A program made the position numbers and the translations under genes. A model generated the notes under the pieces. It searched no databases and was not told the origin of the DNA. It saw only the letters and a program-made list of their open reading frames with translations. Shown here in pieces: positions 1 through 64,000 of a stretch of DNA of 64,000 bases (position 1 is the stretch's first letter; each line of letters begins with the position of its first letter). This DNA comes from an uncultured Methylococcaceae bacterium (GTDB taxonomy: Bacteria > Pseudomonadota > Gammaproteobacteria > Methylococcales > Methylomonadaceae), in NCBI GenBank assembly GCA_903945605.1, contig CAJAWH010000036.1:1-64000 (forward strand), written 5' to 3'.

Positions 1-4
1 AGTA

Positions 5-40
5 GTGTGTTGGGGTTCGTTCCCTCACCCCAACCTACGA
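5..40. repeat. REP-like short hairpin repeat
   Basis: An 8-bp perfect stem (positions 9-16 pairing with 27-34) encloses a 10-nt loop, and CCTACG follows. The layout resembles the dispersed REP-type palindromes that are common between genes in many gammaproteobacteria. It lies just past the 3' end of the minus-strand operon, so it could also help end transcription, although no T-tract is visible. Only one copy is in view, so repetition in the genome is inferred. Confidence 0.45.
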
Positions 41-88
41 TGCTTTGTTTCCGCGTGCGCACAAAATCGGGCCACCTACTATTTGCTA

Positions 89-742
89 CTATTTGCTGGC
101 AGACGTTTTCTGTGGGTGATATTTCTGCTTATGCAACTTATCTTCAAATTCCTGCATCAAAGTTTCAAACTCCACATTATTGATTTGCAGAAGAGGCTCG
201 GAATCGACCAACGTATCAAAAAAACCACGCGTCTGACAAGCCTTATAGCCAGTGATAATTTGCTTGCTCACTTCAAAAAGCTTTACATTCTTGCTTTCAC
301 AGGTTTTAAGCTCCTCACTGGTAGATTTTTGCACATTCAACAAATTGCCATGCTCAACAGTCAGATCATTTTTAGCTTTGTTCAAGGCATTATACTTGCC
401 AATGACTTCCTTCAACCTATCGGTGGTGGCATCTAATTTGGCTTGCAGATCGGCGTTTGTGGTTTTTTCCGCCACCAAGTCATTTTCCAAACCGGTCTTG
501 GCAGACAATGCATCGGCTTTTTCCTTTTCGGATTCTTTTTTCAACTTGTCCAAATCAGCCAGCGTCTTATCATTTTCTGCCTTCAATTTGTCACGCTGCG
601 CGGTCATATCCTGCACCATCGCCTGCAACTTATTGACAATTTTGGCATTGCCGCCTTTTTCCGGTGCGGCATACAGATCAGCGGAAAAGGCACAGACAAA
701 CAATATTGCCGCCAGTGAACGTCTTGTAAGGATGAGCATCAT
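89..742 (-). CDS. Periplasmic coiled-coil protein, last gene of the TonB/ExbBD-porin operon
   Basis: This 217-residue protein opens with two arginines and a hydrophobic stretch ending in YAA, which is a Sec signal peptide. Residues from about 35 to 150 are rich in K, E, D, L and A in heptad-like spacing, so a long coiled coil is likely. The C-terminal 60 residues are less regular and contain two cysteines. It is the last gene of the operon and its ATG overlaps the porin stop codon as TAATG, so it is translationally coupled to the porin. I do not recognise a named family. From context it may be a periplasmic spacer or scaffold for the porin and TonB-like protein, which is inference. A second ATG directly follows the first. 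Confidence 0.85.
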   Translation of the reverse strand: MMLILTRRSLAAILFVCAFSADLYAAPEKGGNAKIVNKLQAMVQDMTAQRDKLKAENDKTLADLDKLKKESEKEKADALSAKTGLENDLVAEKTTNADLQAKLDATTDRLKEVIGKYNALNKAKNDLTVEHGNLLNVQKSTSEELKTCESKNVKLFEVSKQIITGYKACQTRGFFDTLVDSEPLLQINNVEFETLMQEFEDKLHKQKYHPQKTSASK

Positions 743-2496
743 TAGAATCTCGTATTGATGTCAAGTTGCAGGGTGTCTATGCCCCATTTAGGCCCAGTGA
801 TCACATCTGTGCTTAACCATCTGCCGGTCAGCCAAGTGTTTTTCATGATGCCGTAGTTACCGCCCATCGACCAACCTTTAGCATTGGTGCCGCCCAAATG
901 GAAATCGGAGTCGGTATAAGCATCTAAAACCGCGTTGGATTCTATATAACGGTATTGCGCGAACACGTTCCATTGGCCATTACGGTCAACTTTAGGCCAA
1001 CCAGCATCCATGCGTACTTGCCAAGCAGTAGTGCCGCTGTTATAGGGGTTCAATAAAGCCGTATTGCGCATGACATTGCCAATATTTTTTGCAAAATCAC
1101 CCGCTAACACCACATGGTAAGGGGCAAACATCGCCATATTGTAACTGCCGTTAACATTGACAATCTTAAAGTCAGAAGCCAAGCCAGCCAGACCCACAAC
1201 ACCATTCGTTTCACAAATAGAGGTCAAGCTATTGCCGCCTTGCATAAACTGGGGAACAGATTGGTTATTGTTTGCTGTGTTAGTGCCACAATTAGAATTT
1301 AAGCCATTAACCAAGTTTTGGCTATTGTTAACCGAAGCTTTAATATTCTGATAATCATAATACGCAGCAGCCATACTGAACACATCTTGGTTATCGAAGC
1401 CCCATTCCAAGCCTGTTTGACCGCCAAACATCCATTTGTTATGTGATGATTGCGATTGCGAGAACGCCCCGCCTGCCGTGGCGCGGTTATTGATTGAGTC
1501 TTGTAACGGGAACGCACCTACCGTCATAAATACCGAACGTGAACTGTCGGATTTTTCGGCAATACCGTCACTAGAGGACAAATTGTGCCGTGCTGTGCTA
1601 TACAAACCTTCAAACGACAAGTCAGCATCCCACACCAACTCACTGCCGCCAGTGAATTCACCACCGCCGACAAACCAAGGGTTTTGGGTACGCCCACCTG
1701 CTACGGTCAACCATTTGTAGCCATCCGTGTCAACCGCTTCGTATTTCAAGAAAGCACGATCCAAGTTGAACTGATACTGTCCGCCGTAATTGCCCAAGGT
1801 TTGGTTGGTGGAAATAGGGTTAGGGATATTACCGGTAGCCAAACGGATGCCGGTTTTTAAACTATCGTTAATTTTGGCATCAATCGCCAAGCGCAACCGC
1901 TCCCTAAACCACTGCCTGCCTGTAGTGGTATTATAAAAAGCGTCATTGGAAAGATCATTAATAGCCGATGCGCCGTTATTAATCGCTTGATAATTGTAAT
2001 AATAGCCACTAGCACCAGGTGCGTTATTACCTGGGGCCATATAATCGCCTTGCGAACGCAAACGCAAATCCCCAGACAACTTAAAGCGGTTTATCCAATC
2101 CGGCAAAGCACTGGGCACGCCCCATTGTTGGGTTTTGGCTTCTTTAATGACATCTTGGGTCACATCAGCACGCAGCTCCGAACGCACTTGCTGGCGTATT
2201 TCGTCTTTTACAAAATCTGGCACATAAGGTACTCGCACCTCACCCGGCTCGGCAGGTGTGGCATCGGTCGCCCCGCCCGCTTTAGCTTGATTGGCTGCTT
2301 GCTTTTCGGCATCGGCTTCCGCCCGCTTAATCATCTCATCAGCCACTTTTTCAGTTAACACGCCTTGTTTGACTAATTCTTTAATCAGATTAGTTGTGGT
2401 GTTACGCAGTTTTAGAAGCTCCTCTTTTTCACCCGCTTGGGCCAGACTCACCAAACCACAAAGCGCAAAAGCCAGCAACTGCTGTTTATTGTCCAT
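742..2496 (-). CDS. Putative beta-barrel porin (Porin_5-like)
   Basis: The 584-residue product has a signal peptide ending in AQA, a short helical segment (about residues 22-70), an A/G/P-rich linker, and then a long region of alternating polar and aromatic strands ending in F. These are the marks of an outer-membrane beta-barrel that uses the BAM pathway. The strand-rich part (GDLRLRSQGD, WFRERLRLAIDAK, TGIRLATGN) resembles the putative porin family near ExbB/ExbD/TonB operons. A conserved-looking segment, VRVPYVPDF at residues 87-95, sits between linker and barrel. There is no plug domain of a classical TonB-dependent receptor. Transported substrate is unknown. The gene is 23 bp from the tonB-like gene and overlaps the coiled-coil gene. 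Confidence 0.85.
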   Translation of the reverse strand: MDNKQQLLAFALCGLVSLAQAGEKEELLKLRNTTTNLIKELVKQGVLTEKVADEMIKRAEADAEKQAANQAKAGGATDATPAEPGEVRVPYVPDFVKDEIRQQVRSELRADVTQDVIKEAKTQQWGVPSALPDWINRFKLSGDLRLRSQGDYMAPGNNAPGASGYYYNYQAINNGASAINDLSNDAFYNTTTGRQWFRERLRLAIDAKINDSLKTGIRLATGNIPNPISTNQTLGNYGGQYQFNLDRAFLKYEAVDTDGYKWLTVAGGRTQNPWFVGGGEFTGGSELVWDADLSFEGLYSTARHNLSSSDGIAEKSDSSRSVFMTVGAFPLQDSINNRATAGGAFSQSQSSHNKWMFGGQTGLEWGFDNQDVFSMAAAYYDYQNIKASVNNSQNLVNGLNSNCGTNTANNNQSVPQFMQGGNSLTSICETNGVVGLAGLASDFKIVNVNGSYNMAMFAPYHVVLAGDFAKNIGNVMRNTALLNPYNSGTTAWQVRMDAGWPKVDRNGQWNVFAQYRYIESNAVLDAYTDSDFHLGGTNAKGWSMGGNYGIMKNTWLTGRWLSTDVITGPKWGIDTLQLDINTRF

Positions 2497-2519
2497 ATCT
2501 ATACCTGTTTAAATAGCTG

Positions 2520-3185
2520 TTAAATTGTGTCTTTAATCCGTAATTTGACGGGTTGTTCCATGCCAGCGGGAGGCTGCTCATTAAATTTTTTCAATTTGCC
2601 CAACACCTTGGTCAACAAGGCATCAATCTCGGGGTCATTGCTGCCTTTGGCCACTTCAATGCGCTTTACCGTGCCATCAGGTTCTATCCAAATATCAACA
2701 ATCGCTGTAAAACCTTTTTTACGTAATTCGTCTTTTTCGGACAACAGCTCTTGCACTTCATTTTTGATAATGCCGTGATACCAAGCAAATGGATTGCCGC
2801 CCTCACCGCCGCCCAACAGACCCTTGCCGCCTTTACGGCCGACCAAACCAAAACTGTCCGAACCGGCGCCTCCTTCAGCATCCAAGCCCAAATCACCCGG
2901 TGGTGGCTCTGCCACATCCGGCAACGGTTCCGGCTCCGGTTCCGCCTCAGGCTCCACCTGCTCCATTTTTTCTTCTGGCGGTGGTGGCTGCTCCACTTTA
3001 GGGGGCGGTGGTGGCGGTGGCGGTGGCTTAAGCACCGTGATAGGCTGGATTTTCTTCTCCTTTTTCTCAGGCTTATCTTCCATGTTGCCAATAAATTTAA
3101 CAATCAAAAATATTGACACCAGCAAAACCACAACACCTATTAAAGTGGGTATATAGGCCTTAAAACTCTTTTTATGTGTTGTCAT
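2520..3185 (-). CDS. TonB-like energy transducer
   Basis: This 221-residue protein has one N-terminal transmembrane helix (about residues 13-32), a highly charged proline-rich linker with a run of nine prolines and alternating E/P stretches, a glycine-rich segment, and a C-terminal TonB/TolA-type fold (IVDIWIEPDGTVKRIEVAKG, then paired helix and strand). That is the architecture of TonB, which spans the periplasm and passes inner-membrane proton-motive force to an outer-membrane partner. It lies 10 bp after exbD and 23 bp before the porin gene, so the porin or the neighbouring two-partner secretion pair is the likely partner. No TonB-dependent receptor with a plug is in this operon. The family call is firm; the partner is inference. 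Confidence 0.88.
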   Translation of the reverse strand: MTTHKKSFKAYIPTLIGVVVLLVSIFLIVKFIGNMEDKPEKKEKKIQPITVLKPPPPPPPPPKVEQPPPPEEKMEQVEPEAEPEPEPLPDVAEPPPGDLGLDAEGGAGSDSFGLVGRKGGKGLLGGGEGGNPFAWYHGIIKNEVQELLSEKDELRKKGFTAIVDIWIEPDGTVKRIEVAKGSNDPEIDALLTKVLGKLKKFNEQPPAGMEQPVKLRIKDTI

Positions 3186-3195
3186 GCCGATGGTC

Positions 3196-3600
3196 TTATT
3201 TGACTAAATTTTGGGTGACAAGACCGATTTGCGTGATGTCCAACTTACCTAGCAGAGCCAGTACATTGACAATATTCACATATTGCACAGCGGCATCGCC
3301 TTTGATGACCACCGGCAAGGCAGGGTTGACCGCTTTGTATTGCTGTAAGGATGACTCCAGTTGCTCCATAGTCACCGGATAAGTGTCCAGAAATATTGTA
3401 CCATCAGCAGTGATCGTGATCGCCTTGGTTTGTGGCTTGGACAAGCTGGGGGCATCACTCGCTTTAGGCAAGTTGACGGTAATGCCTTGCACTGCCGCTG
3501 TAGTCATCAGAATGAACACCACCAGCAACACATAAGCCAAATCCAGCATGGGCGTAACGTTAATCTCATCGTACGCTGCGTTTTCTTCTTGTACTTTCAT
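3196..3600 (-). CDS. exbD: ExbD/TolR-type biopolymer transporter subunit
   Basis: The 134-residue protein has a short cytoplasmic start, one transmembrane helix containing the expected aspartate (INVTPMLDLAYVLLVVFIL, Asp20), and a periplasmic domain with the ExbD/TolR strand-helix pattern (KAITITADGTIFLD, then LPVVIKGDAAVQY). ExbD forms the proton-conducting stator with ExbB and drives TonB. The membrane aspartate needed for proton passage is present, so the motor looks functional. Gene order exbB-exbD-tonB with gaps of 19 and 10 bp supports one complex. TolR is an alternative name for the fold, but the adjacent TonB-like gene favours ExbD. Confidence 0.9.
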   Translation of the reverse strand: MKVQEENAAYDEINVTPMLDLAYVLLVVFILMTTAAVQGITVNLPKASDAPSLSKPQTKAITITADGTIFLDTYPVTMEQLESSLQQYKAVNPALPVVIKGDAAVQYVNIVNVLALLGKLDITQIGLVTQNLVK

Positions 3601-3619
3601 GACCTGTTACCCGCTGCCC

Positions 3620-5437
3620 TTAAGTATGTTCTTCGGCCAACTTGGCAACGAATTCATCCACGAAAACATGCAAATCCGCTGTCACCACTTTAATTTGGCT
3701 ACCCAGATAGTTATAGCCAAACAGTGCCGGAATCGCCACCGCCAAACCGACCACCGTTGCCGTCAAAGCCGCAGCAATACCTGGCGCAATCGCGTTTACG
3801 TTAACTTCACCGCTCACCGCAATCGCCGCGAAAGTGATCATTACCCCAACCACCGTACCCAGCAGACCCAAAAACGGGCCACCGGAAATGGCTATGGTCA
3901 ACAACACCATTTGTGAATTTAATTTTTGCAGTTCGCGCACCACCACAGCATCCATTGAAGCCTTGACAGCCGCCATTGCCGAAGCGCTCAATAAGTTACC
4001 CGACTGTCCTGAAGCACCAGTGGGCTTTGACAAGCGCTTGTTCATTTCTTGCACACCGACATGATAAATGCGGTACAGTGGGGAACCAGAAAAATCGTCA
4101 TGTTGTGCGGTCAAAGAAAACAGCAAAGGCGATTCATCAAACGCTTCTTGTCCGCTTACATCCTGCTTATCCAAGGTGCTGAAATCACGGGACCCCAACT
4201 CGGCGAAAGCTTCTTCAAAACGTTTGTTATATTTAGCCACACTATTTAACACAATGCCTTTAGTGATCATCACCAAGGTACTGATAACAAACATCACCAT
4301 CAAAATACCGATGATCACCCAACCGTCAATGGTCACGTTCTTCAGGGTGGCCACCACATAAGACTCGCCACCTTCCTCACTGTCCGGGCCGGCATCTTCA
4401 TCATAAGTCAGGATAGCCGAACTGGCCCCTTGCATATCCACATCAAACTTTATGGCGTTGGCATCACGGGCCACTTTATACAAGGTCAATTGGTCCAACA
4501 AACCATTAAAGCCCCGTGCGGCAATCGTATCGGCACCCAACGTGATTTCACCGGACAACTCGGGCAACGCATAAGCAAAATTACCGGCAGCCACACCATC
4601 CACATACAGCAGCAATTCGCTGGCATTGGCAACCACTGCCACGTTATGCCAAGCACCAGGGGCCAACGTGGCAGTCCCGGCAAATTCCTGTTTACCAGCA
4701 CCGCCAGTCACTTCAAGCACGGGTGTCTGATCTTTAATGGCTAACGTGAAACCCGCTGCAGGGGCAACACGCTGCAACACCACCGCATTGGTTTGTGGTT
4801 GGTCAAATTTTATCCAAGTCGAAAAAGTCCAGCCGTTGGCAGGGGCCATTTGCAGGGAAGGTGCAGCCGGTATCCTGACCACCTGACCGCCCTGAAATTG
4901 CGCAGCCGAGCCTATCAAACCACTATCCACCAGTGTCGCGGTGGCTTCGGAAGGATTATTGGCATTAGCGGTCAAATCTTTAATGGCTGTGCCGGTGAAC
5001 GAATAATCCAGCACCTCATTGACGGCAAACGAACCTGGGGCATCCTGTGCGTCAACCGCTTCGGCATTGGCGTAATACAACCAGAAAGCCGGTTCCGGTT
5101 GGGTGGCAATGTCGGCAGGCAACTTGACCCAAATCAAGGCCATTTCGTTTACGGTGTCGAGCTTTTCGATAAAGTACTTTAGAGGGGTTTTCTCATCACC
5201 CGCCAATACCCGAAAATCTTTGCCCTGCTCAGCCAGTTCAGCAAAATACGCAAAATTGCCGGTATGCAAACGCACCAAAGCAAAAGCATCTCCCGGAATG
5301 GTTTCGCCTGATTGCTGAAGTTTTTGTTTGTCCAAGGTGATTTTTTTCTTGTACCCCCAATCATCATTCCACCAAGCGGTCGCCATATTAGGCAACAAAA
5401 TCAAACATATCAGTAAAAGCCAAAACCGTTTCATCAT
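3620..5437 (-). CDS. ExbB/MotA/TolQ proton channel with N-terminal DUF2341 and LamG-like domains
   Basis: At 605 residues this is more than twice the usual ExbB length. A signal peptide (residues 1-21) leads to a tryptophan-rich DUF2341 segment (WWNDDWGYKKKITL), then a concanavalin/LamG-like domain at about 150-330 (FSTWIKFDQP, WHNVAVVANASELLLYVDG, FNGLLDQLTLYKVAR), an acidic linker, a transmembrane helix near 369-392, and the ExbB core with its conserved two-helix block near 500-570 (GPFLGLLGTVVGVMITFAA). The extra domains should face the periplasm, where LamG folds typically bind sugar or protein. It is the first gene of the exbB-exbD-tonB-porin-coiled-coil unit. A second ATG 3 bp downstream has a better-spaced GGGAA ribosome site. 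Confidence 0.9.
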   Translation of the reverse strand: MMKRFWLLLICLILLPNMATAWWNDDWGYKKKITLDKQKLQQSGETIPGDAFALVRLHTGNFAYFAELAEQGKDFRVLAGDEKTPLKYFIEKLDTVNEMALIWVKLPADIATQPEPAFWLYYANAEAVDAQDAPGSFAVNEVLDYSFTGTAIKDLTANANNPSEATATLVDSGLIGSAAQFQGGQVVRIPAAPSLQMAPANGWTFSTWIKFDQPQTNAVVLQRVAPAAGFTLAIKDQTPVLEVTGGAGKQEFAGTATLAPGAWHNVAVVANASELLLYVDGVAAGNFAYALPELSGEITLGADTIAARGFNGLLDQLTLYKVARDANAIKFDVDMQGASSAILTYDEDAGPDSEEGGESYVVATLKNVTIDGWVIIGILMVMFVISTLVMITKGIVLNSVAKYNKRFEEAFAELGSRDFSTLDKQDVSGQEAFDESPLLFSLTAQHDDFSGSPLYRIYHVGVQEMNKRLSKPTGASGQSGNLLSASAMAAVKASMDAVVVRELQKLNSQMVLLTIAISGGPFLGLLGTVVGVMITFAAIAVSGEVNVNAIAPGIAAALTATVVGLAVAIPALFGYNYLGSQIKVVTADLHVFVDEFVAKLAEEHT

Positions 5438-5566
5438 TATTTCCCATTTAATTTGATAATTGAATTATCACTTAAATTAGTTACAAAAGTATTAATTAAC
5501 CAAGCGATAACATTGGTCAACTGATTAAATACACATCAAATTGTCTATTATAAAAAGCCATTAAGG
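5438..5566 (-). promoter_or_regulatory. Promoter region of the exbB operon with a GATAATT palindrome
   Basis: The 129-bp gap between the tpsA stop and the exbB start is AT-rich. It contains a perfect palindrome, GATAATT-G-AATTATC, at 5455-5469, about 20 bp upstream of the exbB start codon. The position suits an operator or the 5' end of a promoter for the downstream operon, so the ExbB-TonB genes may be expressed separately from tpsA. No clear -35/-10 pair was assigned. Confidence 0.4.
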
Positions 5567-8500
5567 TCAGTTTTTACAACCATGTTCATCCTTACACTTG
5601 TTGCTGCCCAACACTTCAACGCTTAACACCCCTAACGCAGCTTGTTTGCTTTTTGATTTTCCGTCATCAGCCGAATCAATAGACGCTTGGGCCACTTGGG
5701 TGACGTTGGCCGCCACATTGCTGACCCCCGTCAAACCTGCCGCGACACTCGCCGAAGCTGCCGGAACACCGGTGCCCACACCGCCAACCTGAATGTTATT
5801 GGCACCAATGACCGCCGTTGCGGAAATGGTCACGTTGTTTGCACCAATGCCTGCCTCACCGGCATTAACCACGCCGCCCGGGGCAAACAAATAAGCATTG
5901 CCACTGGGCAAGCCATAATTGGCCACCGCCCTGATACCACTGCCCGACACAGCCGGAGCGATAAGGGTCTGCTTGAGATCATTTTGGTAGCTCACCGTGA
6001 CAGTCGGCACCGACAATGCCGATTTGGCACCGCGCCCCGCATCGATGTTGCCGGATGAAGACCAAATCAATACATCACCACCACCTTGTGTAAATACCCT
6101 TGACTGGTTCACCTCAAAATCGCCACTGGAGAAGGCATTAATGTTGCCCGCCGCTTGGGTGATAATACCCAAATCAGTGGAATCTTTGACCAACCCAGGG
6201 AAAACAAAAGGCAAACCGGCATTAATAGAGCCGCCTGGCACCGTCAAATTAATATCCCCACCCTGCTTGGTTTGAATGGTGCTGAAGATCAAACTTAAAT
6301 TTCCGCTCCAAGTCGTTCCTGGGAATAAATTATTAATAGCCGCAAAACCACTGGCATTACCAACACTTTTATCTGCAGCAGATGCGCTACCAGCAATAAT
6401 CAGCTCGTTATACAGCACTGCGTCCAAAGCCACATTTAATTGCGGCTGTATTGACAAATAAGTGTCAGGGCTTAATCCACCAAATATGACCAAAGCCTGT
6501 GCATCAGTCACTGAAGCATCACCCGGCAAAGTCCTGACAAAATCGCCTATTGTTTTTGTCACTGAAGACAGCACACTATCATAGGTCAATTTAATACTGC
6601 CATTAATACTGCCATCCGGCAATTCTTGGATATTTGGCGCAAATGGCAACCCCTTAGTTGCCTCAGCTTTTAAAAGGTCAATCAAGCTTTGTGGCATGGA
6701 TTTTTTATAGCTATTGGCCGGGTCGCTCAAATAAGCAATAAAATTGGCATAATCCGGAGTTTTATTATTATTAAGACCGGCAATTACCGACAGACTAGCC
6801 CCGCCCGTGGGCAAGTTGGTTTGTGAGATATTACCTGTGGATATAATCCCATCGGACAAACCCAAATCAATATTCCGACCACTTTTAACCAACAGCGCCC
6901 CTGGCCCGTTAACCGCAATCTTGTCATTCAAATTACTCGAATCCAGCGAACCGATAACATTCAGCGCCACCGGATTGGTAATGTCCCTGCCTGCTGATAC
7001 CACTGACACCATCGATGCATCATTGTTTTGTAAAGTTGCATTGAGATTGACAATATCCCTGCCCGCTTGGATGATGCCCGACTTGCCGACATACAAATTG
7101 ACTTGGTTGATATCCCCTTGTTGGGTCACCAGATAAGCAGGCTGGTTATCATTCGCATGTAAGATAGGCGCATTGGTCGTATATAAGGCCTTAGTGCTGG
7201 AGTTCTTCACTGGGAAGGAAAAATAGCCATAAGTGATGCTAGGGTCAGTCATGCCGGGCACATAAGCAGTCGGCAAATTGGCAATTGGAATATCCAACAT
7301 GGTGATCAAACCGGGTGTGGCAGAAGAAATGCCGGTGATATTATCCCTTGCCAACACCACCAAAGAAGACTGGTTGGAAGGGAAAAGGTCAATATTCCCC
7401 AGCAGCGTGCTCCCGCCATAAGCAACCGCCTGCAGCGATGCCGGATAAATGCTGGCTAAGCCGGTAAGCGTATCATTAAATCCATTAGCCGCCGCGGCAA
7501 CTGAATTGTCCGTACCTAGCACCACATCCCCCGACAAAGAACTGGCGCTAATGCCACTCGTGCCGGTGTAACTAAAGAACTTGGCGGTGCCAATCATAGG
7601 ATCACTGACCGCTGACAAACTGAGCCCATCACTCGCCATCAACGTTATATTGCTGTTGCCCAAAAACAATTGCGGGCCAGCAGTCAATGGAAGATTGTTG
7701 CCCGTGCTATTGCTGCTGCCGGTAATTTGACCACCCGCGGTGATAGTGCCAGTACCCTGCCCTAAATAATAAACCCCACCACTAATATCACCTCCCGCAC
7801 TGACTGCCAAATTGCCGCCGCCGTTCACCTCAATCACATTAGTGGTAAAAATGGGGTTGCCATTGGCATCCACCGCCGGATTACCGTTGGCATCCAGTTT
7901 GGGCTGCCCAACCTCTTTGCCACTGGTGGGCATAATGACCGACAAATCACTAATGCTGCCTTGGGCATTAATAGTCACGTTACCGCCACCAAATGAGCCA
8001 AAATTCTCCGCAAAATTGGCTGAGTAACCGTTGCTGGCGAAGCCAATGCCCCATGTGGTGGGGTAAACATCACCGGCAACTTTATTTTGTGGTGGTTGCG
8101 AGAAATACAACCACGTTGTATTGGTTAAAGCGTTATTGATGATTTGGTCAGTGCTGACACCCACTATATTATTATCAGTATAAACATTTAGGCTACCCCC
8201 ATCCGTCGGGTAATCCACAAATGGGAAAACACCACTATTAGCCAGCTGTGCAGTTGTGCCGTAAGGGTCTGTAGCCGACACCCTACCACCGATATAAACC
8301 GTGGCATTCTGATTTTCTAGGACAATATTTCCACCGGAGGCCAGCGTTATATTGCCTGTGCCCGTCCTGATATAAGTCTGGCTGCCATCCGAGGAACCGA
8401 TCGCCAAATCTTTACTGCCAGCCGCCAAATCAGCGGCATTGGCGGCTACCGTTGCCAAAGTATTGGCTGAATTCATATCAGCTCCAGAAACCAATTGGTA

Positions 8501-11500
8501 AGACCATGAATCCACAGGCATGATTGACAAATTACCTTGCGGGTTAAGACCAAAACCATCGGTTAAAGAGCCTTGCATAACCAAGCCCTCTGATGCCCTT
8601 ATGACCAAATCCCCAGGTAATATGGAATGGGCATTACCGGACGCATCGGTATAATTCTGCCAACCATAAAAATCCCATGTCGTCCCTAACCCTAACGTCA
8701 AAGTGCCGTTGTAATCCAATTCAACACCTGGTCGCAACACGATGCCAGAACCCAAGCTAACTTGGGCGGTTTCCATATAGCTGGCCGTATCGGACTGCAC
8801 TAAGTTAATAAAGTCCGTAGTAATGTTGCCAGTGGGCAGCATATCTATATTGTCTATATTATCTATGTCTGCATTGCTATACTGTTTCACCGCCTCAGCA
8901 TAATACTGGCTGTAACCACTGACCGCACCCAACACAGGGTCAATATTGACACCGGTACCATTCCTTAGTGCCCGCAACGTCACCGAGCCACCTTTGTGGT
9001 TAGCCGCACCACTGACATCAATAACCGAACCCTGCTGCACACTCACCGCAGCATGGGAACTTGTGCCTGCACCCAAGCTAGACAGCAACACCGTGCCACC
9101 ATTGCCGGTTGATCCTTTCGCCAACAACTGCCCGCCATTAGCCAGAGCAACCGAGTTGCCTGCATAAAGGTTGATCGTGCCGCCTTGTCCACCGTTGGCG
9201 TCCAATGTGCCGCTCAAGTTGATATTGCCTTTATCGGCGACCAATGTGATGCTATTGGCCACCACCTGCTGCCCAGCTGCCTGCACAATATCCGCATCCC
9301 GGGAACGGAATGCAATGCTGTTGCTAATCCCTGCTGCCGATAGTGCCGCCATAACCGTATCAAAATTACCCGCGCCAAAATAGCTCGCTTGGTCGATTTG
9401 GGCGCTGCCACCGTGCGCCAATATTTTTCCTGACATATCGACCGCTTGACCGGGCGCCTTTAAAATCAAAGTGCCTGCGCTGGCACTGCCGCCACCGGCA
9501 TTCAAATTAATGCTGGAACCCGCCTGCAAATGCACCGAACCGACATCGGCAATGGCACTAAAACTCCCGCCGGGGGTATATTGCACAGAATTGGCAAAAA
9601 CATCGGCACGGCCCGCCAAATCAATTTGCGCGTTTGCCCCCACCACCAAATCGTTCTTTACAGATTCAAGGCTCAGCTTGCCAGAAGGCATAGTGACTTG
9701 GGTATTAAAATTAATACCATCCGCCAGCACACTGATTTGCCCGCCATAATAAGGGGTGACCGGTGACACAGCCTTACCGGCACTACTAAAAGTGGCCTGA
9801 TGCCCAGTTGCATCAATCACCATATTGGCACCACCCACCCCCGTCAAATAATCGGCGGTCACATTAAAATCCCCTGCAACCGTCAGGCGGCTTTTTCCGT
9901 CGGCAACAAAGGCATTGCCAGCACCATCCTGATGGGCAACATTAATATTAGTGGCAGCAAAGCCATTAATGGCAAAATTCCCCGCCCCTTGCGTGTAACT
10001 ATTTGTCGATATATCAAGCTGGCCACTGCCCGTACCCGCAGTGGTTGATGCCGCATTTGATGAATTCTGTACAGAAATGCTGTCCGCTTGGATTTTAACC
10101 ACCTTGCCCGCATTATTAAATCCGGAAATGGCCGCCGCATTTAACTCCAACTTACCAAAATGTAAAGCGGACACGCTGCCGTTGTTACCAACAACCCCGA
10201 CATTGCCATAAAAATTAATGCCGCTGCTGCTATTGATCAACAACTCATCGACATTTAACAAAGCCAACTGGGCGTTGCTCAACTTTAACGCATTATCTGA
10301 CAGGCCGCTGACCTCACCCAAATCAATGCCATTGGTGTTCAAGCTTAACGAACCACCCTTCATATCGATACTGCCCAGCACACTGGCCTGACCCGGGGTA
10401 TCCAGCAACACTGATTTTAATGCACTGCCTGAACCGTTGATGGGCAAACCATTAATAGTGCTGTCTGCAGCTATGTTCAAATTACCATTAGGGTCAGTGC
10501 TTGAGGGAGTCCTGGTCACCGTCACCTGATTATCAGCCGACACCCGCAATAATGCACCATTACCTGTCACATTCAGCACCGTGTCACCGGTATTGACCGG
10601 CGCACTGGCAGTCAATACGGCCCCTTTTTGCACGTCAATCAGCGTATTTGCCGCCACCAACAAATCCTTGGTTTGTAAATTGACACCTTTTTCAAAAGTG
10701 ACCGTATCACTATTAACAGTAATGTCAGTTTGTCCGGTCACATTATTAAACTGGCTTGTTCCGCCCAAAAACAAGCTGTCCAAACCCAGTGCATTCAGAT
10801 TGCTGGCCAAAACTTGTAACTGGTTAGCCACCGGCTGGGTGCTTAAGGTATTCACCACATCAATAGCTGCAGCCGTTATATCAACCTTCCCGCCCCTGCC
10901 CCCGGTCGGGGCCGAAGACTTGATAGTGCCTTGCAACAATAAAGAGTCCTGTGCCTCTAAAAACAACTGACCACTGTCTTTAGGCAACAACGGGATGCTG
11001 GCGGCGGCATTGGCCAGTGCTTGCAACGTAAAGAAATTATTCGCCGTCTGCACGACATAAGCAGAATGCGTGCTGATTTGCTGGCTATTCTCGATCATGA
11101 AAGCAGAATTGAGTGAATCGCGGGTGCCGGTTGCGGTATTTGTGTAATAGCCAGAAACAATAGGCACACCATCCGTCCGTTGGCTGTTGACCACAAAGCC
11201 TTGGCTATTGCTAAGCGGGGTGATCAGATAAGCGCCCGGCAGCAAGGCATAACTCGATGGCATAATAGTATAAGTGCCTGCTGGCAAACCGTTGCCGCCG
11301 CTTAAATAGACACTGCTACCGGCCTGATAAAGGGCTTGTTGGCTGGCGCTAAGCAGCGATAAAGCCGAACTTTGCAGCGGATCGAACGGTGACAAAGTAG
11401 ACGCCAACACCGGCACCACAGCAAACCCGCCATTATAAGAAGGGCTGCCCGGCGCCAAATAATCATTACTACCGCCAATCCCCGACCTGAATTCATAAGC

Positions 11501-14500
11501 CATCAGATCACCGCCACCCCTAATATCGACCACGCTGCCCTGGGCCATATTAATATTCGGTGCAGCCAACGTCACCTGCTTGCTCTGGATGGGATTGTTT
11601 TCAGGTTTGCTATTAAAGACAATGCTGTATTCACTATAAGGGTATACCCAACTAGAGCCACCTAAGGTAGTGCCAAACGGTATCACCGTGCTGACATCGG
11701 CACCGGAAACGGATGTCAAACTACCACTGCCTAATGTCAGGTCACTGGTTGCCAACAAATTGATAGAACCGAACGGCGCTTTCAAGACACCATCCTGATT
11801 GATGGTCGCCGCACTAAACGTCAGTGAACCATTGGCAGAAAGCGGTGAGGGGTCGGTGTTAGTACCGCTGATGGTGATAACCCCTTGCGGATTTGCAGCA
11901 GCATCGACAACATTAAAACTAAACTGCGACAAGGTGCTTGGATAAATCTGGCTAGCCTGCAAATTAATATTGGCCATGGTGGTCATAGAACCAATATAAC
12001 CGGCATAAACATCAAGCACATTGTTATTCACGGTTTCTTGCTGGGTATTAAGCTGACCATTCACGCGCAGATCATGGGTGTTTTTTAACGTGATGTTGGC
12101 AAAACCACCCCAAACCGTGGCACCTGTCAAATCTGTCCACTGGGCTTGGCTAGTAAAATTGCCGTTGCCGCTATAAGGGGTGCTTGCAGTGGTGGAAGTC
12201 GTCCACGCTGGGGAGGTAACATCCAGATAAGCCGTGTTTAAACTGACGTTGCCGGAGCTGGCACTGGCATCGGCGCTCCAGCCAATGATGCTGGCGGTGA
12301 TGTCAATGTTTGACCGGGCAGTCAAACTCACATTGCCTTCAAAATTGACCACATCAGCATTAAACCGGACATCATCAAAGCCCCCTTGGCTAATCATCTG
12401 GCTAGTGACCGTTGCCTTGCCATATAAACTATCCGCTGCAAAAAGATTAGTGGTGTTCTGATCATTTGCATAATTGTCTAAATTGTCACCGTAGCGGAGC
12501 TTACTATCCAACTGCACCGCTTGGTTTTGGTTGATATTGATCACATAAGGCTCAATCGGCGGAAAAGCCGCGCCACTGCCGCCCGGGCTGTGGTCTACGT
12601 TATCATGGGCATTGGTCAGGGTAACGTCCAGCTGGCCATTTTTATTGCTGGCGGAACCGGCAAAACCGGACAAACTGCCATCCAACACCATCCCCGCATC
12701 TGCCGTCAAACTAATTTGACCGGCATCAGAACCGACATTTTTAGCCGCAAACCCCGCGACCAAAGCACCGTTTGAACTGACCACCGGCAAATCCAATTGT
12801 GCGCTGGTGCCGGACACATCAATCGACGCTTGCTTATCCAAGCGGTTCTGTATCACCACATAACCACGGTCGGCCTGCAACGCCACTGTGCCGCCATTCA
12901 ACACACTACCGGTAACTATTCCGGGGGAATTGGGGACATTATAAGCAACCGCCCCTTTCGCCAATAATTGCGCATTACTGCCCACCCAAATGGCTTTGTT
13001 CGATTCGTACTGGGTATTGTTGCCATCTCCGACCAACAAAAGCTTGATCGAACCATCCGGGGTATTAATCAAGCCATCAACAAACACGCCGCCCTTTGAC
13101 GAAGACGTTAGGCTAACGTTAGCATTATTATCCGCCACAATGGAGCTGCCCGTTTCCATGCTCACCCCCAACGCCCCGGTCAGTGACAGGTTAACAGCTT
13201 GCCTAAGTGTATCCGCCTGTTGCCATGCCTGAGCCAAGCCCTGTAACTGGCTGAAACCATCCATCGATGCGCCATTACCTTGATTAACATAACCGCCTTG
13301 TAAAATCCGGTGTTGTTGGGTCAGGTGCAAATGGACATCACCCGTCACCGTCAAAGCCGAACTGTTTTCGCCATTGCCATTGCCCACCAAATTGATCGAG
13401 CCAAACCCGCCATTTTCGGCAATTTTCAGATTGCCGTTTTCAGCCGTCAACAACAACACGTTGTCATTAACCGGCACAGTTGCGCCCGAAACCAAGATAT
13501 TGCTGCTGTTAAGCGTCAAAGTGCCGCCTTGCGACAAAGCATAAGCCGATAACTGACCATCCAAATGCAACCTGGCCGTACCCGACAAAATCGTATTGGA
13601 AGTCAGGCTAATGCTGCCGCCCGTGCCAGCGGTCAGCACATTCGCCACCGAATTGGCAGCACCGCCGTTGGCCTTGATGACCGAACCGGCATTAAGGAAC
13701 ACATCGCCTTGGGCACTGATATTGACACTGCCGCCATTAATCAATAAAGGTGTGGTTGGCATAGCCGCGCCACTCACTTGCGCATAATCATTGACCCAAC
13801 GACCGGACACATCAATACTGCTGTGCTTGGAAACCGTGACGGTTTCCTTGCCATCATTGAAAATGCCTGCATCAGCCGTCAGATTGACCTTACCGCCCGG
13901 CAAATAAATATTGCCTTCCACATCAATAGTTTTGCCCTGTATGGCTAATGATCCCGCCGATGCCAAATTAGCATGGGGCGACAAAGTCACGCCACTGTCA
14001 ATAATGACATTGCCCACCGTCTGCACACTGATATTTTGCAAACCCGACTTATTGACAAAATCTTGGGAAAACACCAGCGGACTAGGATTGCCGCCCACGC
14101 TAGGGAACACATCATTGACACCCAACTGCAAAGCCGTCTGGGTGGCTGCAAAATCAATCACCTGAGCGGAATAAAAAGTCGCGCTGTCGGTGCTTGACAA
14201 ATTATTGAAGCTAAACGTGCCGCCTGTCGGCGCCGTGCTGGCACTGCGCTGGTAAGGCCCGCTCACTGCACCTGCCTGCAAATCGCCGCTCCAAGCCAGC
14301 TTGGGGGCAAAGATATTCAGCGCCCCAGCATTCAAGCCCTGCACATAGCCTTGCTCAAAGTGACCCATCGAATAGGCCGGTGTGTAATACCTGATATATT
14401 GGCTTGGATCGGTGATCCATTTAGGATGGGATTCAACAATCACCCCCGCCACAGCGGTGTAAACTTGATTAGGGTCAGCTTGGCCAATATTGACCAATCG

Positions 14501-16282
14501 ACCAAATTGGTCAACCAATTGGCTGGATAAAATATAACCGTCCTGATAAGCAACCGAACCACCCGACACATTGATTTTCGCGCCGCTGTCCACTGACACC
14601 GCACCGTCAGAGGCAATATTGACCGTGCCGCCATTGGCCAAGCGTTCTTCCACGGTTCTGGCAATCCTGCCTATCGAACCACTGACATCAAGAATGGTAT
14701 TGGCTTGCCTTAAATCCACAAAAACCGTCGTACCCAATAACGGGCCATTTTTTTGCAACGGCGAATCACGCAAGTCATAACTCTGCACAGAAATGGCCGC
14801 ATCATTGCGTGCCATAGCCACTTGGATGTTTTGTATGCCCGACACATCAATCGATGCGCCTTTTTCCAACAGCACCTTGCCTGCATTGGCGGAACTATCC
14901 ATGGTATGGACGGTTAACAGGCCAGTGACCGGATCAATGTTAGCGGGTGTGGTGGTGGCAATAATGTTGACCTGGGCGCCCGGCGCAACAATAGCCGCCC
15001 CCGCATCTGTCCCGTTAGCCCCTTGCATATCCACCTTATCCGCCACCACTTGAATTAACGATTGCGCCTGTGCTTGGGCATCGTAAGCGGTCGGGCCACT
15101 GTAATCAGCAATAATTTCATTAACCTTGGTGGCAGTCTCGTTTTGTGCCAGTAGCTGGCTATTGCTGGTATCCGGCAAAATTTGTGTCAGGCTGGCCGCC
15201 CCCATATTAACGGCTGACTGAGTGCCCAGACCATCACCCGCATCGGCGCTGCGCACCGTCTGGTTGGCCACTAAATTGCTGCCTTGGTAAGCATGGTTTT
15301 CTTCAGCCAGCAAACGGATGGAACCATTCTCATTAACCGAAGTGGTGGCGGTCAAACGACCTTCTTGGTTGACCACAAAACCTTGCAAAGTGATATTGCC
15401 TTGTTTGGCCAACACATCGCCGATATTGGACACTTTGCCACCGGTGTCAACCTCCACCACCATGCCATGAAACGGGCTTTTGGCATCCGCAGCTTGCAAG
15501 TACACCTTGTCCTGGCTAGCGACCATGATCACCTGACCAAAATTATCAGTGCTGATGGACCCATCATTTTCAACCGTGGGCCCAGCCAACACCACCAAAC
15601 CATCGTTGCCGCTGGCATGGATGTTGGCACCCTTTTGGACAATAATGGCACTGTTTTTATGCGCTGCAGTAGCCGCGCTGCTGTTGTCATTACCTAAACT
15701 TGGCTGTGGAGGATTGGCGCTGCCTTGCTGGGTGATGCCTGTCAGCAATGCATCATCAGTTATGGCAAGATTGGAAGCAATCAGAGAATGTGTGTCAACC
15801 ACGGAATGTTGGCCGAACACAAAACCGTCCTGGTTATAAAGGTAGACTTGCCCATTAGCCGTGATGCTGCCCATAATTTGACTGGCACCACCACCAGAAA
15901 CACGGTTCAATACCACAGAAGAACTGTCATGTTCCTTAAAAATGACTTGGTAGCCCGCAGCAATATTAAAGTTCTCCCATTGCAGCGTAGTCGGGCCAGT
16001 CTGGCTGCTGGTGTCAACCGTTTCGGTAGTGCCCTGATGGGTAATAATGGCTTGATGGTTAATATTCGTGTTTGGGTCTTGGCTAGGGTCAATAGCGGGC
16101 AATCCAGTGGCGGTTGCCAAAGCTGCCGCCATATCGGCTTCACCGTGCGCATAGGCTACATGTAACGGGGACATCAACAGGCCACCCGCAATGGCAACAC
16201 GGACACAAGCCGCCAAAGGTGACAACCTGAACACTTCGTCCAAGGGTGAATGGGTGATGCTGGATTTAATGACCATAACCAA
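5567..16282 (-). CDS. Giant filamentous haemagglutinin-like two-partner secretion exoprotein (TpsA)
   Basis: The 3571-residue protein has a long N-terminal signal region and then a TPS secretion domain (WENFNIAAGYQVIF, VVLNRVSGGGASQIMG, ITANGQVYLYNQDGFVFG) at about residues 95-175. This is the part recognised by FhaC-type transporters. The rest is a repetitive beta-helix rich in G, S, N, A and V, with many GxxINLxA-type turns. The end contains IGANNIQVGG, typical of this subgroup, and finishes with a two-cysteine loop, Cys3563 and Cys3569. The product should be a very long surface or secreted fibre, probably an adhesin. The tpsB transporter gene lies directly upstream. No CdiA-type VENN motif, toxin tip or immunity gene is visible. 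The ORF is intact over 10.7 kb. Confidence 0.92.
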   Translation of the reverse strand: MVMVIKSSITHSPLDEVFRLSPLAACVRVAIAGGLLMSPLHVAYAHGEADMAAALATATGLPAIDPSQDPNTNINHQAIITHQGTTETVDTSSQTGPTTLQWENFNIAAGYQVIFKEHDSSSVVLNRVSGGGASQIMGSITANGQVYLYNQDGFVFGQHSVVDTHSLIASNLAITDDALLTGITQQGSANPPQPSLGNDNSSAATAAHKNSAIIVQKGANIHASGNDGLVVLAGPTVENDGSISTDNFGQVIMVASQDKVYLQAADAKSPFHGMVVEVDTGGKVSNIGDVLAKQGNITLQGFVVNQEGRLTATTSVNENGSIRLLAEENHAYQGSNLVANQTVRSADAGDGLGTQSAVNMGAASLTQILPDTSNSQLLAQNETATKVNEIIADYSGPTAYDAQAQAQSLIQVVADKVDMQGANGTDAGAAIVAPGAQVNIIATTTPANIDPVTGLLTVHTMDSSANAGKVLLEKGASIDVSGIQNIQVAMARNDAAISVQSYDLRDSPLQKNGPLLGTTVFVDLRQANTILDVSGSIGRIARTVEERLANGGTVNIASDGAVSVDSGAKINVSGGSVAYQDGYILSSQLVDQFGRLVNIGQADPNQVYTAVAGVIVESHPKWITDPSQYIRYYTPAYSMGHFEQGYVQGLNAGALNIFAPKLAWSGDLQAGAVSGPYQRSASTAPTGGTFSFNNLSSTDSATFYSAQVIDFAATQTALQLGVNDVFPSVGGNPSPLVFSQDFVNKSGLQNISVQTVGNVIIDSGVTLSPHANLASAGSLAIQGKTIDVEGNIYLPGGKVNLTADAGIFNDGKETVTVSKHSSIDVSGRWVNDYAQVSGAAMPTTPLLINGGSVNISAQGDVFLNAGSVIKANGGAANSVANVLTAGTGGSISLTSNTILSGTARLHLDGQLSAYALSQGGTLTLNSSNILVSGATVPVNDNVLLLTAENGNLKIAENGGFGSINLVGNGNGENSSALTVTGDVHLHLTQQHRILQGGYVNQGNGASMDGFSQLQGLAQAWQQADTLRQAVNLSLTGALGVSMETGSSIVADNNANVSLTSSSKGGVFVDGLINTPDGSIKLLLVGDGNNTQYESNKAIWVGSNAQLLAKGAVAYNVPNSPGIVTGSVLNGGTVALQADRGYVVIQNRLDKQASIDVSGTSAQLDLPVVSSNGALVAGFAAKNVGSDAGQISLTADAGMVLDGSLSGFAGSASNKNGQLDVTLTNAHDNVDHSPGGSGAAFPPIEPYVININQNQAVQLDSKLRYGDNLDNYANDQNTTNLFAADSLYGKATVTSQMISQGGFDDVRFNADVVNFEGNVSLTARSNIDITASIIGWSADASASSGNVSLNTAYLDVTSPAWTTSTTASTPYSGNGNFTSQAQWTDLTGATVWGGFANITLKNTHDLRVNGQLNTQQETVNNNVLDVYAGYIGSMTTMANINLQASQIYPSTLSQFSFNVVDAAANPQGVITISGTNTDPSPLSANGSLTFSAATINQDGVLKAPFGSINLLATSDLTLGSGSLTSVSGADVSTVIPFGTTLGGSSWVYPYSEYSIVFNSKPENNPIQSKQVTLAAPNINMAQGSVVDIRGGGDLMAYEFRSGIGGSNDYLAPGSPSYNGGFAVVPVLASTLSPFDPLQSSALSLLSASQQALYQAGSSVYLSGGNGLPAGTYTIMPSSYALLPGAYLITPLSNSQGFVVNSQRTDGVPIVSGYYTNTATGTRDSLNSAFMIENSQQISTHSAYVVQTANNFFTLQALANAAASIPLLPKDSGQLFLEAQDSLLLQGTIKSSAPTGGRGGKVDITAAAIDVVNTLSTQPVANQLQVLASNLNALGLDSLFLGGTSQFNNVTGQTDITVNSDTVTFEKGVNLQTKDLLVAANTLIDVQKGAVLTASAPVNTGDTVLNVTGNGALLRVSADNQVTVTRTPSSTDPNGNLNIAADSTINGLPINGSGSALKSVLLDTPGQASVLGSIDMKGGSLSLNTNGIDLGEVSGLSDNALKLSNAQLALLNVDELLINSSSGINFYGNVGVVGNNGSVSALHFGKLELNAAAISGFNNAGKVVKIQADSISVQNSSNAASTTAGTGSGQLDISTNSYTQGAGNFAINGFAATNINVAHQDGAGNAFVADGKSRLTVAGDFNVTADYLTGVGGANMVIDATGHQATFSSAGKAVSPVTPYYGGQISVLADGINFNTQVTMPSGKLSLESVKNDLVVGANAQIDLAGRADVFANSVQYTPGGSFSAIADVGSVHLQAGSSINLNAGGGSASAGTLILKAPGQAVDMSGKILAHGGSAQIDQASYFGAGNFDTVMAALSAAGISNSIAFRSRDADIVQAAGQQVVANSITLVADKGNINLSGTLDANGGQGGTINLYAGNSVALANGGQLLAKGSTGNGGTVLLSSLGAGTSSHAAVSVQQGSVIDVSGAANHKGGSVTLRALRNGTGVNIDPVLGAVSGYSQYYAEAVKQYSNADIDNIDNIDMLPTGNITTDFINLVQSDTASYMETAQVSLGSGIVLRPGVELDYNGTLTLGLGTTWDFYGWQNYTDASGNAHSILPGDLVIRASEGLVMQGSLTDGFGLNPQGNLSIMPVDSWSYQLVSGADMNSANTLATVAANAADLAAGSKDLAIGSSDGSQTYIRTGTGNITLASGGNIVLENQNATVYIGGRVSATDPYGTTAQLANSGVFPFVDYPTDGGSLNVYTDNNIVGVSTDQIINNALTNTTWLYFSQPPQNKVAGDVYPTTWGIGFASNGYSANFAENFGSFGGGNVTINAQGSISDLSVIMPTSGKEVGQPKLDANGNPAVDANGNPIFTTNVIEVNGGGNLAVSAGGDISGGVYYLGQGTGTITAGGQITGSSNSTGNNLPLTAGPQLFLGNSNITLMASDGLSLSAVSDPMIGTAKFFSYTGTSGISASSLSGDVVLGTDNSVAAAANGFNDTLTGLASIYPASLQAVAYGGSTLLGNIDLFPSNQSSLVVLARDNITGISSATPGLITMLDIPIANLPTAYVPGMTDPSITYGYFSFPVKNSSTKALYTTNAPILHANDNQPAYLVTQQGDINQVNLYVGKSGIIQAGRDIVNLNATLQNNDASMVSVVSAGRDITNPVALNVIGSLDSSNLNDKIAVNGPGALLVKSGRNIDLGLSDGIISTGNISQTNLPTGGASLSVIAGLNNNKTPDYANFIAYLSDPANSYKKSMPQSLIDLLKAEATKGLPFAPNIQELPDGSINGSIKLTYDSVLSSVTKTIGDFVRTLPGDASVTDAQALVIFGGLSPDTYLSIQPQLNVALDAVLYNELIIAGSASAADKSVGNASGFAAINNLFPGTTWSGNLSLIFSTIQTKQGGDINLTVPGGSINAGLPFVFPGLVKDSTDLGIITQAAGNINAFSSGDFEVNQSRVFTQGGGDVLIWSSSGNIDAGRGAKSALSVPTVTVSYQNDLKQTLIAPAVSGSGIRAVANYGLPSGNAYLFAPGGVVNAGEAGIGANNVTISATAVIGANNIQVGGVGTGVPAASASVAAGLTGVSNVAANVTQVAQASIDSADDGKSKSKQAALGVLSVEVLGSNKCKDEHGCKN

Positions 16283-16479
16283 TGCCTTTATGCCTATTTG
16301 TTATACAACCGGAAAACAAAAAATATCAACCTGTGTCACTGCCTTGGCAAAACAACAAGCTCAAATAAAAATACCCGCCTACTCAAACTAAGCTGGGTGT
16401 AAACCATTACAGCGGTTAGCTACAGACCATGCCCGCGACCGCCCGTGCTGGGCAGATCGCATGACATTAGCCCCCTAAA

Positions 16480-18096
16480 TCAAAATTCAGTGGCGACATT
16501 AAAATGGAATTTAGGGTCACCGCTTTGGATAGTTTGTAAAGACAACATCGGAAAACCCACATCCAAAGCACCCGACAAATATTTGAGCATCCGGAAACGC
16601 ATGCCCACACCGGCACTCGCCAAATTGTAGCTGGTCTTGGTGTTATGTCCTGGGATGGGATCCAAAATCCAACCTGAACCACCATCTAAAAATGCCAGTG
16701 CCTGCAGTTTGTCCAATGACTCCACACTCAACGGGGCAAGATGCGGCGAGCGCAACTCCATCGAAGCAATCACGCCACGGTCAACTAAAGTCTGGGTTTC
16801 GTAATAACCACGCACGCTTTGCATCCCACCAATGGACAATTGCTCGTTGCTGATGATCGGCGAATCGGCCACCTGACCGTTCATACGGCCAAAAAATTGC
16901 ATCCCTAAAGGCAATTCGTGGGTGTGGTTAAGGTCGGCCTTGAAAATACTATAATTGGCGCGGGCATTATATCGTTTGTTTTCAAACTCCGATTGGCTGT
17001 TGCCCACGCCACGCACCGAGAAACTGACCCCCACATTAAATGCGGTCAAGGTGTTTTTTTGTTTAACCGAACCACCATATTGCGCCATAAACGGCGTATA
17101 GCTGATAGGCGTGACAATACCTTGGCTGAGGGAATTGGCAGCCGAAAGGTTTTCCCTAAAAAACTTATGGTCTGCACCCACCGTCAAGCTGTGTGTATAG
17201 GCATCCAAGCCCGGCAACGGCTTGACCAAGCGCACCCCATAGATGTCACCGGCACCCAACACCAAAATCGACCCGGCATTGGCGGCGGTGTTCGATGACG
17301 AACTGACCGCATACAATGCCAAGCGAGTGGAGGTATTGAATAAAGGCATGGCATAAGTGCCGGCCCAAACATCAACCTGCTGGCTATTTTCCGGCGCCAC
17401 CTGATACATCAGCGAGGCACTGTGCATTTTCTGCCAAAGGTTATCGTAATGGACAGAAGAAACCAAGCGCAACAAACTGGTGGAAGCGGTGTTACGACCA
17501 TTCAACTCCACCTTGCCATGCAAGGGCAAATTGTCCTTTACTTTTAGGTCAACCTCTAAAGTGCCCGGCGTTTCCCCTGCCCGCAACACCGGGGTTATTT
17601 TCCGGTCCGGACTTTGGCCGGCCAATGCGTTCAGCTGCTTCTGCATAACCGGCAGGTTAGGCACATTGCCTTCCGCCAACTCAGGCACACCGGCCTTGAT
17701 CTGTTCCAAGGAGAAATAATTGGCGTCCTTGACCCTTAACCGCGCTATTTTGCCTTCGACCACCTGCAAATACGCCACACCTTTGTTGACATATTGCTCC
17801 GGAATATCGACAGAAACGGTCTGGTAGCCTTTGCCCCGATATAACTTTTCCAAGCTTGCACGGGCATCTTCAATGGTGGCCATAGTTTTTTTAGGCCCCA
17901 AAAACGGATACACCGTGCGCTCCAGTTCTTTCCGCTCGAGTAAAGTGTTGCCTTTGACCCGCAGCTCATAAATATCAAAAGCATCGGTCGCATTGGTTTC
18001 TGGCTGGTCTGCATACACGGCATCTGCACACAACAGCATCAGAAAACATATCAAAAGTTTTTGGGCAGCATTACGCTTAAATAGGTTTGTTCGCAT
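16480..18096 (-). CDS. ShlB/FhaC/HecB-family two-partner secretion transporter (TpsB)
   Basis: This 538-residue outer-membrane protein has a signal peptide ending in VYA, two POTRA-like domains at about 38-115 and 116-190 (FDIYELRVKGNTLLERKELE, VAYLQVVEGKIARLRV), and a C-terminal 16-strand-type barrel ending in F. The barrel holds the lid-lock motif as SVRGYYE near residue 425. TpsB proteins bind the TPS domain of their partner and pass it through the barrel. The only candidate partner is the adjacent giant TpsA gene, 197 bp downstream on the same strand. The family is firm. The 198-bp spacer before tpsA is long enough for a separate promoter. Confidence 0.92.
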   Translation of the reverse strand: MRTNLFKRNAAQKLLICFLMLLCADAVYADQPETNATDAFDIYELRVKGNTLLERKELERTVYPFLGPKKTMATIEDARASLEKLYRGKGYQTVSVDIPEQYVNKGVAYLQVVEGKIARLRVKDANYFSLEQIKAGVPELAEGNVPNLPVMQKQLNALAGQSPDRKITPVLRAGETPGTLEVDLKVKDNLPLHGKVELNGRNTASTSLLRLVSSVHYDNLWQKMHSASLMYQVAPENSQQVDVWAGTYAMPLFNTSTRLALYAVSSSSNTAANAGSILVLGAGDIYGVRLVKPLPGLDAYTHSLTVGADHKFFRENLSAANSLSQGIVTPISYTPFMAQYGGSVKQKNTLTAFNVGVSFSVRGVGNSQSEFENKRYNARANYSIFKADLNHTHELPLGMQFFGRMNGQVADSPIISNEQLSIGGMQSVRGYYETQTLVDRGVIASMELRSPHLAPLSVESLDKLQALAFLDGGSGWILDPIPGHNTKTSYNLASAGVGMRFRMLKYLSGALDVGFPMLSLQTIQSGDPKFHFNVATEF

Positions 18097-18442
18097 AATA
18101 ATTGGCTTATCCGTATACCATCTGGCATTTTATATCGACGTTAAAAAACAGTAGCCAGCATGGCTAACAAATAACTTGCTGCTTTTTTACAAACGGTGCG
18201 TGAGAATTTATGGTTGGGCATGTAATCCAATGAAAACCGTTGGTCAACCAGCCCTGCCCGACCGCCTATTTTCAGTTGCATTGTAGCTGGCAAAGCGATG
18301 CCAAAACCACCCCAAAGGCTACACTGGCTATCGGCAAATTGTTTGGCAAGCCAGACAAATAACCATAGTGGCTTACATTATAAGGGCATCATGTTAAATT
18401 TTAATGAAACGCACAGCCATTTCCCTGACGGGCTATTTTGCC
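18097..18442. other. Intergenic region upstream of tpsB
   Basis: About 350 bp lie between the tpsB start and the terminator of the next minus-strand gene. It must carry the tpsB promoter, but no convincing -35/-10 pair or operator was found. No gene, RNA or repeat could be supported. Confidence 0.4.
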
Positions 18443-18478
18443 AAAAAAAAACCGGGCTAGCCAATTTGGCTAGCCCGG
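18443..18478 (-). terminator. Rho-independent terminator of the PstS-like gene
   Basis: An 11-bp perfect GC-rich stem (18452-18462 with 18468-18478, CCGGGCTAGCC paired around AATTT) is followed, reading the minus strand, by nine T residues (the A-run at 18443-18451). It sits about 65 bp past the stop codon of the gene ending at 18543 and should separate that gene from tpsB. Confidence 0.88.
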
Positions 18479-18505
18479 CTTTATCCAAAGCTTAGCGTAC
18501 AACCC

Positions 18506-18535
18506 TTACCCTGCTTACCTAAGCAAGCAGGGTAA
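18506..18535. repeat. 11-bp perfect inverted repeat after the PstS-like gene
   Basis: TTACCCTGCTT at 18506-18516 pairs with AAGCAGGGTAA at 18525-18535 around an 8-nt loop, only 7 bp past the stop codon. It has no T-tract of its own, so it may act as a 3' stabilising hairpin ahead of the terminator just beyond it. Confidence 0.6.
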
Positions 18536-18542
18536 CGTTAAC

Positions 18543-20411
18543 TTAGTTAACTGGGTTTGGAACTAAAGAGATAGCTTCTTTTGAAGGAGCTTCATTGGAG
18601 TTTGTAAATACCAATGGGTTACGGCAATCATCTGTAGCACTGGTGCCAGTGCCTGGATAGATTGAGTAGCTCAATGGGTTGACAGGAGCTGCAGTGTTTA
18701 CAGTGCCATCAGTGTTGGCATAGTTTGGAGTAGTGTCGTTAGGAATACTCATACCGCCACTCAAACCCCATGGGAAGCTTGATACTTTAGCATTAACCGC
18801 ACCGATAACAGCTGGTTTGGTGAATGAATTGATCATTTCACTCACTAAGCCGTTTGCAGTTTTGTACAAATAAATCGCTTCAGCCCACAATGGGTATGCA
18901 CCGTTGGCAACATTTTGCAAGGTTGGTTCAAAGCCATCGATTTTGATGATGCGATAGTTTTTAGAGGCGTCTTTTGCAGCGCGGTCAAGTGAGATGTAAC
19001 CAATTGCCCAACGTTGCGCGTCGACAGGAGTCGAACCATAGAAAGTGCCAGGAGCAAATGCACCAGCACTCAAAAGTGTTTGGTCGCCTGAACCCAACTC
19101 ATCCAAACATTCAACTTCATCACCAGTGGCTGCCATAGCATGGACAGTGGCTCTGGCAACACTTTCAGCTTGTGCGGCTGGGTTATAATCCAACTGGCCC
19201 ACTTCACTCACACCACGATAGTCATAATTGCGTGCGATGATGTTGTTTTCTGCCAAAGGCGTTACTGCAGTAGCCAACGTTTCTGTTTGTACTACGCCAG
19301 CAGTGGTCGCAGTTTTACAAGCATTGCCCAACAACACTGCGCCTGCAACAGCTTTAGTGCCTGAACCGATGGTACGGCCACAGATGTGCAAGTTTGAATG
19401 GGTTGGTTTGCTGGAGGCATAGTTGTACAAATCGCTAGAACCCACTTTAAATTGAGTCCAATCAGCAATTTTGCCTGCACCAGCAGCAGCCAGCTGAGTG
19501 CCGCCTGTAGATGTTGGGACATAACCGGCAAAAATTTGTGCCAATTGGCCTTTGGTCAAGCTAGGCATACAAGCAGCAGTTTCTGCACCGATACAAGCTG
19601 AACCATGACCGAATTGAGCTTCTTGCAATGCGTTACGCAATGAAGTGGTGACAGCAATACCAAAAGTTTGCGCAGTGCCAGGAACTACAGAAATGCCAGT
19701 TTGCGAGAACACGGCAGTGCCATGGGGTGCGTTTTCAGAAACGGCAGTGAACAAGTTGGTGGACACGTCAGCCACGCCGAAAGAAGGCGCAACGTTTACG
19801 TTGATGGCTGGAGAAGCAGTGTTTGCTGAGTAAGCACAGTTATAAGTTCTGTAGAATTTGCCAGCCACGATAGAAGTGGTGGTTGAAAGCAAACCACAAC
19901 CGGTTGCACTGGCACCATTAACGGTAACTGCAGTGGTATTGGTGGTGGTCAGGTTCAAAAACTCAAATTTAGAACCTTTGATCACACCGGTCACACCGTA
20001 CAAAGAACCGCCATTGCTGCGTTTGTAAAGCAACAAGTTGCTTACGTTGCCGTTAGCGCTGGCATAGTTTTTAACAGCAGTATTGGCAGTGTTCAGCTTA
20101 CAGAAGTAAGCAGCTTGGTCTGAACCGCTAGTTGCAGCATCTTGATATTTTACCACTGTGCCAGATACACAAACTGAGTTGGCAGTGTTGTCGTTTAAAG
20201 CGGTTTCAATAACAGTGTTTAAAGCTGAAGAACCAGCCAAATAAAGCACGGCAGTGGTGTTGCCAGCCAGAGTCAGGCCAGGTGCGTTGTTGCTGGCAAA
20301 AAATGGCAGGTTACTTACTGGATCTTTTACTGGTGATGGGGCAGCAGCGGCATAAACTTCTGCGCCGAACAAAGCTGCTGATACAGCAGCTCCTAATAAT
20401 AATTTTTTCAT
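18543..20411 (-). CDS. Exported protein with PstS-like (phosphate-binding) signatures
   Basis: The start is placed at the MKKLLLGAA methionine, with an AGGA ribosome site 7-10 bp upstream; a longer reading frame adds 12 unlikely residues. The 622-residue product has a signal peptide ending in VYA. Two stretches recall PstS-type binding proteins: LYLAGSSALNTVIETAL near residue 55 and RTIGSGTKAV in the second half, where PstS has an R-x-D-G-S-G-T motif. The protein is far longer than PstS (about 320) and is rich in A, T, N and V, so it may be a surface or periplasmic protein with an embedded binding fold. It is a single-gene unit with its own terminator. Function is not established; the binding-protein idea is inference. 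Confidence 0.8.
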   Translation of the reverse strand: MKKLLLGAAVSAALFGAEVYAAAAPSPVKDPVSNLPFFASNNAPGLTLAGNTTAVLYLAGSSALNTVIETALNDNTANSVCVSGTVVKYQDAATSGSDQAAYFCKLNTANTAVKNYASANGNVSNLLLYKRSNGGSLYGVTGVIKGSKFEFLNLTTTNTTAVTVNGASATGCGLLSTTTSIVAGKFYRTYNCAYSANTASPAINVNVAPSFGVADVSTNLFTAVSENAPHGTAVFSQTGISVVPGTAQTFGIAVTTSLRNALQEAQFGHGSACIGAETAACMPSLTKGQLAQIFAGYVPTSTGGTQLAAAGAGKIADWTQFKVGSSDLYNYASSKPTHSNLHICGRTIGSGTKAVAGAVLLGNACKTATTAGVVQTETLATAVTPLAENNIIARNYDYRGVSEVGQLDYNPAAQAESVARATVHAMAATGDEVECLDELGSGDQTLLSAGAFAPGTFYGSTPVDAQRWAIGYISLDRAAKDASKNYRIIKIDGFEPTLQNVANGAYPLWAEAIYLYKTANGLVSEMINSFTKPAVIGAVNAKVSSFPWGLSGGMSIPNDTTPNYANTDGTVNTAAPVNPLSYSIYPGTGTSATDDCRNPLVFTNSNEAPSKEAISLVPNPVN

Positions 20412-20693
20412 GTTGTTTCCTGAGAGAGGTGATGAACAAATAAACATTGCAGATAAGACTTGCGCGTGTCTGTGGGACGCAAACCCTAACCAATCAAATT
20501 CCTAAAACACTGGCATTTTGCCTTCCCTGTCAAAACAGCTTGGGCTACACTAACCATTAAGATTGGCATAAGCCATGCGCCCGCCATACAAGGCAAACCT
20601 TGTATAAGCCCTAAATGGCAGCGCACTGCTTTTAACTAGGGCTATTATCCCATGACGGGTGTCCGTTAAGTTTTACATCTTGGTTAAAGTTTG

Positions 20694-20725
20694 CTTAAAC
20701 GTAATACAAATGTATTACGTTTAAG
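20694..20725. promoter_or_regulatory. 15-bp perfect inverted repeat, candidate operator
   Basis: CTTAAACGTAATACA (20694-20708) and TGTATTACGTTTAAG (20711-20725) are exact reverse complements around AA. The symmetry and AT-rich content look like a dimeric regulator site rather than a terminator, as no T-run follows. It lies about 280 bp upstream of the PstS-like gene and about 300 bp upstream of the ribbon-helix-helix-like gene at 21021, so either could be its target. Confidence 0.5.
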
Positions 20726-20940
20726 GGGAAACCCCTGCTTGTTTGTCGTATTGCTGTAATATTTTTCCTTTATCTTTGTTTAAGGTTTTTGGCTGACATC
20801 CATCAATGTGTTTTGCACTGGGCATTCATTCCCACAGTGGTTGGCATCCCTTAAACTCAACCATCTGATGTTACGCATCCAAGCCATAGTCATGTGGCCC
20901 GTATAAAGCCAAGCGGCATACGGGGCAACTGTGCCACAAA

Positions 20941-20975
20941 GCGCTGGATTCCGCTTCGCCCCATCCAAGCGGCTT
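20941..20975. repeat. Possible REP-like palindrome
   Basis: The stretch reads GCGCTGGATTCCGCTTCGCC followed by CCATCCAAGC and forms an imperfect GGAT/ATCC-containing hairpin. This resembles dispersed intergenic palindromes of the GCTGGATTCCGCTTCG type. Only this copy is in view. Confidence 0.3.
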
Positions 20976-21020
20976 TGCTGGATAACATCAGTTAAAGACA
21001 TGCGGCAAAGGTAAACTACG

Positions 21021-21518
21021 TTGAACGACATCAAACACATTGTTTCGCTACGCATTATCAATAGCGACCGCGCCGCCGTGCAAGCCATCGCCAGCCGTTT
21101 GTTCGTCAGGGAGTCCGATGTTTACCGGTTCAGCATCAACTTCATGCTCAACCGTTTCCAATGCCTGTTCGATGACAGCTGCACCGGCAGCGACCTATTG
21201 CCAGCACTGCTGGAAATCAGGGCCGAAATTAACCATAGCTTGGGTATGAAGCGCAACCAGCTTGAAAAAATCATCAATGGCAGCAACATTAATCCTGAAA
21301 AATATGTTGCCATGTGCGATATTGAACTGTTGCTGGTGCCCGCCCACTTGCTCAAACAGCGGCTAAGCAAGCTGGACAACACCTTTAGGGGACATCTTGA
21401 TGCCGAAGCTTGGCTTAAGGCTTACCTGACCGACAAATATAACTTGGACAACACCACCCTGCCAAGCCGCCCCGAAGACCTGTCCTTGGCAAGCCACGAA
21501 CGTCCCGAGCTTATGTAA
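21021..21518 (+). CDS. Small protein with ribbon-helix-helix-like N-terminus
   Basis: The 165-residue protein starts at TTG, preceded by AAAGG about 10 bp upstream. Its first 45 residues (IVSLRIINSDRAAVQAIASRLFVRESDVYRF, cut here for length) follow a strand-helix-helix pattern like that of MetJ/Arc-type DNA-binding proteins. The rest is helical and acidic, with no family I recognise. It lies about 100 bp upstream of gspC on the same strand and may be a regulator of the gsp operon or of the palindrome at 20694, which is inference. The TTG start is a weak point; no ATG alternative keeps the N-terminal motif. Confidence 0.65.
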   Translation: MNDIKHIVSLRIINSDRAAVQAIASRLFVRESDVYRFSINFMLNRFQCLFDDSCTGSDLLPALLEIRAEINHSLGMKRNQLEKIINGSNINPEKYVAMCDIELLLVPAHLLKQRLSKLDNTFRGHLDAEAWLKAYLTDKYNLDNTTLPSRPEDLSLASHERPELM

Positions 21519-21615
21519 GGCAACTAGGCGCGGGTGTTGGGTTACGCTACCGCTTTTATGCCCTAGAGGGTAAACCTAACAGCCGCGCACCCAAAACCAT
21601 AACCCAACTTTTCTG

Positions 21616-22158
21616 TTGACCAACTTGAAACCCTTTGCATCTTTCCGGCTTGCCCCGCACCATCGTCTCCCCGCCCTTGCCGGGTTGCTTGCATGTGCCT
21701 GCCTGATCGCCAGTGCCGCCAGCATCCTGACTAGCCCCGCACCGGACAGCCTATTGGTCAGCGCCGACGCACCGCCCGCCCCGGACACCGCCAGCCAGCC
21801 CCAAGAAAACCCCACTGATTTCCAACAAATCAGCCAATGGCATTTATTGGGCGAAGCCAGCGCACCCGCAACCACTTCAGCCGACACTGCACCAGAAACC
21901 CAATTGCAGTTACAATTACTGGGTATCCTAAAGTTTTCCGACAATCCGGCCGGCACCCACGCCATCATTGCCGCCGCCGACCAAACCCAGAAAACTTACC
22001 GTACCAAAGAAACCCTGCCGGGCGGGGCCATCCTGGAACGCATAGAAACCAGCAAAGCCTTGTTGCGGGTGGATAACCGCTACGAATCGTTATCATTGCG
22101 TAAATTTAACGCCGAACTTCAACCTACGGGCCAAAACCCATCAATACCAAGCCAATAG
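21616..22158 (+). CDS. gspC: Type II secretion protein C (GspC/XcpP-like, no PDZ domain)
   Basis: This 180-residue protein has a cytoplasmic start, a transmembrane helix at about 16-38, a proline/alanine-rich linker and a homology region (WHLLG, then LQLLGILKFSDN, TYRTKETLPGGAILERI). These match the GspC HR domain that contacts the N0 domain of the secretin. It ends without the PDZ or coiled-coil tail of longer GspC proteins, so it resembles short type II N/C subunits. The start codon is TTG as read, and no good ribosome site is seen. It is the first gene of the gsp operon, 2 bp before gspD. Confidence 0.8.
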   Translation: MTNLKPFASFRLAPHHRLPALAGLLACACLIASAASILTSPAPDSLLVSADAPPAPDTASQPQENPTDFQQISQWHLLGEASAPATTSADTAPETQLQLQLLGILKFSDNPAGTHAIIAAADQTQKTYRTKETLPGGAILERIETSKALLRVDNRYESLSLRKFNAELQPTGQNPSIPSQ

Positions 22159-22160
22159 CC

Positions 22161-24053
22161 ATGCCATTCCGTTTGCTGATCGGACTTTTCCTGCTGTTAG
22201 CCAGCACCTCCCCGTTTGCCGAAAAAAACGAATTTTCGCTCAACCTTAACGATGTCGAAATTAAAGTGATGGTCGACACCGTGGCGGACATCACCGGCAA
22301 AAATTTTATAGTAGACCCCCATGTGGTCGGCAAAGTCAGCATGGTGACCACCAAGCCCATGCCCGCCAACCAAATCTACCAGATTTTTTTGTCCATACTC
22401 AAAGTGCATGGGTACTCCGCCATCAGCAATGGTAATGTTGTTAAAATCGTCCCTAATGTCTCAGCCAAGCAAGAAAGCACCGATAGCTTGCCCAATGGCG
22501 GCGAAGATGACCTGATGACCAAAATCATTGAACTGCATTTTGTCGATGCCGCCGAACTGGTGCAGATCATCATGCCCTTGGTGCCCCAACATGCCTATGT
22601 TTCGGCTTTCCCCGGCAGCAATGTCATTATCATTTCCGACACCGTCGGCAATGTCAACCGCTTGGTGGACATGATCGGGCGCATCGACAAAAACGGCCAG
22701 CAAAATATTGAGGTCATCAGCTTGCACCACGCCAAGGCACCTGACGTGGTCAGTGCCATCACTGGCTTGTTTGCCACGCGCAGCGCGGGACGGGCCAATA
22801 CCCATACCCCCGTTTTGGCCGCCGATGAACGTAGCAACAGCGTCTTGCTCAGCGGCAATGCCAATGGCCGTTTGGAAGTCCGCGCACTGATCGACCATTT
22901 GGACAACCCCATTGAAAAAACCCACGGCAACACCGAAGTGATTTATTTGCACTATGCCGTCGCCAAGGATTTATTGGCAACCCTGACCGGTGTCAGTGCC
23001 TCCAAAGACGGTAAAGCGGACATCAACGGTCAAGCCAAGACTGAGGCTGCCACCGAAAAAAGCATGGACATAAAAGCCGATGAAGCCACCAACGCGCTGA
23101 TTATCACCGCCCCTGAAGAGCAAATGCAGTCCATTAAAATGGTCATTAAACAGCTCGACATACGCCGCACCCAGATTCATATTGAGGCGATCATCGCCAA
23201 TATCAACTTTATCAAAGGCCAAGAAGTAGGGGTCGAATGGCACACCAAGCAAATGCAAAATGGCTTTGGCGCCAATGCATTCACCAACAATCTGGGCAAT
23301 TTCATCAGCAGCGCCAACGAAACGCTTAGCATTGGTTATATGCATGGTGGCAACCTTAACGCCTTGCTAACCGCCTTTGCCCAAGACAATAATGTCAATG
23401 TGTTGTCCACCCCCTCGGTGGTCACCATGGACAACGAAGAAGCCAGTATGATTGTCGGGCAAAATATCGGGGTCAAAACCGGTAGCATCGCCAACAACAA
23501 CAGCGGCACAGCGGCGGCGGCCACCACTTACCAGCGCCAAGATGTCGGCACCAAGCTGACCGTCAAACCGCAAATCAACGAAGGCAACGCGGTCAAGTTA
23601 AAATTAAAACAAGAGGTGTCCAGTGTTGCCGCAGGCACCCAAGGCGCCGATAGCGGCCCCACCATCAATAAAAGCCAAATTGAAACCTCCGTGTTGGTGG
23701 ATGATGGCGCTATTTTGGTGTTGGGCGGGCTCATCAGCAACGATGTCGAAGAAACCATCACCAAAGTGCCGCTGCTAGGTGACATCCCTTATCTGGGGCA
23801 TTTGTTCCAAGACCGTTTGACCAAAGTGAACAAACAAAATTTGATGGTTTTTTTGCGCCCGCACATTTTACGTAACCCGGAACAATCGACCGCACTCAGT
23901 GATAACCAATACCAAGACATCCGCAGCCGCCAACATCAAGCTGGTAAAAATGGCCTGTTCCTGATGCCCAACGAAAGCTCGCCGATGATGCCCGAGCTCA
24001 GCACCCCGAACCAGCCGCGCCAGCAACCGGCACTGCCAAAGCCCCGCCCTTGA
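22161..24053 (+). CDS. gspD: Type II secretion system secretin GspD
   Basis: The 630-residue protein has a signal peptide ending in PFA, N0-N3 domains (FSLNLNDVEIKVMVDTVADI, VVSAITGLFATR), and a C-terminal secretin domain with VPLLGDIPYLGHLF and the DDGAILVLGGLI motif typical of this family. It forms the outer-membrane channel through which folded periplasmic substrates leave. The C-terminal 50 residues are proline- and glutamine-rich and may form the S-domain or pilotin contact. It overlaps or abuts gspE. Length fits GspD (600-700). Confidence 0.95.
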   Translation: MPFRLLIGLFLLLASTSPFAEKNEFSLNLNDVEIKVMVDTVADITGKNFIVDPHVVGKVSMVTTKPMPANQIYQIFLSILKVHGYSAISNGNVVKIVPNVSAKQESTDSLPNGGEDDLMTKIIELHFVDAAELVQIIMPLVPQHAYVSAFPGSNVIIISDTVGNVNRLVDMIGRIDKNGQQNIEVISLHHAKAPDVVSAITGLFATRSAGRANTHTPVLAADERSNSVLLSGNANGRLEVRALIDHLDNPIEKTHGNTEVIYLHYAVAKDLLATLTGVSASKDGKADINGQAKTEAATEKSMDIKADEATNALIITAPEEQMQSIKMVIKQLDIRRTQIHIEAIIANINFIKGQEVGVEWHTKQMQNGFGANAFTNNLGNFISSANETLSIGYMHGGNLNALLTAFAQDNNVNVLSTPSVVTMDNEEASMIVGQNIGVKTGSIANNNSGTAAAATTYQRQDVGTKLTVKPQINEGNAVKLKLKQEVSSVAAGTQGADSGPTINKSQIETSVLVDDGAILVLGGLISNDVEETITKVPLLGDIPYLGHLFQDRLTKVNKQNLMVFLRPHILRNPEQSTALSDNQYQDIRSRQHQAGKNGLFLMPNESSPMMPELSTPNQPRQQPALPKPRP

Positions 24054-24055
24054 CA

Positions 24056-25579
24056 ATGGCTCACGAGCAACCACTAGCCACACCGGAAGCCTCGGTGGCG
24101 CCTTTTACCCTGCCTGCTTACGGCTTTGCCAAACGGCATGGCATTCTGGTGAAACAAAACGCTGGCAACGCATTGACCATTGCTTATCTGCATAGGACAT
24201 CCAGCCAAGCCTTGTTTGAAGTGCAGCGCCTGCTGGCTGGCCAAGCGGTGCAGTTTGAGGCCATCAGCGAAGCGGCTTTTGATGTGCAGTTGCAAACCGC
24301 CTACGAGCAAAAATCCGGTCATGCCCAGCAAATGATAGAAGATTTGCACGGCAACGCCGATTTGGCGGATATGGCACAGCATTTGCCCAAGCCCGAAGAC
24401 CTGATGGAAAGCGAAGACGAGGCCCCCATCATCCGGCTGATCAATGCCTTGCTGACCGAAGCGATCAAAGAAAATGCCTCCGACATCCATATAGAATCTT
24501 ACGAATCCCGCATGGTGGTGCGCTTCCGTGTGGATGGTGTGCTGCGTGAAATTATTGAACCGCAACGCGAATTTGCCGCGATGGTGGTGTCACGGCTAAA
24601 AGTCATGGCCAAATTGGATATTGCCGAAAAACGCTTGCCGCAAGACGGGCGCATCTCTTTGCTGCTAGGGGGGCGCACTGTGGATGTGCGGGTGTCCACG
24701 CTGCCTTCCGGCTATGGCGAACGGGTGGTGCTGCGGCTGTTGGACAAACAGGCCAACCAATTAAGCCTGAAACAACTGGGTATGGCAGGGCAGGAACTGG
24801 ACACCATCGAACAGATGATACACCGCCCGCACGGCATCATACTGGTCACCGGCCCCACCGGCTCGGGCAAAACCACCAGCCTGTACGCGGTGTTAAACCA
24901 GCTTAACGAGCGTTCGCGCAATATTTTGACGGTCGAAGACCCGATCGAATTTTATTTGGACGGCATCGGACAAACCCAAGTCAACAGCAAAGTGGAAATG
25001 ACCTTTGCCAAGGGCTTACGCGCCATTTTGCGGCAAGACCCTGATATTGTCATGGTCGGCGAAATCCGCGACCGCGAAACTGCCGAAATTTCCGTACAGG
25101 CCAGTTTGACCGGTCACTTGGTGTTGTCAACGCTGCACACCAACACCGCCATTGGTGCCATCACCCGCCTGCGCGATATGGGGGTTGAGCAATTCCTGCT
25201 GGCTTCCAGCTTGGTCGGCGTGATCGCCCAGCGCTTGCTGCGCAAACTCTGCCCGCTGTGCAAAACCAGTGCCGTCATCCCCGCCCAAGACCTGTTGGGT
25301 TTGGGCTATCCGGCACAACATGACGAAACCCTTACGGTAGCCGAACCGATCGGTTGCGAACACTGCAAATTCACTGGCTACAAAGGCCGCGCCGGAATTT
25401 TTGAGATTGTCGCCATTGACAGCACCTTGCGCACCATGATTAATGAAGGCCAAGGCGAACATGCCTTGGACCGCCACGCCCGTTTGTCCTCGCGCAGCAT
25501 CCAGCAAAGTGCGCTGGAAAAAGTGTTGGCAGGCGAAACCAGCGTCGATGAAGCCATCCGCATCACCCAAAAAGAGTAA
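24056..25579 (+). CDS. gspE: Type II secretion system ATPase GspE
   Basis: The start is placed at ATG 24056; a TTG at 24050 overlapping the gspD stop is also possible. The 507-residue cytoplasmic ATPase drives pseudopilus assembly. It shows an N1E region, Walker A GPTGSGKTTS, an Asp box (VEDPIEF), Walker B GEIRDRETAEI, a His box (LSTLHTNTA), and a CPLC...CEHC zinc-binding module near the C-terminus, all expected for a GspE/PulE ATPase. All catalytic motifs are intact. Confidence 0.95.
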   Translation: MAHEQPLATPEASVAPFTLPAYGFAKRHGILVKQNAGNALTIAYLHRTSSQALFEVQRLLAGQAVQFEAISEAAFDVQLQTAYEQKSGHAQQMIEDLHGNADLADMAQHLPKPEDLMESEDEAPIIRLINALLTEAIKENASDIHIESYESRMVVRFRVDGVLREIIEPQREFAAMVVSRLKVMAKLDIAEKRLPQDGRISLLLGGRTVDVRVSTLPSGYGERVVLRLLDKQANQLSLKQLGMAGQELDTIEQMIHRPHGIILVTGPTGSGKTTSLYAVLNQLNERSRNILTVEDPIEFYLDGIGQTQVNSKVEMTFAKGLRAILRQDPDIVMVGEIRDRETAEISVQASLTGHLVLSTLHTNTAIGAITRLRDMGVEQFLLASSLVGVIAQRLLRKLCPLCKTSAVIPAQDLLGLGYPAQHDETLTVAEPIGCEHCKFTGYKGRAGIFEIVAIDSTLRTMINEGQGEHALDRHARLSSRSIQQSALEKVLAGETSVDEAIRITQKE

Positions 25580-25584
25580 GCATT

Positions 25585-26796
25585 ATGGCAGCGTTCGAAT
25601 ATCAGGCCATCAATGCTAAAGGCCAGACGGTAAAAGGGGTGCACGAAAGCGACACCGTCAAACTGGCCCGCCAACAGCTTCGCAGCCAGGGGCTGACCCT
25701 GTTGGAGCTGAACGAAGTCCGCAACAAGGAGCATAAAAGCCGCAGCCCTCTGCTCAGCCACAGCATCGGTATCCGCCAAATGGCACACATCACCCGCCAA
25801 TTGTCCGCCCTGTTGCGTTCCGGTCTGGCGATTGATGAAGCCTTGGGCATCATTGCCCAGCAATTGGAATCTTCCGGCAGCAAACGGGTATTATTGGGCA
25901 TCCGCTCACGCATTTTGGAAGGGCAAAGTTTTGCCCAGGCCTGCCAAGCCTTTCCCAGCACCTTTACACCTTTGTACCGCGCCACCATTGCCGCTGGCGA
26001 ATCATCCGGCAAACTTGACCAAGTATTGGAGCGTCTAGCCGATTACATCAGCGACAAAGGCCAAATCCACCGCAAATTGCAAATGGCCATGATTTATCCG
26101 CTGATGCTCACCTCCGTGTCCATTTTAGTGGTGATCGGCTTGCTGGCTTATGTGGTGCCGGAAATCACCGGCGTGTTCGACAAAATGGACCAACAACTGC
26201 CGGACATCACCGTAGCCCTGATCGCCTCCAGCAATTTTCTAAAAAACAATGGCCTGTACCTGTTGCTCGGCATGTTGTCCTTGTCCGCCGTCGCCAAGGC
26301 ACTACTCCGTAACGCCAACCATCGGTTAAAATACCATCGTTTTTTATTGACTGCGCCGCTGTTGTCCAAATTCACCAAAGGCATCAACACCGCCCGCTTC
26401 ACCCGCACCTTGGCGATTCTGACCAATAGCGGCGTGGAACTGCTGGAAGCGTTAAAAATATCCAGCCAAGTGCTGTCCAACAACGCTATGGAAAAAGCGG
26501 TGGAAAACACCGCCCTGAGGGTACGCGAAGGGCAAAGCCTGAACAAGGCCCTAGAAAAAACCGGCCTGTTCCCGCCCGTCACCATCCATTTGATCGCCAG
26601 CGGCGAGGCCAGCGGACAACTGCCAAGGATGCTCGCCAACGCCGCCGACGACCAAGAACGGGAAATGGAAGCCCTGACCGAACTGACCATGGGCTTGTTC
26701 GAACCTATCCTGATCTTATTCATGGGTCTGGTGGTGCTGATGATTGTCTTGGCCATATTACTGCCCATATTTGAAATGAACCAATTGGTGCACTAA
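25585..26796 (+). CDS. gspF: Type II secretion system inner-membrane platform protein GspF
   Basis: The 403-residue protein contains two GspF/PilC repeats and three transmembrane segments (near 170-190, 220-240 and 375-395). Signatures include FEYQAINAKGQTVKG at the start, LDQVLERLADY and its second copy LPRMLANAADD, and ESSGKL/EASGQL before each. GspF couples the GspE ATPase to pseudopilus growth. It begins 5 bp after gspE. The following gene of the canonical order, gspG, is displaced by about 720 bp owing to the BrnTA insertion. Confidence 0.95.
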   Translation: MAAFEYQAINAKGQTVKGVHESDTVKLARQQLRSQGLTLLELNEVRNKEHKSRSPLLSHSIGIRQMAHITRQLSALLRSGLAIDEALGIIAQQLESSGSKRVLLGIRSRILEGQSFAQACQAFPSTFTPLYRATIAAGESSGKLDQVLERLADYISDKGQIHRKLQMAMIYPLMLTSVSILVVIGLLAYVVPEITGVFDKMDQQLPDITVALIASSNFLKNNGLYLLLGMLSLSAVAKALLRNANHRLKYHRFLLTAPLLSKFTKGINTARFTRTLAILTNSGVELLEALKISSQVLSNNAMEKAVENTALRVREGQSLNKALEKTGLFPPVTIHLIASGEASGQLPRMLANAADDQEREMEALTELTMGLFEPILILFMGLVVLMIVLAILLPIFEMNQLVH

Positions 26797-26896
26797 GCAC
26801 CTGAACATAAGGTGTTTTATCAGCGTTCGCGAAAATTGCCCAGCACAATTCATCGCTACAAGCGGGGTCAGCGTAATGGGTTCAAATGCTTGCAAA

Positions 26897-26913
26897 TACA
26901 TATAATATATGTA
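26897..26913 (+). promoter_or_regulatory. Palindromic operator/promoter of the brnTA remnant
   Basis: TACATATA-A-TATATGTA is a perfect 8-bp inverted repeat, 13 bp upstream of the brnT start codon. BrnTA modules are autoregulated through palindromes at this place, where BrnA binds. The AT-rich core could also be the -10 region. Function is inferred from position and symmetry. Confidence 0.55.
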
Positions 26914-26925
26914 CAATAAAAAAGC

Positions 26926-27189
26926 ATGAACAGCGTTTGTGACCCTCTCAAAAAAACTGAATAATCAAAAACATCGTATTGATCTGGCCGATGTTGAAGG
27001 TGTTTTTTCGATGATCGCGCCATTACCATTGAAGAGTACGACCATGACAAAGAACGTTTTATGACCTTGGGTATGAACGGCTTCAGCCGCCTGTTGGTGG
27101 TGGCTTATCATTACTGGGGTGAGGATGAAATCCGGATTATTTCTGCGCGTTATGCCCAACCTCACGAGCTGCGCACATACGAGGGCTAA
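26926..27189 (+). pseudogene. brnT: BrnT-family toxin, broken by two homopolymer frameshifts
   Basis: Read with two corrections, the stretch gives a BrnT RNase of about 87 residues: CDPLKK, LNNQKHRIDLADVEGVF, FDDRAITIEEYDHDKERF, GEDEIRIISAR and a final HELRTYEG. As written, A7 at 26950-26956 has one A too many and T6 at 27003-27008 one T too few, so the frame is lost after DPLKK and regained at FDD. The two shifts cancel, so the ATG at 26926 and the TAA at 27187 are in the same frame. BrnT is an endoribonuclease toxin. Either the toxin is dead or both indels are sequencing errors in homopolymers. Confidence 0.8.
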
Positions 27190-27192
27190 ACA

Positions 27193-27441
27193 ATGCAAGA
27201 CGAGTATGATTTTTCCAATGGCACACGCGGTGCAGTGATTGAACCATCCAGCAAAACCCGTATCACCATTTTTCTGGATGATGACATCCTCGCGGCCTTT
27301 CGTGAACGCGCCGCACAAAGCGGCAAAGGCTATCAAACACTGATCAACGAAACCCTGCGTGCCAGCTTATCCCCTGAGTCAGCCCCACTCACTGCCGCGA
27401 TGTTACGGAAAATTTTGCATGAAGAATTGCAGGCCGCATAA
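27193..27441 (+). CDS. brnA: BrnA-family antitoxin
   Basis: The 82-residue protein begins with the YDFSNGTRGAV motif that is typical of BrnA and binds the toxin. A ribbon-helix-helix domain follows (TRITIFLDDDILAAFRERA, then GYQTLINETLRASL). It starts 3 bp after the brnT stop, in the usual toxin-first order. BrnA neutralises BrnT and represses the module through its ribbon-helix-helix. It is intact, unlike the toxin. It sits between gspF and gspG, on the same strand as the operon, so gsp transcription may pass through it. Confidence 0.9.
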   Translation: MQDEYDFSNGTRGAVIEPSSKTRITIFLDDDILAAFRERAAQSGKGYQTLINETLRASLSPESAPLTAAMLRKILHEELQAA

Positions 27442-27520
27442 AAGCGATAGCACCTGTACCCCAGAAGGTATAACCCAACACACCCATTTTTATAACACCA
27501 CCAAACCGTATAGCAACCCA

Positions 27521-27964
27521 ATGAAAACAAAAAAAAACACCAAACAACAAAACGGCTTCACCTTAATTGAAGTGATGATCGTCGTAGTCATCTTGGGCAT
27601 ATTGGCTTCCATCATCGTCCCCAAAATCATGGGCCGCCCCGATGAAGCACGCATCACCCGCGCCAAACAAGACATCCGTGCCATTGGTGCTGCGCTTGAC
27701 TTGTACCGCCTGGACAATTTCAGCTACCCCACCACCCAACAGGGCCTCGACGCGCTGATCACCAAACCGGACAATCTGACCACCGGCGCACACTGGAAAA
27801 AGGGCGGCTATCTGGACAGCGCCCCCACCGACCCTTGGGGCAAACCCTACATCTACCTGCAACCCGGTACTCATGGCGAATACGACCTGTATTCCTTAGG
27901 CGCCGACGGCATTGAAGGCGGCGCCGATGCAGCAGCCGATATTGCCAACTGGACAGAAAAATAA
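27521..27964 (+). CDS. gspG: Type II secretion system major pseudopilin GspG
   Basis: I start at ATG 27521 (MKTKKN); an upstream extension has no relation to the family. The 147-residue protein has the prepilin peptidase site QNG/FTLIEVMIVVVILG, with Glu at +5, and the GspG body with YRLDNFSYPTTQQGLDAL, WGKPYIYLQPG and a C-terminal calcium-site-like stretch, SLGADGIEGG. GspG makes the pseudopilus shaft. The hydrophobic helix and length are canonical. Confidence 0.95.
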   Translation: MKTKKNTKQQNGFTLIEVMIVVVILGILASIIVPKIMGRPDEARITRAKQDIRAIGAALDLYRLDNFSYPTTQQGLDALITKPDNLTTGAHWKKGGYLDSAPTDPWGKPYIYLQPGTHGEYDLYSLGADGIEGGADAAADIANWTEK

Positions 27965-27990
27965 GCCCGCGCCTGTCACACATTAACGCT

Positions 27991-28503
27991 ATGAAAGGTT
28001 TTACCCTCCTAGAAGTCATGATTGTGGTGGTGGTGATTGGCATCATCAGCAGCATGACCTTGCTAAAGATGGGTGATGGCGGACAAAGCCAATGGCAACA
28101 ACAAGAAGCCCAACGGCTGTTGGAACTGTTCAAGCTCAGCTCCCAAGAAGCCATGGTCTCCGGCAACCCTATTGGCTTGGAGCTGTGCCGTGACGGCTAC
28201 CGCTTTGTGCATCTGCAAGGCGAACACTGGCAAGCGGAACAGCGCGATGCCCTATTCCGGCAACGCCCAATCCAAGCCAAACTTCATTTGGCCTTACAAC
28301 TGGGCAACCACCCCATTGCCTTAAATGGGCTGGCACAGACCAGCTTACATCCCAAGCCGCAGATCGTCTTCACCCCGGATGGCGACACCAGCCTGTTTCA
28401 AATCTTAATAAGCATTGACGACAGCACGGAGCGGGTCAGCCTCGCCAACACCGCCAAAGACGGCCTGACCATCAAAGCCCTGACCGCCACCGGGCCACTA
28501 TGA
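27991..28503 (+). CDS. gspH: Type II secretion system minor pseudopilin GspH
   Basis: This 170-residue protein has a very short leader, MKG/FTLLEVMIVVVVIG, and the GspH-type body (LLELFKLSSQEAMVSGNPIGLEL, then YRFVHL). It is a minor pseudopilin near the pilus tip. The stop overlaps the gspI start as ATGA. Assignment rests on both leader and position between gspG and gspI. Confidence 0.9.
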   Translation: MKGFTLLEVMIVVVVIGIISSMTLLKMGDGGQSQWQQQEAQRLLELFKLSSQEAMVSGNPIGLELCRDGYRFVHLQGEHWQAEQRDALFRQRPIQAKLHLALQLGNHPIALNGLAQTSLHPKPQIVFTPDGDTSLFQILISIDDSTERVSLANTAKDGLTIKALTATGPL

Positions 28504-28943
28504 GCAGCGCATGGCACAAACACTGCACTGCTAAGGCTGGACAAGGCTTGCGCCCGCATCAAGCAGGCTTCACCTTGCTGGAAGTGCTGATAGCCTTGGC
28601 AATCTTGGCGATAGTCATGATCAGCCTGATAAAAATCAGCTCCGACAATGCCCGCAACCTGTGGCATTTGGAAAACACCACACTCGCCGCCATCATCGCC
28701 CAAAACCACGCCACCTTGCTATTATTAAGCCAGGACAAACCGGTCACGTCCGACGGCTGGGAAACCTTGGCGGGGCGCAAATGGTATTGGCAGGCCACCC
28801 GCCCCGGCAGCCCCACCTTGGACAGCTTACAGTACCAAATCAAAGTGTATTTGCAAGGTGACAAAGACCCGTACACAGAACTGACCGTACTGGTGCCAAA
28901 ACCGGATGAAAAAACCGATGAAAAGACCAATGCAGAACAATAA
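28500..28943 (+). CDS. gspI: Type II secretion system minor pseudopilin GspI
   Basis: The 147-residue protein has a long leader of about 22 residues and the prepilin site AG/FTLLEVLIALAILAIVMI. The body includes NLWHLENTTLAAIIAQNH and WYWQATRP, as in GspI. GspI initiates the tip complex with GspJ and GspK. It overlaps gspH by 4 bp and gspJ by 14 bp or more, so the minor pseudopilin genes are coupled. Confidence 0.9.
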   Translation: MSSAWHKHCTAKAGQGLRPHQAGFTLLEVLIALAILAIVMISLIKISSDNARNLWHLENTTLAAIIAQNHATLLLLSQDKPVTSDGWETLAGRKWYWQATRPGSPTLDSLQYQIKVYLQGDKDPYTELTVLVPKPDEKTDEKTNAEQ

Positions 28944-29517
28944 GCCGCAAGGTTTTACCTTGTTGGAACTGCTGATCGCCATAGCCGTATTCGCCATCAT
29001 GTCGGTGATGACCTACTCCGGCCTGCACATCCTGCTCGATGCCAAAGCCCAGACCGCCAGCCGATCGGCACAACTGGAAGCATTACAAATGACCTTGTAC
29101 CTGCTTAACGAAGACCTCGCCCAACTAGCCCCGCGCACCATCCGCGACAATTATGGCATGGTAGAATCCGCCTTCCGCAGCAATAGCAAAGACGGCGAAG
29201 TGCTCACACTGACCCGTAGCGTACCGCAATGGTCAGCCTACCCAATCGGTAGCCAACTGCAACGAGTCAGCTACCGGCTGGAGCAGGGCAGCCTGTACCG
29301 GCAAGTTTGGACGGCACTGGACCGCACCCAACAAAGCCAATACCAACGCCGCAAACTCATGGACACCAACAACGTGCAGTTACGCTTTTTCGACGAGCAA
29401 TGGCTAGATTACTGGCTGGCGGACAGCAACTCCCTACGCACCCCCAAAGCCGTGGAAATTAGCCTGACAGTGGGTGATTTAGGGGTGGTGACGCGGCTGT
29501 TCTACCTACACCCATGA
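28930..29517 (+). CDS. gspJ: Type II secretion system minor pseudopilin GspJ
   Basis: The start at 28930 gives the usual short leader, MQNNKPQG/FTLLELLIAIAVFAI; ATGs at 28906 and 28918 are possible and only lengthen the leader. The remaining 190 residues match GspJ, with LLNEDLAQLAPRTIRDNYG, VSYRLEQGSLYRQVW and VQLRFFDEQWLDYW. It forms the tip complex with GspI and GspK and overlaps gspK as ATGA. Confidence 0.9.
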   Translation: MQNNKPQGFTLLELLIAIAVFAIMSVMTYSGLHILLDAKAQTASRSAQLEALQMTLYLLNEDLAQLAPRTIRDNYGMVESAFRSNSKDGEVLTLTRSVPQWSAYPIGSQLQRVSYRLEQGSLYRQVWTALDRTQQSQYQRRKLMDTNNVQLRFFDEQWLDYWLADSNSLRTPKAVEISLTVGDLGVVTRLFYLHP

Positions 29518-30512
29518 ATACCACCAAGCACACACTCATAGGCACACAACGGGGTCACTGCACTATCTGCCCGCCCGGCCCACCCGGCTTGCAACAGGGC
29601 ATTGCCCTCATCACCGTACTGCTGGTGCTGTCCATTGCCACTGTGGCACTGGTGTCCATGTCCACTAGCCGACAACTGGACATCCGCCGCACCCAAAACC
29701 TGCTCCGCTCCAGCCAAGCCTTCGCCTATGTCTATAGCTTGGAAACATGGGCCGACACCGTACTTAGCAAAGACAAAAGCCTGAACAAAACCGATGGCCC
29801 GACCGACGTTTGGGCCACCCCGCTTACCCTGACCGTGCCGCAGGGCGGGCAACTCAACGCCCGCCTGCTCGACCTGCAAGGACGTTTCAACCTCAATAAC
29901 CTATTTGAGGAAAACAAACCCAACGAACGCGAGATACAACGCTTCACCCGTTTGCTGGCCCTGCTGAAACTGGACACCGACGTGGTCGATGCCATTTTGG
30001 ACTGGCTGGACAGCGACAGCGACATCCGTTACCCGAACGGGGCGGAAGATGAAACCTACCAGCACAAAGCCAGCCCTTACCGCAGTGCCAACGCCCCATT
30101 TGCCGACGTGTCGGAATTGTTGCTGGTCAAGGGTGTCAGCAACAAATTTTTCCAGAAGTTGCGCCCCTACATCTACGTCACCGACAGCCCGTCCAAACTC
30201 AACATCAACACCGCCGCCCCCATCATCCTGCAAAGCCTCGCCGATAACCTGAGTGACGACGACGTGCGCAGCCTAAGCTATGCCATTGCCGACAAACCTT
30301 TTGAAAATGTACAGGATTTTGTCAAACATGAGATATTGGCGGAGTTGGGTGTCGGCGAAGAAGGCTTAGGCGTGACCAGCAACAATTTTCTGCTCACTGG
30401 CAGCATTAGCCTAGGCAAGCTATCATTGCTGTTCGATTCACAGTTCAAACGTCCGCAAGAAGGACACATAACCTTGGTTAAACGGCAACGGAGAAGTCCT
30501 GTCAATGGCTGA
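29514..30512 (+). CDS. gspK: Type II secretion system minor pseudopilin GspK
   Basis: This 332-residue protein is longer than other pseudopilins, as GspK is. After a 29-residue leader comes G/IALITVLLVLSIATVALVSM, which lacks Glu at +5, the known hallmark of GspK. The body includes LQGRFNLNNLF, ILDWLDSDSDIRYPNGAEDE and SKLNINTAAPIILQSL, the helix-hairpin-helix-like domain. GspK caps the pseudopilus tip. It overlaps gspL by 8 bp. Confidence 0.93.
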   Translation: MNTTKHTLIGTQRGHCTICPPGPPGLQQGIALITVLLVLSIATVALVSMSTSRQLDIRRTQNLLRSSQAFAYVYSLETWADTVLSKDKSLNKTDGPTDVWATPLTLTVPQGGQLNARLLDLQGRFNLNNLFEENKPNEREIQRFTRLLALLKLDTDVVDAILDWLDSDSDIRYPNGAEDETYQHKASPYRSANAPFADVSELLLVKGVSNKFFQKLRPYIYVTDSPSKLNINTAAPIILQSLADNLSDDDVRSLSYAIADKPFENVQDFVKHEILAELGVGEEGLGVTSNNFLLTGSISLGKLSLLFDSQFKRPQEGHITLVKRQRRSPVNG

Positions 30513-31725
30513 AAACATACTGGCACGTCAACACCCCGGACAAAACGGCATCTATCAGTGGCTACGCTTAAATGCCGAAACACCAGACCTCCAACAAGGC
30601 GATCTGGCGCAATTGGCCGCCGCCACGACCAACGAAACAGTCCTATTGCTGATCCCCACGGCAGAAGTGCTGCATCTGACCATCGACCTGCCGCTCACCG
30701 CCAGCCGCCAAATAAAAAAAGCCCTGCCTTATGCCATTGAAGACCTGCTCGCCGAAGAAGTGGAAAACTACCATTTGGCTTGGTGCAAACTGGCCGATGG
30801 GCAAATAGCTGTCGCCGCCATTGAATTGGCAAGCTTGCACCGCCACCAAGATGCCTGCCAAGCCGCTGGCATCCGCTTGGGCGGCATTTATTCGGAACTG
30901 CTGTTCATCCCTTGCACGGCTGATAGCACTGGCGTGATCATCGAACAAAACCAAGCCACCTTGCGCTGCAAACCCTACCAAGGCGGCGCGATAGCAGTGT
31001 CCGCACTGCCCTTGGTGCTGGACAAACTGCTTGCTGAACAGCAACCACCACAACGCTTAGCTGTCTGGCAGACTGATATCGGGCAAACGACTATCCAGTG
31101 GCCGGACAAGCTGCCGGTCGATGCCCACCCGCTACCTTCGGCGTTGGCCTTGTTCGCCGGACACATGCCCAAAAAACTGGAACTCAACTTACTGTCAGCA
31201 CATTACGCGCTCAAACAGGGCGGTGGGCAAAACTGGTTGCCGTGGTTGCCCAGCGCCGCCATGTTGCTGCTCGCCGCAGGCCTACAGTGGGGTTACACAC
31301 TGCACCGCTACTGGCAAAGCGAGGCCTTGCTCAGCACCCTCGACACCAGCAACCAACAACTGTTCAGGCAAACCTTCCCGGACTTAAAACGCATCGTCAA
31401 CATTAAGGCCCAAGCCCAACAAGAATTGGCCGCCTTACGCAAAACCGCCGGACAACGCCAAGACCGAGGTTTTTTATTTTTGCTTCACCAAACCGGCGCC
31501 ACCTTGTCAACCCTCCCCCCCGCCGAAGCCCCGGAACTGCAAGGCATGGACTTTATCAACAATACCCTCAGCCTCAGCCTTAAAGCCAAGGACATTGTGC
31601 AACTGGATGCCCTAAAACAAAAATTGCAACAAAACAGCGGCCTTAAAGCTGAGATACGCTCGACTGAAAGCGTCGGCACTAACCTACTCGCCCATTTGGA
31701 CATCAGCCAAACCAGCCCACCATGA
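30505..31725 (+). CDS. gspL: Type II secretion system assembly protein GspL
   Basis: The 406-residue protein has an actin-like cytoplasmic domain (VLHLTIDLPLTASRQIKKALP, DLLAEEVENYHLAW), a transmembrane helix at about 250-268 (WLPSAAMLLLAAGLQWGY) and a periplasmic ferredoxin-like end. GspL anchors GspE to the inner membrane and pairs with GspM. The gene overlaps gspK and gspM by a few bases, which agrees with equimolar translation. Confidence 0.92.
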   Translation: MAENILARQHPGQNGIYQWLRLNAETPDLQQGDLAQLAAATTNETVLLLIPTAEVLHLTIDLPLTASRQIKKALPYAIEDLLAEEVENYHLAWCKLADGQIAVAAIELASLHRHQDACQAAGIRLGGIYSELLFIPCTADSTGVIIEQNQATLRCKPYQGGAIAVSALPLVLDKLLAEQQPPQRLAVWQTDIGQTTIQWPDKLPVDAHPLPSALALFAGHMPKKLELNLLSAHYALKQGGGQNWLPWLPSAAMLLLAAGLQWGYTLHRYWQSEALLSTLDTSNQQLFRQTFPDLKRIVNIKAQAQQELAALRKTAGQRQDRGFLFLLHQTGATLSTLPPAEAPELQGMDFINNTLSLSLKAKDIVQLDALKQKLQQNSGLKAEIRSTESVGTNLLAHLDISQTSPP

Positions 31726-32204
31726 TCGACTATCTACAAAAATTGTCCGTACGGGAACGCAACCTACTGCTAGGTGGTGTCAGCCTGCTATTGTGCCTGG
31801 GCCTCTACGCATTCGCCTACGCCCCCCTGATCGACGGACAGAAAAAACTCGATGCCGCTCTGGCCAACCAGCAACAAGTCAAAGTTTTCTTAAGCTCGCT
31901 CAGTGCCGAAGTCAGCCAGCTTAGGCAAAACCAAGCCGAACAACCCATCGACAATGGCCAATCCCCGCTCGCCATCATTGATGCCAGCAGCAGCCAAATG
32001 GACATTAAGCCGTGCATCAAGCAAATCGTCTCCGAAGACCCCGTCAGCCCCCAATTAGGACTGGAAAAATGCAACTTCGACAAACTGGCGGTCTGGCTTG
32101 CCGCACTGCAAAAACAACAAGGCTTTTTAGTCAAACAAATCCAGCTCAACCGCGAACCTGCCAGTCCCGGGCAAGTCAGTGGCAAATTGGTGCTGTCACG
32201 CTAA
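31722..32204 (+). CDS. gspM: Type II secretion system assembly protein GspM
   Basis: This 160-residue protein has a short cytoplasmic tail, one transmembrane helix (LLLGGVSLLLCLGLYAFAY, about 15-33), a coiled segment and a periplasmic ferredoxin-like domain (KLAVWLAALQKQQGFLVKQI, then GKLVLSR). It partners GspL. It overlaps gspL as ATGA and is the last gsp gene here; no gspN or prepilin peptidase gene follows. Confidence 0.9.
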   Translation: MIDYLQKLSVRERNLLLGGVSLLLCLGLYAFAYAPLIDGQKKLDAALANQQQVKVFLSSLSAEVSQLRQNQAEQPIDNGQSPLAIIDASSSQMDIKPCIKQIVSEDPVSPQLGLEKCNFDKLAVWLAALQKQQGFLVKQIQLNREPASPGQVSGKLVLSR

Positions 32205-32330
32205 ACACGCGCCAATAAACAACCACTACCCTAGGTTTATTTCCACCCTATCAGCACCGCCCTAATGCTAGCGCACCCATAAAACATAAGCAAGCCATTG
32301 AATTTATTTTATAAATTTAAAAATACCCCG

Positions 32331-32348
32331 TTGGCATGAAAAAAGCTT
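32331..32348 (+). promoter_or_regulatory. Possible sigma-54 (-24/-12) promoter
   Basis: TTGGCATGAAAAAAGCTT carries the GG and GC pairs 10 bp apart that define sigma-54 promoters, with a good TTGGCA element and a weaker -12 box (AAGCTT instead of TTGCWT). It lies about 70 bp upstream of the small gene at 32418. It needs an activator site, and none was identified. Confidence 0.4.
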
Positions 32349-32417
32349 GTAGTTAGATGGACACATTATTGCCAGTCTGCACTGGCCTTTAAGCATTTTT
32401 ATTACGGGTAAGCCAAC

Positions 32418-32621
32418 ATGCACAAACATCTCATCAAAATAGCGCGTTATACCGCCATCATCCTTATTTCATCCACCCCATTGCCTCTCTATAGCGCCGA
32501 TGCCCTCGCCGATGAAATTGATATGGACAAAAAACGCACGCCCGCCATTCTAGGTGCCAGCGGCCACCAACAACGCAAGGGGCAGCCTGCCAAAAGCGGT
32601 GGCGGCAACCAGCAGCCATAA
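32418..32621 (+). CDS. Small exported protein of unknown function
   Basis: The 67-residue product begins MHKHLIKIARYTAIILISS and then has a hydrophobic stretch ending near YSADALA, a plausible Sec signal peptide. Only about 40 mature residues remain, rich in K, Q, G and P. No family is recognised. It stands alone between the gsp operon and the metal-efflux operon, behind a possible sigma-54 promoter. No strong ribosome site is seen (GGTAAG about 8 bp upstream), so the call is moderate. Confidence 0.5.
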   Translation: MHKHLIKIARYTAIILISSTPLPLYSADALADEIDMDKKRTPAILGASGHQQRKGQPAKSGGGNQQP

Positions 32622-32856
32622 AGACAACCACCCCAAACTCGGCATCTTTAGCCACTTCTGCCCGCAAAGATGCCGGTTGCACCCTAGTGCTTGCTGTCGG
32701 TTTGACGCTAACGCCACCTCATCAAACACTTTAACATCAGGGATTGCCAATGGCTTCGTATTGGGATAAAACGGACTTGACTATAATAGTGTATAATGGG
32801 TGGCTGAGCCACTTAAGCCAGCATGCTTGAGATTTTTTGGTCCCCCTAAAAAACCA
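32622..32856. other. Intergenic region upstream of the metal efflux operon
   Basis: This 235-bp gap precedes the czcC-like gene and must contain the efflux operon promoter. No MerR- or CopR-type operator could be assigned by eye, and no regulator gene for the pump is next to it. Confidence 0.35.
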
Positions 32857-34206
32857 ATGAAAACCCTGTACTTAAAATCAATAACAACACTGCTGTTGTT
32901 ATGTTTTGCTGTCGCCGCGCAAGGGCAACCTAAGGAAACGACGGCAAAAGCCCTTTCCATTGATGAAGTGCTGGGCATTTTTTTTCAGCGCAACCTCGAC
33001 CTGATCGCCGCGCAATACGCTATCGACCAATCCCAGGCGGATGCCATCATTGCTTCAGCCATCCCCAACCCGACTTTTGGCTTCCAACTGTTGGAATTGA
33101 GCAAAAACATTAACAAAGGCTCGTCAGCGGAAGGTTGCAACCATAGCCCAGGGGTTTCCTGCGGCGCTGCGGAATATTACTCCTTCAGCCAATTGATAGA
33201 AGTGGCGGGCAAACGAGGCTTGCGGATCGAGGGCAGCGGTTTCGCCACCCAAGCGGCGGAACAGGACTTCCGCGACGCCCTGCGGATATTTTCCAATATG
33301 GTCAGGGATGCCTATTACAACCTGCTACAAACCCAAAAAGACCGCTGGCTGGCACAAGAAATTGTCAACCACTACCAATCCATCACCCAAGCCAACCGGC
33401 TACGCCTTAAGGGCGGTGACATAGCCGAATCTGATTTCCTTCGGGTCAACATAGAAGCCATACGCGCCGAATCGGACTTGGACAAAGCCCGCACCGCTGT
33501 GGAACAGGCAAAAGCCAATTTGGCAATGATCTTACGCTGGCCCGAGCAAAGCATGGCCTACGAAGCCAAAGAACAATGGCCCGAAATAATGGATATTGGC
33601 CAGCATCTGGGCCAGCAGCAACTGATTGACAAGGCACTGGCACTGCGCCCCGATTTGCAGGCCGACAAGCTCCGCGCCGAACAAGCCAAGAAAGAACTGG
33701 CATTGGCACATCGCCTCAAATACCCCGATGTCACCGTCACCGCCGGTTATGCCCGCGACCCCAGCAACAACGTCCTCGATTCCGGCTTTGTCGGTTTCAA
33801 CGTGCCTTTGCCAGTGTTTTACCAATACCAAGGCGAAGCCAATAAGGCCGCCGTCAATGTGAACCAGAGCCAACTGGCCCTGGAACAAACCGGACTCAAC
33901 ATCCGCAATGATGTGGTCAGTGCCTTGGCCACTTGGCAAAGCACCGACAAAATCGTCCATCGTTTCGAAGATGGCTTGCTAAAAGCCGCCGTTGATGTCA
34001 GGGACAGCGCCGAATTGGCCTATAGCAAAGGGGCAACCAGTGTGCTCGATTTTATCGATGCCCAGCGCAACTACAAAAATATCATGCATGAATACTATTT
34101 GGCACTGATTGACCGCACCAATGCCTATTATGATTTGGCGAAATCGGTCGGCGTTGAACCCAACAATGGGCATCCACCCCTACCGCCCCCTAAACTTAGC
34201 CGATAA
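32857..34206 (+). CDS. Outer-membrane factor of an RND metal efflux pump (CzcC/CusC-like)
   Basis: I start at ATG 32857 (MKTLYLKSITT); a 19-residue extension has no signal character. The 449-residue protein has a signal peptide ending near VAAQG and the TolC/CzcC double repeat of coiled-coil hairpins (LSIDEVLGIFFQRNLDLIAAQYA; YSFSQLIEVAGKRGLRIEGSGFA cut for length). It forms the exit duct. Its operon partners are the adaptor and the RND pump downstream. Substrate metal follows from the pump. Confidence 0.9.
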   Translation: MKTLYLKSITTLLLLCFAVAAQGQPKETTAKALSIDEVLGIFFQRNLDLIAAQYAIDQSQADAIIASAIPNPTFGFQLLELSKNINKGSSAEGCNHSPGVSCGAAEYYSFSQLIEVAGKRGLRIEGSGFATQAAEQDFRDALRIFSNMVRDAYYNLLQTQKDRWLAQEIVNHYQSITQANRLRLKGGDIAESDFLRVNIEAIRAESDLDKARTAVEQAKANLAMILRWPEQSMAYEAKEQWPEIMDIGQHLGQQQLIDKALALRPDLQADKLRAEQAKKELALAHRLKYPDVTVTAGYARDPSNNVLDSGFVGFNVPLPVFYQYQGEANKAAVNVNQSQLALEQTGLNIRNDVVSALATWQSTDKIVHRFEDGLLKAAVDVRDSAELAYSKGATSVLDFIDAQRNYKNIMHEYYLALIDRTNAYYDLAKSVGVEPNNGHPPLPPPKLSR

Positions 34207-34274
34207 TACAAAACCATAGGGTCGTTTGACAGAGCATCAAAGCACCCTGAAAACCACTTGTGCACCTTCCAAAC

Positions 34275-35456
34275 ATGATTAAGCATACATATTTTCAAAG
34301 CACCGCAAAGGGGTTAGCAGGATTGCTGGTCGCCATAGCAGTAACCGCGTGCAATGCCGCCGCCGAAGATGCCAAAGCGCCGCAAACGGTCAAATTGCAG
34401 GCTGACCCAGCCAAAGCACCCGATGTGGTTTATTTACCGGTTGATTCGCCCAAAAAGGCTTATATCAAAACCGCCCCGTTAAACCTGTCCCGATATCCCT
34501 TACTCGAACCCTTGGCAGGCAAAATGACCTACAGCGAGAGCCTAACCTCGCAAATCCGCTCTTCCGTCGCGGGTCGCGTCATTAACAAACCCATCGCCTT
34601 AGGCACAACCGTACAAACCGGCACCATGCTGTTGGAACTGGATAGCCCCGATGTTGCCGATGCCGAAGCGGATTTCAACAAGGCAGAAGCGGATGTGATG
34701 CTCGCCAGCAAAGCCTTTAACCGCCAACAAGAGCTGTACGCCGGCAAAGCCGTATCGCGCCGTGAACTGGAGCAGGCCCAAGATGATTTAAGCCGTTCCA
34801 ATAGTGAATTGCAACGCACCAAAAACCGGCTAAAAAATTTGCACATTAATGCCGGACAAAGTGACGGGCATTTTGCCTTGCGCTCCCCCGTACACGGCAT
34901 TGTGGTGGAAAGGAACGTGACCCCCGGCACCGAAGTGCGCCCCGATTCGGAAGGGCCGCTGTTTGTGATTTCCGACTTGAAACATTTGACCGTGCTGATG
35001 TCCGTCTTTGAAGTCAATATCAGTAAAATCAAATTGGTCCAAAAAGTGTCCGTCACCGTCCCTGCTTATCCGAACGAAGTGTTCTATGGCACAGTCCACT
35101 ATATCAGCCAAATCATCGACGAAAACACCCGCACCGTCCAAGTCCGTTGCGACCTGCCCAACCCTGATGGCCGCCTGTTACCCGGCATGTATGCCACCAT
35201 CACCATTGAAAGCGCACCGGATGACCAAGCGATTGTGATCCCCCTGACAGCCATTTTTACTGAAGACAACACCGATTATGTGTTTATCTCGCTGGATGAA
35301 AACCGCTACCAACAACGCCCGGTCAAATTGGGCCTGCGTCTTAAAGACCGGGCCGTCATTTTCCAAGGCCTGCAAGCTGGGGAGCAGCTAGTGACAGAAG
35401 GTGCCCTGATGCTACGGGTTGAAGAAGAACGGGTGACGGATGCCCGCAAACCATAA
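34275..35456 (+). CDS. RND periplasmic adaptor (membrane fusion) protein, CzcB-like
   Basis: The start is uncertain between ATG 34275 (MIKHTYF) and GTG 34260, with no ribosome site for either. The N-terminus reads LAGLLVAIAVTAC, a lipobox, so it is probably a lipoprotein anchored at Cys. Then come the barrel-sandwich hybrid halves (VAGRVINKPIALGTTVQTG and LRSPVHGIVVERNVTPGTEV), a helical hairpin and beta-barrel (VTVPAYPNEVFYGTVHYIS). It links the RND pump to the outer-membrane factor. It lies 22 bp before the pump gene. Confidence 0.9.
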   Translation: MIKHTYFQSTAKGLAGLLVAIAVTACNAAAEDAKAPQTVKLQADPAKAPDVVYLPVDSPKKAYIKTAPLNLSRYPLLEPLAGKMTYSESLTSQIRSSVAGRVINKPIALGTTVQTGTMLLELDSPDVADAEADFNKAEADVMLASKAFNRQQELYAGKAVSRRELEQAQDDLSRSNSELQRTKNRLKNLHINAGQSDGHFALRSPVHGIVVERNVTPGTEVRPDSEGPLFVISDLKHLTVLMSVFEVNISKIKLVQKVSVTVPAYPNEVFYGTVHYISQIIDENTRTVQVRCDLPNPDGRLLPGMYATITIESAPDDQAIVIPLTAIFTEDNTDYVFISLDENRYQQRPVKLGLRLKDRAVIFQGLQAGEQLVTEGALMLRVEEERVTDARKP

Positions 35457-35477
35457 CCTGACCAAGGGAATCTTGAC

Positions 35478-38400
35478 ATGATAGAAAAAATCATCGCGTT
35501 TTGCTTGCAACAGCGGCTGATGGTCATCAGCACGACAGTGGTGATTGTTATTTCCGGCATCGTCGCCTTTGAAAACTTGCCCGTACAGGCTTTCCCCGAT
35601 GTGCAAAACGTATTTGTGCAAGTGGTCACCGAATACCCGGGGCAAGCCCCCGAAGAAGTGGAAAAACTTATCTCCCTGCCTATCGAAAAGGCCATGAACG
35701 GCTTGCCGCACATGATTAATATGCGCTCCGTTTCGATTTTTGGCTTGTCTGTGGTGACCCTGACCTTTGATGATAACGCCGAAGATTACTTTTCCCGCCA
35801 ACAAACATTGGAACGGTTACGCGGCGCCGACATTCCCAAGGATGCCGATCCGCAACTAGGGCCTTTATCCACCGGCATTGGTGAAGTGTTGCGTTATGTG
35901 GTCGATGCCAAACATTTGCCACTGACCGAGCAACGCGCCCTACAAGATTGGGTGATAGAACCCAAAATCCGCTCCGTGCAAGGGGTCGCTGATGTGGTGG
36001 GGTTTGGTGGCGGTATCAAAGAGTACAAAGTCGCCGTCAAACCAGACCAGCTTAAAAACTACCGGCTCGACCTTAACCAAGTGTTTAGCGCAATTGCCAA
36101 CAACAATGCCAACACAGGCGGCGGCTATATTGAGCACGGCGACGAGGCTTTAGTGGTCAGGGGCATTGGCTTGCTAAAAACTGCCGATGAAATTGGCGAT
36201 ATTGTGGTGGACAGCAATGATGGCGTGCCCATACGCATTAAAGACGTTGCCGAAGTCAACGTGGGTCCCCAACCGCGCTTGGGTATCGTCGGTATGAACG
36301 GCAATGACGATGTGGTGGAGGGCATTGTGCTGATGGTCAAAGGCTGGGATGCCGTTAAAGTGTTGGACGGCGTCAAAAATAAAATTGACGAACTGAACAG
36401 CTTTGGCTTGCCCGCCGGTGTTAAAGTGACCCCGATCTACGACCGAACTGATTTGGTGCGCCACACCGTCCACACCGTCGAACATAACATGCTCGAAGGT
36501 GCCACTTTGGTATTGCTCATCCTGATGGTGTTCTTGCGTCGTTTTCTCCCCGCCGTACTGGTCACCCTGAGCATTCCCATTTCCCTATTGACCGCCTTTA
36601 TTTTGCTCGACCTCAACAGCATCTCCGCCAACCTGATCTCGTTAGGTGCGATTGATTTTGGCATTATTGTCGATGCCGCCGTGGTGATGGTGGAAGCAGT
36701 GATGGTGCAAATAACACTGGATAGGGCACAGAAAGCCGACAAACGGCACATGCGCCAATCATTGCTGGTCACGGCGTGTGAAATGGGGCGGCCCATATTG
36801 TTTTCACAAGCTATCATTATTACGGCATTTTTGCCCATTTTCACCTTCCAGCGCGTTGAAGCGAAAATCTTTTCGCCAATGGCCTTCACCCTCAGTTTCG
36901 CCTTTTTGGCCTCCATGGTTTATAGCTTGACCATATTGCCAGCCATGCTGAGTTTCCTGTTGGGGCCACAACTGGCGGAACGGCCCAACTGGCTGGTGCA
37001 AAGCATGAAAAAACATTACCGCAAGTTGTTGGAATGGGTGCTGCAACACGTCCGCGCCGTCTTTATCGGCGTTATCAGCGTGCTAATCTTAAGCCTACTG
37101 TCGTTACAGATCATCGGCACCGAATTCATGCCCAAACTGGATGAAGGCAATATCTGGCTAAAAATCACTTTGCCTACGCCGGTGTCGCTCACCACCGCCA
37201 AAGGCTTTGAACGGGATGTCCGCGCCAAACTACAAAGCTTCCAGGAAGTAAAAATGGTGGTCACCCAGCTGGGTCGGCCGGAAGACGGCACCGACCCCAA
37301 GGGATTCAACAATCTTGAGATATTGATTGACCTGCAACCGAAAGACACTTGGCGGTACGCCAAAAAAGACCAGTTAGTGATGGCGATTGATAAACAGCTG
37401 TCAATATTTCCCGGCATCCTCACCAATTTTTCACAAGTTATCCAAGATAACGTGGAAGAAGCCATTTCAGGGGTGCAAGGTGAAATTGCCATCAAGATAT
37501 TTGGCCCGGACTTAAAAGTGCTGCAAAGCAAAGCCGACCAAATCAACCATATTTTAACAACCATACAAGGCGCCACCGATGTCGCTGCCGAACAACAAGC
37601 AGGGCTGGCCCAAGCCATTGTTGAGATTGACCGTGCCAAAATTTCCCGTTACGGCCTTAACATTGCCGATGTTGAGCAAATCATAGAAATTGGCATGGGC
37701 GGCAAAGCAGCCTCAGAGTTTCTGGAAGGGGAACGCCGCTTCGACATCAGCGTACGTTATGAAGAAAACGCCCGCAACTCCGTATCAGGGCTGGAAAACC
37801 TGACCATTAAAACGGCTGCCGGACAACGCATCCCGCTGTCTGAATTGGCCACCATCAAAGTCAACCAAGGGGCTTCAAGAATTAGCCGCGAAGACAATAT
37901 GCGCCGTATCGCCATTAAATGTAACTTGATTGGTCGTGACCAAGGCAGCTTTGTCGCCGAAGCCCAACAAAAAGTCGCTGCCCAAGTTGCTTTCCCCCCC
38001 GGTTATCATGTAGTCTGGAGCGGTCAATTTGAAAACCAGCAACGGGCAATGAAACGCTTATCCATCATAGTACCCATTAGTTTAGGGCTGATTTTCATTT
38101 TGCTTTTCTGGGCCTTCATGTCCATCAAAAATGCCTTGTTGATCGTCATGAATGTGCCTTTTGCAATGATTGGCGGCATTTTAATCCTCTTGGCAACCGG
38201 CATAAACCTCAGCATCTCGGCTGCCGTAGGCTTTATTGCACTGTTTGGTGTCGCGGTGCAGAATGGCGTGATCTTAGTCTCGCATTTGAACAAACTGCGC
38301 AAAGAAGGCCAGTCGTTACATGATGCCATTGTCAACGGCTCGGTCAGTCGTCTTAGACCAGTAGTCATGACTGCCTCAATGGCCATGCTTGGTTTGCTAC

Positions 38401-38561
38401 CCGCCGCCTTATCGACCGGTGTCGGCTCGGAAACAGCCAAGCCCTTTGCCGTCGTCATTATTGGCGGCCTATTGACCGCCAGCGTCTTGACCTTGACCCT
38501 GTTGCCCGCACTATACGGATATTTTGCCGAACCCGATGAGAACCCCAAAGGAAAATCATGA
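35478..38561 (+). CDS. Heavy-metal RND efflux pump, CzcA/CusA family
   Basis: The 1027-residue pump has 12 transmembrane segments and two large periplasmic loops. The fourth helix carries D-F-G-I-I-V-D-A-A-V-V-M-V-E, with Asp393, Asp399 and Glu406 at the spacing of the CzcA proton-relay residues. CusA-type copper/silver pumps differ at the first acidic residue, so a divalent cation such as Zn, Co, Cd or Ni is more likely. Substrate remains inference. The gene overlaps the PII-like gene by 4 bp. Length and topology are normal. Confidence 0.93.
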   Translation: MIEKIIAFCLQQRLMVISTTVVIVISGIVAFENLPVQAFPDVQNVFVQVVTEYPGQAPEEVEKLISLPIEKAMNGLPHMINMRSVSIFGLSVVTLTFDDNAEDYFSRQQTLERLRGADIPKDADPQLGPLSTGIGEVLRYVVDAKHLPLTEQRALQDWVIEPKIRSVQGVADVVGFGGGIKEYKVAVKPDQLKNYRLDLNQVFSAIANNNANTGGGYIEHGDEALVVRGIGLLKTADEIGDIVVDSNDGVPIRIKDVAEVNVGPQPRLGIVGMNGNDDVVEGIVLMVKGWDAVKVLDGVKNKIDELNSFGLPAGVKVTPIYDRTDLVRHTVHTVEHNMLEGATLVLLILMVFLRRFLPAVLVTLSIPISLLTAFILLDLNSISANLISLGAIDFGIIVDAAVVMVEAVMVQITLDRAQKADKRHMRQSLLVTACEMGRPILFSQAIIITAFLPIFTFQRVEAKIFSPMAFTLSFAFLASMVYSLTILPAMLSFLLGPQLAERPNWLVQSMKKHYRKLLEWVLQHVRAVFIGVISVLILSLLSLQIIGTEFMPKLDEGNIWLKITLPTPVSLTTAKGFERDVRAKLQSFQEVKMVVTQLGRPEDGTDPKGFNNLEILIDLQPKDTWRYAKKDQLVMAIDKQLSIFPGILTNFSQVIQDNVEEAISGVQGEIAIKIFGPDLKVLQSKADQINHILTTIQGATDVAAEQQAGLAQAIVEIDRAKISRYGLNIADVEQIIEIGMGGKAASEFLEGERRFDISVRYEENARNSVSGLENLTIKTAAGQRIPLSELATIKVNQGASRISREDNMRRIAIKCNLIGRDQGSFVAEAQQKVAAQVAFPPGYHVVWSGQFENQQRAMKRLSIIVPISLGLIFILLFWAFMSIKNALLIVMNVPFAMIGGILILLATGINLSISAAVGFIALFGVAVQNGVILVSHLNKLRKEGQSLHDAIVNGSVSRLRPVVMTASMAMLGLLPAALSTGVGSETAKPFAVVIIGGLLTASVLTLTLLPALYGYFAEPDENPKGKS

Positions 38562-38884
38562 AAGAAATTCGAGCTTATATCCAACCCAACAAGCTTAGCG
38601 CAGTCACCTTGGCATTAATGGAAATCCCTGGGTTTCCCGGCATGACGGCCTTGGAATGTGAAGGTTTTGGACGCGACCGCACCCAACCCATACAAGATTA
38701 CCGTCCTTTTCTGCCCAAAATTCGCCTGGAAATTTTTGCCCCCGAACATTTGGTGGAAATTATTTTTTCCACCATCATACGCGTCGCCAGCAGCGGCCAG
38801 CATGGTGATGGCAAAGTGTTTATCTTAGATGCCTTGGAAGGCGCACGCATCAGCAATGGCGAACGCAGCGCTGATTTGTGTTAA
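38558..38884 (+). CDS. PII-family signalling protein linked to the metal pump (PII-NG-like)
   Basis: The 108-residue protein has PII hallmarks: an N-terminal strand (IRAYIQPNKL), the ECEGFGRDR segment, FLPKIRLEI, and the GQHGDGKVFILDALEGARISNGE block matching the B- and C-loop regions (cut here). The T-loop is short and lacks the tyrosine of the GlnB uridylylation site. Its ATG overlaps the pump stop, which is the pattern of the PII-like group found beside CzcA/CusA pumps instead of ammonium transporters. Probably a regulator of the pump sensing nucleotides or metal; mechanism unknown. Confidence 0.88.
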   Translation: MKEIRAYIQPNKLSAVTLALMEIPGFPGMTALECEGFGRDRTQPIQDYRPFLPKIRLEIFAPEHLVEIIFSTIIRVASSGQHGDGKVFILDALEGARISNGERSADLC

Positions 38885-38900
38885 GCCCAGGTTGATTTGC

Positions 38901-38923
38901 GGCTTGGCACAGCTAGCCAAGCC
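38901..38923. other. Hairpin downstream of the efflux operon
   Basis: GGCTTGGC and GCCAAGCC form an 8-bp stem around a 7-nt loop, 17 bp after the PII-like stop codon. No T-run follows on either strand, so it is at best a weak or Rho-assisted terminator. Confidence 0.4.
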
Positions 38924-39091
38924 AAGAAGCCGGAATTTTGACCTATTATGATCAGCGGGCCGTCATCAGGGTCTTTAACCAATTATTTGATGTAAAGTAT
39001 AGAGTGTCCGTGTGGCAACAAATTACTGGTGTATCGCCGGGTTAGGGACTAGCCGTAACCCGACACTCCGGCCGAAAAAACCCAATCACCG

Positions 39092-40315
39092 CTAGGCAGT
39101 CATTTGTTCCAGATTAAACGCGGCATGTAATGCCCTGACCGCCAACTCCATATACTTCTCATCGACCACCACGGATATTTTAATTTCCGACGTGGCAATC
39201 ATACGGATGTTAATCCCTTCAGATGCCAAGGTCTTGAACATGGTACTGGCAATACCGGCATGGGAACGCATACCCACACCGACAATAGACACCTTGACTA
39301 TGCTCTCATCACCGGTGACTTTTCTGGCTTCCAGCTCGCTGCAAGTCTGCTCCAGAATGGCTTTTGCGCGTTGGTAGTCATTACGGTGCACAGTAAAAGT
39401 AAAATCAGTGGTGGCATCATCGGCAATATTTTGCACAATCATATCCACCTCAATATTGGCATCGGCAATCGGCCCTAAAATTTTAAACGCCACGCCCGGC
39501 AAATCGGGCACACCGGTGATAGTCAACTTTGCTTCGTCACGGTTAAAAGCAATGCCGGAAATTAAAGCACTTTCCATTGGGGATCCCTCGTAAGTAATGA
39601 GCGTGCCATTACCTTCAGTAAATGATGATAAAACGCGCAAAGCAACATTATATTTGCCCGCAAATTCGACAGAACGGATTTGTAACACCTTAGAGCCTAA
39701 GCTGGCCATTTCCAACATCTCTTCAAAGGTGATGCGGTCAAGGCGGCGGGCTTTGGGTTCAACCCGCGGGTCAGTGGTATAAACACCATCCACATCGGTA
39801 AAAATCAGGCACTCATCAGCCTTCAATGCTGCTGCCAAGGCCACTGCGGTGGTATCCGAACCGCCGCGCCCCAACGTGGTGATGTTATCGTTGTCGTCCA
39901 CCCCCTGAAAACCCGCCACCACCACCACTTTGCCTTGGTTAAGGTCAGCATGGATGCGGCTATCGTCTATCTTACGGATACGCGCCTTGGTGTGGCTGCT
40001 GTCGGTCAAAATTTTGACCTGCCCGCCAGTATAAGAACAAGCCGCGCAACCCAATTCATGCAAGGCCATAGACAATAGCGCCACCGTCACTTGTTCGCCG
40101 GTGGACACCAACACATCCAACTCCCGCTCGCTGGGCTGTGCCTGCATTTCTTTTGCCAAGCCTATCAGCCGGTTAGTTTCGCCGCTCATAGCCGACACCA
40201 CCACCACAATCTGATTGCCCAATGCCTGGGCTGTTTTTACTTTTTCAGCGACCGCCTTGATACGCTCTACCGTACCAACCGACGTGCCACCAAATTTATA
40301 GACATAAAGTGCCAT
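39092..40315 (-). CDS. lysC: Aspartate kinase (lysine-sensitive type)
   Basis: The start at 40315 gives [14 protein letters not shown], the exact usual N-terminus. The 407-residue enzyme phosphorylates L-aspartate, the first step to lysine, threonine, methionine and diaminopimelate. It has the kinase core ([27 protein letters not shown]) and two ACT domains in the last 150 residues ([35 protein letters not shown]). No homoserine dehydrogenase domain is fused. It stands as a single gene, divergent from cinA. Confidence 0.96.
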
Positions 40316-40634
40316 TCTTAAACCTGTGTTTATAATGCTTGCCAAGAAACCGAAGTAAAGCTTCGGACTTACTATGGTAAAGGTTTTTGCTGATTTATTA
40401 AACGCCGATTACCGCTGTAAGGGAAAAAAACAGCGGGGTGGTGGGCACAGGATATTCTGTCGGACAGACACAATTGCCGACCAATACCACCAAGGCGTTT
40501 ATAATCTTAATATGCGAGGCAGGCATGTGCATTTGCAGCGGGGTGCGGGGTATCCACAAGTCACAATACACTATGCGCCATGCCGCCATTCGCACTGCAA
40601 CCCATATAAATAAATCCACTTTGGAACGACCACT
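40316..40634. other. Divergent promoter region between lysC and cinA
   Basis: This 319-bp gap separates the two start codons. A CCGAAG-TAAAG-CTTCGG hairpin at 40350-40366 lies 35-51 bp upstream of the lysC ATG in the leader and is followed on the minus strand by TTTCTT, so it could attenuate or stabilise the mRNA. A TATAAT box at 40500-40505 faces cinA, but no good -35 is at the right spacing. I see no lysine riboswitch. Confidence 0.35.
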
Positions 40635-41840
40635 ATGAAACCTACACTGGAAATCTTTTCACAAGGTGAAGAAATTGTCTGCGGACAGATTGCCGACACC
40701 AATGCCGCTTGGTTGTCACAACAAGCGGTGCAGCTGGGTTTTTTGGTGACACGCCACACCGCTGTAGGCGATAAGCTGGATGATTTGGTCGGGCTGCTGA
40801 AAGAAATTGCCGAGCGGGCTGATTGTTGCTTGTGTACGGGCGGTTTGGGGCCAACCACAGATGACTTGACTGCACAAGCGGTGGCGGAGGCTTTTGGCTT
40901 GCCGCTGGTGTTTGATACCGTGGCTTTTGCCCAAATACAAGACTTTTTCACCCGCCGCCAGCGGGTGATGCCAGACTCCAACCGCAAGCAGGCGCTGTTG
41001 CCGAAAGGGTCACAGCGCTTGGATAACGCCTTAGGCACTGCACCGGGGTTTAGTGTACAAGCAGGGCGGTGCTGGTTTGCATTTATGCCCGGTGTGCCAT
41101 CGGAAATGCGCCATTTGTTTGCGGAACGTATATTGCCGACCTTAAGCACGCGCTTCGCTCTGACACCTGACCGGCTAATCACGCTTAAAACCATCGGTAT
41201 TGGTGAATCAGCCATTCAAGAATTGCTTAGACCGATCACCTTACCGGAAGGTGTGGCTATAGGCTACCGCGCCAGTGTCGGTGAGGTGCAAATTAAGCTG
41301 CTGTTTCCACATAATTACCCCGAAGATTTACTGAACCGGTTTACCGATGCGATTGCCGCACCACTGGGTGACAAGGTGTTTGCAGTGGACGACAGCAACA
41401 CCGGCCATTGCAGTGATCTGGTCGGTATAATAGATGCATTAATGGGGCAGCGCCAGTTGCGCTTGGCAGTGTTGGAAACCGTAAGCCGTGGTTGCTTGGG
41501 CAGTTTATGCCCAACAGCGGATTGGTTGTTGAGCAGTGCTTATTATCAAGGCGTGGCTTCGGGAGATACCGTATGCGACGGAAACGAGACTGTGCAAAGT
41601 TTAGCGGCAGATTTGATTGCCAGTGGGGCTGATTGTGCGTTGGTGCAAGCGTTCACGGACAATAAGGAAAATTTTGCTGTCAGAGGGCAATCAACGGGCA
41701 TCAACATTTATTTATTAACCCCCGATGCCAGCCATTTGGCACAATACCGCTTATCGGGGCCATCGGGCCATAAGCAACAGCAAGCGGCATTGTTGTCCTT
41801 GGATGTGTTACGGCGCTATTTGCAAGGCTGTTTGGCTTGA
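40635..41840 (+). CDS. cinA: CinA-family protein with degenerate C-terminal domain
   Basis: The 401-residue protein has a strong N-terminal CinA/MoCF-binding domain (LEIFSQGEEIVCGQIADTN, CLCTGGLGPTTDDLTAQAVA cut for length, FMPGVPSEMRHLF) that hydrolyses ADP-ribose-type pyrophosphates in characterised members. The C-terminal PncC-like half, from about residue 275, is recognisable (LAVLETVSRGCLGSL, then YYQGVASGDTVC). It lacks the ESCTGG active-site motif of NMN deamidase, so that activity is probably lost. A MoaB-like role is an unlikely alternative. Confidence 0.85.
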   Translation: MKPTLEIFSQGEEIVCGQIADTNAAWLSQQAVQLGFLVTRHTAVGDKLDDLVGLLKEIAERADCCLCTGGLGPTTDDLTAQAVAEAFGLPLVFDTVAFAQIQDFFTRRQRVMPDSNRKQALLPKGSQRLDNALGTAPGFSVQAGRCWFAFMPGVPSEMRHLFAERILPTLSTRFALTPDRLITLKTIGIGESAIQELLRPITLPEGVAIGYRASVGEVQIKLLFPHNYPEDLLNRFTDAIAAPLGDKVFAVDDSNTGHCSDLVGIIDALMGQRQLRLAVLETVSRGCLGSLCPTADWLLSSAYYQGVASGDTVCDGNETVQSLAADLIASGADCALVQAFTDNKENFAVRGQSTGINIYLLTPDASHLAQYRLSGPSGHKQQQAALLSLDVLRRYLQGCLA

Positions 41841-41934
41841 CACTGAACAACCAAGGCTTACGCCCCTGCCACCAACACCCTGGTTTTTAAAATTATTAGC
41901 TCATAACAGGTTGAACAGACCGCCTAAAAATACC

Positions 41935-42546
41935 ATGAAAAACTTGCCCACCTTACTGCTGGCTTTGCTGGCAAGCGTCCCTTGCTATGCCGATGGCTGG
42001 CATTATCAGCAACTAAGCGACCCGTTGACCAACCAAAGCTATAGCTTGGCACAATCACCAAGGCCTGACCGCAACCTTTACGATAACATCAAGCTGCAAA
42101 TTGTCTGCAAACAACAGCAGTTGCAAGCGGTGGTTGAGGCTGAAAGCCTGATTGAGTCGCAAAACAGCCCGTTTGTGCTAGATTATCAGATTGACCAGAG
42201 TGATCCGGTAAAATTGACCTTCAGCACTTTTGCCGATTCTAAGCGTAGAGGCTACACTAATGAAAATGCCAAACGCATCGCCGATGATCTATTGGCGGGC
42301 AAAAAAGTGTTTGTCCGCATTTATACGCTGATAAAAAAGGTGTTGTCCGCTGAAATGCTGCTGGATGACGCGCAGCCCGCTATCGATAAGGTGTTTGCCG
42401 ATTGTGGCATGGTAGCCAATCCCAATGGTGCGGGGGCGAACGCTTATAGCTTAGGACAATTTGAACAAGATTTTGCCAAACTGAACCCGCAACAGCAACA
42501 ACAAGTGCTGGCTAAAATTAAAAAAATGATGACGGAACTACCTTAA
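41935..42546 (+). CDS. Exported protein of unknown function next to corA
   Basis: I start at ATG 41935 (MKNLPTLLLALLASVPCYA), which gives a clear signal peptide and 203 residues. The mature part begins DGWHYQQLSDPLTNQSYSLA and has alternating strands (LQIVCKQQQLQAVVEAES, VKLTFSTFADSKR), followed by a C-terminal amphipathic helix rich in Q and K. No family is recognised. Its stop shares bases with the corA ATG, so both are co-translated. Confidence 0.8.
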   Translation: MKNLPTLLLALLASVPCYADGWHYQQLSDPLTNQSYSLAQSPRPDRNLYDNIKLQIVCKQQQLQAVVEAESLIESQNSPFVLDYQIDQSDPVKLTFSTFADSKRRGYTNENAKRIADDLLAGKKVFVRIYTLIKKVLSAEMLLDDAQPAIDKVFADCGMVANPNGAGANAYSLGQFEQDFAKLNPQQQQQVLAKIKKMMTELP

Positions 42547-43496
42547 TGCTAAGATTATTTGCCATTGAAGAAGGCAAACTGAAAGAACTGGCCACTTCGG
42601 AACATTCGTTTAATGGCGATATGTCGGCAGCGTGGATAGACGCGCACGACCCCAGCGAGGAGGAACGCAACCAACTCCAGACTTTTTTGCGCATGGAGTT
42701 GCCGGAGTCTGAAGAGGTTGAGGAAATTGAGTCTTCCGCCCGTTATTTTAGTGACTCGGTCGGTGTCCATGTACGTTCGCTATTTTTGGCGCAACACGAA
42801 AGCCGCCATCAAACGGCAACAGTGGCGTTTATCTTGCAGAACGAGCGGCTGATCACCTTACGCGAAGGGGCATTGGCGGATTTTAGACTGCTACGGATGC
42901 GGGCCCGTAGGGGGCAAATTGAGGCTTATACCCCGCAAGAACTGTTGGTAGTGATTTTTGAGCAAAAAGTGGAAAATCTGGCCGACAATTTGGAAGATAT
43001 TCACCGCAAACTTGAGGATGTCAGTTATTTGGTGTTGGAGGAAATTGGTTCGGATTTGGAACAAGCTATTGATCAACTGGCACAATTGGAAGACAGCAAC
43101 GGAAAAATACGGCTGTGCCTGATGGACACGCAGCGTTCCATCGCCTTTTTGCAACGCCATTTGCGCAATTTCCCCGAGCTGCAAGAAAACGCGCGGGAAA
43201 TTGCCCGGGACGTTGATACGCTAATGGCGCACACCACTTTTTTGTTTGATAAAATCAACTTTTTGATGGACTCGACGCAAGGTTTCATCAATATCGCGCA
43301 AAACAAAATCATCAAAATTTTTTCCATTGCCGCCGTGGTGTTTTTGCCGCCCACGCTGGTCGCCAGCATTTATGGCATGAACTTCCAAAACATGCCGGAA
43401 CTGAATATGCCTTTTGGTTATCCGGGGGCATTGTTTTTGATGTTATTGGCGGGCATTGCGCCCTATTGGATATTTAAGCGTAAGGGTTGGCTGTAG
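42546..43496 (+). CDS. corA: CorA-family magnesium/divalent cation channel
   Basis: The 316-residue protein has an N-terminal cytoplasmic alpha/beta domain, long helices (LADNLEDIHRKLEDVSYLVL), and two C-terminal transmembrane helices, the first ending in the selectivity motif YGMNFQNMPE (GMN). The short basic tail KRKGWL matches CorA. CorA pentamers import Mg2+ and sometimes Co2+ or Ni2+. Here it overlaps the stop codon of the upstream exported-protein gene. Confidence 0.93.
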   Translation: MLRLFAIEEGKLKELATSEHSFNGDMSAAWIDAHDPSEEERNQLQTFLRMELPESEEVEEIESSARYFSDSVGVHVRSLFLAQHESRHQTATVAFILQNERLITLREGALADFRLLRMRARRGQIEAYTPQELLVVIFEQKVENLADNLEDIHRKLEDVSYLVLEEIGSDLEQAIDQLAQLEDSNGKIRLCLMDTQRSIAFLQRHLRNFPELQENAREIARDVDTLMAHTTFLFDKINFLMDSTQGFINIAQNKIIKIFSIAAVVFLPPTLVASIYGMNFQNMPELNMPFGYPGALFLMLLAGIAPYWIFKRKGWL

Positions 43497-43559
43497 CCCT
43501 TCGGCTTCACTCAGGGAGTGGTTTGACTTCAATCAGGCTATGGCTTTCGGTATCGCCGC

Positions 43560-43628
43560 CCCAACACTGAGACAAACCAAAGCACATTGACTGAAAGTAG
43601 CCACATTCGCTGAGCGTGGTCGAAGCCA
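43560..43628. repeat. Possible dispersed intergenic repeat
   Basis: The gap between corA and pmbA contains TTCGCTGAGCGTGGTCGAAGCC at its end, split here only by reading. This sort of sequence (GAGCGnnGTCGAAGCC) is a common intergenic repeat in many proteobacteria. Only one copy is visible, so repetition cannot be shown. Confidence 0.3.
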
Positions 43629-43645
43629 GTATGTACCGTACCGCC

Positions 43646-44989
43646 TTATTCACCCGCCAACGACATCCGTTCCAGCAATAACGAACCGGTACGGATATTA
43701 CCGCGATAATCGACATCATTGCCGACGGCAAGCAGTTGTTTGAACATGTCCTTTAAATTACCGGCAATGGTGATTTCTTCCACAGGGTATAACATAACAC
43801 CATTTTCCACCCAGAAACCCGCCGCACCACGCGAATAATCGCCCGTCACATTATTGACCCCCTGCCCCATCAGTTCTGTGACCAACAAGCCGGTGTGCAA
43901 ACTATTCAACATCCCGTTAAAATCCAACTCGCTGGGGGTGATGGTCAGGTTACGCACGCCACCGGCATTGCCAGTGGTTTGCAAGCCCAGTTTACGGGCG
44001 GAGTAACTGCTTAGCACATAACTGCGTAGCACACCGTCTTCAACCAATACACGGTCTTGGGTAGCCACGCCCTCACTATCATAGTTGGCACTGCCTAATG
44101 CGCACGGCAGGTGCGGTTGTTCGGTTATCTGGACAAATCCCGGAAAAATTGGCGTGTCAAGGGCATCCAGCAAAAAGGACGATTTACGGTATAACGCGCC
44201 ACCGCTAATAGCACCAATAAACGAACCCAACAAGCTGGAGGCAACTTCTGCGGCGAACAATACCGCACATTGCTGGGTCGGCAATCGCCTTGCCGCCAAA
44301 CGGCGCAAAGTGCGTTCGGCAGCTTTTATGCCGACCGCTTGGGGCAATTCCAAATCCACCGGATTCCGGGCAACGCTAAACCAATAATCGCGCTGCATAC
44401 TATCGCCACGTTGTGCCAACACCGAACAGCTTAACGAATGGCGGGTGGACGGATAGCCTTGCAAAAAGCCCAAACTGTTGCCCAACACACGGATGCCTTG
44501 GTGGGTATTGACAGTGGCGCCTTCCGAATTGGTGATCTCGGGATGGTAGTTGCGGGCGGCATTTTCACAGTCAATGGCAAGGCTAATGGCAGCATCAGCA
44601 TGGATGTGCCAAGGGTGGTTCAAATCCAAATCAGGGAATTCGGTCGCCAACAAGGCCGGATCAGGCAATCCGGAGAAACTATCCTCGCTGGTGTAGCGGG
44701 CTATGCTGCAAGCGGCATTGACAGTTTCTTTAATGGACTCAAGCGACAAATCTGTGGTGCTGGCGGAGCCTTTGCGTTGGCCAAAATAGACGGTGACCCC
44801 CAAGCCTTGGTCACAATGGTGCTCAATGGTTTCCACTTCGCCCAAGCGTGCCGTGACGGACAAGCCGTTTTCTTGGCTTAGACCCGCTTCAGCGGCGGTC
44901 GCGCCTTGTTTTTTGGCTTCGTCCAACAAGCGTTGGACTATGTCTTTGAGCGGATTAATCTGTTGTTGGATATGTTCTGGGTTTTGCAC
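43646..44989 (-). CDS. pmbA: PmbA/TldE metalloprotease subunit
   Basis: I start at GTG 44989 (VQNPEHIQQQ), which has an AGG site upstream; a longer form from GTG 45031 overlapping tldD is possible. The protein of about 447 residues has the TldD/PmbA fold (QGLGVTVYFGQRKGSASTTD, GLQTTGNAGGVRNLTI). PmbA lacks the zinc motif and forms a heterodimer with TldD that degrades unfolded peptides. tldD lies immediately upstream, so both subunits come from one operon. Confidence 0.92.
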   Translation of the reverse strand: MQNPEHIQQQINPLKDIVQRLLDEAKKQGATAAEAGLSQENGLSVTARLGEVETIEHHCDQGLGVTVYFGQRKGSASTTDLSLESIKETVNAACSIARYTSEDSFSGLPDPALLATEFPDLDLNHPWHIHADAAISLAIDCENAARNYHPEITNSEGATVNTHQGIRVLGNSLGFLQGYPSTRHSLSCSVLAQRGDSMQRDYWFSVARNPVDLELPQAVGIKAAERTLRRLAARRLPTQQCAVLFAAEVASSLLGSFIGAISGGALYRKSSFLLDALDTPIFPGFVQITEQPHLPCALGSANYDSEGVATQDRVLVEDGVLRSYVLSSYSARKLGLQTTGNAGGVRNLTITPSELDFNGMLNSLHTGLLVTELMGQGVNNVTGDYSRGAAGFWVENGVMLYPVEEITIAGNLKDMFKQLLAVGNDVDYRGNIRTGSLLLERMSLAGE

Positions 44990-45014
44990 TGGATTGCCTG
45001 TTGTTTTGTAGGGC

Positions 45015-46454
45015 TTAAACACCCGTTCCACCGACGGTTATCTGGTCAATTTTCAAGCTGGGCTGACCGACACCCACCGGCACGCTTTGCCCGTCTTTGC
45101 CGCAGGTGCCAACACCCGAATCCAATTGCAGGTCGTTGCCGACCATTGACACCTTGGTCAATACATCCGGGCCGTTGCCGATCAAGGTGGCACCCTTGAC
45201 GGGGCGGGTGATTTTTCCGTCCTCAATCAAGTAGGCTTCGTTAGCCGAAAAGACAAATTTTCCAGAAGTGATGTCCACTTGCCCACCGGCGAAATTTTTG
45301 GCGTATAAGCCATTTTTGACTGATTTTATTATTTCTTCGGGATCATGCTGGCCCGGCAGCATGTAAGTGTTGGTCATGCGCGGCATGGGTAGGCAAGCAT
45401 AAGATTCGCGCCGACCATTGCCGGTGGGCTTGACCCCCATCAAGCGGGCATTCAGTTTGTCTTGCATGTAACCTTTTAAAATGCCGTTTTCTATCAACAC
45501 GGTATTTTCAGTGGCGGTGCCTTCGTCATCAATGCTCAGCGAGCCACGGCAACCCGCCAAAGTGCCGTCGTCGACCACGGTGCATAAATTTGAGGCAACC
45601 CGTTCGCCCACCCGACCACTGAAAGCGGACGTGCCTTTGCGGTTAAAATCGCCTTCCAAACCATGCCCTATCGCTTCATGCAACAAGATACCGGGCCATC
45701 CCGGCCCCAGCACCACGGTCATGTTACCTGCCGGTGCTTCGCTGGATTCCAGATTGACCAGGGCTTGGCGCACCGCTTCTTTGGCATAGCCCAAAGCGCG
45801 GTCTTGCTCGAAAAAGTAGCTGTAATCTGTCCTGCCCCCACCCCCCATGCTGCCTTGCTCACGCCGACCTTTGTCCACCACGATAACACTGACGTTCATC
45901 CGCACCAATGGCCTAATATCAGCTGCCAACATGCCCGCGTGGTCAGCCACTAATATCTGCTCGTAAACGCCAGACAGACTGACAATCACCTCTTCGATAC
46001 GGCTATCCAATTTACGGGTTTCGGTATCGACATAATTCAGCAAATCGACTTTTTGCTGGTCAGCCAAAGATTGTAGCGGGTTAAGCGGTGCATAATAGCG
46101 TTGGTTATTGCTGTTCTGGCGCAAGTTAACGGCGGTGTTTTGCCCTTGCCGGACGATGGCCCGCACATTGTCGGCAGCAGCCAACAACACCGGCAATTCA
46201 ATACGGTCACTGTAAGCAAATCCGGTTTTGTCACCCGCCACAGCACGGACACCTACGCCTTGTTCTATGCTGTGGCTACCATCTTTAATGATGCCACCCT
46301 CCAACAGCCATGATTCAGAATGGCTGGATTGGAAATAAATGTCTGCCACATCCACCGCTGAACAAATAAGCCGGGCCATAATTTGTTCTATATGGTGATC
46401 GTGCAAGTTGGCGGGGGTTAAGATAGCTTGTTTGGCTAGTGTCAATAATTCCAT
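45015..46454 (-). CDS. tldD: TldD metalloprotease subunit
   Basis: The start is set at ATG 46454; a TTG two codons upstream is possible. The 479-residue protein contains HEAIGH, the HExxxH zinc motif of TldD, near residue 263, within [19 protein letters not shown] conserved C-terminal [18 protein letters not shown] follows. With PmbA it forms a peptidase acting on unfolded peptides and some RiPP precursors. No RiPP gene was seen nearby, so a housekeeping role is likely. Confidence 0.95.
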
Positions 46455-46520
46455 TGGCAATTTGGCGGTGGCGCTAAAAAAGGCAGTTCGGCTAAACGGC
46501 TAGGCTTAGCCACTGGGCGG

Positions 46521-47108
46521 TCATTCTTCTTTCAGGTGATCATGTAAGGCTTCGTACAAATCCAGCAACAAAGCATCCTGATCGCTGGTGGCATTTTTAT
46601 CATTGTCACTGTCATCACTGGGGTTAACAGAAATGGCGGTGATTTTCACCCAGTCACCATCAGGCTGCACAGCAACCATAAAATTGGCTTCATGCTGTTC
46701 ATCTTTGTTACGGCTAAACAAGCCAAAAATACTCTTGGCGGTATAGTACACATAATACAAGCCACGTTTCTGGTTATGGTCGGTGATTTTTATTTCGCTT
46801 TGTTCCAACCCCAAACCTACATCACGCCAAGCCTTGTCTATGGGCAGGTCAAGCTTGATGTGCATGGGCTTGGCTTCCACCAAAACCACGGCATCACCTA
46901 AGCCAGTTTTGCCCCTGCCTTTCTTTTTATGCGACTTTTTGTGCTCTTGGCTAACTTCCGGTTCAACTACTGTTTCATCCACGACACTTTTCTCAACCGC
47001 CAGAATGGGCGGGCGTTCCAATAATTCGGTGTCACGGTAGCGGGTATCCTTGCCGCCACAGGCCACTAACAGCCCCCCTATCAACAGCGCTTTTACTATC
47101 ACATGCAT
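46521..47108 (-). CDS. BamC/NlpB-like outer-membrane lipoprotein
   Basis: The 195-residue protein begins with a lipoprotein signal peptide ending LLVAC, followed by KDTRYRDTELLERPP, as in BamC-family N-termini. A lysine-rich linker leads to one helix-grip-like domain (IKLDLPIDKAWRDVGLGLEQ, then RGLYYVYYT). E. coli BamC has two such domains, so this is a short form. BamC is an accessory of the BAM complex. It sits between nit and tldD, 3 bp from nit, not beside dapA as is common elsewhere. Confidence 0.65.
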   Translation of the reverse strand: MHVIVKALLIGGLLVACGGKDTRYRDTELLERPPILAVEKSVVDETVVEPEVSQEHKKSHKKKGRGKTGLGDAVVLVEAKPMHIKLDLPIDKAWRDVGLGLEQSEIKITDHNQKRGLYYVYYTAKSIFGLFSRNKDEQHEANFMVAVQPDGDWVKITAISVNPSDDSDNDKNATSDQDALLLDLYEALHDHLKEE

Positions 47109-47110
47109 AA

Positions 47111-47929
47111 TTATTCACAAAATAGTCGGCGATGATCCAATACCGGAAAATGCGCCCTCACTTTCGCCACGCGCTCCCTGTCCAAGTCCGCGCACACAAA
47201 TCCGCTGCCTGTCTTGTAACAGTCCAGCACGCTGCCCCAAGGATCAACTATCATGCTGTGACCAAAGGTTTTACGGCCATTTTTGTGGAATCCCCCCTGA
47301 TTGGGGGCCACCACATAACATAAATTTTCCACTGCCCGCGCACGCAACAGCAATTCCCAATGGGCAGCACCTGTTTCGGCAGTGAAAGCAGAAGGCACCA
47401 CCAATATCTCCACCCCTTGTTTGACCATGGTGCGAAAAAACTCCGGGAAACGCAGATCGTAACAAACGGCAATACCCATTTTGCCAAATGGGGTGTCCAG
47501 CACCAACGGTTGCTCCCCAGCGGCAATGGAATCGGATTCACGGTAAACTTCTTGCGTACCGGGCACACTGACATCAAACAAGTGCATCTTGTCGTAACGG
47601 GCAACCCGTTCACCTTGGTCATTATAAATCAGGCAAGCGGCCCGGACTTTGTTGGGCTGGTCACAGGCCATTGGCATAGTGCCGCCAATTACCCAAACAT
47701 GGTATTTTTTGGCGGTTATGGCCAAAAAATGCTGGATAGGGCCAGAACCGTCGGTTTCTTTGGCTTTAATTTTGTCTTGTTCGTGATCGCCCATCAAGGC
47801 AAAATTTTCCGGTAACGCCACCCATTGCGCCCCCGCTTTTGCCGCTTCGGCAATCAGCCGGTCGGCCAGCAACAAGTTTGAGCTGATATTGGGGCTGGAT
47901 GCCATTTGTATCGCTGCACATTTACTCAT
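47111..47929 (-). CDS. Nitrilase-family amidohydrolase (Nit1/omega-amidase-like)
   Basis: This 272-residue enzyme has the Glu-Lys-Cys triad: LPENFALMG (Glu near 41), RYDKMHLFDV (Lys) and AVCYDLRFPEFFR (Cys). Members of this branch hydrolyse deaminated glutathione or omega-amides as metabolite repair. The gene lies 9 bp after yhdP and before tldD, the usual gammaproteobacterial order. The precise substrate is inferred from family. Confidence 0.92.
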   Translation of the reverse strand: MSKCAAIQMASSPNISSNLLLADRLIAEAAKAGAQWVALPENFALMGDHEQDKIKAKETDGSGPIQHFLAITAKKYHVWVIGGTMPMACDQPNKVRAACLIYNDQGERVARYDKMHLFDVSVPGTQEVYRESDSIAAGEQPLVLDTPFGKMGIAVCYDLRFPEFFRTMVKQGVEILVVPSAFTAETGAAHWELLLRARAVENLCYVVAPNQGGFHKNGRKTFGHSMIVDPWGSVLDCYKTGSGFVCADLDRERVAKVRAHFPVLDHRRLFCE

Positions 47930-47938
47930 CGTACCTAC

Positions 47939-50900
47939 CTATTTTTGTATATTGTTATTTTTATAGGAATTACCTAACCAAGGAAAGGTGGTGATACCCG
48001 ACCAAGTTTTTTGGAACAAACCATCGTTTTCATGATGGGGCACGATGACCAGATTGCTCCATTTGCCTTTGACTTGATAGTGCGACCCAAAAAACAAACC
48101 ATCCTGCTGTCTGCCACTGAGTCCTTGGGCGACCAACGAGCTGACATTGCCGACGATTGTACCAGCTATGGGTACAGCATCGGCACTTTTTGGCACAACC
48201 GAAACATCGTAATCCATAACCCGATTGACAAAATCCAAGTCGCCGTTCAGCTTGATGATTGCCGGCACGGCATCCACTTGCAAATTTTGGGTATGTGCCT
48301 TACCTTTATTGACGGTAAAATGTCCATCGATCCTATCAAAAGTCAAGCCTTGCTTATAAACATCGCTAAAATCAAGCTGCAACCGCTTGACCCACTGTTC
48401 TAAAGCCAATATGCCAAGAATGCGGCCAAAGCCAGGCTCGACGCTCAAAATACGCCCGTTTTGGCAATGCATATCCAATGTGCCGCGTAGATCCTTGTAG
48501 GAAAAATCGTAAAGGGGGGCGGGCCATTGTAAGGAAAAATCAACATTGCCCACTGTTTCCGCCAAATCTTTGCTGATATTGAGATCGGACAACAACTGAC
48601 CGGTATTTGGGGTACGCAAATGGCCTTGCAATTGGGTGTGTGACTGCCCTTTGCTGGTTGTCCATGCGCCAGTAAGGGACAATTGCAGCTTAATGCCCAT
48701 CAAGTCGATTTTTTTGAACGCCAAGCCATTGTCCAAATGCTCTGTTTCAACGGATAAACTTCCTATATCAATGCCTTGCCAAAGCGTTTTGGCACTACGC
48801 ACGCTGATCAATGGCAAATGATCTGGCTGCTTGACAGAGCTTGCCGCATCAGCCAATCCCGTCGGGCCAGTGTCTGCCTCTAACATTTTTAGTTTGGACA
48901 AATCCAGTTCCGCCAAATCCAAACTGATTTTTTCAGTGCCAGCAAGGTCATTAGGCACAATGGCTATACCCGCCGCCAGTTCACTATCGAAACTGGCCGA
49001 CCAATGCCGTTGATGCGGTTGCAATGCCATATCGAATGCCCCTAATGAGCTGCCATGCCATTGCAAGTCTTGGGTATGGACACTAACATGACGCAATAGC
49101 CCGCTAAGGTCATAACCCTTAGCGGGCGTTCCGCCCAATGCGTCGGGTTGGCTGCCGTTGCCGATAACAGCCAGCCAGTGATCCAACGGCAGCAAAGCAT
49201 TGTTAATGTCAAGCCATAACCCGGGTGTTTTGCGTTGCACAGCATCACCTTGACCCAAGACAATATGCCCCGACTGCAATACGCGCTGCGGCATGGCAAA
49301 TTTAACGGCGGCTTTAAGCTGCTGGTCATAATTGAGCATAACCGGCAGTTCGGCAGCATCATTCAGCAAAAATTGCAGGGACAAAGGCCTTTTTTGCTGC
49401 CTCGTTTTTGCCAAACCACCGGGCAAATTGAGCGCCACGCCTTGCAAATCTGAATGGACGGTGATTTTTGCCGGATTATCGGCGATTTTAGCTGATATCT
49501 CATCGGGCAACAGCAACTGCAATTGGTAGGACAGCTCACCTTGCGCCCAACGCCAATCAGGCAGCGCGAATTGTTGCTGTAGCCGGTCGATGGCCACCGA
49601 CCCGTCAGCGGTGATCAAAACGGCTGCTGGCAAGGGATTGCTGAATGTTAGTGTGGCTGGCTGGCCCAATACTTGGGCATGTATGGCATCACTGGTCATC
49701 CCCGTTTCGGTGAATTTTAAATGACCCACCAGCCGCTCCAGCCATAAATCCAACGGCAATACATTAACCGCCGCCCCGTCAAGCGTGGCATTCAAGCTTA
49801 CTTTGGGCGTGCCCACACCACCCAATGGGATGACAAAATCGGCATCTATATGAGTGTTCCCTTTGGGGGACAAAACCGTTATAAACTTATCGGTGCTGGC
49901 TTTCAGTTCCGACGCTTGCAAGAAACTGAACACATCACTAATTGCACCCTCCAACTCCCCCTTAACCGTTAATGCCTTACTGGCCAATATATTGGGATTG
50001 ACCACCACGGCCTTGACCAATTGCAGATGGTGGCTGGTTGCGGTGGTCACATCGCAGGTCAACACTTTGTTGTCGATACGGACGTTCCCGCCAATGCCAG
50101 TGAGTAGAGGCCATCGCGGGGCATAATTAAGCTGCAATTGTTCAACATCGACACTAAGCCTAAACACACCGTCCGCAGACGTTTCAGGAAATTTATTGAG
50201 ACGGCCGGAAAAAACCAATTGGCCATTATTACCCTTGCCTGCCGGAAAAGCATTATAAAACCATTCATAATCCAATGGTTTCATTGCTTTTTTGGGAAGA
50301 TAGCCGGCCAATTTACCGACATCGTCGCTAGCGAATGTCATGGCCAAATCCATAAACGGCGTACCGCCATTATCAGGCACGCTCAGACTGAATTGGCTTT
50401 GGCTGCTGAACCCTGGCAGAACCAAATCAAACTGGTCACTGGCAAAACGCCATTGCCGGTCTTGTTGTTGCCAACGGACACGGCTGTGGAAACGGTCAAC
50501 CGGCAACGCTTGGGGAAACCAGTTGGGTATCGTTATGCTGTTGTTGGTCAAGTCCAAATCAATGATGCCCTGTTGCTCGGTACCAATCACCTGTCCGCTC
50601 AGTCCGGCAAAACCCGGCGTGCCCGGCATTGCCGCCATCGCCAATCCACTTACTGCTGCATCAATCGCGAAATGTTGCGTGGTAAGGTCAGCAAAAACAC
50701 GCAGCTTTTGCAAAATACCCGACATTTGCGCCTGTTCCAGCCCGCCCAGATAAGCTATCGGCACATCGGGGAAAAATGCCGCCAAGCCGGAGGCCACTTG
50801 CAAATCCAGCTGCTTGACCGATACCGCCAATTTTTGCCAGCGTCCTTGCTGGCTTTGTTCCACACCTATGCTCAGTTGCGCTTGATGCAGTTTGTCGCTA

Positions 50901-51844
50901 AGGTCTGTCCACTGCAAGCCCGCCAAACTAAAACGTTGCCATTGCGCTTGCCGCGCCCATTGCAAACGTGTGGTCAGGCTTGTGACCGGCACAATACCGA
51001 CGCCTTGCCTGACTGCATGGAACTTTTGCAAAGCCAGTTCGCCCTGCACGGCTACCACTTGTGAATGTTGCAGCTTAAGCCAAGCTTGCCAAGAAGCCAG
51101 CCCTGACTGCAAAGTGACCTCACCCGGCAAGTAGCCCGCCAACCAGTGCGGCAAATCAACGTCTTTGCCTTCAACAAAAACATCCCCATCCACTACCCCG
51201 GGCTGGAAAAAATTGCCATTAATGGCCATACTGATGCGCAGGGATTGCGCCTGTGGCGCATCGTCCAAAGGCATCAACGCATTAATGCGGTGCCGCTCGC
51301 CTTCGTTAAAGATCACCATATCGACGTTTTTTAATGTCACCGGATGGGCAGCCGGATGCCTGGCATCTTGCCAAGTGATTTCGCTGTGCAGCAGTTCATA
51401 TTTGCTGCCTTGCAACAACCACAACGGGGCATTTCCGGTCGCTTTTAAACCGGCAATAGCAACACTGCCATCGCTATTGCGGATCACCGACAACTTGCAA
51501 CCCACCAGCGACACCCAAGTGGCTGACAACCAATCACGCTTAGCCAGCAGACCAAACAGATGGACACCTAAACGGATTTCGGCAAGCTCAATAACCGGCT
51601 GGCCCGGGCTATTGCCAAAAGTGATCTGTTCGATTATCAGTTCCGGATCAATACCGCGCATTTTTGCCTGTAAGTGGCCTATTTTTACCGGCAAGCCCAC
51701 TTTATTTGAAATTTGCGTTGCTAGCTCTTGCTGATAGCTGGTAACACCGGACAATGCCAGCCGCAAGGCGGTCAGGCCAATTGCTGTAGCCAGCAATGTC
51801 CAGAACAAAAGATGCCGTGTGGCACGCGTCAGATGATGTATCAC
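47939..51844 (-). CDS. yhdP: YhdP-family (AsmA-like) envelope lipid-transport protein
   Basis: The 1301-residue protein has an N-terminal membrane anchor (LLFWTLLATAIGLTALRLAL) and a very long repeat-beta body, ending in an AsmA2-type domain (FGRILGILALEQWVKRLQLDF, then RIDGHFTVNKGKAHTQ). YhdP forms a hydrophobic groove that carries phospholipids between the membranes. It lies 58 bp after rng in the classic rng-yhdP-nit-tldD order. A 308-codon antisense ORF within it is a shadow. Confidence 0.93.
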   Translation of the reverse strand: MIHHLTRATRHLLFWTLLATAIGLTALRLALSGVTSYQQELATQISNKVGLPVKIGHLQAKMRGIDPELIIEQITFGNSPGQPVIELAEIRLGVHLFGLLAKRDWLSATWVSLVGCKLSVIRNSDGSVAIAGLKATGNAPLWLLQGSKYELLHSEITWQDARHPAAHPVTLKNVDMVIFNEGERHRINALMPLDDAPQAQSLRISMAINGNFFQPGVVDGDVFVEGKDVDLPHWLAGYLPGEVTLQSGLASWQAWLKLQHSQVVAVQGELALQKFHAVRQGVGIVPVTSLTTRLQWARQAQWQRFSLAGLQWTDLSDKLHQAQLSIGVEQSQQGRWQKLAVSVKQLDLQVASGLAAFFPDVPIAYLGGLEQAQMSGILQKLRVFADLTTQHFAIDAAVSGLAMAAMPGTPGFAGLSGQVIGTEQQGIIDLDLTNNSITIPNWFPQALPVDRFHSRVRWQQQDRQWRFASDQFDLVLPGFSSQSQFSLSVPDNGGTPFMDLAMTFASDDVGKLAGYLPKKAMKPLDYEWFYNAFPAGKGNNGQLVFSGRLNKFPETSADGVFRLSVDVEQLQLNYAPRWPLLTGIGGNVRIDNKVLTCDVTTATSHHLQLVKAVVVNPNILASKALTVKGELEGAISDVFSFLQASELKASTDKFITVLSPKGNTHIDADFVIPLGGVGTPKVSLNATLDGAAVNVLPLDLWLERLVGHLKFTETGMTSDAIHAQVLGQPATLTFSNPLPAAVLITADGSVAIDRLQQQFALPDWRWAQGELSYQLQLLLPDEISAKIADNPAKITVHSDLQGVALNLPGGLAKTRQQKRPLSLQFLLNDAAELPVMLNYDQQLKAAVKFAMPQRVLQSGHIVLGQGDAVQRKTPGLWLDINNALLPLDHWLAVIGNGSQPDALGGTPAKGYDLSGLLRHVSVHTQDLQWHGSSLGAFDMALQPHQRHWSASFDSELAAGIAIVPNDLAGTEKISLDLAELDLSKLKMLEADTGPTGLADAASSVKQPDHLPLISVRSAKTLWQGIDIGSLSVETEHLDNGLAFKKIDLMGIKLQLSLTGAWTTSKGQSHTQLQGHLRTPNTGQLLSDLNISKDLAETVGNVDFSLQWPAPLYDFSYKDLRGTLDMHCQNGRILSVEPGFGRILGILALEQWVKRLQLDFSDVYKQGLTFDRIDGHFTVNKGKAHTQNLQVDAVPAIIKLNGDLDFVNRVMDYDVSVVPKSADAVPIAGTIVGNVSSLVAQGLSGRQQDGLFFGSHYQVKGKWSNLVIVPHHENDGLFQKTWSGITTFPWLGNSYKNNNIQK

Positions 51845-51902
51845 GGCAAAGGACAGAGGGCGGGTAAGGTGGGCGGGAAGTGCGGTTTAGGGCAGCGCAG
51901 CT

Positions 51903-53357
51903 TTATAACAGGACAACATCATATTGTTCCTGATTGTATTCGGCTTCCGCGCGGAATTTAATCTGCACACCCAAAAAAGTCTCCAATTCGGCGAGCATGT
52001 CGGCTTCTTCATCGAGCAGCATTTCCACCACGCCGTTAGAGGCCAGCACCAACAGGTTTTTGACTTTGTACAACCTGACTTCGCGGATAATTTCGCGGAA
52101 AATTTCCAAGCACATTGATTCCGCCGTCTTTAAAACACCCCGCCCGCCACAAGCGCTACAAGGTTCACAAAGGATGTGCTCCAAGCTTTCGCGGGTGCGT
52201 TTGCGGGTCATTTCCACCAACCCCAACACCGACACTTCAGTGATTTTAGTTTTGGCGCGGTCCTTTTCCAAGTTGCGTTCCAAAGCCAGCAACACTTGAC
52301 GCTTGTGTTCCTCGCTTTTCATATCAATGAAATCGATAATGATGATGCCGCCCAAATTACGCAAGCGCAACTGGCGGGCGATGGTTTGGGCTGCTTCCAA
52401 GTTGGTTTTGAAGATGGTCTCTTCCAAATTGCGCCCGCCCACATAACCGCCGGTGTTGACATCCACGGTGGTCATCGCTTCGGTTTGGTCAAACACCAAA
52501 TGCCCGCCGGATTTGAGCTTGACCTTGCGCTCCAAAGCCTTCTTGATTTCATCCTCAACACTGTAAATGTCAAATACCGGACACTCACCGGCATAATGCT
52601 CAACCACAGGGACAATTTCCGGCACGAACACTTCGGCAAATTCCAACAAGCGATGGTAGGTTTCGCGTGAGTCCACCCGAACCCGCTCAATACCCTCCTT
52701 ATATAAATCCCTTAACGTCCTTATGCTAAGTGGCAAATCTTTGTGTATCAGTTGCTTGGGCTTAGATTCCGAGACTTTTGCGACTATCGACTCCCACAAC
52801 TTGACCAAAAAAGTCATATCCGCCACCAGCACCGACTCTTCCACACATTCGGCAGCAGTGCGGGCAATAAACCCGCCGCATTGATGAGTGGTGCGGAAAT
52901 TGTCCAGACAAGCTTTTAAGCGCGCCCGTTCAGTATCCTGTTCGATACGTTGCGACACGCCGGAAGCATTGGCATAAGGCATGTAAACTTGGAAGCGTGA
53001 CGGTATGGAGATTTCCGTGGTCAGCCTGGCCCCTTTGCTGCCCAAAGGGTCTTTCACCACTTGCACAACCAAGGTTTGGCTTTCGTGCAAATAATGCTCG
53101 ATATTTTCTGACCCTTTCTTTTCCAAATCTTTGGCGCACAAATCTGACAAGTGCAAAAAAGCTGCCCTAGGCAAGCCAATATCGACAAAAGCCGCTTGCA
53201 TCCCCGGCAAGACACGGCACACTTCGCCTTTGTAGATATTGCCGACCAAACCCCGCTCGCGGGTGCGTTCAATAATCAACTCTTGCAACACACCATTTTC
53301 AATCACCGCAACACGGGTTTCCGGCGGCGTGACATTAATCAGGATTTCTTCACTCAT
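51903..53357 (-). CDS. rng: Ribonuclease G
   Basis: The 484-residue enzyme has the start ILINVTPPETRVAVIENGVL, an S1 domain (GNIYKGEVCRVLPGMQAAFV), and the RNase E/G catalytic core with acidic residues in TTVDVNTGGYVG and IIIDFIDM. The zinc link is CEPCSACGGRG. RNase G trims 16S rRNA 5' ends and degrades some mRNAs. It lacks the long C-terminal scaffold of RNase E. It overlaps maf by 8 bp. Confidence 0.96.
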   Translation of the reverse strand: MSEEILINVTPPETRVAVIENGVLQELIIERTRERGLVGNIYKGEVCRVLPGMQAAFVDIGLPRAAFLHLSDLCAKDLEKKGSENIEHYLHESQTLVVQVVKDPLGSKGARLTTEISIPSRFQVYMPYANASGVSQRIEQDTERARLKACLDNFRTTHQCGGFIARTAAECVEESVLVADMTFLVKLWESIVAKVSESKPKQLIHKDLPLSIRTLRDLYKEGIERVRVDSRETYHRLLEFAEVFVPEIVPVVEHYAGECPVFDIYSVEDEIKKALERKVKLKSGGHLVFDQTEAMTTVDVNTGGYVGGRNLEETIFKTNLEAAQTIARQLRLRNLGGIIIIDFIDMKSEEHKRQVLLALERNLEKDRAKTKITEVSVLGLVEMTRKRTRESLEHILCEPCSACGGRGVLKTAESMCLEIFREIIREVRLYKVKNLLVLASNGVVEMLLDEEADMLAELETFLGVQIKFRAEAEYNQEQYDVVLL

Positions 53358-53928
53358 GCAATGGAGATATGCCTTGTTGGGTTAATAATGCGGCCGTCTC
53401 AAACAAAGGCAGGCCGACCACGCCCGAATAACTGCCGTTAATTGACACCACAAATTGCGCCGCCCTGCCCTGAATGGCATAAGCGCCCGCTTTATCGGCC
53501 GGTTCGCCGGTTCGCCAATAGGCCAGCATATCCGCTTCGCTTAAGGTTTTAAAAATCACCTCGGTGAAGCTGATTGCCTGGCCATGTTCACGCCCACGCA
53601 ACGAAACAGCGGTATAAACGTGATGGCTGGTGCCGGACAGCCGCGCCAACATAGCCAAAGCCTCGGCTTGGTTAGCCGGTTTGCCCATAATTAGCCCGCC
53701 TTGCACCACCGTGGTGTCAGCAGCCAAGATCGGCAATTCAGCCTGTATAGCTTGCTGGCAAGCCAATGATTTTTCTGCTGCCATACGCTGCACATAAGCC
53801 AAAGGGGCTTCGTTAGGATGAGGCGTTTCGTCAATCGCAACGGCATGGACGCGGTGGCGTATGTTCAGCTGGTCAAGCAATTCGCGGCGGCGGGGTGATG
53901 AGGAGGCAAGGATAATTTGTGCAGGCAT
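53350..53928 (-). CDS. maf: Maf-family nucleoside triphosphate pyrophosphatase
   Basis: The 192-residue protein has SSPRRRELLDQL at the start, the conserved LAADTTVV motif with the catalytic aspartate, and GLPLFET near the end. It belongs to the dTTP/UTP pyrophosphatase group by these motifs and removes non-canonical nucleotides. The ATG overlaps the rlmH stop codon by one base (TAATG), and its end overlaps rng. Confidence 0.93.
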   Translation of the reverse strand: MPAQIILASSSPRRRELLDQLNIRHRVHAVAIDETPHPNEAPLAYVQRMAAEKSLACQQAIQAELPILAADTTVVQGGLIMGKPANQAEALAMLARLSGTSHHVYTAVSLRGREHGQAISFTEVIFKTLSEADMLAYWRTGEPADKAGAYAIQGRAAQFVVSINGSYSGVVGLPLFETAALLTQQGISPLHE

Positions 53929-54395
53929 TAACGGTGATAAGGATGGTTATTAAGGATGCTCCAGGCACGGTATAGCTGCTCGGCAACCACCACCCGCACC
54001 AGCGGATGGGGAAAAGTCAGCGGCGATAAACTCCACGATTGTTGCGCCAATTGCCGGGCGGCATCGGACAGGCCTTCCGGCCCGCCCACCAACAAAGCAA
54101 CCGGCTGCCCTTGGCTTTGCCAAACTTGCATGGCATGAGCCAGTGCTGGCGTTGTCCAGCACTGGCCCGGGATATCCAAAGTAACCACATGGGCGCCGGC
54201 CGGGATGGCGGCTATCATACGCTCCCCTTCCTCTTTGACAATACGGGCAACATCGCTGTTTTTGCACCGCTTGCCCGGGGCAATTTCTTTAAGCACCAAA
54301 GCACATTCGCGCGGCATCCGCTTGGCATATTCGTCATAGCCTTGCTGCACCCAACCGGGCATACGGTTGCCCACTGAAATAAGATGAATTTGCAT
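53928..54395 (-). CDS. rlmH: 23S rRNA (pseudouridine-1915-N3) methyltransferase RlmH
   Basis: I start at ATG 54395 ([16 protein letters not shown]), which gives the canonical 155 residues. The SPOUT knot is seen as [17 protein letters not shown], and the end is [22 protein letters not shown] in part, with the final YHR that contacts S-adenosylmethionine. RlmH methylates Psi1915 in assembled ribosomes. Usually rsfS precedes it; here panD lies upstream instead. Confidence 0.96.
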
Positions 54396-54555
54396 AAGCC
54401 AGCAGGATACCGTTAAGTGCGGCCAGTTACAACCCGATACCCTGTGTGCTAGCAAGCCCTGCCACTACTAGCCGCCCCTAAACAGTTATCCATTAAGCTC
54501 ATGATGATAGAAGCTAACGCTCCCATAAGGGACTATTGGATTGCCCAACAACCCA

Positions 54556-54936
54556 CTAGGCCAGCTGGACAGGAATGGCTGTGGCTGAACGCACCACTTC
54601 ATTCTTCTCGTTAAAGTAAATAAGGGCAGGCTTATGATGCTCCGCTTCTTGTGCGGTCAGCAGGGCATACGCACAAACAATAATCAGGTCACCCGGACAA
54701 GCCAACCGCGCAGCCGCACCATTGACTGAAAAAACACCACTGCCGGCTTCAGCACGGATGGCATACGTGCTGAAACGCGCCCCGTTATTGATGTTATAAA
54801 TCTGTATTTGCTCGTATTCCAAGATGCCTGACAAATCAAGAATGGCGCTGTCAATCGCGCATGAGCCTTCATAACCCAATTCTGAACGGGTCACCGTGGG
54901 CCGGTGTAACTTCGCTTTAAGCATCGTAATCTGCAT
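54556..54936 (-). CDS. panD: Aspartate 1-decarboxylase proenzyme
   Basis: The 126-residue proenzyme has MLKAKLHRPTVT with Lys9, YEGSCAID with the Gly24-Ser25 self-cleavage site that makes the pyruvoyl group, and FSTYAI and SVNGAAA. It makes beta-alanine for pantothenate and CoA. A 160-bp gap separates it from rlmH, so it may be a separate transcript. The end, AIPVQLA, is typical. Confidence 0.97.
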   Translation of the reverse strand: MQITMLKAKLHRPTVTRSELGYEGSCAIDSAILDLSGILEYEQIQIYNINNGARFSTYAIRAEAGSGVFSVNGAAARLACPGDLIIVCAYALLTAQEAEHHKPALIYFNEKNEVVRSATAIPVQLA

Positions 54937-55140
54937 AATAAAACACTATAACTATGTTAAAAAAACGCTTAATTATCTATTAAGTTAAACCTTACAGCAA
55001 CTTTTAACCGTAACCGAGGCATTTGGCAACGGGTGCAGCCTGCTTGTACAGCAAAAACACCCTGCAAAGCCCGCCCCACAAGCAACACCAGCAAACTCTT
55101 TTGAAATGATAAGATTTATGTGACAAAAGTATGAATTTTT

Positions 55141-55168
55141 TTGACAAAACCCAGTAGAAATGTACAAT
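55141..55168 (+). promoter_or_regulatory. Sigma-70 promoter with long leader for the APEID-CTERM gene
   Basis: TTGACA (55141-55146) and TACAAT (55163-55168) are 16 bp apart, close to consensus on both boxes. The expected start near 55175 leaves a leader of about 185 nt before the GTG at 55362. No gene lies between. The rest of this 425-bp gap holds nothing else I can support. Confidence 0.6.
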
Positions 55169-55361
55169 AATCTTATACCGCTTGTCCGATATGCAGCCAT
55201 TTAAAACTGCCTGATCAAGCCGTTTGTACGCCTGTCGCTTGGCGGCGAAGGTAACACAGCACGGAAGAACGGCATGGAAGTTCACCATTATGTCAAAAAG
55301 GAAGACATGAATTGCCAAATCCATTTGTTAATTTTTATGCTTATTTTTAGGGTAGGCACTA

Positions 55362-56441
55362 GTGAAAAAATTTAAGTACATTTTTGTTGTATTGGCCATA
55401 TTATCGGCTCATCAAGGAAATGCATTCGCGGACAGCTCTAGCGACAATAAGTCTGGCTCTAGCAACAACCAGTCCAACTCTGGCGAAAATCAGTCCGGCT
55501 CCAACAACGACCAGTCCAACTCTGGCGAGAATCAGTCTAAGTCAGGCGATAACCAGTCCGGCTCTAACAACGACCAGTCTCATCAAAATGCCATCAATGC
55601 TGCTGATCAAGCCATAACGGCCGATCAAAACAAATTGAGCGAAGACACTAATTCGCTCGACAAAGCCAATTCAGACTATCAAGCATCAAAAGACGATGAG
55701 GCCAAATTAGCCCAAGCAGTCAAAACGGCCAATGATGCCGAAAACGCTGACGCAGCCAAACTGGCCGTTGACACCACCAACGCCAATAATGCCAACAATG
55801 CCGATGCAGCCAAAAAGCTCGAAGTGAGCAATTTATACGCTGCCGTCCAAAAAGACAATAATGCGGTAAATGCCGACAATAACCAATTAAATGCAGATCA
55901 AAATAAGCTTCAACATGACCACTCAGCCTCGGCCTTAGTCAAGCAATTAGACAACAATGCCATAAGTGCTGATCAAGCCAAGTTAAACGCCGACACCCAA
56001 ACAGCTAATAATGACCAAACTGCCTATAAAGCTAAACAGGCCGAAGAAGCCACACTAGCCAATGCAGCCCAACAAGCCAAGAACGCCGTAAACAACGATC
56101 AAAGCCAATTAACCGCTGATACCCAAAAGGCTCATGACGCACAACAGGCCGATCAAGCCAAACTGGACGATGAAGCCAAATTAGCCGAAGCAGTCAAAAT
56201 GGCCAATGATGCAGTTAATTCCGATAAAAACAAGTTAACCCAAGACGACCAAAATCTGGCGAACCTCAATGGAACCGGTGGTTCCGGCGGAACAGGTGTA
56301 ACTGGCGGCATCGGCGGACGTGGCACTGGCACAAACCCAGCATCGGCACCCGAAATTGACACCAACCTTACTGGGCTTAGCTTGGGCTTGCTATCAGGCA
56401 TCTTATTGATGATATCTGAGCGTCGCCGCAAAAGCCAATAA
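55362..56441 (+). CDS. APEID-CTERM exported protein with Asp/Ala-rich coiled-coil repeats
   Basis: The 359-residue protein starts at GTG. Its signal peptide (MKKFKYIFVVLAILSAHQGNA in part) closely resembles those of the proteins at 60462 and 61450. Then come short S/G/N/Q repeats (residues 31-73), a long stretch of Lpp-like repeats (ADQNKL, NADQ, DDEAKLAEAVK) that should form a coiled coil, a glycine/threonine linker, and the sorting tail SAPEIDTN, a hydrophobic helix and SERRRKSQ. The tail should be cut and processed by the exosortase encoded at 57516. Its role is probably a surface or biofilm structural protein, which is inference. Confidence 0.85.
   Translation: MKKFKYIFVVLAILSAHQGNAFADSSSDNKSGSSNNQSNSGENQSGSNNDQSNSGENQSKSGDNQSGSNNDQSHQNAINAADQAITADQNKLSEDTNSLDKANSDYQASKDDEAKLAQAVKTANDAENADAAKLAVDTTNANNANNADAAKKLEVSNLYAAVQKDNNAVNADNNQLNADQNKLQHDHSASALVKQLDNNAISADQAKLNADTQTANNDQTAYKAKQAEEATLANAAQQAKNAVNNDQSQLTADTQKAHDAQQADQAKLDDEAKLAEAVKMANDAVNSDKNKLTQDDQNLANLNGTGGSGGTGVTGGIGGRGTGTNPASAPEIDTNLTGLSLGLLSGILLMISERRRKSQ
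55452..55577 (+). repeat. In-frame tandem repeats coding SGSNNDQ/SNSGENQ units
   Basis: Two near-identical 42-nt units (55452-55493 and 55494-55535) are followed by 21-nt half units (55536-55577). Each codes for seven-residue blocks such as SGSNNDQ or SNSGENQ. The high identity suggests recent expansion and possible length variation between strains. Confidence 0.8.
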
Positions 56442-56658
56442 AAACAAATAAATGTGACCCATATAGTGGCGTGGCGGAATACATGGCTGCTCCTAGAGCA
56501 GTGTATTGCGCTACGCTGAATCCCAGCTATCTTGCCATTTGCGTCACATTAAGTTATCTGTAATGGCCTGAAATTTTTCTGATCAATCAATATGTTTTTT
56601 GTGTCATAATGTTCGGCTAGCAAGTTAGTCAACTGATGCATTTGGATGTAGTAATGAG

Positions 56659-57309
56659 ATGAAACGGATAGCGGTAATATTGGGCATACTATTAACTGCC
56701 AGCCTAGGAGATGCCGACACGCATTACCTCTTCTCTAATCAAACTGTTGGCAACATTAATGTGCCGACACCAGTACAGCTTATCACTTCTTCACAACCCT
56801 ATGCATTGCCCGCTTATTTGAGCGGTTTCCGTGCCGGCTTTAAGCCTTTTTTTGCTCTACCTACCGGCAATGTCGCCATCCGCCACGATAATGGTATATT
56901 TGTCGCCTCCCTTGCTTCTGGTGACCCACAAAGCTTATCAGGCATCAACTCATTTGGCCAACACATCAGCACAAGCAATACTACTGCAACCGGCCTTTCC
57001 GGTAATGCGAAAAACGCTGGCGGAACAGGAAGCTCTTCTGGGTCAAGCAATTCGGCCGGTTTTGCCTTGCCTAAAGGCAGAGCCAATGGCGGTTCTGGCA
57101 TAACGACAGCCAGCCCAACGAAAACACCTAGCCATTCCGGCAACGGCTCGGGGGGCGGGCTTCCCTTCAATGGCGGAAACCATTCCGATATACAATCAGC
57201 GCCTGAAATTGACACCAAACCAGCCAGATTAGCCTTAGGTTTATTATCAGGCATGATGTTGTTGATAATTGAACATAATAAATATTCAACAATGAATAAT
57301 AGGGTCTAA
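56659..57309 (+). CDS. APEID-CTERM exported glycine/serine-rich protein
   Basis: The 216-residue protein has a signal peptide (MKRIAVILGILLTASLGDA), a mixed N-terminal region, and then a low-complexity Gly/Ser/Asn-rich section before SAPEIDTK and a hydrophobic helix (ARLALGLLSGMMLLII). After the helix it reads EHNKYSTMNNRV, without the arginine cluster of its neighbours. The motif is clear, but the tail is atypical. It lies 200 bp before the exosortase gene and may share its transcript. No known catalytic motif is present. Confidence 0.8.
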   Translation: MKRIAVILGILLTASLGDADTHYLFSNQTVGNINVPTPVQLITSSQPYALPAYLSGFRAGFKPFFALPTGNVAIRHDNGIFVASLASGDPQSLSGINSFGQHISTSNTTATGLSGNAKNAGGTGSSSGSSNSAGFALPKGRANGGSGITTASPTKTPSHSGNGSGGGLPFNGGNHSDIQSAPEIDTKPARLALGLLSGMMLLIIEHNKYSTMNNRV

Positions 57310-57515
57310 AGTACGCTGAAATGTAGCCATTATGCGGCATACCTAATCAGGGCATCTGTGCCAACCTTCGGCTGAATGCGCCCTATCCATACATACCGGC
57401 TTGCTACTTCCACCAACTGCGTTAAATTGACAGCACGAAACTTTAACCCCCCTTAACCTGTCTATTCCTAAGATTTCCTGTTACCCTGTTGGCTAGCCTA
57501 CTGGATTGAATTTCT

Positions 57516-59168
57516 ATGCCCCAGATTTTATACCGCTCCTCCCCTTATTTTCTGTCAGCTCCGTTATTACGCCTGATTTTTCTGTTTCTAATTGCGGGCA
57601 GCGAGATAGTCTTAGTGTCGTGGTCTATAGATGCCCACGCTTTACTCGATTCGCCCGTGCCGACAATCGCCTGGCTTGGCTATTCCGGGCTATCCGCTCG
57701 GCTCGGCTTTTTGTTTGTCGCCATCTTAGGCTTCCTTAATAGGGAGCAGATTAAAACGACCGGCCTATCGTTTTGGCGCACTCAGCCTAACAACAGCCTG
57801 TGGTGGTTGGCGGCCCATGCCTTGTCGCTGGCTATTTTTGGCTTGGTGACTTTTGTGCTGTTTACTGACCAAAATACTTTTGCCATCAATCCTAGCCGAC
57901 CCCTTGCCGCTATAGGGCTGCCGGTTGCCTGGCTGATTTCCGGCTGTGCCAGCCAAGCTTGCTTATTACTTGTTTTTTGGCCTTGGTCTGCCTGGCGTGT
58001 TTTTCTGCACCAACCTTGGCAACACCTGCCGCTCGCCTTGCTTGCCACCGCTGCAAGTTGGGGCATTGCCCTATTGTCCGCGAACAGCTGGACGCAGTTA
58101 TCGAGGCTGACCTTCATTCTTAGCAAGGCGTTATTGTCATTGATTTATCATGGCGTAGTTGCCGATCCGGTGACTCAGGCACTGGGCACGCCCACTTTTA
58201 TCGTAGCAGTGCGACCCGAATGTTCCGGTTATGAAGGCATGGCGCTGGTCACCCTCTTTTTTACGTTATTTATCTGGACGGCCCGTAAAGTTTTGCGCTT
58301 CCCAGTTGCTTTGTTGCTTTACCCAATGGGTATTGCCGTGTTATACCTAATGAACTTAGTTAGGATTTGCGTACTGATCGTCATTGGCACTGAGTGGTCA
58401 CCTTACATCGCGCTGGGTGGCTTTCATTCCAGTGCCGGCTGGGTTTTGTTCATCACCGTTAGCGTGGGTATTGTCTGGATTTCACAACGGCTGCCCATTT
58501 TTATCCGCGCCCCTTTCCCCCCTCCCCAAGAAAGCCCCACCAGCAACCCGGCAAAACCTTATTTGTTACCTTTTGTGGCGCTGATGGGCAGCACCTTATT
58601 TGGCAACTTATTCAGCGACGGTTTCGATTATATCTATCCACTCAAGGTGGTCATTGTTCTGGTCGTGCTCTGGTCGTTGCGGCACTCTTATCAAAAGGTT
58701 TTTAATGGTTTGTCCATCCCAGCAATCATTATCGGCACTATAGTGTTCGTTATCTGGGTCGTATTAGTGCCTATTGATGCCAAACAAGACCTAAGATTTG
58801 CCTATACCTTATCGACCATGCCTGTTGCTTGGCAATATGGCTGGCTATTTTTTCGGGTCATCGGGGCGACATTAACTGTCCCTATGGTCGAAGAACTGGC
58901 CTTTCGTGGTTACTTTATGCACAAATTGATTAACTCGGATTTCCTAGCGGTAAAGCCAGGCCAGTTCACTTGGCTGTCTTTTGCCGTATCATCATTGTTG
59001 TTTGGGGCAATGCATGGGGCATGGCTGGCTGGCACGGTGGCGGGCATCGGCTATGCATTGGCCTTATATCGGCGCGGAGTGCTGGGCGACGCGATCATTG
59101 CCCACTCGACCACCAACGCCCTGTTGGCCATTTATGTATGGCAAACTCAGCACTGGTCGTTGTGGTAG
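57516..59168 (+). CDS. xrtE: Exosortase E fused to CPBP-family protease (XrtE)
   Basis: The 550-residue membrane protein joins two enzymes. The first half has many transmembrane helices and the exosortase triad: Cys in RPECSGYEG, Arg in MNLVRICVL and His in GGFHSSAGW. The second half is a CPBP glutamic-type intramembrane protease with EELAFRGYF, FGAMHGAWL and IIAHSTTNA. This fusion is the XrtE type linked to VPEID-CTERM sorting signals. It should cut substrates at APEID tails and anchor or release them. The four nearby APEID proteins are the expected substrates. All catalytic residues are intact. Confidence 0.92.
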   Translation: MPQILYRSSPYFLSAPLLRLIFLFLIAGSEIVLVSWSIDAHALLDSPVPTIAWLGYSGLSARLGFLFVAILGFLNREQIKTTGLSFWRTQPNNSLWWLAAHALSLAIFGLVTFVLFTDQNTFAINPSRPLAAIGLPVAWLISGCASQACLLLVFWPWSAWRVFLHQPWQHLPLALLATAASWGIALLSANSWTQLSRLTFILSKALLSLIYHGVVADPVTQALGTPTFIVAVRPECSGYEGMALVTLFFTLFIWTARKVLRFPVALLLYPMGIAVLYLMNLVRICVLIVIGTEWSPYIALGGFHSSAGWVLFITVSVGIVWISQRLPIFIRAPFPPPQESPTSNPAKPYLLPFVALMGSTLFGNLFSDGFDYIYPLKVVIVLVVLWSLRHSYQKVFNGLSIPAIIIGTIVFVIWVVLVPIDAKQDLRFAYTLSTMPVAWQYGWLFFRVIGATLTVPMVEELAFRGYFMHKLINSDFLAVKPGQFTWLSFAVSSLLFGAMHGAWLAGTVAGIGYALALYRRGVLGDAIIAHSTTNALLAIYVWQTQHWSLW

Positions 59169-59325
59169 CGGCTGTTTATCTGGCCTTCCCTTCGGCTTCG
59201 GGTAGTGGCTAAATTGCAACTGTTTACTAAGCGGCTAGCGGATGCTGAAACCATCCTTGGGTCACTTACTGTTGTCATGGGCAATTACAGTTTAACCATT
59301 ACCCTACCAGGGAACGCACTCAAGC

Positions 59326-60099
59326 CTAAGATTTTCCGATGTCTTTATTGATGGTCATAAATGCCTCCTGAACAGTCGCCATAAACTGTGCCGGAAAGAT
59401 AATGGTGGAATTTTTCTCGGTGGCAATCTCCGCCATGGTTTGCAAGCTGCGCAGTTGCAACGCCACCGGATGGGCGGCAATAATGTCCGCCGCTTCCCCT
59501 AGCTTGACTGCCGCTTGAAACTCGCCTTCAGCGGCGACAATTTTAGCACGCCGTTCGCGTTCTGCTTCCGCTTCTTTTGCCATAGCCCGCTGCATATTGT
59601 CGGGCAAGATGATGTCTTTTATCTCAACTGCAGTCACTTCCGCGCCCCAAGGTTCGGTATGCCCGTCTATGACATTCTTAATTTGCTGGTTAATGTTGAT
59701 GGTTTGTGAAAGCAGCTGATCCAACGAAAACTGCCCGACCACGTTACGCACGGTGGTTTGGCTGATCTGGTTGACCGCGCTGGTGATGTCTTCAATGGCC
59801 ACCACCGACCGTTGCGGATCAATAATCTTGTAGTACGCAACCGCTGCAATATCAATAGACACGTTATCTTTGGTGATGATTTTCTGCGACGGTATGTTCA
59901 TAGTGATGGTGCGGAGCGTGACTTTAGTCATTTGCTCCAAAACGGGTATTAGGATAATAAGCCCCGGGCCACGCACCCCAGTCACCTTACCCAAAAAGAA
60001 TATGACTCCACGGTCATATTCTTTAACAATTTTCAACGACAAGTAAGCCAAAACCAGCAGGCCTATTAGGGAGCTTGCCACCCAATCGAATGAATACAT
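59326..60099 (-). CDS. SPFH/slipin (stomatin-like) membrane protein
   Basis: The 257-residue protein has an N-terminal membrane segment (SSLIGLLVLAYLSLKIV), then the SPFH core (YDRGVIFFLGKVTGVRGPGL, DNVSIDIAAVAYYKI) and a C-terminal helix (RAMAKEAEAERERRAKIVAAEG, cut). AAGG lies 8-11 bp upstream of the ATG. Slipins form membrane microdomains or protease-linked scaffolds. It is on the minus strand within the exosortase locus, with no nfeD partner beside it, so a link to the sorting system is not shown. Confidence 0.92.
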   Translation of the reverse strand: MYSFDWVASSLIGLLVLAYLSLKIVKEYDRGVIFFLGKVTGVRGPGLIILIPVLEQMTKVTLRTITMNIPSQKIITKDNVSIDIAAVAYYKIIDPQRSVVAIEDITSAVNQISQTTVRNVVGQFSLDQLLSQTININQQIKNVIDGHTEPWGAEVTAVEIKDIILPDNMQRAMAKEAEAERERRAKIVAAEGEFQAAVKLGEAADIIAAHPVALQLRSLQTMAEIATEKNSTIIFPAQFMATVQEAFMTINKDIGKS

Positions 60100-60461
60100 G
60101 TTGATGCCTTTTATGTGGCTGTGATATCAAAGCAATATCGGCTGTCCATACGGACAGCATGAATCTAGCCGTTATTAGCCAGTGTGTCAACTATTCTGTC
60201 TGGCGTGCCAATCGCAAAAGCAGTATGCATGACACTAAATTAATGCTATAGTGGTGAATTATCCAGCAACATCATATAAAGCCAACCACCTGTTTTGCAA
60301 GTGAATGGCCTTTAAAAACACTTTTTTAATCATTAGATTGTTTTATAACTACTGGCAATTATAGGCTTTGCAAGCCGATTATGCCCTTTTACCTCATTCC
60401 AAAGATTAAATTTTTTCAATGGCATCATGTTTTTAAACCCACCCTTTGTGAACTGTTTTAT
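60100..60461. other. Intergenic region between divergent slipin and APEID genes
   Basis: This 362-bp region holds promoters for both divergent genes. The last 62 bp (60399-60460) match the leader of the paralogue at 61450 (see leader entry). No operator or RNA gene was otherwise identified. Confidence 0.4.
60399..60460 (+). promoter_or_regulatory. Conserved leader shared with the paralogous APEID gene (copy 1)
   Basis: The stretch CCAAAGATTA, TTTTTTCAATGGCA, GTTTT-AAACCC and AACTGT appears here in the same order and nearly the same spacing as at 61370-61435, directly upstream of each paralogue's start. It is either a shared regulatory leader or the trace of a duplication that included the 5' region. 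Confidence 0.6.
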
Positions 60462-61205
60462 ATGAAAAATTTCAAATACTTACTTGCCATTCCGGTAGTT
60501 ATCCTTGCCAGCCAAGGCAATGCTTCTGCCGACACCATCCCCTATTCACATATCGGCTCTATCAATCCTGTAGGCTATACCTTTACCGCCATCAACACCG
60601 GCACTATCGATGCCTATTTCGCTGGCTCAACCGCTGGTTATAATGAAGCGTTAGGCTTAGAAGTCAACGGTGTCAATACTGGGATTTGGGGGCTTGAAGA
60701 CCACCAAACCGCAATCGGCATAGAAATGAGCTGGAATGTACACGCGGGCGACACACTGACCTTTGTTGATTATGTTTGGGGCGGCGGCGGTCATGCCGCA
60801 ACCTACGACAGCAACGGTCAGCCTACTGGCGGCATTTATGCATTGACATCCGATATCGCGCAAAATATTGATAAAAATGAACACGTCTATTCTACGTCAT
60901 TTGACACTGCCACTGGCAAGGTAGCCAGCACATTGCGTTCGGCAATCACACTACCTACTGGCGGCACGCCACCGGTATATGTGGCTTTTGAAGACTTGGT
61001 CAGTGCCACCGGTCAGGCAAAAACCCAGTTAGGCAATTATACTTTATCCAATTACAACTACTACGATGAGAACTATATCTTTACCAACGTGGCGGTCAAA
61101 AGCTTCCCAACCGCCCCTGAAATTGATGCCAACCTTGCAGGGTTGGGTGTAGGCTTACTATCTGGCATAATGCTGCTGATGTTGGAACGCAAACGTTCCC
61201 GCTAA
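60462..61205 (+). CDS. APEID-CTERM exported protein with DUF4114-like end (paralogue A)
   Basis: I start at ATG 60462 (MKNFKYLLAIPVVILASQG), giving 247 residues and a signal peptide matching its neighbours. The body (NTGTIDAYFAGSTAGYNEALG, EMSWNVHAGDTLTFVDYVW cut) and VYVAFEDL...YNYYDENYIFTNV resemble DUF4114-type domains, which often bear surface or calcium-binding roles. The tail is TAPEIDAN, a hydrophobic helix and ERKRSR. It is about half-identical to the next gene. Function unknown; a surface-exposed sorted protein is likely. Confidence 0.85.
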   Translation: MKNFKYLLAIPVVILASQGNASADTIPYSHIGSINPVGYTFTAINTGTIDAYFAGSTAGYNEALGLEVNGVNTGIWGLEDHQTAIGIEMSWNVHAGDTLTFVDYVWGGGGHAATYDSNGQPTGGIYALTSDIAQNIDKNEHVYSTSFDTATGKVASTLRSAITLPTGGTPPVYVAFEDLVSATGQAKTQLGNYTLSNYNYYDENYIFTNVAVKSFPTAPEIDANLAGLGVGLLSGIMLLMLERKRSR

Positions 61206-61276
61206 TTGCCACCCTCGCCGTAGCAGCCATACTTTAAAACCATAATAGCCACATCCTTAGCGTGGCATCTAGTCAG

Positions 61277-61298
61277 TATATATATATATATATATATA
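61277..61298. repeat. (TA)11 dinucleotide tract
   Basis: Eleven uninterrupted TA units, then TTGACA, lie about 150 bp upstream of the start of the downstream APEID gene. Dinucleotide tracts of this length can slip in replication and change promoter spacing or strength, as known for some fimbrial genes. Only the tract is observed here. Confidence 0.9.
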
Positions 61299-61324
61299 TT
61301 GACAGCCGCATTACAAATATGTGA

Positions 61325-61347
61325 AACTTCTAGCCAAACTAGAAGTT
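61325..61347. promoter_or_regulatory. 9-bp inverted repeat upstream of the APEID gene
   Basis: AACTTCTAG and CTAGAAGTT are exact reverse complements around CCAAA, 25 bp after the TA tract and about 100 bp upstream of the start codon. It could be an operator, or a leader hairpin if transcription starts upstream. Confidence 0.45.
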
Positions 61348-61369
61348 GTTTATTTATTATTGCAGTGTC

Positions 61370-61435
61370 CCAAAGATTACAGGATTTTTTCAATGGCACT
61401 TCGTTTTGAAACCCGCATGATCCTAAACTGTATTA
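61370..61435 (+). promoter_or_regulatory. Conserved leader shared with the paralogous APEID gene (copy 2)
   Basis: This segment matches 60399-60460 in CCAAAGATTA, TTTTTTCAATGGCA, GTTTT-AAACCC and AACTGT. It ends 14 bp before the start codon. GGAG (about 9 bp upstream of the ATG) is a good ribosome site lying just after it. Confidence 0.6.
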
Positions 61436-61449
61436 CTTGGAGACCCATT

Positions 61450-62217
61450 ATGAAAAAAATTAAATACCTGCTTGCTGTACCAGCAATCCTGCTAGCTGGC
61501 CAAGGCAATGCTTTTGCCAGCCCATCAGCCAATAACGTTCCCTATGCAAATGTAGGTGTCATTAATCCGGTGGGCTATACGTTCACTGCTGTCAACACTG
61601 GCACAGTAAACGCCTTTTTTGCCGGAACCACTGCTGCTTACAATGAAATATTGGGATTGGCAATTAACGGAGTCAACACCAACCAATGGGGTCTGGAAAA
61701 CAAAACGACTGCCGTCGGCACAGAAATGAGCTGGAATGTGCACGCTGGCGACAAACTGACTTTTATAGACTATATTTGGGGATATAATCCGGTACAATAT
61801 GACAGCAATGGAAACCCTATTGGTGGTATTTACAGTCTGACATCCAATATAGCCCAAAACCGCGACACCAACGAACATGTATATGCCACACCTCTCGGCA
61901 GTGCGACGTTTAATATTGTAAACAATCAGGGTCATATTGAGAATCTTACCCAGTTGACCAGCCAATTGCCCAGTGCAGCTACAACCCCAACTAACGGAAC
62001 GCCACCCGTGTTTGTCTCTTTTGAAGACTTGACCAGTGCGCATGGCAAAACAGCAGGGTCGGATTACAACTACAACGACTTGGATTATGTCTATACCAAC
62101 GTTGGCGTAAAAAGCTATCCTACCGCGCCAGAAATTGACGCTAACCTTGCTGGCTTGAGCTTAGGCTTATTGTCCAGTGTTCTGTTGCTGATGCTGGAAC
62201 GTCGCCGTTCACACTAA
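61450..62217 (+). CDS. APEID-CTERM exported protein with DUF4114-like end (paralogue B)
   Basis: I start at ATG 61450 (MKKIKYLLAVPAILLAGQG), with GGAG upstream, giving 255 residues. It is a close paralogue of the preceding gene, sharing NPVGYTFTA, EMSWNVHAGD, YDSNGNPIGGIY, FEDLTSAHGK and a YNYNDLDYVYTNV end. The tail is TAPEIDAN, a hydrophobic helix and ERRRSH, the best fit to the sorting signal here. It should be an XrtE substrate. Expression may be affected by the TA tract upstream. Transcription should stop at the terminator at 62282-62322. Confidence 0.87.
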   Translation: MKKIKYLLAVPAILLAGQGNAFASPSANNVPYANVGVINPVGYTFTAVNTGTVNAFFAGTTAAYNEILGLAINGVNTNQWGLENKTTAVGTEMSWNVHAGDKLTFIDYIWGYNPVQYDSNGNPIGGIYSLTSNIAQNRDTNEHVYATPLGSATFNIVNNQGHIENLTQLTSQLPSAATTPTNGTPPVFVSFEDLTSAHGKTAGSDYNYNDLDYVYTNVGVKSYPTAPEIDANLAGLSLGLLSSVLLLMLERRRSH

Positions 62218-62223
62218 GCTTTA

Positions 62224-62262
62224 TTGGTTAAAAACAACATGTAACAAGTTGTTTTTAACCAA
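62224..62262. repeat. 15-bp perfect inverted repeat after the APEID gene
   Basis: TTGGTTAAAAACAAC (62224-62238) pairs exactly with GTTGTTTTTAACCAA (62248-62262) around ATGTAACAA, 7 bp past the stop codon. Together with the terminator after it, it probably forms the 3' end of the transcript. Confidence 0.6.
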
Positions 62263-62281
62263 AGACCTAGCACATTAGGTC

Positions 62282-62322
62282 AAAAAAAGCCGACATCCAC
62301 TTTAGTGTATGTCGGCTTTTTT
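62282..62322. terminator. Bidirectional Rho-independent terminator between APEID gene and polA
   Basis: AAAAAAGCCGACAT and ATGTCGGCTTTTTT form a 14-bp stem whose arms end in A- and T-runs, so a U-tract follows on either strand. It ends the plus-strand APEID transcript and the minus-strand polA transcript, which converge here. Confidence 0.9.
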
Positions 62323-62323
62323 G

Positions 62324-64000
62324 TTAATGCGCCTCGTCCCAGTTACTGCCCACCCCGATATCCACCACTAACGGCACAGCCAATTGTGCCGCCGAACACA
62401 TAATTTCCCTGATTTTGGCGGTGCAACTTACCAATTGCGCCTCTGCAACCTCAAACACCAGTTCATCATGAACCTGCATGATCATTTTGGCATCAGGTTG
62501 TTCCTGCTGTAGCCAGGCGTCGGCACTGATCATGGCGCGTTTGATAATATCGGCAGCAGTGCCTTGCATGGGGGCATTGATGGCGGTGCGTTCGGCGTAC
62601 TGGCGTACAGCGGCATTGCGGGCATTAATGTCCGGCAGGTACAAGCGGCGACCCAACAAGGTTTCCACATAGCCTTGTGCCTTGGCCTGTTCGCGGATGG
62701 TGTCCATGTAGGCCTTAACGCCCGGGTATCGGGCAAAATACAAGTCAATATAAGCTTGCGCCTGATTGCGCGACAAGCCCAATTGCTGAGCCAACCCGAA
62801 TGCGGACATGCCGTAAATCAAGCCAAAATTAATCGCCTTGGCGGAGCGGCGCAAATCATTGCTGACTTGCTCGGGCGCAACCCCGAACACTTCGGCAGCG
62901 GTGGCGCGATGGATATCCTCACCCAAGCTAAACGCCTGCAATAATCCGGCATCGGCCGATAAATGCGCCATAATACGCAATTCAATTTGCGAATAATCAG
63001 CAGCCAACAGTTTATAACCGCTAGGGGCAATAAAAGCTTGGCGGATTTTACGGCCTTCTTCACTACGTATAGGGATATTTTGCAGGTTAGGGTCTGATGA
63101 AGACAAGCGTCCGGTAGCGGCAACAGCCTGATGGTAGGAAGTGTGCACCCGCCCACTCAGGCTATCAACTTGTTGCGGCAACTTGTCAATATAAGTAGAT
63201 TTAAGTTTGCTCAGGCTGCGGTGATCCAAGATTATTTTGGGTAATGGGTAGTCCACAGCAAGCTCATGCAGGACTGATTCATCGGTGGATGGCTGACCTT
63301 TGGGGGTCTTTTTTAATACCGGCAATTTCAGTTCGTCATACAAAATTTCTTGGATTTGCTTGGGCGAACCCAGATTAAACACCCGCCCCGCCAACTGATG
63401 GGCATGTTGTTCGATACTCATTAATTGGCTAGCCAGTTGGTTGCTTTGTTCGGCCAGCATATCGCTATCAATCAGTACCCCATTGCGTTCTATCCTGACC
63501 AACACGCTAAGCAGCGGCATTTCCAGATCAGTATAAAGCTGCAACAAACGCGGCTGGTGCTGCAATTGGTCTTGTAGAACCTGATGCAAACGCAGGGTGA
63601 TGTCGGCATCTTCGGCGGCATAAGGCGTGGCTTGTTCAATAGGCACTTCAGCAAAGCCAATTTGTTTGGCGCCCTTACCTGCCACGGCTTCATAACGGAT
63701 GGTGTCCAGCCCTAGGTATTTTTTGGCCAGATCGTCCATATTATGCCGACCGGTGCTGTCAACAACATAAGAAGCAAGCAAAGTGTCGTGGGCAATACCA
63801 CGCAAGGTGATGCCGTGGTTGGCCAGCACGTGGCTATCATATTTCAAGTTTTGCCCCACTTTGGCTTTCAGTGGGTTTTCTAACAAGGGCCGTAATTTTG
63901 CCAAAAGGGTGGTGCGGTCAAGCTGGTTAGGTACGCCTGGGTAATCATGCGCCAACGGCAGGTAGGCAGCTGTACCGGCTTCAACCGCGAACGACACGCC
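62324..64000 (-). CDS. polA: DNA polymerase I (5' end outside the window)
   Basis: The visible 558 or so residues hold part of the 3'-5' exonuclease domain ([22 protein letters not shown] cut) and the entire polymerase domain: motif A DYSQIELR, motif [15 protein letters not shown] and motif [10 protein letters not shown]. It ends NWDEAH, typical of bacterial Pol I. It fills Okazaki-fragment gaps and repairs DNA. Reading frame is open to the window edge, so the missing 5' nuclease part is lost only to the cut. It converges on the terminator at 62282. Confidence 0.97.

Follow-up and report, generated by a model that had tools for sequence, protein, structure and literature searches.

A two-partner secretion locus with an apparently dedicated Ton/Tol-like motor and porin in an uncultured Methylococcaceae bacterium

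In the 64,000-nt stretch of methanotroph DNA analysed here (the window), seven open frames follow one another in the same orientation on the minus strand, between 18096 and 89, and encode in order a TpsB transporter, a TpsA exoprotein, ExbB- and ExbD-type proteins, a TonB-like protein, a porin and a coiled-coil protein (Table 1). Open frames and Pfam/NCBIfam profile matches bear out the one-strand block of the initial annotation, although the interval given there, 742–18096, holds six of the seven genes and the coil gene falls just outside it. Intergenic gaps are 197 nt (tpsB-tpsA) and 129 nt (tpsA-exbB; no terminator-like site found here by pattern search), followed by 19, 10, 23 and −1 nt. 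A strong hairpin, identified by pattern match, sets the upstream PstS-like gene apart from the tpsB unit. A PstS-like gene also lies 5′ of tpsB in the second copy of the locus in the host genome and in most Methylococcales loci read.

Table 1 Features of the secretion locus and its surroundings in the window.
Feature	Coordinates	Strand	Basis or remarks
TpsB outer-membrane transporter, 538 aa	16480..18096	-	POTRA_2 + ShlB; AF2 model, fold search, N-terminal comparison
TpsA exoprotein, 3571 aa	5567..16282	-	TIGR01901 at N-terminus, DUF3739 near C-terminus
ExbB/TolQ-type motor protein, 605 aa	3620..5437	-	Secreted DUF2341 + LamG N-terminal part; MotA_ExbB; tree, residue alignment
ExbD/TolR, 134 aa	3196..3600	-	Family profile 1.5e-26; Asp position conserved
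TonB-like protein, 221 aa	2520..3185	-	One TM helix, Pro/Glu-rich spacer, C-terminal TonB_2 domain
Porin_5 family barrel, 584 aa	742..2496	-	Helical N-terminal periplasmic stalk; Porin_5 profile, AF2 model
Porin motif, residues about 87-98, EVRVPYVPDFVK	2203..2238	-	Candidate TonB-contact segment, extended, module-specific
Periplasmic coiled-coil protein, 217 aa	89..742	-	PA0697 counterpart by position
Terminator-like hairpin, boundary of PstS-like gene and tpsB unit	18448..18482	-	Pattern match only
Promoter-like match	18404-18377		Pattern match only
Secreted PstS-like protein, 634 aa; associated, not core	18543..20447	-	TIGR02136 1e-07
Type II secretion operon gspC-gspM, divergent neighbour	21616..32204	+	

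TpsA is a type Vb protein in the broad sense, with an N-terminal TPS (haemagglutinin activity) domain (TIGR01901, 5e-17, residues 100–174), and also matches DUF3739 (2e-30; both Pfam/NCBIfam); its start codon is probably an ATG two codons inside the TTG. TpsB belongs to type Vb in the same broad sense: profiles, an AF2 model (mc59ccee3c3d3, pLDDT 88) and a fold search, with CdiB and FhaC as the closest solved folds, give two POTRAs and an Omp85-type 16-strand barrel. The TPS domain of TpsA and this TpsB architecture are shared with FhaB/FhaC and CdiA/CdiB. In contrast to FhaC-type TpsBs, which carry the plug helix H1 and work without a motor, the window TpsB is predicted to have no H1, and the gene set found here (the module) always includes a motor. 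In the window TpsB, the signal peptide is followed by about 13 disordered residues and then POTRA1, with neither the H1 helix in the barrel nor the linker of a FhaC-like TpsB. The median number of residues ahead of POTRA1 is 16 in 32 module TpsBs, which cluster as a single tight group, vs 48 in 15 ordinary TpsBs (p = 4e-5), two of which are likewise short. Module TpsBs are predicted, from N-terminal lengths and the model of the window protein, to be without the usual N-terminal plug region. The window TpsA ends in CKDEHGC, and a Cys hook for anchoring (HMW1/HxuA style) was considered; just 4/43 relatives have two Cys within their final 60 residues, so this is not a family feature.

The ExbB protein combines DUF2341, Laminin_G_3 and MotA_ExbB domains (Pfam/NCBIfam); DUF2341-bearing ExbB homologues were singled out as unexplained in 2025 (PMC12505986). 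A search for a solved LamG-ExbB gave matches limited to the TolQ/ExbB motor parts, while the TonB-like protein (TonB_2, 4e-07) had no relatives among solved structures. The proton-channel threonines (equivalents of E. coli Thr148/Thr181, invariant in aligned module ExbBs), the functional ExbD aspartate (NVTPMLD, conserved in the alignment) and a TonB/TolA-like rod are common to the module, TolQ-TolR-TolA and ExbB-ExbD-TonB. Unlike TolQ and ExbB, module ExbBs carry a large LamG domain, and the position equivalent to E. coli Glu176, which is Glu in all TolQ/ExbB compared, is Ala (21/25) or Gly (4/25). The motor is therefore named Ton/Tol-like and placed outside the Ton system proper, and this replacement could indicate altered or weak motor function. 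Module ExbBs form a clade apart from housekeeping TolQ and ExbB (support 100/100) in a tree that includes E. coli references and, because of its long branches, is used for the separateness of this clade alone. By NCBIfam score the motor is nearer TolQ/TolR than ExbB/ExbD. The host carries two further ExbB-family genes. A viral or mobile origin of ExbB was rejected, as the viral contigs searched contained zero relatives.

The porin (Porin_5, 1e-176) is modelled as a barrel of roughly 16–18 strands (AF2, m635854d76fad, pLDDT 79, N-terminus at low confidence), with OmpM1 and OmpF as the closest solved folds. Profile search found no Plug domain in the porin or TpsB, and neither is a TonB-dependent receptor in the sense of a 22-strand barrel plus Plug. 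The block has no plug-bearing receptor, as the initial annotation had stated, and six Plug-domain frames lie elsewhere in the genome. All module porins examined contain a periplasmic VxYVPxxVR segment, present in 0/7 non-module Porin_5 paralogues. This segment is a candidate TonB-contact site, and its restriction to module porins indirectly favours one of the targets named in the initial annotation for the TonB-like protein, namely the porin. The coil gene follows the porin gene in 51/53 loci.

Among 70 related loci, wherever the contig was long enough, exbB was followed by exbD (64/64), tonB (58/58) and the porin gene (56/56), an arrangement far beyond chance. LamG-ExbB, full-length Porin_5 and DUF3739 TpsA are found in the identical 6/249 genomes of the phylum and coincide again in one set of 24 among 79 Pseudomonas genomes, and DUF3739 was present in 22/22 genomes picked for ExbB, including those without tpsA beside exbB; the genomes behind these counts are not phylogenetically independent. 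No LamG-ExbB genome without a DUF3739 TpsA was found among those sampled. The ExbB-TonB-porin genes thus do not occur mostly without TpsA/TpsB, a distribution that the initial annotation had named as one that would refute its reading. TpsB itself is present in 101/249 genomes of the phylum, most of which are without the module. In the 24 Pseudomonas genomes, tpsA is at least 0.2 Mb away on the same contig in eight and on another contig in eight, so physical linkage does not explain the co-occurrence. Parts that are always together across the genomes sampled, even when far apart, suggest one machine, and the dedicated single machine envisaged earlier is well supported. tpsB adjoins exbB where tpsA does not, and beyond the gamma methanotrophs and lineages related to them it is tpsB rather than tpsA that constantly neighbours exbB; in one genome (G200) a single module accompanies three TpsAs. 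An export machine shared between TpsAs would behave in this way. In the host genome, two complete modules stand alongside a third TPS that has neither DUF3739 nor ExbB.

The gene cluster is already on record as the P. aeruginosa PUMA3-regulated pdtB-exbB2-exbD2-tonB4-PA0696-PA0697 (Llamas 2009, PMC2729926), the Ton system of which is still called uncharacterised; what is new is the proposed TPS subclass, with the short TpsB N-terminus, the separate ExbB clade with its Ala/Gly replacement and the porin segment as new details. The PUMA3 locus (PA0690-PA0701) comprises pdtA, pdtB, exbB2, exbD2, tonB4, PA0696 (porin), PA0697, PA0698 (YbjN) and PA0699 (PpiC), and core genes and their order are identical in the window. 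The order tpsB, exbB, exbD, tonB, PA0696-type porin, coil was seen in the window, in a second locus (L103) and in a Pseudomonas genome (G130), where a transposase-like gene precedes genes for TpsB, DUF2341-LamG-ExbB, ExbD, TonB, Porin_5, coil, YbjN, PpiC and LysR, in agreement with the published list. The PUMA3 locus and the window module both have a type II operon and phosphate-binding-like genes in their vicinity. The window differs in having tpsA between tpsB and exbB, YbjN and PpiC were not seen (the contig ends just past the coil gene), and the host has two copies. VreA/VreI/VreR regulators were not found: the window frames scanned, which took in only some of the short ones, gave no ECF sigma or anti-sigma family, and the window is therefore assigned to the same core cluster only, not to the PUMA3 system. 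Secretion of PdtA by PdtB has been reported in P. aeruginosa (PMC7035377). Insertions in the tpsA, tpsB and tonB homologues and PA0696 each left VreI-induced zebrafish virulence unchanged (PMC2729926), so there is no phenotype linking motor to TpsA, a point against a motor that serves TpsA. Literature tying DUF3739 or LamG-ExbB to TPS was limited to the PUMA3 papers, with Faure 2013 and 2014 outside the scope of the search.

The likeliest reading, at about even odds, is that these loci represent a subclass of TPS in which a dedicated Ton/Tol-like motor acts, by way of the porin, on how TpsA is exported or displayed. TpsB, having apparently lost its pore-gating plug helix, would export the giant TpsA in the usual manner; the ExbB-ExbD pair would draw on the proton gradient to set the TonB-like rod in motion, which would span to the outer membrane and most likely grip the porin at the extended VxYVP segment, with force or tethering applied to TpsA export, anchoring or release. 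Binding of the porin by the TonB-like protein and work done on TpsA are both inferred. Of the envelope machine for export, anchoring or retraction proposed in the initial annotation, the dedicated machine is well supported; retraction and active export are not, being beyond what sequence can show.

Co-inheritance is compatible with ligand import as well as export. HxuA/HxuB/HxuC of Haemophilus influenzae also combines a TPS pair with TonB action at the outer membrane, and the earlier generalisation that known TPS systems need no TonB has to be qualified accordingly, although TonB there serves the receptor. HxuC is a plug-bearing haem receptor and the Hxu operon as described is without dedicated ExbB/ExbD/TonB, whereas the window system has a private motor and a plugless porin. 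By analogy, a surface TpsA might catch a ligand, perhaps some source of phosphorus, for transfer to a porin opened or energised by TonB. The candidate TonB segment does sit on the porin rather than TpsB, phosphate starvation induces the P. aeruginosa cluster, which adjoins a phosphatase-secreting type II system (PMC7035377, PMC9769906), the P. fluorescens Hxc type II system exports a PstS-like (DING) protein (PMC2225411), and the window module has a type II operon and a PstS-like gene as neighbours. However, neither a Plug domain nor a classical TonB box turned up, the fold search likens the porin to open general porins, and both the tpsB-exbB adjacency outside gamma methanotrophs and related lineages and the service of several TpsAs by one module in G200 fit import poorly, making it unlikely on balance. 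Pho-box-like matches in the window are no more frequent than chance predicts (76 vs 78 expected), which counts against this import reading, and phosphate control was rejected for the window.

A mechanical tether, in which motor, LamG domain and porin stalk secure the outer membrane where the very large fibre is displayed, in Tol-Pal fashion and with no role in translocation, would suit the TolQ/TolR-like scores and the attachment porin OmpM1 as best solved match. The OmpM1 hit is a poor one (13% identity, TM 0.42 by query), profile search revealed no peptidoglycan-binding domain in the porin and the module falls outside TolQ in the tree, so a tether is improbable. Least credible is shared regulation only, with the Ton set serving other receptors and merely co-expressed with TPS genes: the six Plug-domain frames provide possible clients and the P. 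aeruginosa genes are in one regulon (PMC2729926), but strict co-occurrence with DUF3739 TpsA across the 249 and 79 genomes, even when unlinked, the absence of the module from most TpsB genomes and the two additional ExbB-family genes of the host make it very improbable.

The motor-bound TPS subclass also has a stronger form, in which proton-driven type V secretion, with the motor acting via TonB, porin and plugless TpsB, moves, holds or releases the giant TpsA; this we regard as a tentative and somewhat doubtful possibility. Reconstitution of type V export with no energy source (review, PMC5422565) counts against any motor acting on TpsA export, and proton-driven TPS, if true, would contradict the view of TPS without external energy. 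Type V secretion is taught as driven by folding alone, and a motor-bound subclass would make it directly testable whether outer-membrane export is ever energised, also in harmless methanotrophs such as Methylomonas sp. LW13, which carries the module (locus L033). It would also offer a likely job for P. aeruginosa exbB2-exbD2-tonB4-PA0696, listed with no assigned function since 2009, and for the DUF2341-bearing ExbB homologues.

The module of the window lies on one strand, with tpsB 197 nt upstream of tpsA, tpsA 129 nt upstream of exbB, and tight packing downstream from exbB (gaps of 19, 10, 23 and -1 nt). A terminator-like hairpin sets the module apart from the upstream PstS-like gene; none was seen between tpsA and exbB in the window. 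The single block of two-partner secretion (TPS) and Ton-porin genes described in the initial annotation is confirmed, and the nearest public relative of its ExbB (94% identity) is in a Methylococcaceae MAG. The host genome carries a second full module on contig C143 (locus L103), with identical gene order and again a PstS-like gene upstream. Only two DUF3739 TpsAs are present in this genome, one per module; of its four ExbB-family genes, two encode the LamG-ExbBs. A third TpsB, on contig C138, adjoins neither DUF3739 nor ExbB; within one genome, therefore, the motor accompanies DUF3739 TPS but not ordinary TPS. The PstS-like gene upstream of tpsB, found at most Methylococcales loci read (L154-L168), encodes a secreted protein of about 550-630 aa with weak matches only to phosphate-binding families.

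Coordinates of the module and of other features in the window and at L103
Feature	Position	Strand	Description
TpsB, TpsA, DUF2341-LamG-ExbB, ExbD, TonB-like, Porin_5, periplasmic coiled coil (in order)	18096 to 89	minus	TpsA 3571 aa
TpsA tail	5567-5750		Cys pair (CKDEHGC), absent from most relatives
PstS-like gene	18543-20447
PstS-like gene, L103	1-609
Unassigned frame	21021-21518	plus	165 aa, no family match
Exosortase (EpsH) and CAAX-protease-like domain fusion	57516-59168		550 aa

In 70 loci collected by ExbB similarity, exbB was followed, where the contig permitted, by exbD (64/64), tonB (58/58), the porin gene (56/56) and the coiled-coil gene (51/53). According to the initial annotation, its idea would be refuted by ExbB-TonB-porin genes occurring mostly without TpsA/TpsB. 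This outcome was not seen: DUF3739 TpsA was present in all LamG-ExbB genomes sampled, including 22/22 picked from ExbB loci, five of which have unrelated genes upstream of exbB. An even draw of 249 genomes from the phylum, made independently of ExbB, gave DUF3739 in 6, LamG-ExbB in precisely these 6 (scores end at 372 bits; ordinary TolQ/ExbB start at 124 bits), and strong full-length Porin_5 in these 6 and no others, with weak partial matches in two more; TpsB was found in 101. The significance of the co-occurrence (Fisher p = 3e-12) is overstated, the genomes being related. In a second sample, 79 genomes of one genus taken as Pseudomonas on PUMA3-type gene content, LamG-ExbB, strong Porin_5 and DUF3739 were each found in the same 24. 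Here tpsA lies <=5 kb from exbB in only 7 genomes. In one the distance is ~55 kb, in 8 it is 0.2 Mb or more within a single contig, and in 8 the two genes are on different contigs. This co-inheritance without physical linkage is strong evidence that the parts depend on each other functionally, and across the sampled genomes the module is an obligate unit. One Pseudomonas genome (G281) has an intact ExbB with broken DUF3739 (631 aa) and porin frames, reflecting either joint decay or sequencing errors.

Arrangement varies by lineage. In alphaproteobacteria, Verrucomicrobia and Pseudomonas tpsB is immediately upstream of exbB, with tpsA downstream or elsewhere, and in sphingomonads tpsB is placed between tonB and the porin gene. 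In gamma methanotrophs, as in some beta/gamma lineages related to them, tpsA sits between tpsB and exbB, tpsB being upstream in 14/15 upstream regions read.

Module ExbBs form a single clade (100/100) separate from TolQ and ExbB. Equivalents of Thr148/Thr181 are invariant, while at the position of Glu176, a residue described as essential in E. coli (PMC8599685), all 25 module ExbBs have Ala or Gly and all TolQ/ExbB compared have Glu. Judged from conserved channel residues only, the motor may use protons. Module TpsBs too stand apart (own-profile E <1e-130, versus >1e-40 for ordinary TpsBs). Unlike described TpsB transporters, in which an H1 helix plugs the barrel (PMC9355242), they are short before POTRA1 (median 16 residues from the signal peptide, whose end was estimated by a simple rule, versus 48 in 15 ordinary TpsBs; Mann-Whitney p = 4e-5), and the AF2 model of the window TpsB (pLDDT 88), whose barrel is nearest to CdiB and FhaC, has no helix there.

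A VRVxYVPxxVRxxIR-like segment between helical stalk and barrel is present in 39/39 aligned module porins, in 24 Pseudomonas module porins and in those of C143 and genome G019, and is missing from seven non-module Porin_5 paralogues. Its Tyr91 does not vary among the 39 but is Phe in G019. The model shows no secondary structure in the segment (pLDDT about 56-75), as would be expected of a docking strand; this indirect evidence makes the porin a candidate TonB target, which the TonB-like protein may contact. A second Porin_5 paralogue (~400 aa), which lacks the VxYVP segment, lies outside the module in Pseudomonas (loci L098 and L148-L153).

Beyond the composition, order, co-inheritance and clade-specific changes seen in the module, its motor may act on TpsA. 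The main rival is import after the HxuABC model (PMC4873976): P. aeruginosa cluster genes respond to phosphate starvation (PMC7035377, PMC9769906), the PstS-like gene and a type II operon adjoin the window module, and a PstS-like DING protein is exported by the Hxc system in P. fluorescens (PMC2225411). Speaking for an export machine is the sharing of one module among several TpsAs: genome G200 has one LamG-ExbB, one porin and three DUF3739 TpsAs, resembling the three tpsA clusters and one tpsB-exbBD-PA0696 cluster described by Llamas et al. (PMC2729926).

The possible energised adhesin system of the initial annotation is partly supported; the association had been published, if neglected. The VreI regulon lists tpsA, tpsB, exbB2, exbD2 and PA0696, the tonB homologue PA0695 adjoins, and in several genera homologues of TPS, ExbBD and PA0696 accompany PUMA3 (Llamas et al. 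2009, PMC2729926). The putative TonB system exbB2-exbD2-tonB4 was still called uncharacterised in 2020, and PA0696 a putative porin (PMC7035377). In zebrafish, single mutants in tpsA, tpsB, the tonB homologue and PA0696 retained full VreI-induced virulence (PMC2729926), so no phenotype ties the motor to TpsA. The Pseudomonas cluster read here, whose ExbB is DUF2341-LamG-ExbB, matches the published PUMA3 order, including the transposase-like gene, YbjN, PpiC and LysR, and is thus not new; added here is its treatment as one TPS subclass, in which TpsB is plugless, the motor is a clade of its own and the porin bears the marker segment.

Frames like that at 21021-21518 recur in L154, L155, L157 and L164, with pstS-like and tpsB on the other strand. 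Downstream of the coiled-coil gene in several methanotrophs (L016, L027, L041, L052, L069) lies a gene for a ~800-aa, possibly repeat-rich protein with a lipoprotein-like start; the window contig ends before the corresponding place. Many TpsAs have a recurring LGxLSVEVLGFG-like tail after DUF3739.
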